Of a stretch of 64,000 nt of DNA, positions 1 through 64,000 are shown in pieces. This stretch comes from Asterochloris sp. CNOR1 (taxonomy: Eukaryota > Chlorophyta > Trebouxiophyceae > Trebouxiales > Trebouxiaceae), in the NCBI GenBank assembly GCA_963969365.1, contig OZ017761.1, forward strand, positions 992,001-1,056,000, given 5' to 3'. The notes under the pieces were generated by a model. The model saw only the letters and a program-made list of their open reading frames with translations, did no database searches and was not told where the DNA came from. Position 1 is the first letter of the stretch, and every line of letters begins with the position of its first letter. Position numbers and translations under genes: made by a program.

Positions 1-274
1 GATTTGGGGCTGCATCTGTATGGGGCCCAAGCTTATGGCAGCCAATTGGCTTTCCTGTTGCCAGCATTCACAAGATGGCAGCAGACGGTGTGCAGAGTGA
101 GCAAAAGCACAGCTTATGTACCAGTAACACAGCATGGCATAGCAAATTATGTTGCCTGCAGTTCACCTGCGTTTTGTTGCAGGCGTCTCCCCATGGAGGC
201 AGCAGGCCTCCACCTTGCCTGACAGGTGGCCCTGTCGCCACATGACTGACTGCTGTGCCCTACCTTGGCTGCAG

Positions 275-3200
275 TCCCCGCGCTTCCCGTCGCCGGCATC
301 CCCCCAGAGGCAGCAGATGGTGCGCTCCCTGCTCGTCATCTACAAGTCCCAAGAGATGACCAACCCTTGCTGCAAGGTGCGCCTAGACCCTACGCTGGAC
401 CCTAGCCTGCCTTGGCCTTGGTTGCATGCATTGCCTGATATGCAATTTGGGCCTGCCGCCAAGTGTGTGCAGTGCCCTTGTTTGCTTTACGTATTTTGAC
501 CTGGTTGTTCCGCACCAACAAGAGTCTGCCCAAAGGTGTGCCTCTGGTGAAAGCCACCAACTTGAGGGCTGCCTGTGCACTATCAGCAGTAGCAGTACCC
601 TTTCCCGCTGGCTTGCCCCAGAGTTGGTAGGCACACGGCAGGATATGGCCCAGTCTTGGGTTGTACACAGGCTGGCATCATGTGCCAGCTGTACGGAGCA
701 CCGCATCTGCCTGGCACTGGTGCTTCTCAGGCACAATACAATGTCCCCTGCTGCATTGCTTGTTGCACTCCCATTCACGACTTGTCACCCCGTGGAAAAT
801 GAATGCCACTCAGTTTGCAGCAGTCCCCTCAAAGGCCAGGTCGCTCATGCAGCCTGCATCTGCATGCAGGTGTGGCTGGATGGAGCCAGGGCCGCAACCC
901 AGATGGACAGGCCTGACCGGCCGCTCCGGTGTCTGCTGGTGAGAGCCTGTCAGCCTGCAAGCGGGTCAGTCTCTGTGGTCAGGGGCAGGTACTCGTGCCC
1001 CAGGCAAGCTGCGGGAGGTCTGCCCCGGCCCTGCACTCTGAGGCAGAGAGGGTCTGGCAGCAGCTTCCAGCCTGCAGCTGCTGACCGTTGCTTCACCGCC
1101 CGTCCCAAGTGACTGCACATCAGCAGCATGATTACAACAGTGCTGCTGTCAGAGTTTGTGCCTGGACATTTCTGCCTTGACCGTCCCCCGAGGTGGCTGC
1201 TCTGCAGAGTCTGCAGCAGACACTTCCAGCAAAGCTAAGCCTAGGGGCGTCCACTCATGCTGTCAATGTCTTTTGTCGACAGACACCCATGAACTGCTCT
1301 GTAGTCTGTGTGCAGCACGCATGCAACCTCAGCAGGGCCCTGCTTTTCTGGGAACATTTTTTGGGGCTGTTCCTCCACTTCCAGGCTCCTGCACCTCTGC
1401 TTCTGGAGCAGCCCTTTGCTGCCCTTCCGGCATTGCACCACACTTATGCAGGGTCCAACAACACTAACCTTTCAGAACGCCCCTGTGTAGGCTTCAGCCT
1501 GCATTGCTGGCCTCCTGCGGCGGCATGCCATAGACCCCTGACCCCTCAGCGGCATTCCCTTGCTGCCCTGCAAGCGCTGGACAGGTGTCATGCAGGCTCC
1601 AGCGGCGCCTTCCTGTCGAGGGATTAGGGTTTATGGTTCTAGTGAGGGACCCCTCTGTGGGCCTTCCCCCGCACTTCCAGGTTCCTGGCAGCCGCCAGTC
1701 ATGCTGGGCGCTGACTGTTCGGCAGCAACCCTAGCTGCCCTGCAGGCACTGCACAGGACACATGCCGCCCCCAGCGGCGCCTTCCTGTCCGGGGACCCCT
1801 CTGTGGGCTTCTCCCTGCACTTTCAGGCCCCCGGCGGGGATAAGGCGGCGGCTGAGAAGCTGCAGCGCTTCATGACAATCTGCAATGGTGGCTCTCAGGC
1901 GATTGCCTATGGCACCAATGCCTACCAGCACATCATGAGCAGAGGTGAGGGCTTGCCAGGACCTGCATGCTGGGAAATGTGCTGTTTCAGGTGCAATCGC
2001 CTGGCGGGTGTAGAGCACATGTGTCGTCGAGGGGGTCTTACGAAAGTGCAGGAGTCCTGCCCTTCTGGAGAGGTCATGGGCTGGGCAGATTCCTGCCCCA
2101 AGCCTGTCATGTTGTGGTTTGCGGGCATCAAAGTTGAGTCGCCAGCCCCAGCGCTGGCTTCAGGCTGTGATTCATCTCTGCAACTTTGGCTGGGCCTGCT
2201 GCATTATTTTCTTCTTCTGCAGCAACCTGTCTGTGCTGCACTGCCTGATGCACGTATTGATGCGTCATGGGGTCTATACTGCTGGCTTGCATGCTGACTG
2301 TTGAGACTGTATCTGCTGGGGGTGGGGATGCGCTCACCCAGCACACGACAATGCTTGTGCTGCCAGCTCTCCTGCTGCCCCCCAAGACCTGCCTGCTGTA
2401 GGGTTGGGGTCCTCTCTCGGCCAGCCCAGTCTGCAACTGCTGCACTGGGGTTGCACTGCTGCTTCGTCTGCTGACATCCAGGAGTCTGCCTGCTGCAGCT
2501 GGTACTGTCTGGGCCCAGCCGGCACAGGCCCCTGCCTGCCCTCAAGCTGCAGTGCTGCTGTACTCTAGCTGACAGTGAAGTGTGTGCCTGCAGGAGGCGG
2601 TGCTGCAGCGCGGCCAGCACAGGCGACACAGCCTCCGCCAATGACGACCGTCACCCTGGGCACCGGCCCCTTGGGCACAGGGGCAGCCTCAATGCAGGCC
2701 CAGCCGCACCCGAGCAGTGCAGGTGCGTACTCACTTGCCAGTGTGACAGCTTGTGAGATATATGCCTGTAACAGCATGCTGCACCTGACCTGTCCTCTAC
2801 TTGCTTCAACCTGCCAAAGCGCATTGAGTTGAGGACCACAGTGACATGTTTGCTCTGCATGAAACTTCAACAACATTCTTTTCCAGGAAGAACTTGCATT
2901 GCAAGGGCCTACTAGCCACCCTGGGTGTCCTGATGGCAGTGCAGCATTCACCAGATCACCACTGCAGAATTTCACAGCAGCGTATCACTCAATGCCTGCT
3001 TGGCTGCTGCAGTGTCAGCGGATGAGGAGTATGCTCGGAGGCTGCAGGCAGAGTTTGATGCAGGTAGGCAGATCAGCTGGACCCCAAAGAGCTTGTTTTA
3101 AGACACTAGCTTTGCGTCAACACCTTTTTGAGTGGCACGTGCCTGTCGGCAGCGTCTGTTGCGATGCACCACAGGCCCGCTTGCATCTGCTGCCAGGCAG

Positions 3201-4765
3201 CATACCCTGCCCGCCTTCTGTACCATGTTGCGATGCCACTCACCACTTTGCACCTGTATGCTTGGTAGTGGCTACCCATACCAATCAATCATCGCGTGGA
3301 CTGCTGAGTTCTACCATTGGGTGGCTCCACCCTGCACATCAACTCCACAAGTTTCCACCCCACCCCTAGGCATGAGTGCAGCGCCATGGCCTGCAGATGT
3401 GGCTGACCTCCTGATCGACGCGATGCCTGATGCAGAGCTGCCCGCAGCCGCAGGGTCCGCCTTTGGGGCTCCCGCCTCTGCAGGCTCGCAGCCCAGCACG
3501 CCGCAGAGCGCAAGGCAGGAGCCTGAGATTCGATACCCCACAATGTCATCGTCGGCGCCCCCTGGCCAGGTGAACGTTTGAGCCCGTCGAGCATGTGAAA
3601 CATGTCCAGTACAGCTCGGCCTGCTGCGAAGCCTTGGTCTTAGGAGTCCAGCCACGTAGCCACTTCCAGGCAACGCTGTCACATACAAAGTCCTTTGGTA
3701 TTAGAATACTGCCTGTGCCCCTGCGACCTGCTTGTTTTGCTCGCCTAGGACGCAGCTGGTGCTCACCTGCATTGTTCTGCCCTGCCTATGCATCCCAGGC
3801 AGCCCGGTGAGCATGCTGACTGCACCTTACATCGCAGTGTGAGCTGTCTGGCACCATCTGACCGCTGCTGCCCTGCAAGCCATGTGACCACTGCTGCCTC
3901 TGCTTCAGCCTCCTCCCATTCTTGAGTTGTTCATTTATGCCCTGCTGCTTTCAGACTCAAGGAATCTATCGTTTGACTGACGCCGAATGTGCCAGCCCCA
4001 AAGCACCGTGGCAGTCACTTCAATCACCATCTGACACTTCATCCATGGCTTGCTGATGTGCTGCAGGGGAGTGTCAACCTGCCCGCCTGTGGCAGTGCGG
4101 CCGGCATCAGCCACAGAGCAGGGGCTGGCAGTAAAGCTCCCTATTATTGGTCAGCACGGCTGACCTGTGCTGCCTGCACCCTGCAGGGAAGCCCTGACCT
4201 GGCCAGCGCGGCCGCGCCACCTGCCACCGCTACAGAGCAGGGGGCCTCGCAGCCAGCAGCATCTGCCCCCTGGCCCCAGCAGCCCACCCCGGCTGGCCAC
4301 TCCCACCTCAGCTTTGACATGCCGCCAGCGGCTGCCCCGCCCAGCGGGGCGGTGCCTGGCGGCGCTCTTGAGTCCGACGATGAACAGTGCGTGATCTGCC
4401 TGGACCGCAAGGCTGAGGCAGGCTTCCTGCACGGCTCCAGGTCAGGAGGATGTCTGGGAATGTTCTTGTAGGGGTTTGTGTTGGGATTTGGTAGCCTTTG
4501 CGGAGCGTGGAGCTGCTGGCTGGCCTGATGGCCTGAAGCAGTGCTGGACTGAAAAGTATGCCACGCACTCCTCTGTGGCGCCTGCTGCATGAGTCCTGAC
4601 CGCTATGAGTGTGCACCACATCTTACTCAACTGTTGTCCCCCGCCTGCTGCAGCGTCCACAAGTGCTGCTGCCGGGAGTGTGCCACCATGATTGGCCAGC
4701 AGCCTAACAAACAGTGTCCTGTATGCCGCCAGCCTATCCAGCATGTCATCATGAATTTTTTCTAG
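275..4765 (+). CDS. E3 ubiquitin ligase with MDM2-type C-terminal RING (5' end not resolved)
   Basis: Likely E3 ubiquitin ligase. Inferred exons: 275-376, 1746-1944, 2594-2722, 3013-3063, 3370-3569, 4187-4440, 4654-4765; phases join cleanly from 1746 onward. The last two exons encode a RING beginning CVICLDRKAEAGFLHGS and continuing VHKCCCRECA then CPVCRQPIQHVIMNFF-stop. The pattern (Cys pair, His-Gly loop, second His, Cys cluster, CPVCRQPI, protein ending just after it with aromatic residues) matches the MDM2/MDMX C2H2C4 RING rather than classical C3HC4. Upstream are a charged helix DEEYARRLQAEFDAG (exon 3013) and a low-complexity Pro/Ala/Gln linker (4187-4370). The exon at 1746-1944 (contains GFSLHFQAPGGDKAAAEK) is clearly coding but I do not recognise its fold. 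The 275-376 exon is weaker and the start codon may lie left of the window. Target protein unknown; no p53-binding domain was seen. Confidence 0.75.
1350..1850 (+). repeat. RING-ligase exon echoes
   Basis: The exon at 1746 (GCTGCCCTGCAGGCACTGCA, then CCCCAGCGGCGCCTTCCTGT, GACCCCTCTGTGGGCTTC) is preceded by a long copy at about 1561-1700 (GCTGCCCTGCAAGCGCTGGA, CTCCAGCGGCGCCTTCCTGT, GACCCCTCTGTGGGCCTT) and weaker ones near 1418-1515 and 1355-1400. Confidence 0.8.
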
Positions 4766-4912
4766 GAACAATGTTGAGAAGGCTGCTCCTAGTTCAACAG
4801 CAGCCTGTGTTCTAGTCCAGCAACACCCTGGGCTACTCAATTGCTACTCAGTGTCATTGAACCTGTATGCCAGGGCATCATGTGTACAAGGATTTTTCCT
4901 GCAATGAGATGA

Positions 4913-4917
4913 TGTAA
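4913..4917 (+). terminator. TGTAA polyadenylation signal of the RING ligase
   Basis: TGTAA lies 148 bases after the RING ligase stop. TGTAA is the usual poly(A) signal in chlorophyte algae, so this fits a 3' UTR end here. Confidence 0.45.
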
Positions 4918-5835
4918 TGTAGACTTCACGGGCAAAAAAAGTCAGCAGTACCTTTGAAGCTCTCAAAGTTGAGGCCTCGTTTAGAGAGGGCTTCTTCAAA
5001 GCTTTGTCAACTTGGACTGGCCTACCCGTCTCGTCATTCCCTGTGATTCAAAAGTATAGCCTCTTAGTGGGCATTGTGAGGGCCTTTAGTTGAAGGGACA
5101 CGAGGTGAAGGCCATTGACAACAATTGTGCTCACCATGAAGGGCAAGGCATGACCTGCTCATGTTCAGATAGCTCAGCAACAGGGTCAGCCAGGAACGTT
5201 GTGCAGTGTTGCCGATGCAAGTGGAAGGTAGTCAGGTGCTCAGTACAGCTGGCGTCTGCTAAGTATCTGACAGCGTGCCAGGCTATCAATGTAGCACCAC
5301 CATCTAATTACAGCTTGTGGTAGCTCGAAGGCACCCTCTGAGAAGTGATTGAATGCAGGCGGGCAGCCTTCGATGCAACAACTTGACTCCTGATGCACAT
5401 TCAGCCTTTACAATCGTGCTTTCCATGCGACTTTGAGGTTATGTCGCTCTGCTGTTTTCAAGGGCAGGCACTGCTGGCAGCATGCCATATGCGGCGGCCC
5501 CAGGACTGCACAAGAGAATGCAGCAGGCCAACACACTTGCAGCACCCAATCAAAGCCACCCCAGGACTGGTGGGGTCAACACTCAGGACAGACGCTTCCA
5601 GAGGACCACCACCGCCGTTGCCGCCTTCCATTGCCGGCGCTGCTGCCATTCTGACAGCGCCTGACGCATGCCACTCCACGGCAGCATTGCCCATGCTCCT
5701 CCAGAAGAGCAAGCACGCTCTCCTCCCAGCAGTCCTCACTCTTGGCCCTTGGTGGCATCGGTGCCAGTACTCCTCCTGGCCGGCTGACTCCCTGCTCCTC
5801 ACTCCTCCGCCACACAGCATTCATCAATTCACAAA
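4918..5835. other. Convergent intergenic region
   Basis: Between the stop of the RING ligase (+) and the stop of the prolyl hydroxylase (-). Open frames here are short, with no recognisable motif and no splice-consistent exon chain on either strand. Probably two 3' UTRs tail to tail. Confidence 0.4.
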
Positions 5836-8170
5836 TCAGAACCAGGGGACATGAGCCCCTGCCAGCGTTGCTGCGTGGGCCTCGCGATCCTCCAGGACAC
5901 CCAGTAGCTGCTCGTGGTGGGGCGCCAAGGCTGACTGAATGAGGTCAACCTCCCTCCAGTGCTGCCCGATGGCGTCTCCTCTGGCTGGGGTGTCAGGGTG
6001 GCTTTCACGGATGCTCTCGGCCCACTCATCTGCACAGACAGCAGGCTGTGTCAGCCAGTGCAGCTCCATCAGGGAGCTCCATCGAGGAGCCTGCCTGAGC
6101 CTGACACGATTGCTTAGATGCATGCTCCATGAGAGCAGCATCTGCACAGGGCGGCAACAAACCATGGCAGCTGAGAAAGCAACTGCTCACCAGCATACAG
6201 CAGCTTGGCCAAGTGGCGCCGCAGGTCTGGCCTCAGCAGCCATGCTTTTAGCTGCAGCGTAGACAGAAGGCCTGCAGGTAGCGACCTCATACCTTGCCAG
6301 CCTCTCGCATAGGCAAGAACTACACAGCAGGAGCAGCTCAGGGACTTGCTAGGCAGCGTCGCCCAGCCTGCCTGGGTGGGCATCACTTTGCTCAGCACTC
6401 ATGTCTGAAGCAGGGCGGCAGGACCCACCTGCCTGGGCGGGCAGCAACTTGCTGAGAGGTGGCGGGGGAGGGGTGGCCCGCCTCCTTGCCTGGGACAGCC
6501 AGACTGTGAGGCAGAAGCGCTCTGTGCTGGCTGGCAGCACCCTGCAACGCAGGCAGGTGCAGAACATTTCAGTCTGGTCTGGGTTTGCTGGTGGTGTGGC
6601 AGAGACAATGGATTGCGTCGCCAAGGGGCACGTGTGAGCAGCAAGGGACAAGAAGGTGCCCTGCAGGGAGGGCAGTCCTTGACTGTGCAGCACGCTGCAT
6701 GGAGGGGGCGTGACATGAGCGCAGGTGAGAGAGAAAGCCCACTGGCAGCAGTCAGCAGAGTCATGGCAGCAAGCAGTCGGCAAGGGCCAGCCTGTGCAGG
6801 ACAAATTACAAGGGCTTGCCTGTGCAGCATCCGGCATGACGAGAAGAGCACCATTCGGTCCAGCAGGGGCTCAATGACGACCGGTGGCCCAGGCAGAGGG
6901 TACAGCTTCAGCTGCCCCCCATGTGCTGGACGCCAATCCGGATTCAGATACAGGATGGCCGTGACTCGGCGAGCGTCCACCTGCAGGCACCAGGACTGGA
7001 GCCATTGGGCGGGGTGGAAGGGGAGCGAGGTGGTGGTGAAACCGTCTGCCTCAAGACAGGTGAAATTGTCAGTGCATGCCAAAAGGACCCAAGCCTATGG
7101 TGTCTCAGCTGATCATCAGCAGGCAAGGCAGTGAGACAGTCACACAGAAGGACGCTATCTGCATACCTGCTCATCGGAGTCATAGTGGAGGGGGAAGCAG
7201 CCTTGCTGCCCTGCATGGCACATCCTGGGTGAGGCGGGAGCGCTGTGCCCTTTCACTGCAACAAGTCAGTTGGGCAGCCCCTGCTAAGGCGACACCCGCT
7301 AAGCAGCACCACTGGCAGCTGCCCATTGCACTGCACAAGAGGACCCACCAGCAGCAGGTGCTTTCAGTTCTGAGCAGTGGGCAGCGAAACCCCATCACAA
7401 ACCCTCAGGGCCGTTTGATCTGTATGGTGCTGCAGCTCGATCGGCTGGCTGTTCAGAGTCAGCAACGAGCAACATGGATTATCAAGCAACAGCATCCACC
7501 ACCATGATCATCAAAGCCCAACGTGAAGTGGAGCAAGGCTGACCTGCGTTGCGCTGCAGCTTGGTTGCCTGGCTGTCCAATGTCAGCTGGGGCAGCATCA
7601 GGCTCAACATTGTGCGCAGAGTGCAGTCTGAATTGAGCTTATGGCACAGGGGAGCTCTGCGCTGCACTGCCTGCAACATAATACAGGCAATGCTGTCGGA
7701 CGACTTGAGGCTGACTGGTGCTCAAGTGCAGCTCACAACACGGGTGTGCCTTGCAGTCCATCATTGCAGCAGGTATCTGGTATTTGATGGGGGCAGACTC
7801 CTGTATAAGATACAGAAGGGCTCTTTGCTGCAGCAGCGGCTGCAGTCCAGTGTTGCAGCAGGCATGAAGAGGCTGACAGCAGCACGCATGGAAGGCATAG
7901 ACGCTTGGAAAGCTGGTCGCATGCACTTGCCTGGTCAAATAACTCTGCCTCATGGATGTGCGACTTCTCCAGAAGCTGTCGTCCCTGCGACTTGACCAGG
8001 TGAGTGCTGTTCAGGTGCATGCTGTCCTGGAGGCCTCTGACCTCATCCAGGATGCAGAGAGCAGCATTGCTGCCCAGCACCTGATCAGCAACTGCCCAGC
8101 CTTGATGCGACAGGGCAGCTGCTAAACCAGGCGTGATGGCAGACTGGATGCGTTGCAATGGCAGATGCAT
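5836..8170 (-). CDS. EGLN/PHD-like 2-oxoglutarate-Fe(II) prolyl hydroxylase
   Basis: Seven inferred exons on the minus strand: 8170-7931, 7670-7544, 7210-7167, 6980-6820, 6541-6490, 6251-6191, 6029-5836; all phases join. The double-stranded beta-helix is complete: iron ligands His and Asp in GCFPLHYDSDEQ, the strand ARRVTAILYLNPDW, GGQLKLYPLP, the distal iron His in RMLHRVLP, and the 2-oxoglutarate Arg in TERFCLTVWL. The N-terminal part (HQGWAVADQVLG, then IHEAELFDQ) matches the lead-in helices of the P4H/EGLN group. It would hydroxylate a proline of a partner protein using O2 and 2-oxoglutarate; the substrate cannot be inferred. A helical C-terminal extension of about 85 residues (DEWAESIRESH onward) follows the domain. 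Start chosen at the ATG at 8170; an in-frame ATG at 8323 would overlap the divergent gene. Three of its six introns have GC donors. Confidence 0.88.
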
Positions 8171-8321
8171 GAGGCTGGCACAGCGACTATGAGCAGGGTC
8201 TAAAACATTCCAGCATGGAGACGAGATCGGAGTGCAGTGAAAAAGTCGTTGAGACTGCCGTATCCGCCATGCATGGCATGCTTTGACTTCACTGAACAGC
8301 TGTGCCCAGTGACTTGTGCCC
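8171..8321. promoter_or_regulatory. Short divergent promoter between prolyl hydroxylase and METTL16-like gene
   Basis: The two start codons chosen face away from each other with about 150 bases between them. If the alternative hydroxylase ATG at 8323 were used the coding regions would overlap. No TATA-like box is evident. Confidence 0.4.
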
Positions 8322-11300
8322 ATGAACGACTCTGCAGAGTTGCTGGCCGACCTCCAGCAGTCTCTGCAAGCTTTCGAAGAGCACCTTGCTCAGGTTAAGA
8401 ACTTGCTGAATCAGGACCCATATGATGCAGAAGCTCAGCAGGTGAACATCTTAGTGCACCTGCACAATGCAATGCGGATCAGAGTTCATGGGACATGAAA
8501 AACAGGCGCAGGTGTTTTGGTAAGACCAGGCTGCTCACGCAGCTCAGTGCTGTGCCATACAGGTGCAGCAGGAGCTGAGAGATGCTATTCACGAGACCAA
8601 CAGCAGCATACACCTCCTGCATGCACAGGATGCAGCCACTGACTTCGGTGGTAGCGTACATCACAATTGTGCTGTGCACAGCTGGTCCGCACAGGAGCAG
8701 CAGCCAACTGCTGGTGTCAGAAGGCCTGCTGAGATGGCTAGTGCTCGGCCTCATGCGCCTGCACACCAGCAGCACCCCAGTGCTGGCATCAAGAGGCCTG
8801 CAGAGGCTGCTGGCCCTGGCAGGCACAGCAAGCGACAGCGCCCCACAATGCACCCCCGCAACCTCTACGCTCAACAGGAGCCGGACTTTGCTGCGCTGCC
8901 CACAGCTTACCCTGCGCTGGGGCCCCATGTCACGATTGGCGCGAGTGGCAGAGGAACTGTCAACTTCTCAGATCCAAGTGGGTTGTAGGGCTGCGCCATG
9001 CATACTGAGTAGTCTGCATGCCACCAATCATGCTGTTTGGATCCGAGCGCATCCTGTCAGCTTGCTGCAGTCAGGGCTAGCTGCTTGTAACGCGGCCCTC
9101 AGTGCAGTGTCAAATATGCTTTTCCTGACTCAACCAGTGTCTGCCTCGCAGATGCAGGCCAACAGGTCATGGTGCATGTGGCACTGCATTTGTCGCCACA
9201 AATGCTTGATGCTGGCCCACTCCCGACTAGCCTGCTGCATGTCTGCTGCCACCTGCCACAGACTGTTCAAGCCACCACAACACCTTACAGATGCTCACTG
9301 CAGAAGCCAGCTTAGAGGTCACTCGTGCTCTGCTGCACGCCGACTTTGGTGTGACCTGGGAGCTGCAGCAGGGGCAGCTGGTCCCCCCAGTGGCCAACCG
9401 AGCCAATTACATCCACTGGCTGGAGGATCTGCTACGCCTTTCATCGCCAGATGAGCCTGCACAAGCTTGCGGTGAGTCACGGCCCAACAGCAGCCTGCAG
9501 CGGTGATGCCTTCTGTCACTTCTGGGGTCCAGTCGCCTTGCAAAAGTCAGCAGGGTTAGCTGGCACCTGTGGATGATCAAGCAAATGAGGATTCCCCAAG
9601 GTTGAAAGGTGCCGACGATGGCAGGTTGCACTCAGGTCCAAGGCAATTTCTTTAACAGCAGCAGAAACCAATGTAAAGGCATCAAATTGACTGTTCCAAG
9701 AGCTGCAGGGGGCATGCTACATGCTGGATTGGCAGAAGCGGAGCTCACTGGCCTCCTTTCACATGTTGTCACAGGTGCACCATGGACTGCCCTGGCTGCA
9801 GCTCTCATGCAGACGGTAGAGTCCCACCCGTGTGCAGGCCTGGACATTGGGTGCGGCGCAAACTGTATCTACCCCCTGTTGGGCGCAGCCATCAACAGCT
9901 GGCGCTTTGTGGCGGTTGACGTCACACAGCTCGCGCTGGAGCAGGCTGCCCACAATGTGGCCCTGAACCCTCACCTGGCCCACCTGATCACCGTGCGTCC
10001 CAGCAACGTTTGCAACGCTGCCCTGCCTTCCCATGCAGTGGCCAGCAGCCAGGCTGGGCAGCAGCAGCAGCCCACAGCTGCACCCGCTGCAGGCCAAAGA
10101 GCAGCAGGCAGTTGCAACGCTGCTCAGGCCTCGGGCTGCGGCCATGCTGGACAGCAGCAAGACCCTGCTGGTGCACTTGTGTCCAACAACAAAGTCGCTG
10201 GAGGCACTGGCATGGCCACTTTCGCTGGCCCCCAAGGCTCTGGGGTTCTGTCAGTTGCGGGTGCAGGGAAGGGCCAGCTGTCGACAGAGAGCAGGGTCAA
10301 GCGGCAGTCGTCCGGTGCAGGCGACACTGGGCAGCAGACTGCCCATGAGAGGAGTGCTGGCTGCAGCAGGCAGTCTGCACCCTCCCCCGGCCTCGCTTGG
10401 GATGCAGGCAGCACTGATGGCATCCTGTTGCCAGCTGTGCTGCCTGGGGAGACCTTCAGCTTCAGCATGTGCAACCCCCCTTTCTTCAGCAGCATGGCTG
10501 AGGCAGGGCTCAATCCCAGCACTGCTCATGGAGGTGGGCACAGGGCATTCGGTGCAACGGTGCAACATGTCATTGCTGGAGCACTGCTGGTCCTCTGGGA
10601 GCTTGCTGCGAGCGAGGCCACTTGGGCTTGGGGTCGATGCTGCGTGCTTCACCCTGTGGTGCTGCCATGCCTTTCAGGCTACACTTCACTCCCACAGCTT
10701 GCTGCTGCCTGGCCCTGCAGGCCCTGCAGGCATCCAAGCCAGTGTCCCCCACTCCCCCCCCCCCGGCCGGCCCCCGCCTGGGGTCTCCTCTGCCCCACTT
10801 CGGCACCTGTAGGCAAAGCAGGCATCGCAGTCATCGGCTGCTTGCACTTTGCCACTGGCGTTGTCAGTGGCTGCCTGTCTGACAAAGGGAGTCCCTACAG
10901 CGACATCTTTTACTCACCAACGGATGCCTGCGCTTGCAGGCACAGCTGCTGAGATGGTGTACCCCGGCGGGGAGCTGGCCTTTGTGAGCCGCATGGCATC
11001 TGAGAGCCGCACCCTGGGCAACAGGATACACTGGTACACCACCATGGTTGGGAAGAAGGCCACCTTGAAGCAGCTGCGCAAGCAGCTGCACGCCGGGCGA
11101 GTCACAGCTTTGCGCACGACAGAATTTGTGCAGGTGAGACTGGGTTGCAGGCGATGGCAGATCTGCATTCAAGGTCGCTTGCAGTGCTGCCGCACAGCTG
11201 CATGCCTGCCGCCTTTGAGCAGGTCAATGCAAACTGGGAAGGCCAGTTGTGCAAACTTAAAGTGCCAGTTGGTCCTCGAGTGTGATGTCAGGGTGAGGGA

Positions 11301-11569
11301 GCAGCTTGCCAGCAATTAACGTCTGGTGCATGGTACACTTGTCAGCATTGAGGATGAGAACCTTGCAGCAGTGTCAGGGGAGTGTGCAGCAGTGCGGGTC
11401 TGTTTGAAACGCTAGGGGGCAGGTTTAAATTCTTGCTGATTTGCCATGTGAAGTGAGATACCTTTTTGATGAGCTGGCTGGCCTGCAGGGGAAGACGTCT
11501 CGCTGGGGAGTGGCCTGGAGCTTCTGTGTTGACCCAGCCCTGTCCAACAAACCGCTGCTTCAGCAGTGA
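8322..11569 (+). CDS. METTL16: METTL16-type RNA N6-adenosine methyltransferase with SPF30-like N-terminus
   Basis: Inferred exons: 8322-8441, 8563-8977, 9304-9471, 9775-10533, 10940-11133, 11489-11569. The catalytic part starts MHPRNLYAQQEPDFAAL (8850), as in the METTL16/RlmF family, and runs through VNFSDP, TRALLHADFGVTWEL, NRANYIHWLEDLL, the SAM site GLDIGCGANCIYPLLG, the catalytic CNPPFF, TAAEMVYPGGELAFVSRM and GKTSRWGVAWSF before the stop. METTL16 and plant FIO1 methylate U6 snRNA and some hairpins, so a nuclear U6 role is expected. Two oddities: about 170 residues precede the METTL16 start and resemble the N-terminal helix of splicing factor SPF30/SMNDC1 (ELLADLQQSLQAFEEHLAQV, then VQQELRDAIHETN); and a low-complexity insert of roughly 130 residues lies between ITVRPS and the NPPF strand. 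The vertebrate C-terminal VCR domain is absent. Confidence 0.88.
8695..8826 (+). repeat. In-frame tandem repeat inside the METTL16-like N-terminal exon
   Basis: Two consecutive units of about 66 bases encode QQPTAGVRRPAEMAS and QQHPSAGIKRPAEAAG. They sit in the basic linker between the SPF30-like helix and the methyltransferase. The repeat is part of the coding exon and keeps frame. Confidence 0.7.
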
Positions 11570-11757
11570 CCAGGCATGCTAATCATTGTTTCACATTTGG
11601 ACAGCGTACAAGAAATGCAGATTGGATGTCAGTCATACAGAAGAAGCTGAGTCAGAGGGCAGCAAGCAATGCGAGAGCTGAACGCACAGAGGGAGGGTGA
11701 GTTGACAATGACCAGAGATTAAATGCACCATGTTGGTCAAAGCAGATGCCTTGCAAT

Positions 11758-14700
11758 CTAGTCTGAGGAGTGTGCACCAACCACGTTGCCAATTGGTTCC
11801 ATGTCGAGCTGAAAGCGCTCTGCTGCGGGCTTCATGTCAGCAAAGAACCCCCAGCGCTCGGCAGGGTCTGTCTGGCCCCACTCAAAACCTCGCAGCAACA
11901 CTGCCAGCACAGCCTGCAGGGCGCAGGGAGTCAAGCAGTGGTATGACACAGGATGCTAAACATAACAAAGCAAAATCAACAAGCAGCCTGGCATACAGCA
12001 AGATGTCTGGCAACAGACTGCTTGAGTTCACCAGCAGGAACGCTGCAGAGCGATGTGCTCCTGCACTCAGCTCTGTACTGTCTCACATACCTTAATCTCC
12101 GTTGTGGCCAGCCGCATCCCAATGCAAACTCTGGCGCCATCCCCCCATGGGGTGTACCCGAGAGGATCCTTGATTGGCTTGCCATTGCTGTCCAACCATC
12201 TGCAGGGCAGCCATCTTGAGTCCGGTCTGACATGAAGCAAAGGTGTAGTTCGACTCGCACAACCTGAACGTACGAGAAATAATGGCAGAGCACACCTATC
12301 TGGGCTGAAGTCCTCAACAGTATCCTTGAAGTCAGGAATGTCGCTGATTGCTCTGCCCATCATCAGCTGAATCCTCCAGCCCTACACTCAGAAGTGGGCA
12401 CTTGCATTGCCCATCACTTGAGCAGCCACAATGCCTTGGGGCCTACATGAGCCTCTGACTGATGCAAGCCTGGCCAGCACAACATCCCAGAAGATCTGCC
12501 ATGCTAGCTCAGCTGTGGTGCAGTTGCGAGCAGATTAGATGAGCACAGTGCAGGCTGCTGCCTGCCAGTGCAGTCCTGCTACCACTGTTGGCAGCCAGGC
12601 TGACATCAAGCGACCTCCACAATGGATGCCACCACAGAAGATGCCTTGAAGTCAGTAAAAGGGTTCTGACTGGCATGTCAGGTACCTTGGGGATCCTCTT
12701 GCCATCCACCTCAATGTCCTGGAGAGCTCGCCTCCACACCGCAGGGACGATGGGGTGCATCCTCAGCTGCTCACGCAGGACAGCGTCTGCAAACACCATC
12801 TCGTCCAGGACCCTGCCTGCAGCACAGCAGCATCAGTGCCTCACAGTGCTGGTACTTGACTTCATTATTGTGCATTGCACTGGCGCAGGAGAGGCATGCC
12901 GCTCCAGGCCCTGCAGCAGCAGCAGGGCATCACAGTCCTGTTACCCAGTCAGATAATGATGTGCTTCTGCAGCACAGCATCTTGTCCAGTACCCTGCCTG
13001 CAGCGCAGCAGCAGGGCACCCCTTGCAGCAGTGCAGGTGCAGCTTGCATGCTGTGATGTGCTCAAGTGGTGCTGAGTCTCCTCTTTGTGTCCTGAACCCT
13101 GCCTTCCACGCGGCAGCAGAGCATCACTGTCTGGCTGCTTGAATAGGCTCTTGAACTCGCTCTGTAGTGGCAGAGTGCAAGTCTATCTCATCTAGCATCT
13201 GCATCTGCAGCGCAACGGCAGGGGACCCCATCAAACAGTGCTGCTGCAATTAGCAACTTGGGTTATGTGCAGGCAGCACTGTGCTGCAGCATCCCGTCCA
13301 GAATCCCTGCCTTTAGCAGCATCAGCAGATCAGGACCACGCAGCGACATTGGAGCAGGCTTCAGGCACAGGAGCAGCTAGGGCAAGGCCGGACTCCAGGA
13401 GACCTGTGCCAGTATATAAAACTAGACAAGCCGCTGCAGCCTTTATGAAAGTTGGATGTGAGTTGGTCGTGATGGAGGACAGCCGAACAGGACACCTCCT
13501 GCATGGCTTGCTGAAAGGGCGCCTCATACTTTGCCGCAGACCCTGTCGAGTCACAGCTGTGATGTCCCGAGCACCATCACTTGAGACCCTTGAGGCTCCC
13601 CACCTGTGATCTCTGGCCCATGCTTGGACTGCAGCTGTGCTTGCTCTTCCCGCAGCCGCTTCAGCACCTCCGGCTGTTTAGGCAACAAAGTCAGCATGCG
13701 AGCTAAGGCCACTCCAGTTGTCTCATGCCCTGCACCATGAAGTGCAATGGTTGTGTGTGGGCTCTGGTATCAGTTGACCGGCAGCCAGCAGCACACACAG
13801 CACACCCAGTCAGACCAGGCTGGTTGTAGCTGAAGCCCTGGCAGGGTTGCTGCAGAAGGCAAACATGGCCTGGGGTCTTAGGCACATGACGTGCGGGCGC
13901 AAAGTCCCCCCTAACAAAAGGCATAACAGACTGACGCAAGGCTTGATCATCCCAGCGTCTGAGGTACCCAGGTGCAGGACAGCTGTAACAGTGTTTTGCA
14001 TGCACCATGCTGGATGGCAGTGGTGCAACAAGACGGTGGCGCAGAGACAGGTCGCATGTGTCAGTGGTCGAGCGCTGCAAGGTGCACAGCATGCTCAGGG
14101 CGGACTAGACAGGGCTGCCACGACACTCACCTGCAAACAGCTGTGTCAAGCACTGGTCCGTCAGCTCCTCCAAAGAAGCCTTCTTTCCCTGCACAGCAGT
14201 GGATGGGTGCTGCAGGCATCCGGCAGACCCTCCAAGCGGACTGGGAACTGTGCGAACACAGTGAAAGGAGGACCATTGACCCTCACAGATTGTGTTTGCC
14301 CTGCTTTCACCAGACGCTTAACTCAGGTGCCATCTGCTCAGCTTGAATGAAACGATGCGCCCAGCTGTATCGCCTGGCGCCTAAGGTTCCAGGCCTGACA
14401 TGCAATCAGCTGCCCACCTGTTCGTCCCTGCTTTCTGCACAGAGGCGCATGACATTGGACACTTCCTTGCTGCCCCCAGCCTGCACTGCCGGCAGCTGTG
14501 CCGGCTGGGAGGCCTGCTCCCGCACAAAGCCCTGAATGATGCGCCTAATGTCCCTCCGGGCCTGCACCAGTGGAGGCGCTGCCTCCAGGAAGACGTGCCA
14601 TGGTGGCTTTGTCGAGCAATGGCGGGCAGGCGGCAGACACAGGCTTGCATGTGCTCTGTGACATAGGAAGGACTGTTGCCTAGCACAGCGAGCGACTACC

Positions 14701-17275
14701 AGCAGACAGTCACAGGACAAAGTGTTAAGCAGATGCTGCAGGGGGGGGGTCTCTGACAGCAGCGTGCCGCACCGTGCCACGCAGGGGCCATATAAAGACA
14801 TTGCTGCACGATGCTCACCTTCAAAGCTTTGCCAAAGCGGGCAGTGGGCAGGGGGTTCGGAAGGCCAAAGAAGCCCATCACATACTTGTCGTACAGGCTC
14901 CTCAGCTCCAGCGTCGTCTCGGGCTGCAGCACAGGACACTCTGCACCTTAACAACTGCACAGCCGCATCAGTGCACAATTACCTTGACTGCTGAGGATGT
15001 GTTTGCATGAGGACACCAGACAGCTGTCTTCACAAATCTACACAAACACCAGAGATGAGGTACACTGAGTGCCTTGGAACACGACCTTTTTGAATAATTT
15101 TAGCTGCGAAAGTCAACTTCTACAGACTGGCAGTGCATGGCCAGGCACAGCCCCGTGCTCTGCAGCCCTTACCTGTCGATCTTGAAACGAATGACACGTA
15201 CGCGCAGACAGCTGCAATTGTGGACATCTTCTTGTGGTAGTCACGTCAAGGATCCCAGAGTGAAGCGCAACCCTGCCCACCGTGTAGCTGAACCCCAGCA
15301 GGCGCCCTGAGTATGCCCAAGCCCGTACTGTGAAGCACAAACCTGTCCGCCTCTAAGCTGACCATGGCAGGCAGCCTGACATGGCTTAAGCTGGGGCTGT
15401 GCAGCACAAACCTGCGCATCACAAAGCTGAACCACAGCAGGCCTCTTACCATTGCTCCATGTTGGACTGTGCAGCCTATACCTACCCACCTTGAAGGCGA
15501 ACCCGAGCAGGGTGGTGGCGGCCACGTCAAAGGCGAGGCGCCGAGACTCTTCCCATCCTGCCATGCGCCCTGTAGCTCGCCACTGCCTCGCGTAACGTTC
15601 CACCACAGCATTGATAGCTGGCACATAGGAGTGCACTGCCTCCTTGGTGAAGGCCTGCACCTCATGCAGCAGGTTGTCACAAGCCCCTGCACATCATGCA
15701 GGTTGACTAGGCTGTCCATATTGATGAGTGTGAAGCTCTCAGAACCCCGGACTCACATACATAGCTGTGGCTGCTGCTGCTCACTGGGTTTTAGCATGCT
15801 GGGAGCAGACAGGTAGCATGGCAGTGACAGTGACAGCTGCCCAGGGATTGGTGGTGAGCAGGCTGGAGATTGTCACGGATACATTCCTTAGGGTGTGGGT
15901 GTTGCTGCCGATGAGGTCCAGGCGTGCTGGAAGAAGATGGCAACACAACAGAGGCAGCTGGCTGGTGAGGGGTGCTGAGCATGCAGGGCACCATCGGCAG
16001 CCAGGGCATGCTGGCTCATGGCACCAACATGGCTCAGAGCATGCAGGTATTTCCCTACAACAGCAAACAAGCAAGGAATGCAAGCAAGACTTCATACAGC
16101 CAGCATCAGGAAGGCAGCAGCTGCCCACCTGGGACATGATACGTCTCTGGCTGGTGTGCTTGGGGCCGTGCTGGGTGATGAGAGACCCAGGGCCCAGCAA
16201 TTTCAGGATGTTGATGGGCCATGTACTCTCCACCTGCAGCACAGTGGTTGAGGCAGTGCAGGGCATCTTGGGGCAAGGTGTCAGCTGTGCTTTTCTCCTG
16301 AGGGACACTCAGGGGAGGCCCGAGCTGTGCCTTCCAGCTTGGGTGCAGGTGGAATGATCTGGATGCGGTCTGCATCACGAAGCAGAACAATCTCACGACC
16401 AGCAATCGGGTGCAGCAGGGTGTCAGCTGGCAGCATTCTAGCCTCTGCGGGCAGCATCATATGCAGCATTTGTGTCAGCTGTTGATTGCTGCGAGCACCT
16501 CAATTGTTCAGGCTCACTGACCCCTGCAGCACTCAACCTGCATTTTGCCTGCCAGAGAGGCAAATACACTTACTCTCTGTCAGCGCTTAGAGAAGCAGAA
16601 GTGCTTCAACAGACATGACTTACGCACCAGCTTGTGCTCGCCCTGCAGGAGACGCCTGATGTGCTGCTCCCCGTAGATAAAAACTGTGGTCTCGCCTGTA
16701 CCATGAATCTCAAGAGAGTCAAGAGACTGCGCGGGGGGGGGCAGGCAGCTGCAAAGCCCAGAAACCAGAGGCATGAGCACTGCAGGAGATGCCAGTCAGA
16801 GAGAGTATGCAGCCGCTTGCAACATGCTGGACAATACAACACCAATGCAAGAGCATCGCACAGGGACTCAGCGCAAAACACCTTCCAGCCAGCTGCGACT
16901 GCAGGACAGCATCTCACCAATGATGTTGGACTTGAAGACGGAGCCATGCTGCTTGTACCTGCACGCCACCAAGGAGAGCCTGCTGCTGCTGCTGTGCTTC
17001 AGCACAGATCTGAGCATTTGGGGTGCGCAGCAGATGACATGCACAGGCTGCTCCTGCTGATAGAGTACCTGGTTTGATAAAACTCCTGAGGGGTCTTAAT
17101 GTAGGCAATCGTCTCCCCTGCAGGGTTGAATTCTGTTAGTCTGCACAATGCTCAACAACTCTAAAGACAATCTTCACATCAGCAGTGGCACCTATCAGGG
17201 GAAGACCTAGTGAGCCTTCAGGAAGAGGCAGCTCTGTGATGCTGGCAGCATTAGTGTGGTGCTGATGCACAGATC
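11758..17275 (-). CDS. Cytochrome P450 monooxygenase (CYP26/CYP120-like)
   Basis: A long minus-strand gene of about 14 exons. Readable pieces in order: proline-rich start PEGSLGLPLIG (about 17230-17192), GETIAYIKTPQEFYQTR (17117-17069), YKQHGSVFKSNIIG (16958-16918), ETTVFIYGEQHIRRLLQGE (16695-16624), WPINILKLLGPGSL (16241-16136), EAVHSYVPAINAVVERYARQ (15654-15490), two helical exons (14923-14819, 14578-14418), I-helix AGHETTG (about 14190-14130 joined to 13735-13612), K-helix ExxR in LREQLRMHPIVPAV (12817-12692), GRAISDIPDF (about 12370-12306), heme loop WGDGARVCIGMRLA (12206-12095), and the C-terminal exon 11922-11758. All hallmark P450 motifs are present; the heme-loop Phe is replaced by Trp. 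The N-terminal exon with any membrane anchor, upstream of 17275, is not resolved, and one exon near 16300-16600 may be missing. Substrate unknown; similarity is to the retinoid/CYP120-type clan. Confidence 0.85.
12817..13330 (-). repeat. P450 acceptor echoes: decayed tandem copies of the K-helix exon start
   Basis: On the minus strand the true exon begins CTGCAG|GCAGGGTCCTGGACGAGATG-like at about 12830-12800. Upstream in the same intron are recognisable copies around 12965-13010 (GCAGGGTACTGGACAAGATG), 13085-13120 (GCAGGGTTCAGGACA), 13185-13215 (ATGCTAGATGAGATAGA) and 13290-13330 (GCAGGGATTCTGGACGGGAT). Several keep the CTGCAG acceptor. Confidence 0.7.
15250..15500 (-). repeat. P450 donor echoes: tandem copies of an exon end
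   Basis: The exon end TTCGCCTTCAAG|GTGGGTAGG (minus strand, 15490) is followed, within its intron, by three similar blocks at spacing of roughly 65-75 bases (near 15425, 15350 and 15280). Each repeats a GGTTCAGCT-like segment, a GCAGG or GGGCAGG donor-like site, and TTGTGCTTCAC-like sequence. Confidence 0.7.
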
Positions 17276-17824
17276 TGCAGCACAGCTGTTGACGGTGGAT
17301 GTGGTGACGCCTTGGTGGACACCAGAAAACCTTGGCCGAGTGCTGCTGATGGGGGCAGGACCTGCAGGCAGTGGCCTTGAGCTGTGTTGCTTTGCATTGC
17401 AGGGCCAGTCACAGGAGGCAAGGAGCGCAAGCAGAGGAGGACAGGTCTGGTTATTCATCAGGCCCTGACTGTGCATGTCGATCAGTACCTGAGAGATGCC
17501 TGACGGTGCACCATATTCATGCCTGCCAATCACTGGTCAATCTCTGGCCCAAGATGGCGTGGGCCTTGCTGGCCTCATTGCTTAGCAAAGATTTCACCTT
17601 CTTGCCTCCCATTGGCCAACTTGCCAAATTGTGCCCCAATCTAAGGTGCCGGGGCCCGGCAAACCAGGCAGCGGGGCCCTGGTGTAGATGTTTGACGGTT
17701 AGTCCCCTGCCCCCTTCTGTGAATAGGCTGCTGCACCAGCACCTTCGGCAGCAGCCCAGCGTATCACTGTGACCAGAGACTGCTGAGTGCAAGTGGAGAC
17801 AGCAGTCATAATCAAGACTTGGCA

Positions 17825-20811
17825 ATGGCCATGCATGGCGGAGTCAAGTTTGTGTTGGCATGCGTGGCTGTCCTGCTGCTCACAGCAGTGCTGACTGAGA
17901 TGCTAAGGTAAGACCCCTGATCCGCAAGATGCCACCACCTGTGTCCAAAAGAGCTCAGCGGCAATGGCTGTACCTGCAGGCCACAGCTCTTGCTGGTTGG
18001 CAACCTCACCGTGGACCTGGTCGAGGGCAAGAAGGCACTGGTGAGGACCTGCAAGTATCTCGCTTTCTGTGCTGGCAAATGGGGCATCGACCAGGGATGT
18101 GGTGCCTTACTGTGCAAGTCATAACCAGTGGCTGCCTGCATTGCCCAAGCTGCAGTGCCTGTCACCACCTCTGAACAGGCACCACTCAGCACATTTGAAG
18201 AGTTAACTTCAAGCAGCATGTTGCCATGGCCTTCAGGGCACCGTAGTGCCTGACTTGCATTGTGTTGGCTGCCCAGGGGCATATGTTACTAGAACCCATG
18301 GCAGCAGGCGACTCAGTGCAGCGTGCATGCTTGTGATGCCTGGCAGAGATATCAGAGCCATTTAGTCTGTCTGTGACCCATTCACTGCACCCATTCTATG
18401 TGCTCACTTGTTGCAGAAAGGATTTGCAGCGGAGCTCTTGCGACCTGCTGCAGTCCTAGTCACAGCCTGCGGCAATGCACAGGACCGGGCCTTGACAACC
18501 CTTTGCACCCGCTCATTGCAGTGCAGCTGCTCCAGATCAACCACACCACTGCCCATTTGCAGGGCGGCTCCATTGCCTATGCCGCAGCAGTGGCCACAGC
18601 CTACGGCGTGCGGGCCTGCATCGTGACGGCCGGCGGCAGTGATGCAGACCTGTCTGCCTTTCAGGGGCATGAGCTCCATGTGGTGTCCACAGAGCAGACC
18701 CTCACCTTTGATCACACCTACACGTGGTGGGGTGAGTCCAGCAAAAGCCAGCTTGCAGCTGAAGCACATGCAGTGGCACCAGCGGCTTATCAAGGCTGAT
18801 GCACTGGCCACAGCGTCAGGAGACTTGCCCTCCTGCCGTGTTGTGCTGCGTGACGTAGATTGCACTCCAAGTATCTGTTTCAGGACGCAGCATGACGAAG
18901 GTGAAGGTGATCTGGCCAGTTCCTGCGGTGCTAGATGGGCTCTTTATGAGCCCTGCCTCATGAGCCCTGCATGATGAGCCTTGCTGTTGTGCAGGCAACA
19001 ATCGGAAGCTGCGTGTGATGGCGAGGCCCAATGTGACCCTCACCATGGAGCATGTCCCACCCCACTGCCGGCGAGCGCGCACTGCGCTGCTGGGGCCGCT
19101 CACGCCAGCAGATCTGGATGCTGCCAGCTTTGTCAACCACAAGCAAGGTGGGCATTTGAGCATAGCCCCTCTGCATGGAGGGCACTCACAATCTAGGCGA
19201 CAGGCAGGGAGGGCCTGGCCAGGCAGACCTGGACGCTGTCAGCATCATAGACCACAGCCAAGGTGGGCCGTAGCTGCAGGGAGGCTGCCTGGCTCGCCGC
19301 GCAGAAGACCAATGGGTTGAATCGGGCTCACTACAGATTCAACGCTTGGCTGGGCTTGCCAATAGCATGCTGCCAGACAAGCAGCAGCAGTGCTACTCGA
19401 CTCAGGGGCATTCATCATGTCTGCACCTGCTGCAATTCTGCTGAGCACATGCTGGTGACTTCAAGGGTGGTGGGACACGCTGCTGGACTCTAGGTCGAGG
19501 CCTGCCAGTGGCTGCCCATCACGTCTCACCCTCTGCTGCATTCTGCAGGGTGGTGGGACAGGCTGCTCAATTTCCAGCAACAGGTAGGCTACATGGCCCA
19601 GGGAGAGCAGCGGGCATTGGACAAGGGCGGCAAGGTGTCCGCCCTGAAGGAGCCCAACCCTCAGCTTGTGGTGAGTGCAGTTGGCGCGATTGGCTACCAG
19701 CACCACTTGAATGCACTGCAAATCAGCAAGCTCGCACACGCTGCACCCTGTCTGCCCTAGGGACTTTGACCCGCAGGGAGTTCTGAGCGTCAGCCCTCCA
19801 TATGTGAGTGTTTGATGCCATCCCCTGCCTTGCCTGATGTTGCATTGTGCCTTCCTGGCCACACCAAGCCAGACCCTTGGTGCATGAGCCGTAAGCCATA
19901 GGGGACACTTTGTGCTTAGCACCTTCCCCACTGACTGGCGCTTGAACAAGCAGAGGCGTGGACTGCAGACAGCCAACATCATCTTGAGCGTCAGATGTGG
20001 CAATCTGTAAGTGTATCAACCGTGCTTCACAAGCCAAGCTCGTACTGCACCTGCAGGCAGCCCGCATCATTCTTTGCGCCAGATATGGAGATCTGCGCCC
20101 ATAACAATTGTGCCTCAGAACTCAAGCTCATACTGCACCTGCAGGCAGCCCTGGGCCCTCGCACATCAGTCTTCCTTTCGGATGTGGAGACCAGCACCTG
20201 GAGTACTGAGACAGTGCCACGGCTGGCCTCCAAGTCTGCGCGCTGGCTGGTTACACGCGGGGAGTTCGGGGCCGATGAGGTCACTGCTGCAGGCATGCAG
20301 CACCTAGAAGCTGAGAAGGTGAGGCTGTGCAGGGGCTGCGCAGGGGCTGGCAGCCTAGCTCAAGTTCATTGGTGCAGGCATGCAGCACCTCCATGCCTAG
20401 CAAGTGTGTCCATAGCCTGGGTCAGGTATGCCTGCACAGCGTGCCTGCTTAATTTGCTGAGAGCCCTGCTCCCCACCCACAGGTGACAGCCGTGGACACC
20501 AATGGAGCTGGTGACACCTTTGCCACCTCATACATGTTGGCCCTGGCGGCCAGGCGGCGGAGTCCAGGCAGTGATGCATCCTGGGCTGCCAGCAAGGCCG
20601 TGATGCTGCCCCAGGTCTGCAAGCCACACTGTGTGACAGATCGCATCAAAGAAGAGCTGCTGCTGGCCAGGTGGGTGCAGGAATGCCTGGACTGTAGCTG
20701 GAGTTGGGCTGCCCTCTGAGGCGCCTCACATGCATGCTATCCTCCTGCAGGACAAAGAACTGGGTGCTGGAGCGATTCAGAGCAGTCATGCTCCATGGCT
20801 GGAATTGGTAG
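17825..20811 (+). CDS. pfkB-family carbohydrate kinase
   Basis: Inferred exons with consistent phases: 17825-17907, 17980-18040, 18563-18731, 18995-19147, 19549-19670, 20145-20318, 20483-20670, 20751-20811. Family marks: the N-terminal strand LLLVGNLTVDLVEG, the substrate Gly-Gly motif GGSIAYAAAVATAYG, and the C-terminal ATP/anion-hole signature DTNGAGDTFATSY with the catalytic Asp. It resembles the land-plant pfkB-like kinases of unknown sugar specificity (At4g28706 type). The first exon encodes MAMHGGVKFVLACVAVLLLT, a strongly hydrophobic stretch that could act as a signal peptide or membrane anchor before the kinase fold; this is unusual for a sugar kinase and depends on the exon-1 splice being right. 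Divergent from the P450. Confidence 0.87.
19107..20410 (+). repeat. pfkB intron echoes at donors and acceptors
   Basis: Exon end GCAGATCTGGATGCTGCC...CAAG|GTGGGC (19107-19152) is echoed at 19223-19268 (GCAGACCTGGACGCTGTC...CAAGGTGGGC). Exon start GGTGGTGGGACAGGCTGCT (19549) is preceded by GGTGGTGGGACACGCTGCT at 19466. Exon start CACCTGCAG|GCAGCCCTGG (20135) is preceded by CACCTGCAGGCAGCCCGCAT at 20048 and a weaker copy near 19960. Exon end GGCATGCAGCACCT (20292) is echoed at 20377. Confidence 0.8.
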
Positions 20812-21077
20812 CAGCATTCACCCTGAAGAGGTTTTTCATTATTTTCAGAAGACATGAACCCCAGAACCTGCACCTGCAACAAGTCTGCAAAGCTTGTTAT
20901 CCCCCACTGACATTCGGAGCTCTGCCATGAACACCAGCAGTCTCAGAACATTCCTTTTAAGATTCGAGCAACAGCCATTAATGATAAATCAGGATTCTGG
21001 CACAGGCACAGGGAAGCTGCCAAAACAAATTCCCGTCCACACACACAGCAGAGCCGAGCACACAAACAGTCTCACAG

Positions 21078-21978
21078 ATGACGTGCACTGCCCTGTGCGG
21101 GCACTCAGCAGTATGTCACACCACGCAAACACGCGCCAGCTACTTCCGAGGCAGGGAGTTGGTGCTCAGACCGCTGCCAAGGCCGTCCAGAGCGCTGCGG
21201 AGGAAACCTTCCAGGCAGTGTGCCCATGCCAGCGCCTTTGCTGGTGCCCTTGCAGCCCCCTCTTCAGACCCAGTGGGCTCCATCAGGGGACTCATAAACA
21301 TGGCGAGCGCAGCAGCCCTGATTGTGGCAGCCTGGTGGTACCTCTCCACCGCTCAGGTATGCTTCTCTTGTCTGGCACACCGTTTGGCTGTTTGCGTGGC
21401 ATGCTTGCACGTTAGCTCTGCTTGTAGGCTGACAACGTGTGCTCCTTAAAACTTGGGACCAGTGCATGCCTGCCACACGTGTCACCTCATAGTGTGGTGG
21501 TCACCAAAACACATGTCTGCAGAAAACAAGGAATAAGGGCTGCAGCTGTACAGCTGCACCCCAGCCCCTCCTGTTTATGTCCCTGTCGGGGCAGCATCTG
21601 CCAACCTGTACAAGAGCACTTCTTGGAGCTTAACACAGCGAGCAGCATGTTTTTTGGCAGCAGCTGCTGGGCCCTGTATACATGCTTCAGCAACCTTCAT
21701 ACGGCCTCAGCTCACTGGTCGCCATCGCTAACGGCTGTGTTGCCCCTGCCCTACAGCCCTCCCGTTCAGAGAGGCAGCAGGAGTGCCCCAAATGCGGCGG
21801 CACAGGCTTTGTGGAGTGCTTCTGCTCACGCTGGAGTGACAACGATGCCGGATGCGGGTCCTGCCGGGGAACAGGCAGGATGGTCTGCAACGCCTGTGGA
21901 GGCGGGGGCACTGCGGTCCCTATCAAGGCCACCCTGCCAGCCCAGACAAGGAATGACATCACTGGCCGCTTGGAGTAG
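21078..21978 (+). CDS. Plastid-type DnaJ-like zinc-finger protein
   Basis: Two exons, 21078-21356 and 21757-21978, joined at AQ|PS; about 167 residues. The N-terminus is rich in Ser, Thr, Arg and Ala (SRALRRKPSRQ, AHASAFAGALAAP), as expected for a chloroplast transit peptide, followed by one membrane helix (ASAAALIVAAWWYLSTA). The second exon carries DnaJ-type CxxCxGxG repeats without a J domain: CPKCGGTGFVECFC, then SRWSDNDAGCGSCRGTGR and CNACGGGG. This matches plant chloroplast zinc-finger proteins of the BSD2/PSA2/LQY1 group, which act as thiol or assembly chaperones in photosynthetic complex biogenesis. The SRWSDNDxGC insertion is typical of one plant subgroup. The exact client cannot be inferred. 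The ATG at 21078 is the first in frame. Confidence 0.82.
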
Positions 21979-22239
21979 AATTCAGATGGGAGCTGAGAGA
22001 CCGCTCCACCCACAAACTTAATCACGGCATAGTCATGCCGCCCCTACCCATTTCATGAAGCACAGTCACAGATCGCAGCTTACCAGCATCACGCCTAAAG
22101 GATGCAAACACTGTACACTAGCTGCAGCGCTTGATGCGTGATGTGCAAATCACGATAGCCTTTCATCTGTTTCCCAGTGCTGATTTCATGCTGCCCATTT
22201 CATGTGAAGTACTTGCAATCCTGAGACTCAATAGTATTC

Positions 22240-22244
22240 TGTAA
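22240..22244 (+). terminator. Possible TGTAA polyadenylation signal of the zinc-finger gene
   Basis: First TGTAA downstream of the stop at 21978, 262 bases away. Position is plausible for a chlorophyte 3' UTR; no other support. Confidence 0.3.
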
Positions 22245-23482
22245 AACGCGCTGGCCTTCATGGTCCCTTCATGCTTCAGGACAGTTTGTGATAGGCATGC
22301 TGAGAGACAGCTGAGCTGCAGGAACAGCAATTGGGACGTGCTTAGGCTGCACATCAAAGGACTCCACAGGCGCAGGTCCAGGGACACTGGCTTCAGGGGC
22401 TCAACTACAGGAATGTCTGCAGCTGCAGGCATACGATTTGTACACTTGATCAAGAGAGCCCTGATAACCCTCCTTTGAAGTCCATATGAAATTTCCAGAG
22501 CATGTTTTGAGGCGGTTTGCCGCGCTGAAATTTTCTGCAGACGAGGCAGTCATGGAACGCACAGCATGGCAGCATGTTGCTGTAGCCTCAGGCAGCGAGC
22601 CCAGGGGCTGCCCAGTTCCTCGTAATGCTCCTCCAGTACAGATCCTATTCAAGCACTCAACTTGTAAGCACTGATCTGAAATGGCTTTGCTGCTGCCTCA
22701 GGTGCAGTTTGCATGGAGCTTACGACGTAAGGCGAGGTGGCCTCGATGACCTAGCAGCAAGCCCTCGTGAATGGCCCCATCAGGTGCCCAGTAGCCCTGA
22801 TGCACCGCAACAGCAATCCCAAACAGGACCTGTCTCAGAGTGCGCTGAGCAAGGGCAGAGGATCTGCATGGGCAGAGGGTCTACATCCATAAAGCTGCTG
22901 ACGTAATGGGGTACATGGCACAGCCCATGAGGCCACGCCAGCTGCAGAGGCGCTTCAGTGCCGGCCTGAGCCTGGTGCTGTCCCCATTGGCCAGCTTCAT
23001 GAAGGGGGGCTGGAAGCGCCACCTGAGGCCACCACCTGCGCGCTGGGGCACTCTTGGCGTGCAGCGGTCAGCGGCTGCATCCTGCCATGATGCAGACATG
23101 AGCTGGCCACTGCACGCTCTGATGAAGGCTCTGCACATGTTCCCAGCCTGCACCCAGTGATCCCTTGGCATACAGTTACTGATCAAATTTCTTGAGCTGC
23201 TTTGCTTAGATGGAAAGCTCTGCCCCACTCTGAGGTTTCATAAGGATGGTCCACTGAAAGCGCTGCCTACCTGCCTGCCTGGCCGAGCAGCATTCAGGCC
23301 CGTGGCTGACGTAATCAGTACTGTCAATTGCAAAGCACAGCGTTTACTGCTGGTGTCTGGCTGTTACTCTGCAGTACCTCGCACCAGCACCCTGCTCAGG
23401 CACGATAGCACTGATCCACAGGCCTGGCTTAGCCTCCCAGCGCACATCTTGCACAGGCTGATTAGCAGCGTTGGCCCTGCAG
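22245..23482. other. Unassigned region, may contain 5' exons of the Kir channel
   Basis: Open frames exist on + (22486-22674, 22625-22906, 22906-23160) and on - (22881-23228), but none shows a family motif. A Kir channel needs a cytoplasmic N-terminus before its first membrane helix, so one or two exons should lie here; GAYDVRRGGLDDLAASPREW (+, about 22710) is one candidate. I could not settle strand or start. Confidence 0.3.
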
Positions 23483-26344
23483 GTCCCTGGCAGATGAATT
23501 CACCTTCCTGTGCCTGGAGATGGCCTGGGGCAGGCTGCTGGCATTTGTGACCTGCTCATACATCTTGGTCGCGCTGCTCTTCGCAGTTCTATTCTGGCTC
23601 CTCATTGTGAGTTCACCTTGTGCTCCCACCGGTGCACCTGCTGCCTGGCAGCTTCAGGCTTGGATATGGCAAGCATAGTGGCAGGTGTGGGCCCCTACAC
23701 GCAGCTCTCCTCTGACCGGTCCCCCAATTTGCTGCATCAAAGTCTCAGGACGCAGTGAAGCCTGAGTCAGGTGGCAAGTGTGTGCAACAGGCAATGCAGC
23801 ATGCTGTCTTCAATGACCAGCTTGCTCCATCATCTGCGACCGCAGTATTTGCACCTCCCTGCAAGGCCCTCAGACGTTTGCAAGTGCTGTCTAACTTGCA
23901 GACCAGAACCCTCCTCTGCTGCAGGTTCTGTCCCCTTCAGATACCCACCTGTTTGGGGACATCCCGCCTGGCATGGGCCTGCCAGAAGCCTGCTGGTGGT
24001 TCAGCGTGCACAATTGCACCACCATCGGGTTTGCTGAGTTGGTGAGCAGCGCGTCAGTCACCCTGCAACTTAGCTGCCCTGCTGCACCCTGTCGGGCTTT
24101 GCTGAGCCAGTGAAGCAGTCTGTGAGGGTGCAAGCTGAGCAGCCGCCTACTTGCAGAGGACTCGGCTGTCTGCGCAAATGAGGCAGTGAATGGGACTGTG
24201 ATGCTGCACCATCACTTGCCCTCCTAAGCTGAGGAGGCATTGCTGTGCGCTTCAGCGTGCAGAACTGCACCACTGTCTGGACTGCTACGCTGCCTGCTGC
24301 AGCATTGCACGATGCAGGGTGAGGCCCTGCAGGGATTGGTTGGCTTCCTGTTGGGAGGGCCTGTTGTGTTGGTGGCAGTCCCCATTGGAAGGCAGCACGG
24401 CCACATCAGGAGGCTGTCACTGGTTATGCTTGGCTTGGCGCCAGCATGGCAAGTCTGCCTTCTTGCATGTTGGCCTGTCTGCCCTTCCAGCATTCACATT
24501 GAGCCTTGCCATGCTGTGCTGCAGGTGCCAGGCAGCACGAGGGCCAACTTGCTGGCGACCACAGAGCACTTTGTGGGCATCCTGATGAGCAGCGTGCTGC
24601 TGGGCATTGTGGTGACTAAGGCCAGCCTGCCTTCTGCCAACCTGGTGTTCTCCAGCAGGGTGCTCTTCACCACACGGTGAGAGCCCTGGGCAGCTGCCAG
24701 CAGAGTGCCTGCATGCTGCACCACCGCTGTGCGGGGATATGGATGTCAAGGGGTGTGACTGCCTCTGTGCTCTGCACATCAGGCCTCGGCAAGGCTCCTC
24801 ATAGCAACTTGGCCAGAGCCGTACTTGCTGCTGCCTGACACAACAGTCATGTGCCTCTCCTGCCCAGTTGCTTCGCTCCAGAACATCCTCTGAAGTCTTG
24901 ATGCTTTGCTTGCAGGGCTGGACAGGGCCCCTCTAGGCTTTTCTGCTAAAGCTTGGGTGCCTGCCTACAGGAATAGCGTGCCCCATGTGCTTCTTAGAGT
25001 AGGCAACATAAGGGGCAATTTCCTGATGAACCCCGAGATCAGGCTGTCCTACATGCAGCGTCTGGTCACCTCTGAGGGTGAAGTGGGCTTCAAGGTAACA
25101 CTGTGGGGAATGAACGCACTCTGCCTCTGTACGTTCCTGCCATTTCCCAATGAGGTGCTGGCCTCTGCTGACTCCAGCAGGGCTGCCTTTTCCTACTCAG
25201 CCCTGCCCTGCCGCGTGGCAGCACAACTTGAAGGCGGCTGGCACTTGTCTGCACAGGCTACCATGCGGTGGCAGACATCGCTGCCATGTCAGCTTTATCT
25301 TCATCCCCATGTGTGTGGCCGCACTGACCACAGGTCCTGACAACAGGGCATGTACATTTCCTCCTGCAGGGGCAGCGCATGTCCTACGATGACCCCCCCA
25401 GCATGGCTCCATGCGTCAACATCGCCCATGAGATCACCGAGACCAGCCCCTTGTGGGGCAAGAGCGCAGCAGAGATCGAGCTGGAGGAAGGCGCCATCAT
25501 TGTCTCGATTGCCGCAGTTGATGACGTCTCCCTGCAGGCGAGTGGCTCGTGCATAAAGCTTAGACGCCTTGCTGGCTGCATGCTTTGGCGGGAGTGTGTG
25601 GCCTGAAGGTGCTCCCATGGGTGGCACGGACAGTGGTGAGTGCTGGCATGAGTAGCCTTGCTGCTGCCAAGCATGACGCTGGGCATGTGACTGATGATGT
25701 CAAGGAATGAGGTATGGTTGACAGAACCATCCATGTATCCTGAACCTGCCTGAACTGGAGAGACCCTGTTTGAATCTGTATTAGACGACAACCAAAGCAC
25801 TAAGATCAGAGATGCCTCATGCCCCAATGACATTGCCGGTTTTGCTTATAGCAGGGGTTTGCTGACCTGACAGCTGTGTCATGCTGCTGTAGACGGTGTA
25901 CGCACGAGCCATCTACAGGGCAGAGGACTTTCGATGGAACCACAGGCAAGCTCAATCCTGCAGCCCAGGCAGGCATCTCTGCACTTGCTGTGTGTCCTGA
26001 AGCACACAGCTTGCTGCAAATATCATAGCCAGGGATGCTGTGAGACTGCAAGCTGTGCCCTGCTATCCTGTTGCACCCTGATCCCTGCAGCCTGCCGACT
26101 TTGATGCTGGGCATGGGGCAGCGGTGGCACCTGCAAAGGCTGCTGATGAGTTACCATGTTGACCCTGAAACAGCTGCACAGGTTTGCCGATGTGCTCGTG
26201 AGGCGCAACCAACGGCAGTGGGTGGATTTCACAAAGTTTGATGAGACGGTGCCCCTAGGGGAGCATGTGTACATTGATCAGCAGGAACTGTCACAGAGGC
26301 TGGCGCAGCACACCATAAGTGAGCGACAATTGCTTGCACGTTGA
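23483..26344 (+). CDS. Inward-rectifier (Kir-like) potassium channel, 5' exon(s) unresolved
   Basis: Exons 23483-23606, 23925-24041, 24525-24676, 24971-25094, 25370-25537, 25893-25945, 26182-26344, phases consistent. In order: outer helix (LLAFVTCSYILVALLFAVLF), pore helix and filter (WWFSVHNCTTIGFAEL), inner helix (HFVGILMSSVLLGIVVTKAS, then RVLFT), and the cytoplasmic Kir domain: LLRVGNIRGNFLMNPEIRL, ETSPLWGKSAAEIELEEGAI, VDDVSLQ|TVYARAIYRAEDF, VDFTKFDETVP. The IRGN, TSPL, and VDFxKFDET signatures are diagnostic of Kir channels. The filter reads T-I-G-F-A where Kir channels have T-I-G-Y/F-G. Two consecutive introns (after 25537 and 25945) have GC donors. A TGTAA signal lies 14 bases after the stop, supporting this 3' end. 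Likely a plasma- or endo-membrane K+ channel; land plants lack classical Kir channels. Confidence 0.85.
23990..24295 (+). repeat. Kir pore-exon echoes in the following intron
   Basis: The pore exon end TGCACAATTGCACCACCATC plus GGGTTTGCTGAGTTGGTGAGC (about 24007-24047) is echoed at about 24072-24115 (CTGCACCCTGTCGGGCTTTG, CTGAGCCAGTGA) and again at 24250-24295 (TTCAGCGTGCAGAACTGCAC, CACTGTCTGGACTGCT). Copies are decayed but collinear with the exon. Confidence 0.6.
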
Positions 26345-26357
26345 TTCTTTGCCGGCA

Positions 26358-26362
26358 TGTAA
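26358..26362 (+). terminator. TGTAA polyadenylation signal of the Kir gene
   Basis: TGTAA 14 bases after the TGA at 26342-26344, the chlorophyte consensus. It supports ending the channel here rather than splicing on from a GT inside the last exon. Confidence 0.5.
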
Positions 26363-26968
26363 CATCACCTGGCATGCTGCTGGCAATCAGGGCAGCCTCA
26401 GCGGGGCAGGCAGCGCTGCAGCTCATGGTGCTCTGTGGTGCCTTGCACGCTGTCCACTGCACTGTGTTGGCCACTCTGCTGATGGCTGCTGCGGGCCCTC
26501 CTGGTCAGCCAAGTGCGTCTGGCACTTGGGTTTAGTGTGCCTGCCATGCCATCTGTAATGCTGGTGTTAGCCTCTGCGTTGCAGCCTCTGCATTGATTGG
26601 GCATAGCTGGTCCTGGTTCAGAGAGGGTATGCAGGCCTGGCTGCATTACTGCTGATGGTCAGTGCAGCCCTCTGAGGCGGCAAAGCGAACAGCAGCCTCT
26701 GACACCAAATTGCCTGCCACTCTGCCGCTGATGACTAGTGCAGCTCCCAGAATTGACTAGATGCCGAGACGCTGTGCTGGTGTAGGCAGGACAATCAAAG
26801 AGGGGAGCGCCCGTCTCCATCGTCAATGGGCCACATTCAGGAAGCCAGCAGACCAAGGCAGCCACACATCTGCAGGAGCTTCCCTGCTTGAAGCACTGGA
26901 CGCGCGTAGCAGGTGACCTTGGGCGCTCATGGCAGTCACAAGTAGTGCATCCTGCTGGGTTCTGCAGG

Positions 26969-27418
26969 GGCAGCGCTGCCAACTGGATCAGGCTTGGAAC
27001 AGATTCCTGCCCATCCCAAGGCGGATTGCAGCCAGCTTGCAAAGCTATCAGCAGCCATTGCAAGTTCAGCTGTCTCCATTGAATTGCTGCAGGCAAAAGG
27101 CAAGTACCCGACAGCAGCGCACAGACGCATCTCGTGGCACTGAGTCTTCAGCTGTCGTTCTGTTGCTTCTGCAGGCAGCAGGGGAGTGGCAGCAGCACAC
27201 CAGAAGCCCCTCTGCTCCCACATCAGGCAAACCAGTGCTCTGCCGCTGGCGCTCAGCTGGACGATTCAGTTGCTGCGCTTTCCCCTCAGCAGCCGGCAAC
27301 ACAGGAAGCAGCAGCCACAGGCGCCACCTCTCTGCGTACTGGTGGCAGCGATGGGACCAATGTGGAAGAGTTTGTGTTTGCTGCTGGGAGCTTGCGACAC
27401 AGAGGGCAGCCACCCTGA
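26969..27418 (+). other. Candidate exons of unknown gene
   Basis: Two splice-flanked segments, about 26969-27098 (acceptor TCTGCAG, ending AAAAG|GCAAGT) and 27175-27418 (Ser/Ala/Gln-rich frame with SSTPEAPLLPHQANQ, ending at a stop). They could be a separate small gene or extra 3' exons of the Kir channel, but phases do not join cleanly and no motif is recognised. Confidence 0.25.
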
Positions 27419-28730
27419 GTTACCTCTCGCAGTCTGGACAGCAGCCACGTCCAGGCCAGCTCTTGGGAACTCATGCCCCCTGCCGTCAGCTTGAGGCAGC
27501 GTCCCCTCTGTGGTCAAGAGCAGCAACCACGTCAAAGAAGGCATGGGCTTGGAGGCCGCTCCTGGTGATTCCCGCCAGTGCAGGCTGCCACCCTGAGCGC
27601 TGGGTCAAATCCACAACTACCTCAACACAGGCTCAAGCTGTGGGGCCAGTGCTGTGAGCCTGGGGAAGTGGAGGCAGCTCATCTCAACACATGCTATGCA
27701 GCACAGACTGACTGGCAGGATCGAGGCAGGGCAGGATCAAGGCAGGGCAGGCAGCCAACCCAAGCCGCGCACGCTCCATCTCAGAGTCAGCAAAGCCTGG
27801 CCGCTGACGGGAGCTGAGCTCGCAAAATACAGGCACCCTGAGTTGTTCGTGGCGCAGCACCACAGCCTGGCTGATGGTGAGCTTATGTGGTGATGATAAC
27901 AGCGCCGGCAGCACTTGGCGCCATGTTTCACAGACTGGCAGAACCACAGCCTGGCCTGCAGAACCATCTGGTGACTCGGTTTCAGACTGCATAGCCACCA
28001 TCTCGCTTCGATTATGTGGCAGCACAGCCCGGCCTGTGAGAAGTCCAGAAGAGCCAGCTGCTGTGGTCTTGCAGCAGGCCCCCCAGCAGTGCTTGAGAGA
28101 ACAGCACCGCCAGATTGTTCAGCCCATTGGCCGCAATCTGCATTTGATGTAGGGTATAGAATGGCATGTTACAACAGCACGCAGTGGACGTGACTGCTAC
28201 CTTCGGCCTGCTGTTGTTTGCATTGCTACTCTGAAGGCTTGCCGCACAATATTCAATTTGTGAGGTGGCCAAATGGCTTACCAACCTGCCATGCACTGTG
28301 CTGCCTTCCAATTTGGTCATGAGCAGATCAAGCATGCAGACAGGCCCTTGAAAATGTAGCATGAATTATCAAATTCACTGGGAGATCTTTACATTTCATG
28401 ACCAGAAAGCTCTCTGAATTGCCGCATTGTTCGATTGTACATTTAAGCAGCGCAGCGATGATCTGATTCATGAGTCTATCATCTGTTCAGAAGAAAATAT
28501 ATTGCGCTCCCGCTGGTCGTTGCCTGCGCTCATTGCTCCTAGCTGAACAGCCCTCTGCTTGCGCCTTTGCCCTGCCGCCTCCTGCATCGCTGCTGGCGTC
28601 CTCTGTTGAGGTCTGAGCTTGCCTGGTAAAGCCCGGCTGCTGCTGCACAAGGCAGCATTCAAGGGCCACCGTACGTGCAGTGGGCAGCAGCATTGCCTTC
28701 ATCTGAGCTATATATGTGAATGCCTGCAGG
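27419..28730. other. Region with no supported gene
   Basis: Short, mutually overlapping open frames on both strands, no family motif and no convincing exon chain. Contains intron-like CAGCAACCACGTC / CAGCCACGTCCAGG repeats near 27440-27530. Confidence 0.3.
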
Positions 28731-29850
28731 CCTCCTCTGCACTTGAGGGTCTCCATGTTGCTCATTGGCACAACCTTCCGGACTCTGCTGGTGCTGATGC
28801 TCCTCAGTGCCCAACTTTTCAAGAAGGCTGGTCAGTCACGCTAACTTTGCTTGTACATATTGCTGCTGCTGCTCCTTCTCAATGCCTGCCTCACCCTCAT
28901 TTGACCAAGTTCTGTGTGCTGTGCAGCCAGGTCTAGCCAGGCACACTATAAGCATGTGAAGACCACCCTGGTGAGCTGAGCACATACAAGTATGCTATGG
29001 CATCTCCCTGCTGCAGGCTGTGCTAGGCTCCACCACTTCTGCGTTTGAACTGACAAGTAACAAGTGCACGCCAGCCTGACTCAGTGGCAGGCAGCCTTGG
29101 ATTGCACCTGCCCTGCAGGCTGAGATGCCTGCCACAGTCATGGCCACCATTGAGGCTGTGGCATCCTTCCTGTTCTACCCTCTGGCCGTATGTGCACAGC
29201 TATACCGCGTGACAGGTGGGCAGCAGGCGTTACCTGGGTGCCCTGCTCCTTTGTACATAGAAGTGTCCTCGGCTTGGGTTCTCTGAGAAATGTGATGTTT
29301 AGAGTGCCATATCACTCTTTTCTGGACAGCGATGTTGCCTCCACTGCTCGCACCCGACCAGGTCACCCTTCTCTGCACCCAGGCGTTGTTCCTTGCTCAC
29401 ATTCAAGGCCATCTGGGCCCTGCGCTTCAAGCACTGCCTGCTGTCCCAGTTGCTGCCAAGGGAGCACATAGATGCGTTTGATCATGGATCTGTGCACCAG
29501 GAACAGCACTCAGGAGTGCAGGTCCGCTGGACTGCATCCAGCCTGCCTTATACTGACAGACGGTATGTCACTGCTGACATTCCCATTGTGTTCCCCACTG
29601 CAGTCGCCTGGCTTGCCTTCTGGCGTGACATGACTGTCTGCACCGTGCTCATGGGCTACTGGGTCATGGGTGCGCTGTGGGCATGCGTCAGCCTCACCTG
29701 CGTATGGCTGCACAGAGGCATGCCTTTTCTCCTGGTTGGCAGCCTTGTGCGGCTTGCCCTGCTGCTGGTTGCTGGCCTGATGTTCCTGCCGGCCAGAATG
29801 CGTTGCTGCTTCTGCCAATGGCCAGCATCTGCAGGCGCTCCGCTTATGCA
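28731..29850 (+). other. Candidate exons of a multi-pass membrane protein
   Basis: Splice-flanked hydrophobic segments on +: about 28731-28830 (RVSMLLIGTTFRTLLVLMLL), 29119-29190 (MATIEAVASFLFYPLA), 29382-29520 (TFKAIWALRFKHCLLSQLLP) and 29604-29830 (TVCTVLMGYWVMGALWACVS, then LLVGSLVRLALLLVAGLMFL). Each is open only in the quoted frame or best in it. They look like transmembrane helices of one protein, but I recognise no family and cannot fix start, phases or end. A link to the downstream membrane protein at 33.8 kb is possible but unproven. Confidence 0.3.
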
Positions 29851-30369
29851 TCACAGCCTGCCTTGCTGGTGAACAGCAGCTTGGCCTGCTGCTGTCCGAT
29901 TGCTCGGTGTCTCTGGCTGCAGCGAGCATCATCTTGGCACCTGGCGAGCTGTCATCGCGACCTGCTACTTCGCTGCCGGTATGCAGCTCATGCGTCACGG
30001 CTGTATTTCACGTTGAGATGGCGTGCTGCTGTTATCGCCGTCTGCAAATGCCTGGAGACGACCCTTGCCATACTGTGCTTTTCTCTGTGCTCTTCTCTGC
30101 AACAAGCAGTAAGGCTCGTGCATCAATGCGTATCACTCCCGCACAGGTGCGCCTCTGCCATGCTTAGGTTGTTCGATAAAAACATCTGGCAGTACCCTGC
30201 TCTTTGACAAGGAGTTCATCTCCCACTCTTCAAGGGCCATCCATCCCCTTCTTGGTGCAGCATCATCACCCTGACCCAAGCCATCCCTGATGGCCCCTGT
30301 ATCTCCTGTGCTGCATTGCCACCCTTTGCAGACAGCCTGTCAGTCCCCTGTGCTGCTGTGTCAGCCCAT

Positions 30370-32312
30370 CATTGACAGCCCATCGCCTCCCCGTGCTGCA
30401 GCGGTGCTGGCCTCCCTCTGCAACTCCCATGCCAAGGCCAACACCATGTGGCTTTACATCAAGACCAGAAGCAGCAGTCAAGGCATCCGCATCTGCACCC
30501 TGGTCATGAAAAAGGGGGCTGCTCATGTAGACCGCCACTCTGAGGAGCCCATCATGAAGGCCCTCCGGCACATCTATGACTTCACTGCCCGTGAGTCCAT
30601 CCACTGCATCGCCAGAAGTCTTTGCACCCTGAGGTGCTACGCTGGGCTGTTCGTGCATCTGGGGTGTGCTTGCATGCAGACTGCATCAGATCTGCAACAA
30701 TAACTGCACTAGATTCCTGAAAAGTCAGAGGCTGCTGTCCTCCTCTCATTCACCCAGGTGACAGCTTTGCAGCCCATGCCAGCTCTGTCAGTCAGACTTC
30801 TTTGCCAGCAAGGTCAAGGGAGTGCCCTAGGGGAGTTGAGCCGTATCTGTGGCGCCTCTTGTCAGGCCGCACCTGCATGCAGCCTTGTCCAGCAGTCATG
30901 CACCACATGCAGTTGCTTTGTCTCAAGCGGGGAAAGGTGCGGGATTCGAGCTCCTGCATGCTTAAGTCATGCCACTGCCGACTGCTGCTGTCCTGCAGCG
31001 AGCTGTAGTTCTGCCACCAACCTGCTGCACCTCGCGTGGACCCCTCCTGTTTCAGCTTACTCTTGATTGCTGCAGTGCGCCTTGAAACCTTGCTGCTGTG
31101 TTCTGACTCTGACAATCCGCTTCAAAATGCTGCAGCCCCCCACAGCTCTGATCCTCATTAATCCTACTGCTGCGATGCAAATTGACGTCTTCTGCTGCAA
31201 GCCTGGCCTCATACCTTATGCTTGTGACTGCTGCAGCTGTCATCAACGCCAGGATTCTGAAGAAGCATGGCTGGACCATGCCTGCATCCCAAACTATAAG
31301 TGAGACCTGACGACTGCGTGCTGACCTGGGCTCTTGCTGTACCTGCACTGCACCAAGGCATGCTTGGGCCAACCTGTCATGCATTCCTGGTGCAGCAGCA
31401 GGGGCCAAGTCACAGGCAGTCTTTGCACTCAATGCAACATCTCAACTCTGTCCAGCACACACCTGGTCTGTGTCCTGCGCACTCACCCATCCCTCTTAAC
31501 CGCTGAGGGAAAGAAAGCACCAAATCATCATCAAAAGCTTCATGTCAGCTTGCAGTAATCCCACTTGGGCCTGCTCTGTGCCCAAGCCCCCTTATGCTGC
31601 GCCTGCAGGCAAGCAAGTGGATGCGAACCAGGTCACGCAGGTCACACAGCCGGCCAGGGCAGTGGAGCTGGCAGGCAGCTGAGAAGACTTCGTCAAGTCC
31701 TGCGGCGGCGTCAACTCCACAAAGGTGGGTGGCTATGCCTGAAGTGGTGCCTGCTCTGGGACCGGGCTCGGTGCTGCTTGCCAGCCTGCAGACCGCACCT
31801 GCATGTGCTGCAGGACGGCCTGCAAAGCTGCATCAAGCACACGGCTTGGAACAATCAGGCCATTGCAGTGTTGGCATCGACACCCAGCAAAGGTCTTGGG
31901 ACTGCCTGTTTGCTGCTGGAAGAAGCTTGCCTTACTGGCAGCAAGTCACCGAGGATGTCTCTCTCACCTGTACCTGACGCGACAGAAGGCATCTGCAGCA
32001 GAGACCACAGTGGCAGCGCACCACTTCAGCACAAAGAGAGTTGCTCTGTGATCATCCATCATCGTGTGCTGCAGTTCTGTGCGTGGAAGGACGCAGTCCT
32101 GCAGCACCCAGAGCAGTGCCTGCAGACCCACTGCAGCACCAGCACGGGCAATTCCCGCCCCTATGCAGCTCTGGCGCCTGAGGCCCTGGAGAGGATTGCA
32201 GCCAGGATTAAGGCAGTGCAGCCCGTGCGCCCCAGCTCTGCAGACTTGGAGAACTGGCAGGACATGGCCTTGGTCTTGCAGAACAGCATCAAAAACTTCT
32301 TCACAGAGCAGG
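30370..32312 (+). other. Further candidate exons, unknown protein
   Basis: Possible exons on +: about 30370-30591 (NTMWLYIKTRSSSQGI and EEPIMKALRHIYDFTAR) joining in frame to 30758 onward (DSFAAHASSVSQTSLPARS); about 31200-31301 (ASYLMLVTAAAVINARILKK, a helix with a basic end); about 31593-31720 (KQVDANQVTQVTQPARAVEL); about 32130-32312 (ALAPEALERIAARIKAVQP, NWQDMALVLQNSIKNFFTEQ followed by GTGAGG). They show clean CTGCAG acceptors and GT donors but no family that I can name; whether they belong to one gene is unknown. Confidence 0.3.
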
Positions 32313-33772
32313 TGAGGCAGGGAGCCCTCGTGGAACCTCGTCTGCTGACTGGTTGAGCTGGGCTGCCCAGTACAGAGCACCTGTCGGCTTCAGCATGGGG
32401 TCGTTTTGAACTGTCTGAGCCTGATGGCATGACATAAAGGCTGGTTGGGCAAAATCCCTGAGCAGGTCAGGCAGAGGCCCCTTCACGTGGCAGTGAGGGC
32501 TTACGCAGCTGGCTCTGCATGCCGTTGGCAGAACAGCAAGTGCATCTACACTGTAGCACAGATGAGGTGGGCAGACTAGGCAGCCGGGGTGCCTGGATGA
32601 AACAACCATCTGCTGCTGCGTAAGGGATTCTGGCGCTGCAAAGCTGTCTTGACAATGATTTGAAGCAAAATCATGCCCTGGTCAGCCAGCAGGAGGGCAG
32701 GTGAACTGCAGGACACAGAGCTTGCTGGGCAGTGGGGGTGCAGTCTACCCAGACAAGGCTTGATTTAGCTGCAGGATGGAGAGCAGAACCCCCCCTGCCC
32801 GTAGACGCTGCGAACCTCAACAGCATTTCAGCTGCCCCTGTTAGCATCAGGGCCTCCTAGATGCTTCAGCTGCCCAGGTGAGCAGGCTGGCAGCTGTCCT
32901 GTCACTGCCAATGTTTGCTTGCTGATCCTAATGTGTTCAGCTGTGGTTTGCAATTGCCCAGACTCTGACAGCCATTGAACTACTGTGCCCCTGCTGCAGG
33001 GCCTCTCTGGGCAGCACTGCTGAGAGCCACAAGATGGCACATGCCTGCAGCTGGCAAAGCGGGGCGTCTGGGTGCACAGCAATGTGTCCAGGTTGCCCTG
33101 CTTGACCACCAGGCAAAGAGACCTGTAGCCGGCTGGGACTTGGTCCCCCAGTTGGCATGTCTACCTGCGCAATGTGAGTCATACCAGTGAAGAACAGCCC
33201 TGGCCCTGGAGCAGTATAAACAGAGGCAGGACAATCTGCCACAGACAAGTCAGCTTCTGCTTTGCTTCACCAAGAGTCGTTGCTGTCCTGACAGCACCCC
33301 AAAAGCCATGCATTTGCTGGATGAAATGAAAACAGGACTGCACATGCCATGGGCAGGCATGCTGGAACGGCACACCACAAGCAAAAACCCTGAGCAGCAG
33401 CTAGTCGGGCATGAGACGTTAGGGGCAGCTCGCTGCAGAAGGCCGTCATCCACGGGACCGGTGGACTGTGGCAGTTGAACGGTGGTTGCACAGAAGATGG
33501 GGTTCAAGGGAGAGCTCGAGCGTGACATGCTGACGGCACATCCTGGATCCCAGACCCCCCAGGGCATCAAGAACAGCCTGCGCAGGATATGCCATGCTTC
33601 TGGGACATGTCAGCCAGCACAGGCACCTGCAACCCTCCACTGCTCAAGCTGGGCGTGCTCAACAGCGTCACGTGGCAGCTTGCTGTGCAGAGCAGCCATC
33701 AGGTATGTAGATCAGGTCCATCAATGCTTTATAGCCTGCACACATATGTCACCAGGCCCTTGCTGCCTGCAG
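32313..33772. other. Region without a confidently supported gene
   Basis: No motif-bearing frame. A + frame at about 33500-33702 ending GCCATCAG|GTATGT could be the first coding exon of the downstream membrane protein, since its phase can join, but codon content is unconvincing. Confidence 0.25.
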
Positions 33773-34644
33773 GTGCCTTCAATGGGTGACCGCTCTGGTG
33801 GCCCTTGCCAGCCTGGCCAGCGTGACACACTGGCGCTATGTGGCCACACATGTCGTCCTTTTTGGTGTGGCACTTTTTGTCACAGCCATCTCCCTGGTAA
33901 GTGATACAACTCTCTGGAACTGGTTGTGCCCCCCTGGAGACCCAGCATTGCACTCAGATGCTGCCCAGAAACCCAGCAGTGTGCCAGCAGAAGCCCTGCA
34001 AATGCTCGTTTCTTGCAGGCTTTCATGCTGTGTGAGGTGGCACGGGCCATCAGGGCATCAACAGCCAGCTACGGCCCAGAGGGCAGGGAACAGTCCTTGC
34101 CAGGACACATCCTGTTGTCTCTGAACTCAGCTTATGATGTGGTGGCGTTTGTCGCATGCTGCGGTGAGCTGAAGGCCAGAAGAGGTTGCAGTCGAGTGAC
34201 AAGCACATGGCAGGAAAGCTGGCAACAGTCAGTTGCCCCCGTACTGATCACCTGCGGGAGTCTGCATGACATCAATTTGCTTGGCACAACCACCATGAAG
34301 CGTCAGCATGTTGCTGTACCAGTCATTGCCAATGGTGCAGGGGCCATTGGAGGCGCCGCTGCCAGGTCCTCTCTGACCTGTGGCATCGCAGACAGCTCCC
34401 GTGAGTGTGTCATGCCAGACGTGGCCATCTTGGCGATGGCAGGGGCTGCTGCCTTCCTGATCATCACGCTGAGTCAAGATGTGCACGGTGAGCCAAAATG
34501 GACACAAGCACAAGAGACTGAGCACCACCTTTGCACATTACCCATGCTCAACATGTCTGCCGGTCCACAGGCATGTACAAGCTGCGACTAGGGTACAGCT
34601 GGGCCGGGCAGCTGACCACCAGGACAGCTCCACAAGGAGTGTAA
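33773..34644 (+). CDS. Small multi-pass membrane protein, 5' exon unresolved
   Basis: Four exons with matching phases: 33773-33896, 34019-34163, 34419-34487, 34571-34644 (stop TAA). Helices: WVTALVALASLASVT, YVATHVVLFGVALFVTAISL running into AFMLCEVARAIRA, then LLSLNSAYDVVAFVACC, then VAILAMAGAAAFLIITL followed by a short tail MYKLRLGYSWAG. The four-helix layout and an Arg after the second helix recall MARVEL/CASP-like proteins, but this is topology only and no signature was matched. The upstream exon, needed because the first exon begins in mid-codon, was not found with confidence. It is convergent with CutC, 212 bases from stop to stop. Confidence 0.6.
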
Positions 34645-34856
34645 GGCAGCCTGACACCAGAGACATATCTCAAAGCAATGTTGAGCAGGCATTCAGAACA
34701 GGCAGCTGGTGCAGCGTCATGGAATGCAGCACTGCAGCTTTTCCAGTTGTTTAAGCCAGATGTGCAGCCCAAATGAGGTGTACTTCCCACATTGACCAAC
34801 AGACTTCAGACCAACAGAGTTTAGAAATGTCTTGATTTTGTGTGTAACTGTGGTGT

Positions 34857-37093
34857 TCATGTCTTCGTCTTGTCCCGCATGGCTTTGACCTTCATTGCAT
34901 CTGCTACTGTCCACTCCCAGTCAGAGGGCGCTCGCATGCCGTCGCACAGGCTCATGCTGTCTGGCTTGTAAGCCATCTGGCTGGTGACACGCCTGCAAGA
35001 AGAGGTTACAGGGGATGGATTTCATTCAGTCGAGTACGAAAATGATGGACTGCCGTGCCACCCGCATCTGGACATGCTGCTGGTCAAGAAGAATCTGCAT
35101 GCATACTGTCACCCTGCAACACTGTGGCAGGAACCCCTTCCCGTGGCCGGGGACGGGTGGGGAAGCTTGAATCCCAGGCATGGGGCTCGGTGCCTGCAAG
35201 CTGCTGGCCCAACCATCTGTGAGCGTGGAAAAGGCAGCCCAGTGCAGGAAGACCGCTAAGCTCGAGAAGGCCGCCGGCCCAGCTCAATGCACTGGTGCAG
35301 GGTGCCTGTGAACAGGCAGGCCACTGCAGGCAGAACAAGCACTTGCAGCTTGTCAGCAGCCCCACCCACCTGCGAGCACTGCTGTGGACCTCCTGAGCAC
35401 CTGTGTCCTGCACCAGCTGCTCAATGTTGGCCTCAGTGATGCCACCAGCAGGCATCACTGAGATGCGGCCTGCAGCCTGCTCTATGAGCTGCTTCAGCTT
35501 GCCGGTACCCTGTGCAGCAGGAAGCAGCAGCATTCAGTGAAAACATACTTGTGCAGCCAGGTTTAAGTCTGCGTGCGCCCTGTGCAGCAGGGGCAGCAGG
35601 TTCCACTGCCCAGACCATACGGCAGCAGGTGTGAGCTTGCCTGCACCCTGTGCAGCACGAGCCAGCAGATCTCAAAGGGAACGCCTGGGGCCGCAGAGCA
35701 CGTGACAGTTGCCCAGCTTCCTGGGCAGCAGGTGGCAGCAGGCCAGTCACAGCCTGAGCTTGCAAGCATGTAGTGCAGCAATGGGACAGCAGAGCGCAGG
35801 GGACAGCAACGGGCCACACTCCGCCAACAGAGCAACAGGGTTTGCGGCAGAGGGGTTTGTCAGGATCTGTGCGCACACAGACAGGCAGGTGTCTAAGGCA
35901 AAAGTTCACCTGCTGCGCTGTTGGCTTCCCACCTGATGTCAGCACGCGAGGCACTCCGCACTGGATCAGGTCTTCCAGAGCCTTGCTGCATGGACAGCCT
36001 TCAACATGTCAGCCCAAGTTGGGGACGCTAGTTTGCCTCAGGATTCGAAGAGTCCATGAGCCATTGTGACAGAGGCTTGAGCACTGCATCAACCAATATC
36101 ACAGTTGCACACAAGCGGCACACTTCTCGGGGCTGGCTGAGCATCATGCACCCAGGCACCCTAGCAGAGCCTCAGCCTGACCTCATGTCCTGTGTCATAT
36201 CAAATGCGCGGTGGAAGGTGAGGTCCACCCGTTCTTTCTTGCAGGCTGCAGCAATCTGAGTCATGGCAGCCACATCAATGTGGCCCTCTCTGTCCAGAAT
36301 GCCGACCACGACGCCGTGCACTTTTGCATCCACCAGGTGTAAAATGTCCTCTTTGATAGTCTGCAAGCGATTGAAGGGAGGCTCAGGGTGGGCTCAGTCT
36401 GTTAAGCACCCCTGTGGGTAGAGGAGGTGAGGGATCCGGCACAAGCAGCCCCATGCTGGCCATCATCAAGGGCACTAGGCTGAAGCAAGCACAGCTGCTT
36501 GAATTGCTGTGCACCTCTGGCAGCAAGGCAACCCTATACTGCCCTTGAAGACGTCTGCCCTTACGCCTCAGGTTTGATATGCTGCTGATGTGCTGACTTA
36601 AGCCTACAGGCAGGCAACAGGCTTGCCTTTAGCTCTGATGGATTGTAGAGGAAGTCACCTCCACGTGGCCTGACCAGCACATGCAGCTTGCACCTCTGGC
36701 TGGCTGCAGCGCGCACTGCGTGGATGAGGCCTGCAGCACGGCACTGCCTCGTCACTCACAGGCCTGTGCTACTTGAGGCACCAGCTTGGCTGGCCAGCTC
36801 ACTGTTTGGTTTGCCAGCGATGGCGCAGACCCCTCACCCCTTGACCTCTGCCCCTCATCCCTTGCGCATATGGTAAGACATCAGCAAAGGCGCACCAATG
36901 CTGGGTGTCACGCCGCCCTCGATGAGGCTTGAGCAAAGCTCAATCCTGTCTGCACCCCCTCTGATGGCCTCCTCCGCGCCTGCAGGGCATTGCAAGCAAG
37001 TCCAGGAGGGCCCATCTGCATGATCACTGATGCAGCACCTGACTTCAGCCTCACACCTTGCAGGGAGTCACAGCATATCTCCAGCACCACCAT
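34857..37093 (-). CDS. cutC: CutC family (copper homeostasis) protein
   Basis: Seven minus-strand exons: 37093-37057, about 36984-36890, about 36733-36627, about 36362-36190, 35987-35933, about 35508-35370, about 34993-34857. The chain gives MVVLEICCDSLQGAEEAIRG, then GADRIELCSSLIEGGVTPSI, VLVRPRGGDFLYNPSELK, VDAKVHGVVVGILDREGHID, RVDLTFHRAFDMTQD, ALEDLIQCGVPRVLTSG and AGRISVMPAGGITEANIEQL. These are the consecutive blocks of the CutC TIM barrel, full length, with a C-terminal tail ending KVKAMRDKTKT. CutC proteins are linked to copper handling, though their enzymatic role is not firmly established. Start chosen at ATG 37093, matching the family start; an in-frame ATG at 37168 would add 25 residues. 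The third intron begins with GC (AAG|GCAAGC at 36627). Divergent from the DUF2358 gene. Confidence 0.9.
35480..35800 (-). repeat. CutC acceptor echoes
   Basis: The exon start TGCACAG|GGTACCGGCAAGCT (minus strand, about 35515-35490) is preceded in its intron by CTGCACAGGGCGCACGCAGA (about 35585) and CTGCACAGGGTGCAGGCAAG (about 35655), with flanking CTGCTGCC-rich sequence repeated. Three copies of the acceptor plus the first exon bases at about 70-base spacing. Confidence 0.6.
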
Positions 37094-37258
37094 TGATGGG
37101 CTGAGGTTGGCTTCTGAGGGACCATATGTCCTTCCTCTTAGGGTTTCAGCAAGCCCTGGACTCGGCAAAGCTCAGCTGCGGGTCAAGCCTGGACACCAGC
37201 TCTCAGCTGTTCAACTTCCCCTGTAATGCAATCAAGCACTCAGTAATTGTGTAAGAGC
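37094..37258. promoter_or_regulatory. Divergent promoter between CutC and DUF2358 genes
   Basis: About 165 bases separate the two chosen start codons. If the alternative CutC ATG at 37168 is used the gap shrinks to 90 bases. No core element is obvious. Confidence 0.35.
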
Positions 37259-40145
37259 ATGGACACTTGCCACGCTCACCCCACTGCTTGGGCCAAGCTA
37301 GAGGGCCAGCACGCCCCGAGATTGCCAGCCAGGCGTGCCCACGGAACCTCACGTCCTCGCACACGCAGACACAGGCAAAGCAGACACTGCAGACCGCAGG
37401 CTGCTGTAATTCCATCCACCAGCAGCCAACATGTCTGCCCTGCTGAAGAAGCAGAGCACAACCAGAGCTCTGTGCCAGTTCCAGAGTCAGAAGGGCGTGG
37501 GAAGCTGGGCCTCTTGCAGCAAAGAGGAGTGATAGCAAAAGCAGACAAGGCAAGCTACCTGCCTGCTTGGCATCAGGCTTGCTTGCTCACCTGGACGCCC
37601 TTGAGGCTGCAGATGGCCCTGCAGATTGCGTTTGTCATCTCGTGGCGCATTGGTGTGCCCGTACAGCTTCATGGACCGTCACAGTGCACATCAGCAGGGC
37701 ATGTCTGCTTGGCAGCTCTGCAGTGCTGCATCCGTTCCCCTAAAACCACCAGCTGCTGCAGCGCATGCATGTGCAGCTGCAGCACCCAATGCACATTAGA
37801 ATTTGCCGTTGTGTGCGGGAAACCTATGTCTTCACGTGCACCGCCCCTGTGACACCCTTTGCAACTGTGTGCCTGATGCCTCTCCAGCTGCATCACCTTT
37901 AGTCTGCGCTGCAAACCCATTGTCTGATGCTGCCCATTCCTCTCGCTGCAGGCCAGACATCGCCTGGAGCAGCTGTTTCACCTGGAGGCCCCTGCCCTGC
38001 ACGCAGCGGGGCTGCTGCCAGGGTCCTACTGCCCTCTGCCTGGGCTGGTTGTGGCCCCCAGTCTGCAGCAAGAGGGGGCCCTCGCAGGCACACTGCTGCC
38101 CATGTCTGCGCAGCTCAGCGAGCGACCGCCCAGCAGCAGGTCAGCTTATCACTCCTTGAAATAGCAAGTACGCATGGGCTGAAGTCGTGCGCCTTGTCTC
38201 TTGGAACAGGCTGACATGGGTGCGCCTTGTCTTGTGGAACAGCGCTGTATCAGTGGCCCTTCCTCCATGCACGTCATGGCGCTGCCAAGCCTACAGTTCC
38301 AGGTCTGCCACTTGGGCAGCAGCTGCATTGCTGCATGAGTGATGCCACCTTGTTCACACCCTGTAAGTGGAGGGCAAGCACTCTCATGGTAGATCTTGCC
38401 TCACAGGGTCCTGTCAGGACCTGTCCTGGCAGCTGTGCAGAGTGTCTGCCTTCTGGTGCAGGCTGGAGGACCCCCAGAACAAGCAGAGGCGGGACGACTT
38501 CTATGCCAACGTGGGGGACGCCATACGCACGCTGCGGGAGGAGACGCCGCTGCTGTTCCAGCAGGAGCTCACATGTGAGCGGCACAGCAGTCTGCTGCCT
38601 CTATCAGGGGGAACAAGCCTGAGCCCTGGGGCGCTCTCCATAACGATGTGGTCCTGCAGGCAGCCCCATTCGTGGATGTCGTCTCGCTGCAGGCAGCCCT
38701 GGGCACCTGCAATGTTCTGTTGGAGGGGGTGCATGGTCGAGGCCTTGTGCGTCTTGCGCACCAGGGGGCCCTCCGGCGGGCATGCGCTTCAAGGCGTCTG
38801 TCCGCACATGCAACCAGGGCTGAGGCATGCCGCTGCCATCAGGGGTCATAAGTGTCATCAGGAAGCTGGCCCTGCAGGCAGCTGTGTGGGTGGCAGATCA
38901 AGCCTGGCATGTCTCCGTGCATAGAAGAAGAAAGGGTGTTCCAGCAGGCTGCAGTGGGCGTGTGCTGCAGGTGACAGGGCTGAGATGCCTCTTTGCATTG
39001 TAAGCCTGGCCCTGAGGTCAGCTCAGGCATCTGAAGCATGATGCGTAGGTGACACCCTCTATGCAGCCAGGGAGGCCCGGGGAGGGGGGCGGGCGGGGGA
39101 TGTGTGGGTTGTGCCTGAGTCCAGCCAAGCAAGCCTTGCATTAAGCAAGCAAGCCGTGTAGGTGGACCTGGCATCTCTCTTGGTGCCAGGAGGCTGCTGC
39201 TGCAGGCAGGCCAGGCAGCTCTGTGTTGCCCAGTGTTCTACAGGGGCATGCCAAGGCTCCAAGTGGTGCAAGTGGCAAGCATGATTCATTCAGCCTGCAG
39301 GAGTTGGCCTCCACACATCTTGCTGACGCCTGCCGGCAGCAGCCCCTCACATTCAGCAGGGCTGCTCAATGAGGCAGCATTGCCCCCGTAACCCTTTTCT
39401 TTCAACCCCTGCACAGTACACAGCAACCATCAGGACAGCCTTGTGTCTGGGATACCGACAGCTTGGTCACAAGTCACACTCTGTGCTGTAGATGGCATCT
39501 ACCGGGACGACATCGTATTCAAGGACCCGCGCAACACCTTTCGTGGCAAGAAGAACTACCGCACCATCTTCTGGTCCCTGCGGCTGTCGGGCAAGCTTGT
39601 CTTCAGCAAGCTGTACGTCGAGGTCAAGCGCATCTGGCAGCCTGAGGAGAGCGTTATCAGGTGAACAGGCTAATTTATACATATATATTGCGCAGAGACA
39701 GCCAACTGGCTCTTCTTTACTGGTTGCCCTTGCCTGGAGAAGGCTGCCTAGGACTCACATCAGGCCAGATCAGATCTGAGCACAAAAGAGGCTGTACCAA
39801 CCAGCTGGTGCAGGGGACAGTGCAGGACTGCAATCACATGCCTCGGGAATTGTATCTGACGACGCATCGTTGCTGACTCAGTGGAGAGAGCCTGCCTCTG
39901 GTGGTTGCAGGATGCGGTGGACGGTGCGGGGCTGCCCTCGTGTGCCCTGGGAGGCTGAGGGGGTCTTTGACGGGATCAGCCAGTACAAGGTTGACAAGCA
40001 CGGCAAAATCTATGAGCACTCGGTTGACAACGTCATTCTGAGGGATCCCCCGCTGGCAGAGAACCCGCTGTTTGCGGGGCTGAACCTCATCCCGCTGCCT
40101 GGCCTGCAGAGGATACCACAGGTGATGTATCTCATCTCAATGTGA
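37259..40145 (+). CDS. Plastid-type DUF2358 protein
   Basis: Exons 37952-38139, 38462-38574, 39492-39660, 39911-40121 join in phase and encode the DUF2358 domain: DDFYANVGDAIRTLREETPL, YGIYRDDIVFKDPRNTF, NYRTIFWSLRLSGKLVF, VEVKRIWQPEESVI, RWTVRGCPRVPWEAEGVFDG, YKVDKHGKIYEHSVDNV. In plants and algae these small SnoaL-like proteins are mostly plastid-targeted and of unknown function. A likely first exon (37259 to about 37552) starts MDTCHAHPTAWAKLEG and is rich in Arg, His and Ser like a transit peptide; its end GACAAG|GCAAGC would be another GC donor and joins in phase to 37952. The 3' end is uncertain: reading through the GT at 40122 gives a stop at 40143, but a further short exon is possible. 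Confidence 0.8.
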
Positions 40146-42396
40146 CGATTAATGCACGCTGCTTGGCTAGTGGTGCGCCCTCTCTGGGCGCAAGTCAGCA
40201 GTGCAAGTCTGCCCTGGGGAGGGCGCCAGGGGTGGCCGGCCTCTGCTGCTGCTCAGACAGGAAGCCTGCTGCTGCACTGATTGGCTACAGAAAGCTTGCA
40301 GCAATGCTGCTGCAAGGCACGTTGAGCTATCAGTGACTCACCATGAGTGGCATCTGCTGTCTGCTCCGCACTCCTGAGGTGGTCTGGGTACCTGCCGCCT
40401 GTGGACCATTTGTCAAGGGAATGCTCATGGGTTGCCGTAACCGGCCCACACCGTTTGCATTCAAGTGCAGGCACCCTGCCCAGGAGCCTTCTGCAAGGGG
40501 CAGGAGCCCATGGCTGCCCTGCCGCCTGGGGCTGACAAGCAGATCCACAGACAGCGCCCTGCACGCCAGGTGCTGTCACTTGCCGCGCTGGTGGGGGCAC
40601 TGCACTCATTGCAGGGCTGCAGGCAGCAGCATTCCAGCATCCTTGACAGCTAGGCTCCTATCAACACCACTCACTGCCCCACAGCAGAAGGCTGGAGACC
40701 CCATGTGAATGTTCATGTATAACATTGCGCTAGTCAACCAGTTCAATTTCGTATGGTTTGCATTTCATTGAGCAAAAAGACATTCTTTGCACCTCAAAAC
40801 ACCAACTTACTCAAACTTCAGAGATGTTGGTGCAATGTTCAGTAAGCAGTCTGGTGCCACAGCATCCAGCCTGCCTGAGAGTAGAACCGCATCAAAAGCC
40901 ACATCATGCAAGCCTTACATCCAGGAGGAAGGTAGATGGCCCTGTGGGAGACTTCTCCAATAATGCTGCTGTGCGCAGGTGACTGGGTGTTAGTTGCATT
41001 AGAGTGGGTCAGCAATGTGAACTGACGCCCTGCGCAGGCTTGATGTTAAGGATGCTGGACGGGGCTGCCCCAAGCACAGCTACAAAGACGTCCATGTGCA
41101 CAGCAACAGAAAGCTGGTCCAGCAAGGGTGAGGGCACATTCCCTATCCTGCAAAGGACGGGAATCAGGGCTACTGCGGCAGCCAGGCTCCTCTGCTGTTC
41201 CGTGCAACCGCTGTTCTGAACAGACAGGTGTTGCAGCAGCTGCCTTCATGTCCCGGTGGGGCTGCAGGAGACGAATTGGCATGTTCCACCCCTGCAGGAG
41301 CATTACAAAATATAGGAGCATTGCAAAAACATGTTTCCGGACTGCCTGCAATTTGCAAAAGCATGAGACTGTGTCTCCTGTGAGGCTGCAGGACGCAGCC
41401 TGCAGCTCTGCACACCATGTCAGGAAGTCTGCACCTTGAAATGTAAGGCACTGCTGCCTGGCTGCATTGATGAGCAAGTTCCTGTGAGTTGTGAGCTTTT
41501 GTGTGCATGCAGCAGGGCGCCTGAATCTGGTACCGCAGCCAGACACATGTTGCAATCTTTTACCACAACATTCTGCGAGCTCATGATGTGCAGTTGCCTG
41601 CCTACATGCACCTGACTCAACAACATTATTGCATGAGCAAAGGGGTGAGCTCTGATGCTCGAACAGAAGGGGTCTGACAATGGCATGTCAGTCAGACTTA
41701 CCTTGAGCCCCCGCACGGCAGAACTCCTTTTAGCGCTTAGGGTGCAGCCACTACGCTGCCTGCCCACATCTGGCTCTGGCCAGGGACCTCAGCGCTGCTG
41801 TAGCACTGATGCTTTGGGGCAGGAGATTGCAACTGACAAGTCTGAAAAACAAGTTGTGAAGCCAGAAGCTGAGCGCCTGCACGTGATGGATGCATGCCTC
41901 CCACGCCCTTTTGCTACTGGATGGGGACATCAAATTTAATGCTGATCACCCACATGCTGAGTGCCTGCTCGCTGAGTGCCTGCTTGCAAAGGACCGAATT
42001 GTACAGAGATGCTGCATGGCCAGAAGCTGCAGCTGGGTGGCGACACAGGTAGAGGATGAAGGCGCAGCTGGCACTCGCTTTGCAGAGGCAGACTGCTGTG
42101 AACATGATGTAGACCGAGGGCCAAGATCTCCTGTGCGCAAGCTGTTGACTCAAATAAGCAGTCAGCGGCAGCTCAAGCAGCACGTGTACCTGAGTGTGCA
42201 GAAGCTGAAAGCCGCCACATGCAAGGACACACCTGGGACATGCTGGTGTACTGGCGGGGCTTGCTTGGGGAGCCTGCAATACACTGAGCTGTGCTGCTGC
42301 CTGGTGTTCAACATGCAATCATGGGGCAACAGTCTGCGCCCAGATTTCGTCAAGCTGGATCACAGGAAATTGCGCAGGCGTTAAATGTTGATGTAG
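40146..42396. other. Intergenic or 3' UTR region without a supported gene
   Basis: Between the DUF2358 gene (+) and CDC27 (-). Frames are short and shared by both strands, no motif. A TGTAA at 41442-41446 might end a long DUF2358 3' UTR. Contains a local repeat GGAGCATTACAAAA / GGAGCATTGCAAAA near 41297-41330. Confidence 0.3.
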
Positions 42397-42401
42397 TTAC
42401 A
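42397..42401 (-). terminator. TGTAA polyadenylation signal of CDC27 (minus strand)
   Basis: TTACA on the given strand, TGTAA on the minus strand, 58 bases past the CDC27 stop. Confidence 0.5.
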
Positions 42402-42458
42402 CATGGTTCTGCCAGAGCTGGCACATGTGTTTCCCTTCCATGCCATTCATGGCACAGG

Positions 42459-45400
42459 TCAGATCTCTACTTCAGCAGCATCATCAGAGACACGCAGCTT
42501 CTCAATGGCTGACTTTATGAGGTTGACATCTGAGCTGGGGGGTTTCAGGTCCAAAGCGACGCAGAAGTGGCGCATGGCCTCCTGGGGTCGCTCCAGGCGC
42601 TTGTAGATCTTGCCTATCTGGAACCAGACGCTGGCCTCCTTGGGGGCGGCATCCTGCAGTCAATGCCCGAAAGCTGCAGTGCGTAAAGAGCAGAGCAGAT
42701 GCTTGAGGCTGACAGCACCTGATTGTGATAGGTAAAAGGCACTAAAAGATGCGGCTAGTGCTGCCAGCACACCTGGCACAATGGGTTTGCCTGATGTGCT
42801 GCAGGCATGCACCTATAGCCTGGATGCACAAAGCAGGTTGAACAGGCTCTGCACGGCAGGGCCAAGCCAGTGATGGGCCCTTGAGGCGCGGAGCAAGCGG
42901 TGTGGTCAGGCACAGACATCCAGGTCCCAGACAGCATGGCACACCTTGAGCACATTGAGTTCTTGCAGTGCCTGGTGCCACCTCCCCAGGCTCATCAGGA
43001 CTGAGGCCTTCTCGAATTTGGCCAGGGGGTTTTTGGGATCTACATCTATTGCCCTCTGCATGCAGACACGCATCATCCTTTGTGTGTGAACCACGCAGTT
43101 TTGACTGAGGACCCCGAGATTGGTTCAGCATCGAAAGATGTGGGCAGAGGCCCAAAAGCTAGGCAGGGAACAACGCGTGACAAGAGACCCACTGTCAGCC
43201 TCAATGCATCAGAAGGAACTGGGAGATGGCTCAAGCATCTGCCCGTCCCACCAGAAGCTGCTGCAGCGGCCAGGCAGTGCAGCTTAGCTGACACTGGGCA
43301 GCTGTAGACCTTGCTGGGGTGCAGAAGTTGCCACCCCCACCTTTGGCACCCCACCTCAGGAGGAGTGCTGCTGCGGGGCGCAGAGCACACTGGGCAGTGC
43401 TGGCTGGCAACAAGGCAGATGCCAACAGGGACAGCCATCCCCGAGACAGCATTTCCACCTGAAGCTGCTGCAGGGCCTCCTGGGTGCGTCCCATCTTGTG
43501 AAGGGCCATGCCAGCGTAACATCGCAGCACGCTGGACTGAGGGTTGACCTGCAGCAGGCCAAGACAGTTTGGCAGGCTCTCAAGCTGCAGCAGGACGACA
43601 TAAGTCATGAGGGCAGGCAGTGTGCACCCCAGCTGCAACACTCCAGCATAGGCGCGTTGGAATAGCATGTGTCTCAAGCTGCATCTGGCAGAGCGGCTTT
43701 TAGCTATAGCCGCCACAACCTGAGGCTGGGTGATGGGACCCACTCAACATGGATTCCAAATCCTCTGAAGTTCTCCTCGCGGACAGCAGGGCAAGATGTC
43801 AATCACACAGTTTACCTGCAGCGCCCGCTTAAACTGGTACTCAGCCATCTCATACTTCTCCTGCCTGAAGTAGATCTGGCCCACGCCGTACCTGCAGAGA
43901 GCACAGAGCAGACTCGCTAAAGATAAACCCACAGTCCCCTGCCGTCATGAATGCTCGCTCAGGGACGGTGCGGGGGGACTTCAGTTGGCTGCCAAGTCAA
44001 GCATGCTGCTCTCCAGCCCAGCGCACTCGTGAAGCGCAGGCTATACCATAAATTTGTTGTTCTGGCAGGCAGCTGCCTGTGCTTCTGGACGCAAAATGCC
44101 AGGCTACTTCTGGCATGTCGTGTTGGAGCCCAATCACGCGGCTGTAGAGGTGTTGCTAGCACCCCTTGAACAACACCAGTGCTGAGCAGCCTTTCTCCAT
44201 CATATCCCTCCCCACCATGCTCTAGCCATAGACTCACTGCGTGACACCAGATGTTTGCATTCAAGCTCAGCTCACCAGGCATTGTAGTGGCGAGGGTCCA
44301 TGCGGATGGCATTCCGGTAGCAGCTCATGCTCTGATCAAAGTCCTCGTTCGCAAAGTACTCGTGCCCTGCCAGGGTGTATGCGTAGGTGAACGTGGGCTC
44401 CAGCTGGAGGGCGCGCTGGAAGGACTTCAGGGCATTGTCATGCTCCTTCAGGCAAGATGGTGGCCACTGATTCAAACACCATTATCAAGGGGGACAAGAG
44501 AGGATGCAAGGGCTTCATACGCATGGGCAGGGGAACACATGCTGGGTCACATGGGGGAACACCTGCAGGCTTACCAGGGATGCTGGCCAGGCAAGCTCTC
44601 GGTGGCTTGCTAGGCAGGGGAGACTATTGGCCCGCGGGCGCTCATCCAAAGGCATGAAGCCCCAGGTTATGCAGCTCTCAACTTGTCAACTATAATGGGT
44701 CCATAGCAGGCATGACATGTTCAAACAGGACAGCAGATCGATCTGCTCATTGCTAAGCATTGGCCTCTACCAACCCGTGGCCTGCAGGATGCTGTACAGG
44801 TCGACACAGCCCACAGTGTCCCAGGTGCAATAGAAGTGCCAACCAGCCCATCTGCTGCCAGGAGAGGCAGTCCTGGGGAGCTATTCAGAGCCAGAGCTGG
44901 GCTGCCAGCTTGCAGCCACTTATGCCAGGCCCAGCCACTGAGTGAAAGTGCCTGTCCACCTTCGGCAAGGAGAGACAGCTCCACAGGACAGCCCCTGCGC
45001 TGGGCACACTGCTTAGCCAGACATCACAGGGGTTATTCAAATTCAAAACTACCTTTTGCAGGGAGAGACAGTTTCCCATGACAGCCCACGCAGTAGGACT
45101 TTTGCGGTCCAGAGCGATGCACTCCTTGGCCAGGTGGCTCAGGTCCACCTCCTGCTTCATGTGCCACAGCACAGTGCTGTACACCTCCATGCCCTGCATG
45201 CAGGAGAGCCTTTGAGCGGGGAGGTGATCGAATGGCAAGGGTGCCTGGGCATGCGCAGAAGGCCCTAAGGCAGCCACAGTACAGTGGACTTCCATGCCCT
45301 GCATATAGGACAGCATTGGAGAGCAGGGAAAGTGCTTTGGATGCCTTTGGAATGTGTGCGCAGAGGCAGCCACAGCACGGCGCTGCACACTTTGATGCCT

Positions 45401-48400
45401 TGCATGAAGGGAACAATCTATTACGGCTGGAAAAAGGTTTGAAGCAGCTGCCCGTGGAGTGTGCAGCAAGGCAGCCACTGGGTCCACATGCCGTGTCTGA
45501 TGAGCAACACAGTGCTGCACACAATGAAGCCCGTCAGACAAGGCATCTAGATCCAGTCAAGCACAGGCCTGAGCCAGGCTGAAGCTCCGTCTGCCACAGC
45601 ACTGTGCTGTCCATATACGTGGCCAATCAGCAGCCATCTTATTGCTTTGCACAATGGCGTAAGCAGCGCATTCACAGCGTTTGCTGTACATTTACATGCA
45701 GAATGAAGGCATCAAGACAGCAGCATGGCTGGAGCTCACCTTCCACAACACCAAGCTGTACTGAAGGCTTCAAGGGTCACCAAAGTGGGAAGCGGGGCTT
45801 GGCAGGACCTGTCAAGCTCTGCTTGTTACAGCCAGACCCCACAAATCAGCACAGCTCACACCGGCAGCTCTTTAGGGCAGCTGTGGGCTAATGCAGCCAC
45901 ACCAGCCCCCAGAGAACCTCAACACCGCTGGGGACGCACCTGTATCTGGTGGGGATCCACCTCCCGTGCCCATTCAAATGCTCTCGCTGCTGCAGGGTAG
46001 TCCACCATCTCGAAGTGGGCGCGTCCCACCTGACACAGCACCCAGCCAGTACTATACTGATTGGTTGGAAGCCGGCTGAAGGCCTCAATGGCTTCCTGCA
46101 GCAGCCAGAGGGGTTGCCATAGCCCCTCAACAATGTTTGCAAGGGAGCTTCCTATGAGGGTGCAGCACGCTGATGTCTCTGTGGTGCACAAGCTTAGGCA
46201 CTCCGGGGAAAGAAGGGACAGTGGCAGTGGCACACATCCTGAGTGCAGTCAGGCTGAACAGGGAAGGAGGCCTATGCCATGCGCCTCGTAATGACCTGGA
46301 CCTCAGATCACCACATGGCAGGCCCCCACCACATTCACACTACATGGACAGCTCGCACACCCTGGGTGCTTGTTATAACAGCAAGCCCTGTGGGGATCAT
46401 GCACTCAACAAGCATTGGTCATTGTCCATGCATGGCAAGAACTTGCCTGGCAGCGATACATGCACAGCTTGCAGAACCCCTCTCCTAGGGTCTGTATGAG
46501 GCTGAGCACAGCTGCATGCCCCACAGCCGTTTTCACACCAACACTGTCCCCTGCAGGTCACATGCCAGTGCATTAGAGGTCAATGCTGCCTGCCAACAAG
46601 CGCCAGAGTGCCCCACAGGCCTGTGCAAGTCCAGCATGCAGGTCTGGAGTTGACATGATGAGAGACTGTTGACAGGCTGCGTCTCTGTCCATCTGCCATG
46701 GCTGCCCGTCGCCTGTCATGATCTCCAACCCCGACATGGCACAGGAGGAGTGCAGGACAAAAACATCAAGAGGCTGTCTGGTGATTGGCATACGCGACAT
46801 GCCGACCTAGTGCCTCACCAGCAGATGCTGTGGCCGTACCCTCGTTCCTCCACTGAGTGACAGCAGCAGACTCCCGTGGGGACAGCCCAGCCCCAGGCTT
46901 GCGCCCGCCATCTGCTGAGATGCTGCCTCGCGTGCTCCGCCTACAGCAGCAAGGTGCTGTGTCTGTATGGCCCACTCCGTTGTGGGAGATGCTGCAGAGA
47001 TGCTGCCCCGCGTGCTGCGCTTGCGGCCATGAGGTGACCCTTTTGCGGTGCAAACCTGTGACAAGCTGTATGCAGACTGCAGGCTGCAGAACACCAGTCA
47101 GCAGCCAAGCGCTCTCCAGCTGCAGAGACGCTGCCCCACCTGCTGCGTCTGCAGCAGCGCAGTATTCCTTCTACGTGGTGGAGTGTGATGCAATGCTTGC
47201 AGATTTGTAGCTTTTGCAGCCAGTAAATCTGCAGCAGTCAGTCTGCAAAATGCAATGGGTCAGCAAAAGCTGCCAGGTTCTGGTGTGTTCGAAGCCTCAG
47301 GCGCACGTAGCCAGAGGGCGCCACAGATAATCTGCAGAATTGCCGTGCTGCATGGCTCACCCCCTGCCTGAGAAGACAGCAGGGAAGCATCAGCCTGCAG
47401 ACATAACAACAGACACGGCTGGTTTTGCTGCCTGCTCAGGCACAATGGGGGCAATCAACCCTGTTGCCTTGGGCTCGGCAAGCACCCACCTGACGCCGCC
47501 TGATGGCTCAGTGAAGAGCCGACTGGACACCTTTCGTACCTTCCCGGTGTCATCGGTGAACTTGAAGCGGGCTCCCCCACCAGCCCCTGCAGGCCAGTAC
47601 TCAGTCTCATAGATACATTGCAGCCCGCTTGACTGACCAGGGGCATGTGTGACCTGCATGCGAGCAAGCCTGCTCTCTCTATCATTGAAACACCAAAAGG
47701 GGTTTCAAAGGCCGCAACGAAAGTGGATGAAGCATGAACAGTAACATTGAGGTGGACACCCTCTCCAGCAGCTGCAGGGCAGTACGAAGCCTCAGAGATG
47801 CACTGCAAATTTCCTTTGCTCAGCCAGGGTGTCAGCAGGCTTTCGACAAGATGATTTGCCGCATTTGTATCTGCCAGCACTCAGTGAGGCTGGCGCCGCC
47901 TGCCGGCATGGACGGCAGGTGGGACACCCCACCTGCCAGCACCAATCACTGTCCTTTGACTGTCCAGCAGGTGCATTGCATCACGCACTCAGCCTGCAGG
48001 GCCAGATTCTGTGCAACCCACATCAGACAAGAGAAGCCAAAGCACTGCAGTGTGCACAAAACAGGCACCTCCAGGCCCAATCACATGACCAAGCCTGTGG
48101 GCACGTGGCAGATCTGCCTAGTCTCGGGTGGACACTCCGCAATTCCACCTCAAGAGGTGTACAATTGGCAGAATAATATGAAAGTGAGGCCTGCCCATCC
48201 AGGAGCCATCAAATCGCACCTGCTTGGCCGGGGCCTGTGCTTAGTGCAGGCGTGGCTGCCCCGGGGGTTGGCACCCCGCCCTGCCACCCACCAGGAGGCT
48301 GCTGTGGCCGTCCCACTCCATTGCCCATCCCTGTCGCCAGTCCAGGGCCATACCCAAAGCTGAGGCCGGGCGCAGGCTGCCCTGGCTGCTGCTGGTACTT

Positions 48401-51400
48401 CTGCTGCAGCTGCACAGCATGCCTGTTGGGCATGGCTGGGGGGATGCCTGCAGGGCACAGCGCAGGCAAGTGACTCACATGCTAGGTGACTGAGCCATGA
48501 CTATCCTGTGGGCTGTGAGAGCACATACTGAGCTGCCAACTGTTGCTTTTTCTACCCTTATTCAAGGCCTTGGGGCCAGCTCTGTGCATCATATAGACAA
48601 GACACTGGGGGTAACGTGCTTTGAGCTGGATACACGTTTTGGCCTGCGAGCCGGGTTGGCAGGTGACCACACCTTGTGCTTCAGGCCCCACTCACCAGCA
48701 GGAAAATCTAAATTCGCTGGGGTGTTGAAGTTACTGGGAGAGGGGGTCGTCAAAGCTAAGCTACCTGCATCCTGCATGCATCAGGGCACAAGGCTGAGTC
48801 AAGCGCTGGCTACATGGGCGCAGCCCCAAAACATTCCTGCAGCTCGCAGCATAGCAGCATCTCTTCAACCCTCTAGCCTTCAGAAAGACCATTGTTGCAG
48901 CCGCTGCACACTCAGGAGTGCTGCTGGAGCACAGTTGGCATCAGGCACGTCTGTCCAGGGGATGATGGGGAGGGCCAGACTGCCTGTCATGCTGGCTGCT
49001 GCAGCACGCGGGCAAGCATGCAGTGGTTGCAGGGGGAAGACGTCCATTCCCAATCTCTGGCACCCCAGCATAGCAATCAGTCAGCAGAAGCTGCAACTCC
49101 CAGGACGGCTGCCCCAGTTGGTTGGCAGGCAACCACACCTGCCCTCTGGATGACGGGAGGGCCATGCTGGCTGACATGCCGGCCGGCGCTGCTGCCTGCT
49201 GCATGGGGGTCGTCGTATCCAGCTGGCTGGAAGGCACACCCTGCAGCCACCAGAGTCACCAACACTCCTGACGCAAGCACCCTGACAGGTGACTGACCTC
49301 AGTAACTTAGTGATACCCAACTGCTGCATACGGCTGAGAGCAGCCTGATGGGACCTGAGTGTGGCTGCCTGACTCTGCCTGTCAGCAGCCTGACAGGGAG
49401 TGAACATGGCTGGTGCTGAACAGCAACCACATCCTGCTGCAAGAACTCTGTTAGCTCGGGCCTCCTGCGACATGCAGGATGCGCCTCCTGCATGGCAGTC
49501 ACCTGCTGGTGGAGGGAGGGCGGCACATTCATGTTGTGCTGGGAGAGGGGCGTCCCCTGCAGAGCTTCTGCCTTTGCCGGAGCTGCCAATGCCCGTATGC
49601 TGGCCTGCTCATTGCTGATCAGCAGGGCAGCTTCCTCCTCAGCCCCTGCAGACAGGCATGCACCAGATGAGTCCTGCGCTGAGTCATATGAGCAGCCGAC
49701 CTGCTCGTAGCGCATCAGTGAATGCTAACCTGACCACTGCTGCTCAGCAGAACACCACCATCTTCAGCTCTTGCAAATGGGCACGCAGCATGTGCGCCCT
49801 GCAATGTACCACATTGGCGTCTGCTGGCCAGCTCGCTGACCAAGTGTCCTGCTGGGCTGCTGCAGACAGGTGTGCAGCAGATGAGCCCACAATCCACCAC
49901 ATTGGCAGGTGCTGGCCTGCTTGCCACTGATCAGCAGGAGACAGGCCTCTGATGGGCTCAGCCGCCAGAGTCAAAACCCAGCTGCCGCTTACCGTACGCT
50001 CAAATGTACTGTGCCACCTGAGCAGGCATGCAGGCACTCACCCAGAGAACACAGCTCTTCATATGCACACCACATCAGTGGATCCAGCGTCAGGGCTGCT
50101 CTCTGGTAGGACACAGCTGCCCTGTGCCGGTTGGTCAGCCCGCAGATGCGACCCAGCAGGTAATAGCCTGCAGCACCCTTGGGCACCTGCACTGGCACCA
50201 CATCAAAGGGAAGTGAGCTGTTAATGCTTTTGCAGGACAGTGTTTCTGGTGTGCATGGTCAGCTCAGGTGGTGGCCTGCAGACTGCGGAAGGCACCTGCA
50301 TGGGCAACAACTCAAAGGGAACTGAGCTCTTGATGTGTTACGTGATAGCTCATACTGCCTTGAATGTCGGCTCAGGGAGTGGCCTGCTGATAGAACTGCT
50401 TCATCTGACTGCCAGTGCAGCAGAGGTGGCCTGCAGACCCCTTGGGCGCCTGCGCAAGCAGTTGAAAAGTTGCTTGCAAGCCCTGAAATGTCACTTGGCT
50501 CCTGTGTTGGCAGGGCCATGGCAAGTGATATGTCTGCAGGCCCAGCCGGCAGGTCACAAGCAGCACAACCCACTCAAGAACATCAAGAGCCAAACAGGTA
50601 GTGATCCAAGGCTTCCACCTGCCATTTTGGCTGCCCTAGCAAGCGCCTATTGGCCCTAGTCTCTGACATGGCGCAGCACCACGCTGCAATTCCCTAAGCA
50701 CCCTTGCATCATGGCGCAGGACAGCATGTGGCTTCAGTCACAGCGCTAAATGATGCTGAATTGGGCAGGCATACAAAGCGGTGCTGCCATGGCTCCTCAC
50801 AGCGATAGGCTGCATGGCTCACCTGAGCTCCGTCATTTGTGGGGTTGAGTGCCTGCTCAGCCTCCGACAGCTTGCCCAGCAGCATGCAGCAGTGTGCCAG
50901 CAGGTACCTGCTGTCTGGGTGGCTGCTGCCTGCACATGCACAAGAGCAGCTTGCCCACCAGCATGCAGCAGTGCGCAAGCAGGTACGTGCTGTCTGGGTG
51001 CCAGCTGCCAGCACATACTCAGAGCTTCTACTTCAGAAGCCGCAGCCTTACTTGGAAAGAGCACAGACAGCAGGGCCTGGAAGCGGGCCTGCATGTGCTT
51101 GACATTGGAAAGCAAGCTTGCAGGTGCTTGATAGACATACAGAATCGCTGTCATGGCAGATCTCACCTCTGAGCAGGTGAAAGGCTCGCCCAGGCTGGTC
51201 TGAGCGCAGGTAACACGTCGCCAGCAATCTGACATTCGCCTGCACACAGAATACAAGTTCTCAAGAAAATGCGAACTCTGCTAACACGTTGACAAGGATT
51301 GAAAGTATTAGCAAAGGTGGCATGCCAAGTGAGAGGGGGGCCCCTCAGCACAGCAGGCTGGCGCTTGCTCATGCTGCCAGGGATTGAGTGGCGCTTGATC

Positions 51401-51972
51401 ATGCTGCCAGGGACTGAGTGGCAGCCTGCCCTCAGCTGATGTCAACTGGGTGCCCCAGTCAGCTACAGGCTGCTGCAAGATGTGGTGGTCATGGCCCTCC
51501 AGCCGTCTGGCACTAGTCAGAGAAGTGCTTCCTGCAGACCCCTAACCTACTCAGAAATGCGGGCGGTCCACATGTGAGCACTGCCTGCTGCTGAACGTGT
51601 TGCAACGGCTTCACCCTTGCAAACAAGGCTCCCCCGACCTCTGACGGGTACTCTGCAACCAGCCTCCCTGTCATGAAGCGAGCTTTCCCCTGATATCACA
51701 TCCCAAGCTCCCACGTACACAGGCAGCATGAGATGACTGCCCATCTTGCAATCCTCAAGCTGTGCAAACAAGCAGGTGTTCCATGTCTGAGCACTACATG
51801 CTGCTGTCAGCCGTGCACATGCAAGCCCGCTCCTCACCTGTGAGGGATACTCTGCAACAAGCCTTTCTGCCATGAACCTGGCATTCTCCATCAGGTACAG
51901 CCCCAGGCTCTCGTGCACACAGGCAATCATGTGCTGCTCCATCGCTGCCTCTGGCAGCTTCAAGGGGTCCAT
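42459..51972 (-). CDS. CDC27: CDC27/APC3 subunit of the anaphase-promoting complex
   Basis: A 9.5 kb minus-strand gene. N-terminal exon 51972-51838 (MIACVHESLGLYLMENARFM, AERLVAEYPSQ) and the next (ANVRLLATCYLRSDQPGRAF, about 51240-51165) match the CDC27 N-terminal TPRs, followed by DSRYLLAHCCMLLGKLSEAE (about 50936-50825) and GAAGYYLLGRICGLTNRHRA (about 50190-50040). A long low-complexity linker (Gln/Pro/Ala-rich exons at 49680-48190; ARFKFTDDTGKVRKVSSRLF at about 47600) leads to the C-terminal TPR array: EAIEAFSRLPTNQYSTGWVL (46100-45942), WAVMGNCLSLQK (45195-45047), LAGHEYFANEDFDQSMSCYR (44450-44275), YGVGQIYFRQEKYEMAEYQF (43890-43815), LGLLQVNPQSSVLRCYAGMA (43560-43450), DVDPKNPLAKFEKASVLMSL (43055-42945), VWFQIGKIYKRLERPQEAMR (42653-42459). 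It is the APC/C scaffold TPR subunit that binds CDC20/CDH1. The first of two ATGs (51972, 51942) is quoted; the second fits the family start better. Linker exons are incompletely resolved. Confidence 0.88.
44845..45620 (-). repeat. CDC27 TPR-exon echoes on both flanks
   Basis: The exon 45195-45047 has decayed copies of its start region (+ strand pattern CACAGTGCTGTACACCTCCA then ATGCCCTGCATGCAGG) near 45280-45320, 45360-45410, 45500-45530 and 45590-45615, and copies of its end (CTTTTGCAGGGAGAGACAGT) near 44955-44990 and 44848-44880. Spacing is about 90-130 bases. Confidence 0.65.
46900..47165 (-). repeat. Triplicated block in the CDC27 linker region
   Basis: Three similar blocks (+ strand GATGCTGCCTCGCGTGCTCC at 46919, GATGCTGCCCCGCGTGCTGC at 46999, GACGCTGCCCCACCTGCTGC at 47128). 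On the minus strand one reads KRSTRGSIS and another RSTRGSISADGG, so at least one copy may be exon and the others echoes. Confidence 0.55.
50830..51016 (-). repeat. Near-intact tandem copy of a CDC27 exon start
   Basis: The exon start encoding SSHPDSRYLLAHCCMLLGKL (minus, about 50936-50870) is duplicated immediately upstream (51016-50937), where the same frame reads SWHPDSTYLLAHCCMLVGKL. The copy keeps an open frame and a flanking acceptor, so it could be an alternative exon. Confidence 0.75.
51575..51800 (-). repeat. Decayed copy of CDC27 exon 1 in intron 1
   Basis: About 210 bases in intron 1 align with exon 1 and its donor: GAGCCTGGGGCTGTACCTGA versus GAGCTTGGGATGTGATATCA, and GGCTTGTTGCAGAGTATCCC versus GGCTGGTTGCAGAGTACCCG. 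Offset about 240 bases. Frame is lost. Confidence 0.7.
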
Positions 51973-53311
51973 GAGGGTCACTGTCCGCAGGCGCTGGCCC
52001 AGAGCCTCAAGGGTTGCTTCTGTGTTGCCAGCCTTGCCTGCAGGCAGGGCACGGCAGCCCCTGCTATGCCAGAGAGAGCAGCAGGCAATGGCAAACAACC
52101 TCAAGTATTGGTCTTGGGTTGTCAGCCTTGCCTGCAGGCAGAGACGACGGCTGGGGTCACGCTTGGAACCTTGTCAAGCATTGGCCTAAAACAACACGCT
52201 TGCTTGGAGTTCCTCAGCCTGCCCACACAAAGCTGGCATGACCCTCTGCAGGCGCCTTGCCAGAGTCATCTCAGCCTTGCGGGCTGAGCAGTGCAGGCAC
52301 CGCATTGCGCAACACCTGTCAAGGGCAGCAAGTGTCTGCGCAGAGCCTTCAGGCTGCACAGTTTTGCCTATCAGAGGCAGATGCTGTGACAAGGTGCAGT
52401 CAAGCTCTCACATGTACATTGTTCCTCCACAAGAAGATGAATGCATAAGGTTGCATCAGCACTGGGTGTTGAGCAATAAACATGCCTGCGGGGCCAGGCT
52501 GCTGTGTCTGTTCTACTGCTGGAGGGCCAATGTTGGGGGCCTTCGTTCAGGCCAACTGCCCACGCCTAAGGCTGTTCTGCAATTAATGGCAATTTATGCG
52601 GGACACTGCAGCGTAGACGGCAGCAATTAGGAAATCTGTTAGTAGGGCCTCACCCAAGTAGGCCGCTGCATGTGAGATGGCATCAGCTGAGAAGAAGAGG
52701 CAACTGCCTCTTGTGTGTTCTGTACATTCTGAGGGGAAACTGTCAGCCCAATTGTACAGGACTGTGCAAAAAATAACCAAAGCTGAATGGCTGGGCAGGC
52801 CGGTGCAGGGAGTCCTCAGACAGGCTAAAATTGATGCACAAACTGATCAGTGCTCGATGGCTCTGATCAAGGGGCACTCGTTATTGCTCTCACAGCTGTC
52901 AAGGCTCCTGCCTCTCGAGTGACATAAGCAGGCGCTCGAGTAGCGGTGGCGTGAATCCCCACTGTTGAGAGGTGCAAGTCAGCAGAAGAAGCCACTGAGC
53001 CAGGACACAGACACGCACTCTAGATAGCAAGAGAGCACAGGGACTGACTGCTCAGGTGGGGCGATTGGGCTCTGCAGCATACTGCTGTATTCATCTGCAC
53101 TCTCATGGCGGTGATGGGCACCCTCCAGTAGCACCGGTGACATGCTGATGAACTGCTTGACAGCACGCTGCTGACACCTGGGGTATGGAGCAGATGCGCA
53201 GGCAGATAGTGGACAGCAGCTTCTGCTGCAAATCATTACAGAGCAGGCTCTGGGGATGCACGACATACTGGGGTGGCCTCGCATAAGCATGCTGCCCTTG
53301 GCTGAATAGCG
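51973..53311. other. Divergent intergenic region, CDC27 / QCR8
   Basis: Includes two copies of GCCAGCCTTGCCTGCAGGCA-like sequence at about 52028 and 52122, close upstream of CDC27 exon 1. A + frame at 52677-52922 and a - frame at 52583-52780 are open but featureless. Promoters and 5' UTR exons of both genes probably lie here. Confidence 0.3.
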
Positions 53312-53660
53312 AACGGTGCCAGTGCGCCTCAGGGATGTCAAGCCGCCAGCGTGTCTACTTGGGTCCAGCAGTGTTGCCATCTGCACAGCAGGCTGGGCAA
53401 GGTGCCAGTGCGCCTTGGGGCCATCGTGTCAAACTGCTGCACTGCCTCAACCAGCATTCTGCAGGATGGGCAAGGTGTCGCTGCGCCTGAGGGATGTGGT
53501 GTCCAAGATCGCTCACAAAGTACACCAAGAAAACTTCTTGCTGGGTTAGTGTGCTGAAACAGTGTGCTGCGGCAAAGGTTTTGAGGAAAACCCCACTGGG
53601 CACTCACATGCAGAAACCTTTTGCTGCCCTGCAGGATGGGCAAGGTGCCAGTGCGCCTGC
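53312..53660 (+). repeat. Four-fold series of QCR8 exon 1 starts
   Basis: The true exon starts CTGCAG|GATGGGCAAGGTGCC (53629). Upstream copies: 53464-53512 (GATGGGCAAGGTGTCGCTGC, then GCCTGAGGGATGTGGT), 53391-53432 (CTGGGCAAGGTGCCAGTGCG then CCTTGGGGCC), 53312-53342 (GAACGGTGCCAGTGCGCCTC then AGGGATGTC). The 53464 copy keeps both the CTGCAG acceptor and the ATG. Confidence 0.85.
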
Positions 53661-54795
53661 GGGAGGTGGTCTACACGCTCTCTCCATTTGAGACCACCGT
53701 GCTCAACGGCCTGTGGAAGGACCTGCCGCAGAAGGCTCACAGGAAGATCTCTGAGGTGAGCTGCATGGCTCGGTTGTGGCTGCTGGGACAGGGATGGCGG
53801 TTGTGACTCTGAAGGATGGCCACACAAGATGGTGCACAGGAGGTTTTCTGAGTTTGAGTCCTGCCAACATTGAGGAGTTTGTGCATGTTGTGCCTTGTGC
53901 TGCCTGGTGTTGGCGGCTGTGACACATGGTCTCTGGATGAGCTTGTGAGAGGCCCCACCGGAACCCAGACAGGGTCTGAATCTGGTTGCTGAGGGTGCAC
54001 AGAAGGCCCTTGGGTGAGGGTCACTCAGAGGGGAGCCCTGCCATCTTGGCCCAAGACCTATGGTTCGTGTGTGATTTGACTACTGTATCGAGCTGTCTGG
54101 GCAAGCCAACTGCGTTGTGGGCTATAATGCACCCCGGGGGTCCCAGAGGCGTGTACTGTTATCCAGCGCTAGCCAGCGCTTCTGCATGGCAGTCTTGTAT
54201 AAGGTAGAGGCACTCGCTGTCCAGTGACAATGGTCTTGTGCGGCCAAGGAGCATTGCTCTGCCCTGGCTGCACAGGAAGCACCCAGACAGCACTTGGGGT
54301 GCTCCCAGCCTTCACATGCCTGACTCTGCACTGCACTGTGGTTGCAGTGCAGCTGCCTGTACAGGTTTGAGTGCAAGGGGCCTTGCACTGCCTGGCTGGT
54401 CTCAATCTGACCTTGATCACTTACAATGTCAGCATGGCTGCAACACACATGTGAATGTTGTGGAACTTCCACCAACCAATGTCTGTGTGGTGCAGAACTG
54501 GTTCGATGTCGGCGTCTTCTTTGTGCTGCCAACCTATTTGACATTCAGGTGCAAGTGTGTTGCCCTTGTGCTGGCTGCATGTTGTTTCCAACTCTATCCT
54601 GTTATTAGGCGAGGTTGAGCAGGTCGCGCAGCGCCAAAGCCAGTCAAGGCACACACATGTGTCTCTGGTGTTGCAGATATGCAAACAACTTTAAGGAGGA
54701 CGAGAAGAACCACCACAGGTGCGTGCCTGCCGCTGACACCAGGAATGTTACTGCTGCTGGCATTGACCTCTTGACACCTGATCTGCAGGTATTAG
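53636..54795 (+). CDS. QCR8: Ubiquinol-cytochrome c reductase subunit 8 (complex III)
   Basis: Four exons: 53636-53755, 54496-54548, 54677-54718, 54789-54795. The roughly 73-residue product starts MGKVPVRLREVVYTLSPFET, continues LNGLWKDLPQKAHRKISE, then NWFDVGVFFVLPTYLTF (the membrane helix) and RYANNFKEDEKNHHRY. Length, the LSPF and GLWKDLP blocks and the short acidic-basic tail match plant QCR8 (UQCRQ). It is a small single-pass subunit of the mitochondrial bc1 complex contacting cytochrome b. The start codon follows a CTGCAG acceptor directly, so at least one 5' UTR exon lies upstream. The last exon is only 7 bases, ending Tyr-stop. Confidence 0.9.
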
Positions 54796-54871
54796 CCAGT
54801 CTCTCACAGATTTCTTGACAAAGCTGAAAGTGCTTGTCACGAGACTTGAGCGCTGCTGTATATATCTGGCC

Positions 54872-54876
54872 TGTAA
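54872..54876 (+). terminator. TGTAA polyadenylation signal of QCR8
   Basis: TGTAA 77 bases after the QCR8 stop and 135 bases before the next start codon, a good position for a short 3' UTR. Confidence 0.5.
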
Positions 54877-55010
54877 ACGAAACCTTATATTCTAGCTTGC
54901 CTCTGTCAGATAGGGGTAAGGCCCATGAACTCGCCAAAGTTGCTCCGTTTTGCTGGCCAAGCCATGGTGGCCGTGGACTGGCTGTTCTAGGATCCTCCAT
55001 AGCAAGCCAA

Positions 55011-63815
<8,805 letters not shown>

Positions 63816-64000
63816 GGTGAGCTCCCTGCACCGTGAGTGGTGAGAAGGAGCTGTGCTGAGCCCAACCTGGGCCAGAGCAGGGAGCTCTGTGCCTTGGCTT
63901 CATGCCATGTATGGTGGCAGGCATTGACACAGGCCGCTCCGAGGGTCATAGCTGAAAGGGCCTGGCTGAATGGTGCAGGGCTGCATTGCTGTTGGCTGCA

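Follow-up and report, generated by a model that had tools for sequence, protein, structure and literature searches.

The window, meaning the whole 64-kb stretch of DNA that was analysed, looks like part of a green-alga genome. We built exon models by hand for seven of its genes, which gave 67 exons, 60 introns and 120 exon edges (Table 1). The donors of the modelled introns are GT in 58 cases and GC in two, and the acceptors read TGCAG in 51 of the 60. The two longest models extend further than the exons given here, and each contains a frame break, between exons 4 and 5 in the SR140/U2SURP-like gene and between exons 6 and 7 in the APC3/CDC27-like gene. A 510-aa part of the former matches the Pfam families Surp (1.3e-15), RRM_1 (5.9e-14) and CID (1.3e-8); the latter matches ANAPC3 in its N-terminal (8.1e-18) and C-terminal (1.1e-10) parts and CDC27 in the PDB (1e-21). 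The PfkB-family kinase is matched at 5e-8 with the full model, the N-terminal half alone giving no match. We also identified a QCR8-like first coding exon, with its ATG at 53636 (Pfam Cyt_b-c1_8, 3e-18; PDB QCR8, 1.3e-13), which lies outside the seven-gene counts given below. The window holds no tRNA gene and no Rfam family at the gathering threshold.

Comparison of the window with itself revealed repeats that are direct and strictly local. All 40 direct HSPs with a score of at least 22 are spaced by 50-400 bp, and the single inverted one has arms more than 10 kb apart. At a score of at least 16, spacings under 500 bp are found in 77 of 221 direct versus 5 of 178 inverted HSPs; the remaining pairs occur at every distance, the pattern expected of chance matches, and ten more distant 600-bp bands contain 0-6 direct pairs each. 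Direct pairs with a score of at least 20 number 51, and 49 of them are spaced by no more than 500 bp. The 5%, 50% and 95% quantiles of repeat spacing are 72, 138 and 319 bp. A few short (15-30 bp) tandem repeats are 94-100% alike.

Sequences for comparison were sought in two contig collections. Protein searches of the viral contig collection with APC3 and SR140 gave four pattern matches each, none of them confirmed, and the SR140 search of the genome contig collection gave 53, again with none confirmed. A light-harvesting motif (both collections) and a tubulin motif (viral contig collection) brought up no eukaryotic contigs.

Table 1. Modelled genes and copies of exon edges (echoes) in the window. 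Scores are those of the repeat pairs, with identity in brackets.
Feature	Positions	Strand	Source	Score (identity)	Remarks
SR140/U2SURP-like gene	55011..63034	+			18 modelled exons, extends further
APC3/CDC27-like gene	42945..51972	-			16 modelled exons, extends further
RING-finger gene	275..4765	+			7 modelled exons; Pfam zf-C3HC4_3, 6.8e-10
PfkB-family kinase gene	17980..20811	+			8 modelled exons, one a 27-nt microexon
Cytochrome P450 gene	12686..17117	-			10 modelled exons, model without the 3' part; Pfam p450, 1.6e-39
CutC-family gene	34857..36979	-			6 modelled exons; Pfam CutC, 1.8e-63
METTL16-like gene	9807..11133	+			2 modelled exons; Pfam Methyltransf_10, 2.4e-38
SR140 exon 8 tail, donor side	58359..58478	+	58174-58295	51 (74.8%)	offset 185; prolonged into the intron by HSP 58318-58357/58506-58544, offset 188
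SR140 exon 8 start, acceptor side	57865..57929	+	58068-58132	21 (66.2%)	
SR140 exon 18 start and acceptor	62759..62828	+	62859-62931	33 (76.7%)	
APC3 exon 1 end and donor	51637..51725	-	51836-51925	34 (71.1%)	
APC3 exon 3 start	50947..51021	-	50868-50942	57 (88%)	79-bp tandem unit
APC3 exon 4, acceptor side	50265..50460	-	50157-50282	38, 20	2 copies
APC3 exon 5, acceptor side	49722..49938	-	49597-49677	33, 24, 19	
APC3 exon 6 end and donor	48897..49005	-	49084-49192	25 (68.5%)	
APC3 exon 8, acceptor side	47747..47807	-	47562-47622	31 (75.4%)	
APC3 exon 9, acceptor side	46992..47158	-	46894-46956	29, 25	2 copies
APC3 exon 12 start	45275..45624	-	45154-45216	27, 26, 21, 14	up to 4 copies
APC3 exon 12 end, donor side	44958..44994	-	45051-45087	23 (81.1%)	
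APC3 exon 15 end	43248..43266	-	43455-43473	17	weak, over 19 nt
RING exon 2, acceptor region	1350..1795	+		18-46	upstream array, 11 nt into exon
RING exon 3	2355..2507	+	2451-2605	22 (63.7%)	12 nt into exon
RING exon 6 start	4061..4124	+	4181-4243	20 (68.8%)	
PfkB exon 3 end and donor	19223..19268	+	19108-19153	26 (78.3%)	
PfkB exon 4 start	19464..19484	+	19547-19567	19 (95.2%)	over 21 nt
PfkB exon 6, acceptor region	19963..20063	+	20051-20151	51 (75.2%)	just 7 nt of exon
PfkB exon 6 end, donor side	20363..20406	+	20278-20321	24 (77.3%)	
P450 exon 5 end and donor	15260..15441	-	15330-15511	57, 30	array of ~70 bp
P450 exon 10 start and acceptor	12914..13332	-	12783-12832	33 (86.3%), 16 (exon-touching)	array also holds intron-intron pairs
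CutC exon 5, acceptor region	35563..35742	-	35493-35668	32, 26	array of ~70 bp, 17 nt of exon
QCR8-like first coding exon start	53315..53514	+		16-36	three copies, six pairs

Copies of exon edges in adjacent introns

An earlier note on this DNA had claimed that introns hold imperfect copies of the edges of adjacent exons, and had proposed to score intron similarity to the adjacent exon edge against distant exons and shuffled introns. We ran such a comparison with up to 40 nt of exon-only terminal sequence from each edge as query, setting its match in the adjacent intron against 400 same-length segments from non-adjacent introns; the intron on the other side of the exon and the reverse complement of the adjacent intron served as controls. 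At p<0.01, 17 of the 120 edges match the adjacent intron, where about one is expected, whereas the other-side intron is matched by 2 of 106 (Fisher P=0.001) and the reverse complement by 3 of 120. The contrast is weaker at p<0.05 (22/120, 11/106 and 7/120, respectively). The edges significant at p<0.01 belong to APC3 (9/30), SR140 (3/34), PfkB (3/14) and P450 (2/18), with none in RING (0/12), CutC (0/10) or METTL16 (0/2), and 8 of 90 are left when APC3, the richest gene, is removed. 

The repeat pairs touch 23 of the 120 edges, spread over six of the seven genes. RING and CutC have echoes at this level, which mostly reach just 11-17 nt into the exon; the pair search gave no exon-intron echo in the two-exon METTL16-like gene. 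Acceptor and donor edges are both concerned (15 and 8, P=0.21), in genes of both strands, with at most four copies per edge. The 56 pairs inside the seven genes comprise 33 exon-intron, 21 intron-intron and 2 exon-exon pairs. In 24 of the 56, one copy carries at least 6 nt of exon and at least 6 nt of intron, and in nine further pairs the exon-side copy is purely exonic. None of the 23 best echoes corresponds to the tandem duplication of a whole exon with both junctions, the aligned exon part being shorter than the exon in all of them. Decay could have shortened this aligned part.

The copies of exon edges are thus genuine, and they go beyond the chance similarity of CAG-rich sequence, given that the composition controls stay near background at p<0.01; weak single cases may be chance, and the CAG-rich echo of the end of APC3 exon 15 (43248-43266) may be such a match. 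Two other descriptive points of the note hold: both 5' and 3' edges on both strands are affected, and the spacing of 65-250 bases was roughly correct. Its figure of at least eight genes is not borne out by the models, in which echoes were found in six of the seven genes, besides the QCR8-like first exon; further repeat loci lie in DNA outside the models.

Intron length and the preference for junctions

Introns with echoes are longer than the others (medians of 582 nt for 22 introns and 284.5 nt for 38, P=3e-6; mean of all introns 392 nt). The fraction of an intron covered by duplicates increases with its length (Spearman 0.62): it is 3% below 200 nt and 29% from 600 nt upwards. Duplicate sequence is detectable in all ten introns of the longer class versus one of ten in the shorter. 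Echo introns being about twice as long, duplication appears to have lengthened them. This association is no proof of growth, because longer introns also give copies more room. Together, the observations suggest that introns grew by local duplications that often crossed splice junctions. 

A comparable association is known from Daphnia, where passages of PMC4202315 describe internal direct repeats in new introns, ascribed to staggered double-strand breaks, and a tie between intron repeats and greater length. The new introns there average 78 bp and share repeats of 4-12 bp with the adjacent exons, and internal repeats also occur in 100 of 617 established introns. The introns studied here differ in being established ones, with spacings of 70-320 bp and copies that include coding sequence. 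Most of these copies have decayed too far for their breakpoints, and hence any signature of staggered breaks, to be placed. In core-Reinhardtinia green algae, genes are intron-dense and median introns measure 198-343 bp (PMC8226300). According to the same source, the selective advantage of intron length is unknown and the driving mechanism is likely ancient; its passages on the matter name no mechanism, and it uses 'tandem' four times, for satellites, rDNA and Zepp elements rather than introns. For the question of how introns become long in green algae, junction-crossing duplications would provide a countable record of growth, because the conserved exon is a fixed reference that keeps old copies recognisable.

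We consider it rather probable that the echoes are decayed local tandem duplications across junctions, neutral, untargeted and mostly from an older wave. Short tandem duplications of genomic DNA, mostly with a spacing of 70-320 bp, would have crossed exon-intron junctions. If the original junction remained in use, the extra copy, its exon-like part included, would have landed in the intron, made it longer and afterwards decayed without selection; the unused copy is predicted to be intronic. Exon-touching copies would stand out on three counts. Because the units have roughly the length of exons and of ancestral introns, many would straddle a junction, and duplications altering exons would be lost. 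Moreover, the exon partner hardly changes, so that an exon-copy pair would remain recognisable for as much as about double the time of an equally old intron-intron pair. 

Alternatively, splice junctions could be hotspots of tandem duplication, exon borders being copied two to four times as often as intron interiors, for instance through transcription-linked breaks or the acceptor TGCAG. We regard this as possible but unlikely. The loci argue in its favour, as 23 touch an exon and 4 are intron-only (16 and 2 at scores of at least 25), although the argument turns on just four intron-only loci, and 13 repeat loci also sit in DNA without gene models. Rotation of the pairs within three genes showed an enrichment of the class with exon only in the left copy (10 vs 4.2, P=0.012), but the totals for seven genes show no enrichment, either in exon-containing pairs (35 observed vs 31.4, P=0.23) or in junctions spanned (14 vs 16.1). 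Fewer pairs carry exon sequence in both copies than in the rotations (2 vs 6.8, P=0.01), a deficit that matches the expectation if exon-altering duplications are purged.

Simulations bear on the same alternative; their duplication rate was either adjusted by hand or fitted to the total number of pairs observed. The first ones (three settings) gave a share of exon-intron pairs of 0.42-0.44, against 0.61 observed. The fraction of loci touching an exon was 0.48-0.56 in six stationary settings and 0.58-0.82 in five settings with intron growth; with growth, the observed fraction of 0.85 was attained in 0.40 of runs starting at 120 nt, in 0.05 and 0 of those starting at 200 nt and in 0 of those starting at 250 nt. 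A later set of five settings, whose fractions may be slightly affected because inserted spacer bases were counted as introns, gave 0.57 when stationary, 0.83, 0.77 and 0.69 with growth from 120, 150 and 200 nt (0.35, 0.18 and 0.03 of runs reaching 0.85) and 0.80 with a four-fold preference for junctions. The next simulations gave 0.49-0.87 in eight untargeted settings and 0.73-0.84 in five targeted ones. The untargeted setting that fitted, with growth from 120 nt over a short time, was rejected: its non-echo introns, at 121 nt, fall far short of the observed 284.5 nt. With realistic intron lengths, untargeted duplication at a constant rate never reached 0.85 (seven settings, 40 runs each). Across simulations with a two- to four-fold preference, the mean locus fraction was 0.66-0.84 and mean introns measured 323-499 nt.

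These earlier simulations had suggested targeting, yet a constant rate is a poor assumption because young copies are scarce: among exon-intron pairs of at least 40 nt, 2 of 27 (7%) have at least 85% identity, against 26% in a constant-rate simulation. The bulk of the copies would then stem from an older wave rather than from steady duplication. In eight untargeted settings (one at constant rate and seven with an old wave, 32 runs each), the proportions of runs reaching 0.85 were 0, 0, 0, 0.03, 0.03, 0.16, 0.16 and 0.28, so that, without targeting, an old wave matches the observed locus fraction in at most 28% of runs. One old-wave setting, with ancestral introns of 150 nt and ages of 0.25-0.45 substitutions/site, gave 35 exon-intron and 19 intron-intron pairs (33 and 21 observed), 24 exon-touching and 6.6 intron-only loci (23 and 4 observed) and a mean intron of 375 nt (392 nt observed). 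The median exon-intron identity in the better-fitting old-wave settings was 71-72%, below the 75% observed, which counts against them, as does their assumption of short ancestral introns. The locus data are more biased towards exon edges than most untargeted simulations. 

An untargeted old wave nearly reproduces the data, and a two- to four-fold bias towards junctions would also fit; absence of targeting is the more probable reading. It is doubtful that this lineage has a two- to four-fold preference for junctions, with introns lengthening mainly by the copying of borders and with spare splice sites and exon fragments genome-wide.

Decay of the copies and known routes of intron change

Mismatches between exons and their copies concentrate at third codon positions (identity of 0.76, 0.77 and 0.66 at positions 1, 2 and 3; third vs first and second, P=2e-4). 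In junction-spanning pairs, the identities of the exon part and the intron part did not differ detectably (0.57 vs 0.63, P=0.60), but free end gaps made 4 of 23 alignments pair the source with itself, and we draw no conclusion from this comparison. The splice dinucleotide survives in 19 of 29 copies; among control dinucleotides the figure is 312 of 593 (Fisher P=0.19). The copies thus look neutral in their decay, and their identities suggest that most are old.

These patterns make it quite improbable that the echoes are under selection to serve as proto-exons or as decoy or alternative splice sites. Some copies do combine an intact AG or GT with exon-like sequence, such as the nearest QCR8 copy, which retains ATGGGCAAGGTG with its ATG, but splice dinucleotides as a whole are kept no more than the controls, and copies resemble each other no more than they resemble the exon, save in one or two of eight arrays. 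The identity of exon and copy exceeds that between copies in six of the eight (means of 0.78 and 0.67, P=0.03), a comparison biased because the copies were located through the exon. One array shows the opposite trend. The interpretation in the earlier note therefore stands in part. Tandem duplication at existing junctions and the growth of introns are supported, the latter by the length of echo introns, whereas the idea that duplication is continuing finds no support, young copies being scarce although a few short tandem repeats are nearly identical, and the copies described as 'often keeping CTGCAG or GT', and as potential decoys, keep splice signals at a frequency that cannot be told from background.

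Introns can also be gained by tandem duplication of exonic segments containing AGGT (Rogers; Hellsten 2011; Gao and Lynch 2009; reviewed in PMC3443670), and the echoes could be the scars of such births, which would leave exon borders directly repeated inside introns. This is very unlikely, because a scar needs an offset equal to the length of the intron, and the offset lies within 10% of this length in none of 23 echoes (largest ratio 0.52). Furthermore, many copies include the intron-side sequence of a pre-existing junction. Both involve the same kind of mutation, a local tandem duplication inside a gene, but the AGGT model as reviewed makes new introns from exonic AGGT, whereas the duplications described here would be younger than the introns. 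Likewise, the Drosophila case in PMC2891723, in which tandem duplication near coding borders led to novel intron positions, resembles ours in this respect and differs in that proto-splice sites make introns instead of existing introns growing. A survey cited there counts 1901 segregating duplications with a median of 367 nt, 624 of them with some exonic sequence.

Dispersed elements (introners or transposons) or chance similarity are refuted as the source of the bulk of the echoes and have almost no probability left: the window is CTG/CAG-rich and 144 of the 221 direct HSPs of score at least 16 are more than 500 bp apart, but nearly all stronger pairs are local, with no relatedness of this type between the introns of different genes, and the non-adjacent, other-side and reverse-complement controls are near background at p<0.01.

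In an open-access subset of the literature, judged mostly by titles and the openings of abstracts, we recognised no description of systematic copies of exon edges in introns. A likeness to decayed duplications across junctions is found in the potato RdRp gene (Ma, Lan and Niu 2016, PMC4974935), where a tandem duplication takes in the 3' part of an intron, the 5' part of the exon that follows and the splice signals, with an additional 83-bp duplication within an intron. As here, the direct duplicate holds sequence from both the exon and the intron side of a single junction. The potato case concerns one gene and a new spliced intron, whereas in this window 23 of 120 edges have decayed copies and introns already present have apparently grown.

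Local direct repeats and exon-edge copies

We detected repeats by comparing the window with itself and collecting pairs of similar segments (HSPs) in direct and inverted orientation. All 40 direct HSPs scoring at least 22 are spaced 50-400 bp, and the sole inverted HSP at this score has partners more than 10 kb apart. At scores of at least 16, there are 77 direct versus 5 inverted pairs within 500 bp, and ten more distant 600-bp bands hold 0-6 direct pairs apiece; the median spacing of repeats is 138 bp. The pattern of exon-edge copies proposed in the earlier note is thus real, since strong direct repeats are strictly local and inverted ones nearly absent nearby. Some of the small tandem duplications are recent, though larger units look old, because repeats with units of 15-30 bp are 94-100% alike (see table).

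The DNA is eukaryotic, has a G+C content of 55.6-58.7% per 4-kb stretch, and carries intron-dense genes on both strands. Exon chains were built by hand from the sequence for seven genes (SR140, APC3/CDC27, RING-finger, PfkB kinase, P450, CutC and METTL16), giving 67 exons (median 122 nt), 60 introns (median 366.5 nt) and 120 intron-facing exon edges. This evidence base is one window and seven hand-built genes of one species, and the exon borders were set on conserved protein sequence and splice consensus alone, when some repeats were already known. Pfam supports all seven models (SR140 and APC3 were searched in parts), frames are continuous save at two spots (SR140 exons 4-5, APC3 exons 6-7), and 51 of the 60 acceptors end in TGCAG.

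Duplicates cover 18.1% of introns, 13.4% of exons and 4.2% of the unmodelled half of the window. The partner is intronic in 33 of the 35 exon-containing pairs; the sole exon-exon pairs among the seven genes are in METTL16. Another 13 repeat loci (19 pairs), including the QCR8 array, lie entirely outside these genes.

We then aligned the terminal exon nucleotides of each edge (at most 40, intron-free) to the adjacent intron, using 400 same-length segments of non-adjacent introns as the null. At p<0.01, 17/120 edges match the adjacent intron, and the controls give 2/106 (other-side intron) and 3/120 (adjacent intron in reverse complement); edges therefore resemble their own intron beyond the controls, as had been suggested. 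The corresponding values at p<0.05 are 22/120, 11/106 and 7/120, the second of which places the other-side control somewhat above the nominal level. Of the 30 APC3 edges, 9 pass at p<0.01; removing this gene leaves 8/90, and this strict test returned no edge from RING, CutC or METTL16. Pairs scoring at least 16 touch 23/120 edges in six of the seven genes, although some reach just 7-17 nt of exon and one edge (43248-43266), short and CAG-rich, may be a chance match.

Selected repeats and gene features (window positions)
Feature	Positions	Strand	Observation
QCR8-like first coding exon and preceding copies	53315-53684	+	Three decayed copies of exon start
Upstream of APC3	51987-52141	-	Repeat pair with CTGCAGGCAAGGCTG, 94-bp spacing, just before modelled start codon; falls in promoter, 5' UTR or unmodelled 5' exon
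SR140 exon 8 tail and next intron start	58174-58295/58359-58478		HSP, offset 185
SR140 exon 8 tail and next intron start	58318-58357/58506-58544		HSP, offset 188
METTL16-like gene, long exon	10027-10395	+	Two exon-exon repeat pairs, spacings 93 and 262
Short-unit tandem repeat	51359-51422		
Short-unit tandem repeat	27714-27751		
Short-unit tandem repeat	41956-41984		
Open frame	8689-8805	+	Repeat pair, 72-bp spacing; possibly in-frame duplication in unmodelled coding exon
2OG-Fe(II) oxygenase-like gene, exon	6400-7100	-	Pfam 2.7e-8
Close to 2OG-Fe(II) oxygenase-like exon	7416-7587		Repeat pairs
APC3 intron 10	46440-46450	-	GC instead of GT donor (one of 2/60 introns)
CutC intron 2	36620-36630	-	GC instead of GT donor (the other)
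PfkB-family gene	19777-19803	+	27-nt microexon restoring the frame

Geometry, age and possible targeting of the duplications

Several copies run over the junction nearly in register, as at SR140 exon 8. The start of APC3 exon 3 has one further copy with a 79-bp period, arrays of ~70 bp occur at CutC exon 5 and P450 exon 5, and APC3 exons 5 and 12 have as many as four copies. Identity between exon and copy at codon positions 1/2/3 is 0.76/0.77/0.66 (third versus others, P=2e-4), the pattern expected if the exon is under selection and the copy neutral. Among eight arrays with several copies, six have the exon nearer to the copies than these are to one another (P=0.03), a comparison biased by the use of the exon as query to find the copies. 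The copies had also been thought to keep splice signals, which we could not confirm: echo splice dinucleotides are kept in 19/29 cases versus 312/593 for other AG/CT/GT/AC dinucleotides of the same alignments (P=0.19), with no sign of maintenance.

The weakest point of the analysis is whether duplication targets junctions. Rotating the pairs inside each of the seven genes revealed no enrichment at exons (35 exon-containing pairs versus 31.4 expected, P=0.23) or junctions (14 spanned versus 16.1 expected). An earlier rotation in three genes gave enrichment in one of nine classes (10 versus 4.2, P=0.012), without excess of spanned junctions (10 versus 10.3). When merged loci are counted instead, 23 combine an exon with a copy inside an intron, 4 are intron-only and 1 is exon-only. 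In uniform, constant-rate, untargeted simulations, the share of exon-touching loci among exon-touching and intron-only ones was 0.50-0.65 and attained 0.85 in 0/40 runs in each of seven settings. Such a constant rate predicts that, among pairs of at least 40 nt, 26% of exon-intron and 31% of intron-intron pairs have at least 85% identity, whereas we observed 2/27 and 0/10. When untargeted duplications were placed in an old wave, 0.85 was attained in 0, 0, 0.03, 0.03, 0.16, 0.16 and 0.28 of 32 runs in the seven settings. Adding a 2-fold or 3-fold junction preference gave 0.09 and 0.28. Targeting is thus possible but not needed. In our judgement, the most economical account is an old wave of duplication, short ancestral introns and slow decay of exons.

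Intron length and known duplication models

Introns with echoes, i.e., decayed copies of the adjoining exon edge, have a median length of 582 nt (n=22) versus 284.5 nt for echo-free ones (n=38; Mann-Whitney P=3e-6), and duplicate sequence is present in 10/10 introns of at least 600 nt versus 1/10 of those under 200 nt. In keeping with the idea that introns grow by copying exon borders, duplications apparently lengthened introns, but longer introns also offer copies more room, so the association with length does not by itself prove growth.

Individual duplications across a junction are already on record, as in potato RdRp (PMC4974935), and a study of new Daphnia introns proposes their passive growth through internal duplication (PMC4202315). 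The classic gain of introns by AGGT duplication (PMC3443670) is a poor match for the echoes, because the copy offset would then match the intron length and does so in 0/23. In an open-access subset of the literature, judged mostly by titles and the openings of abstracts, we recognised no report of systematic exon-edge copies in established introns. Given the known single cases, the misfit of the AGGT model and this lack of a recognised systematic report, we class the echoes with within-gene tandem duplication, a known process, which here affects junctions already present and apparently makes introns longer.

The QCR8-like exon

The first coding exon of the QCR8-like gene matches Pfam Cyt_b-c1_8 (3e-18) and a solved QCR8 (1.3e-13), both plant entries, which suggests that the DNA probably comes from the green lineage and most likely from a chlorophyte alga. 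The nearest of its upstream copies could act as an upstream start, because it retains ATGGGCAAGGTG, whose ATG lies at 53466, and an open frame for which we counted 27 codons by eye.
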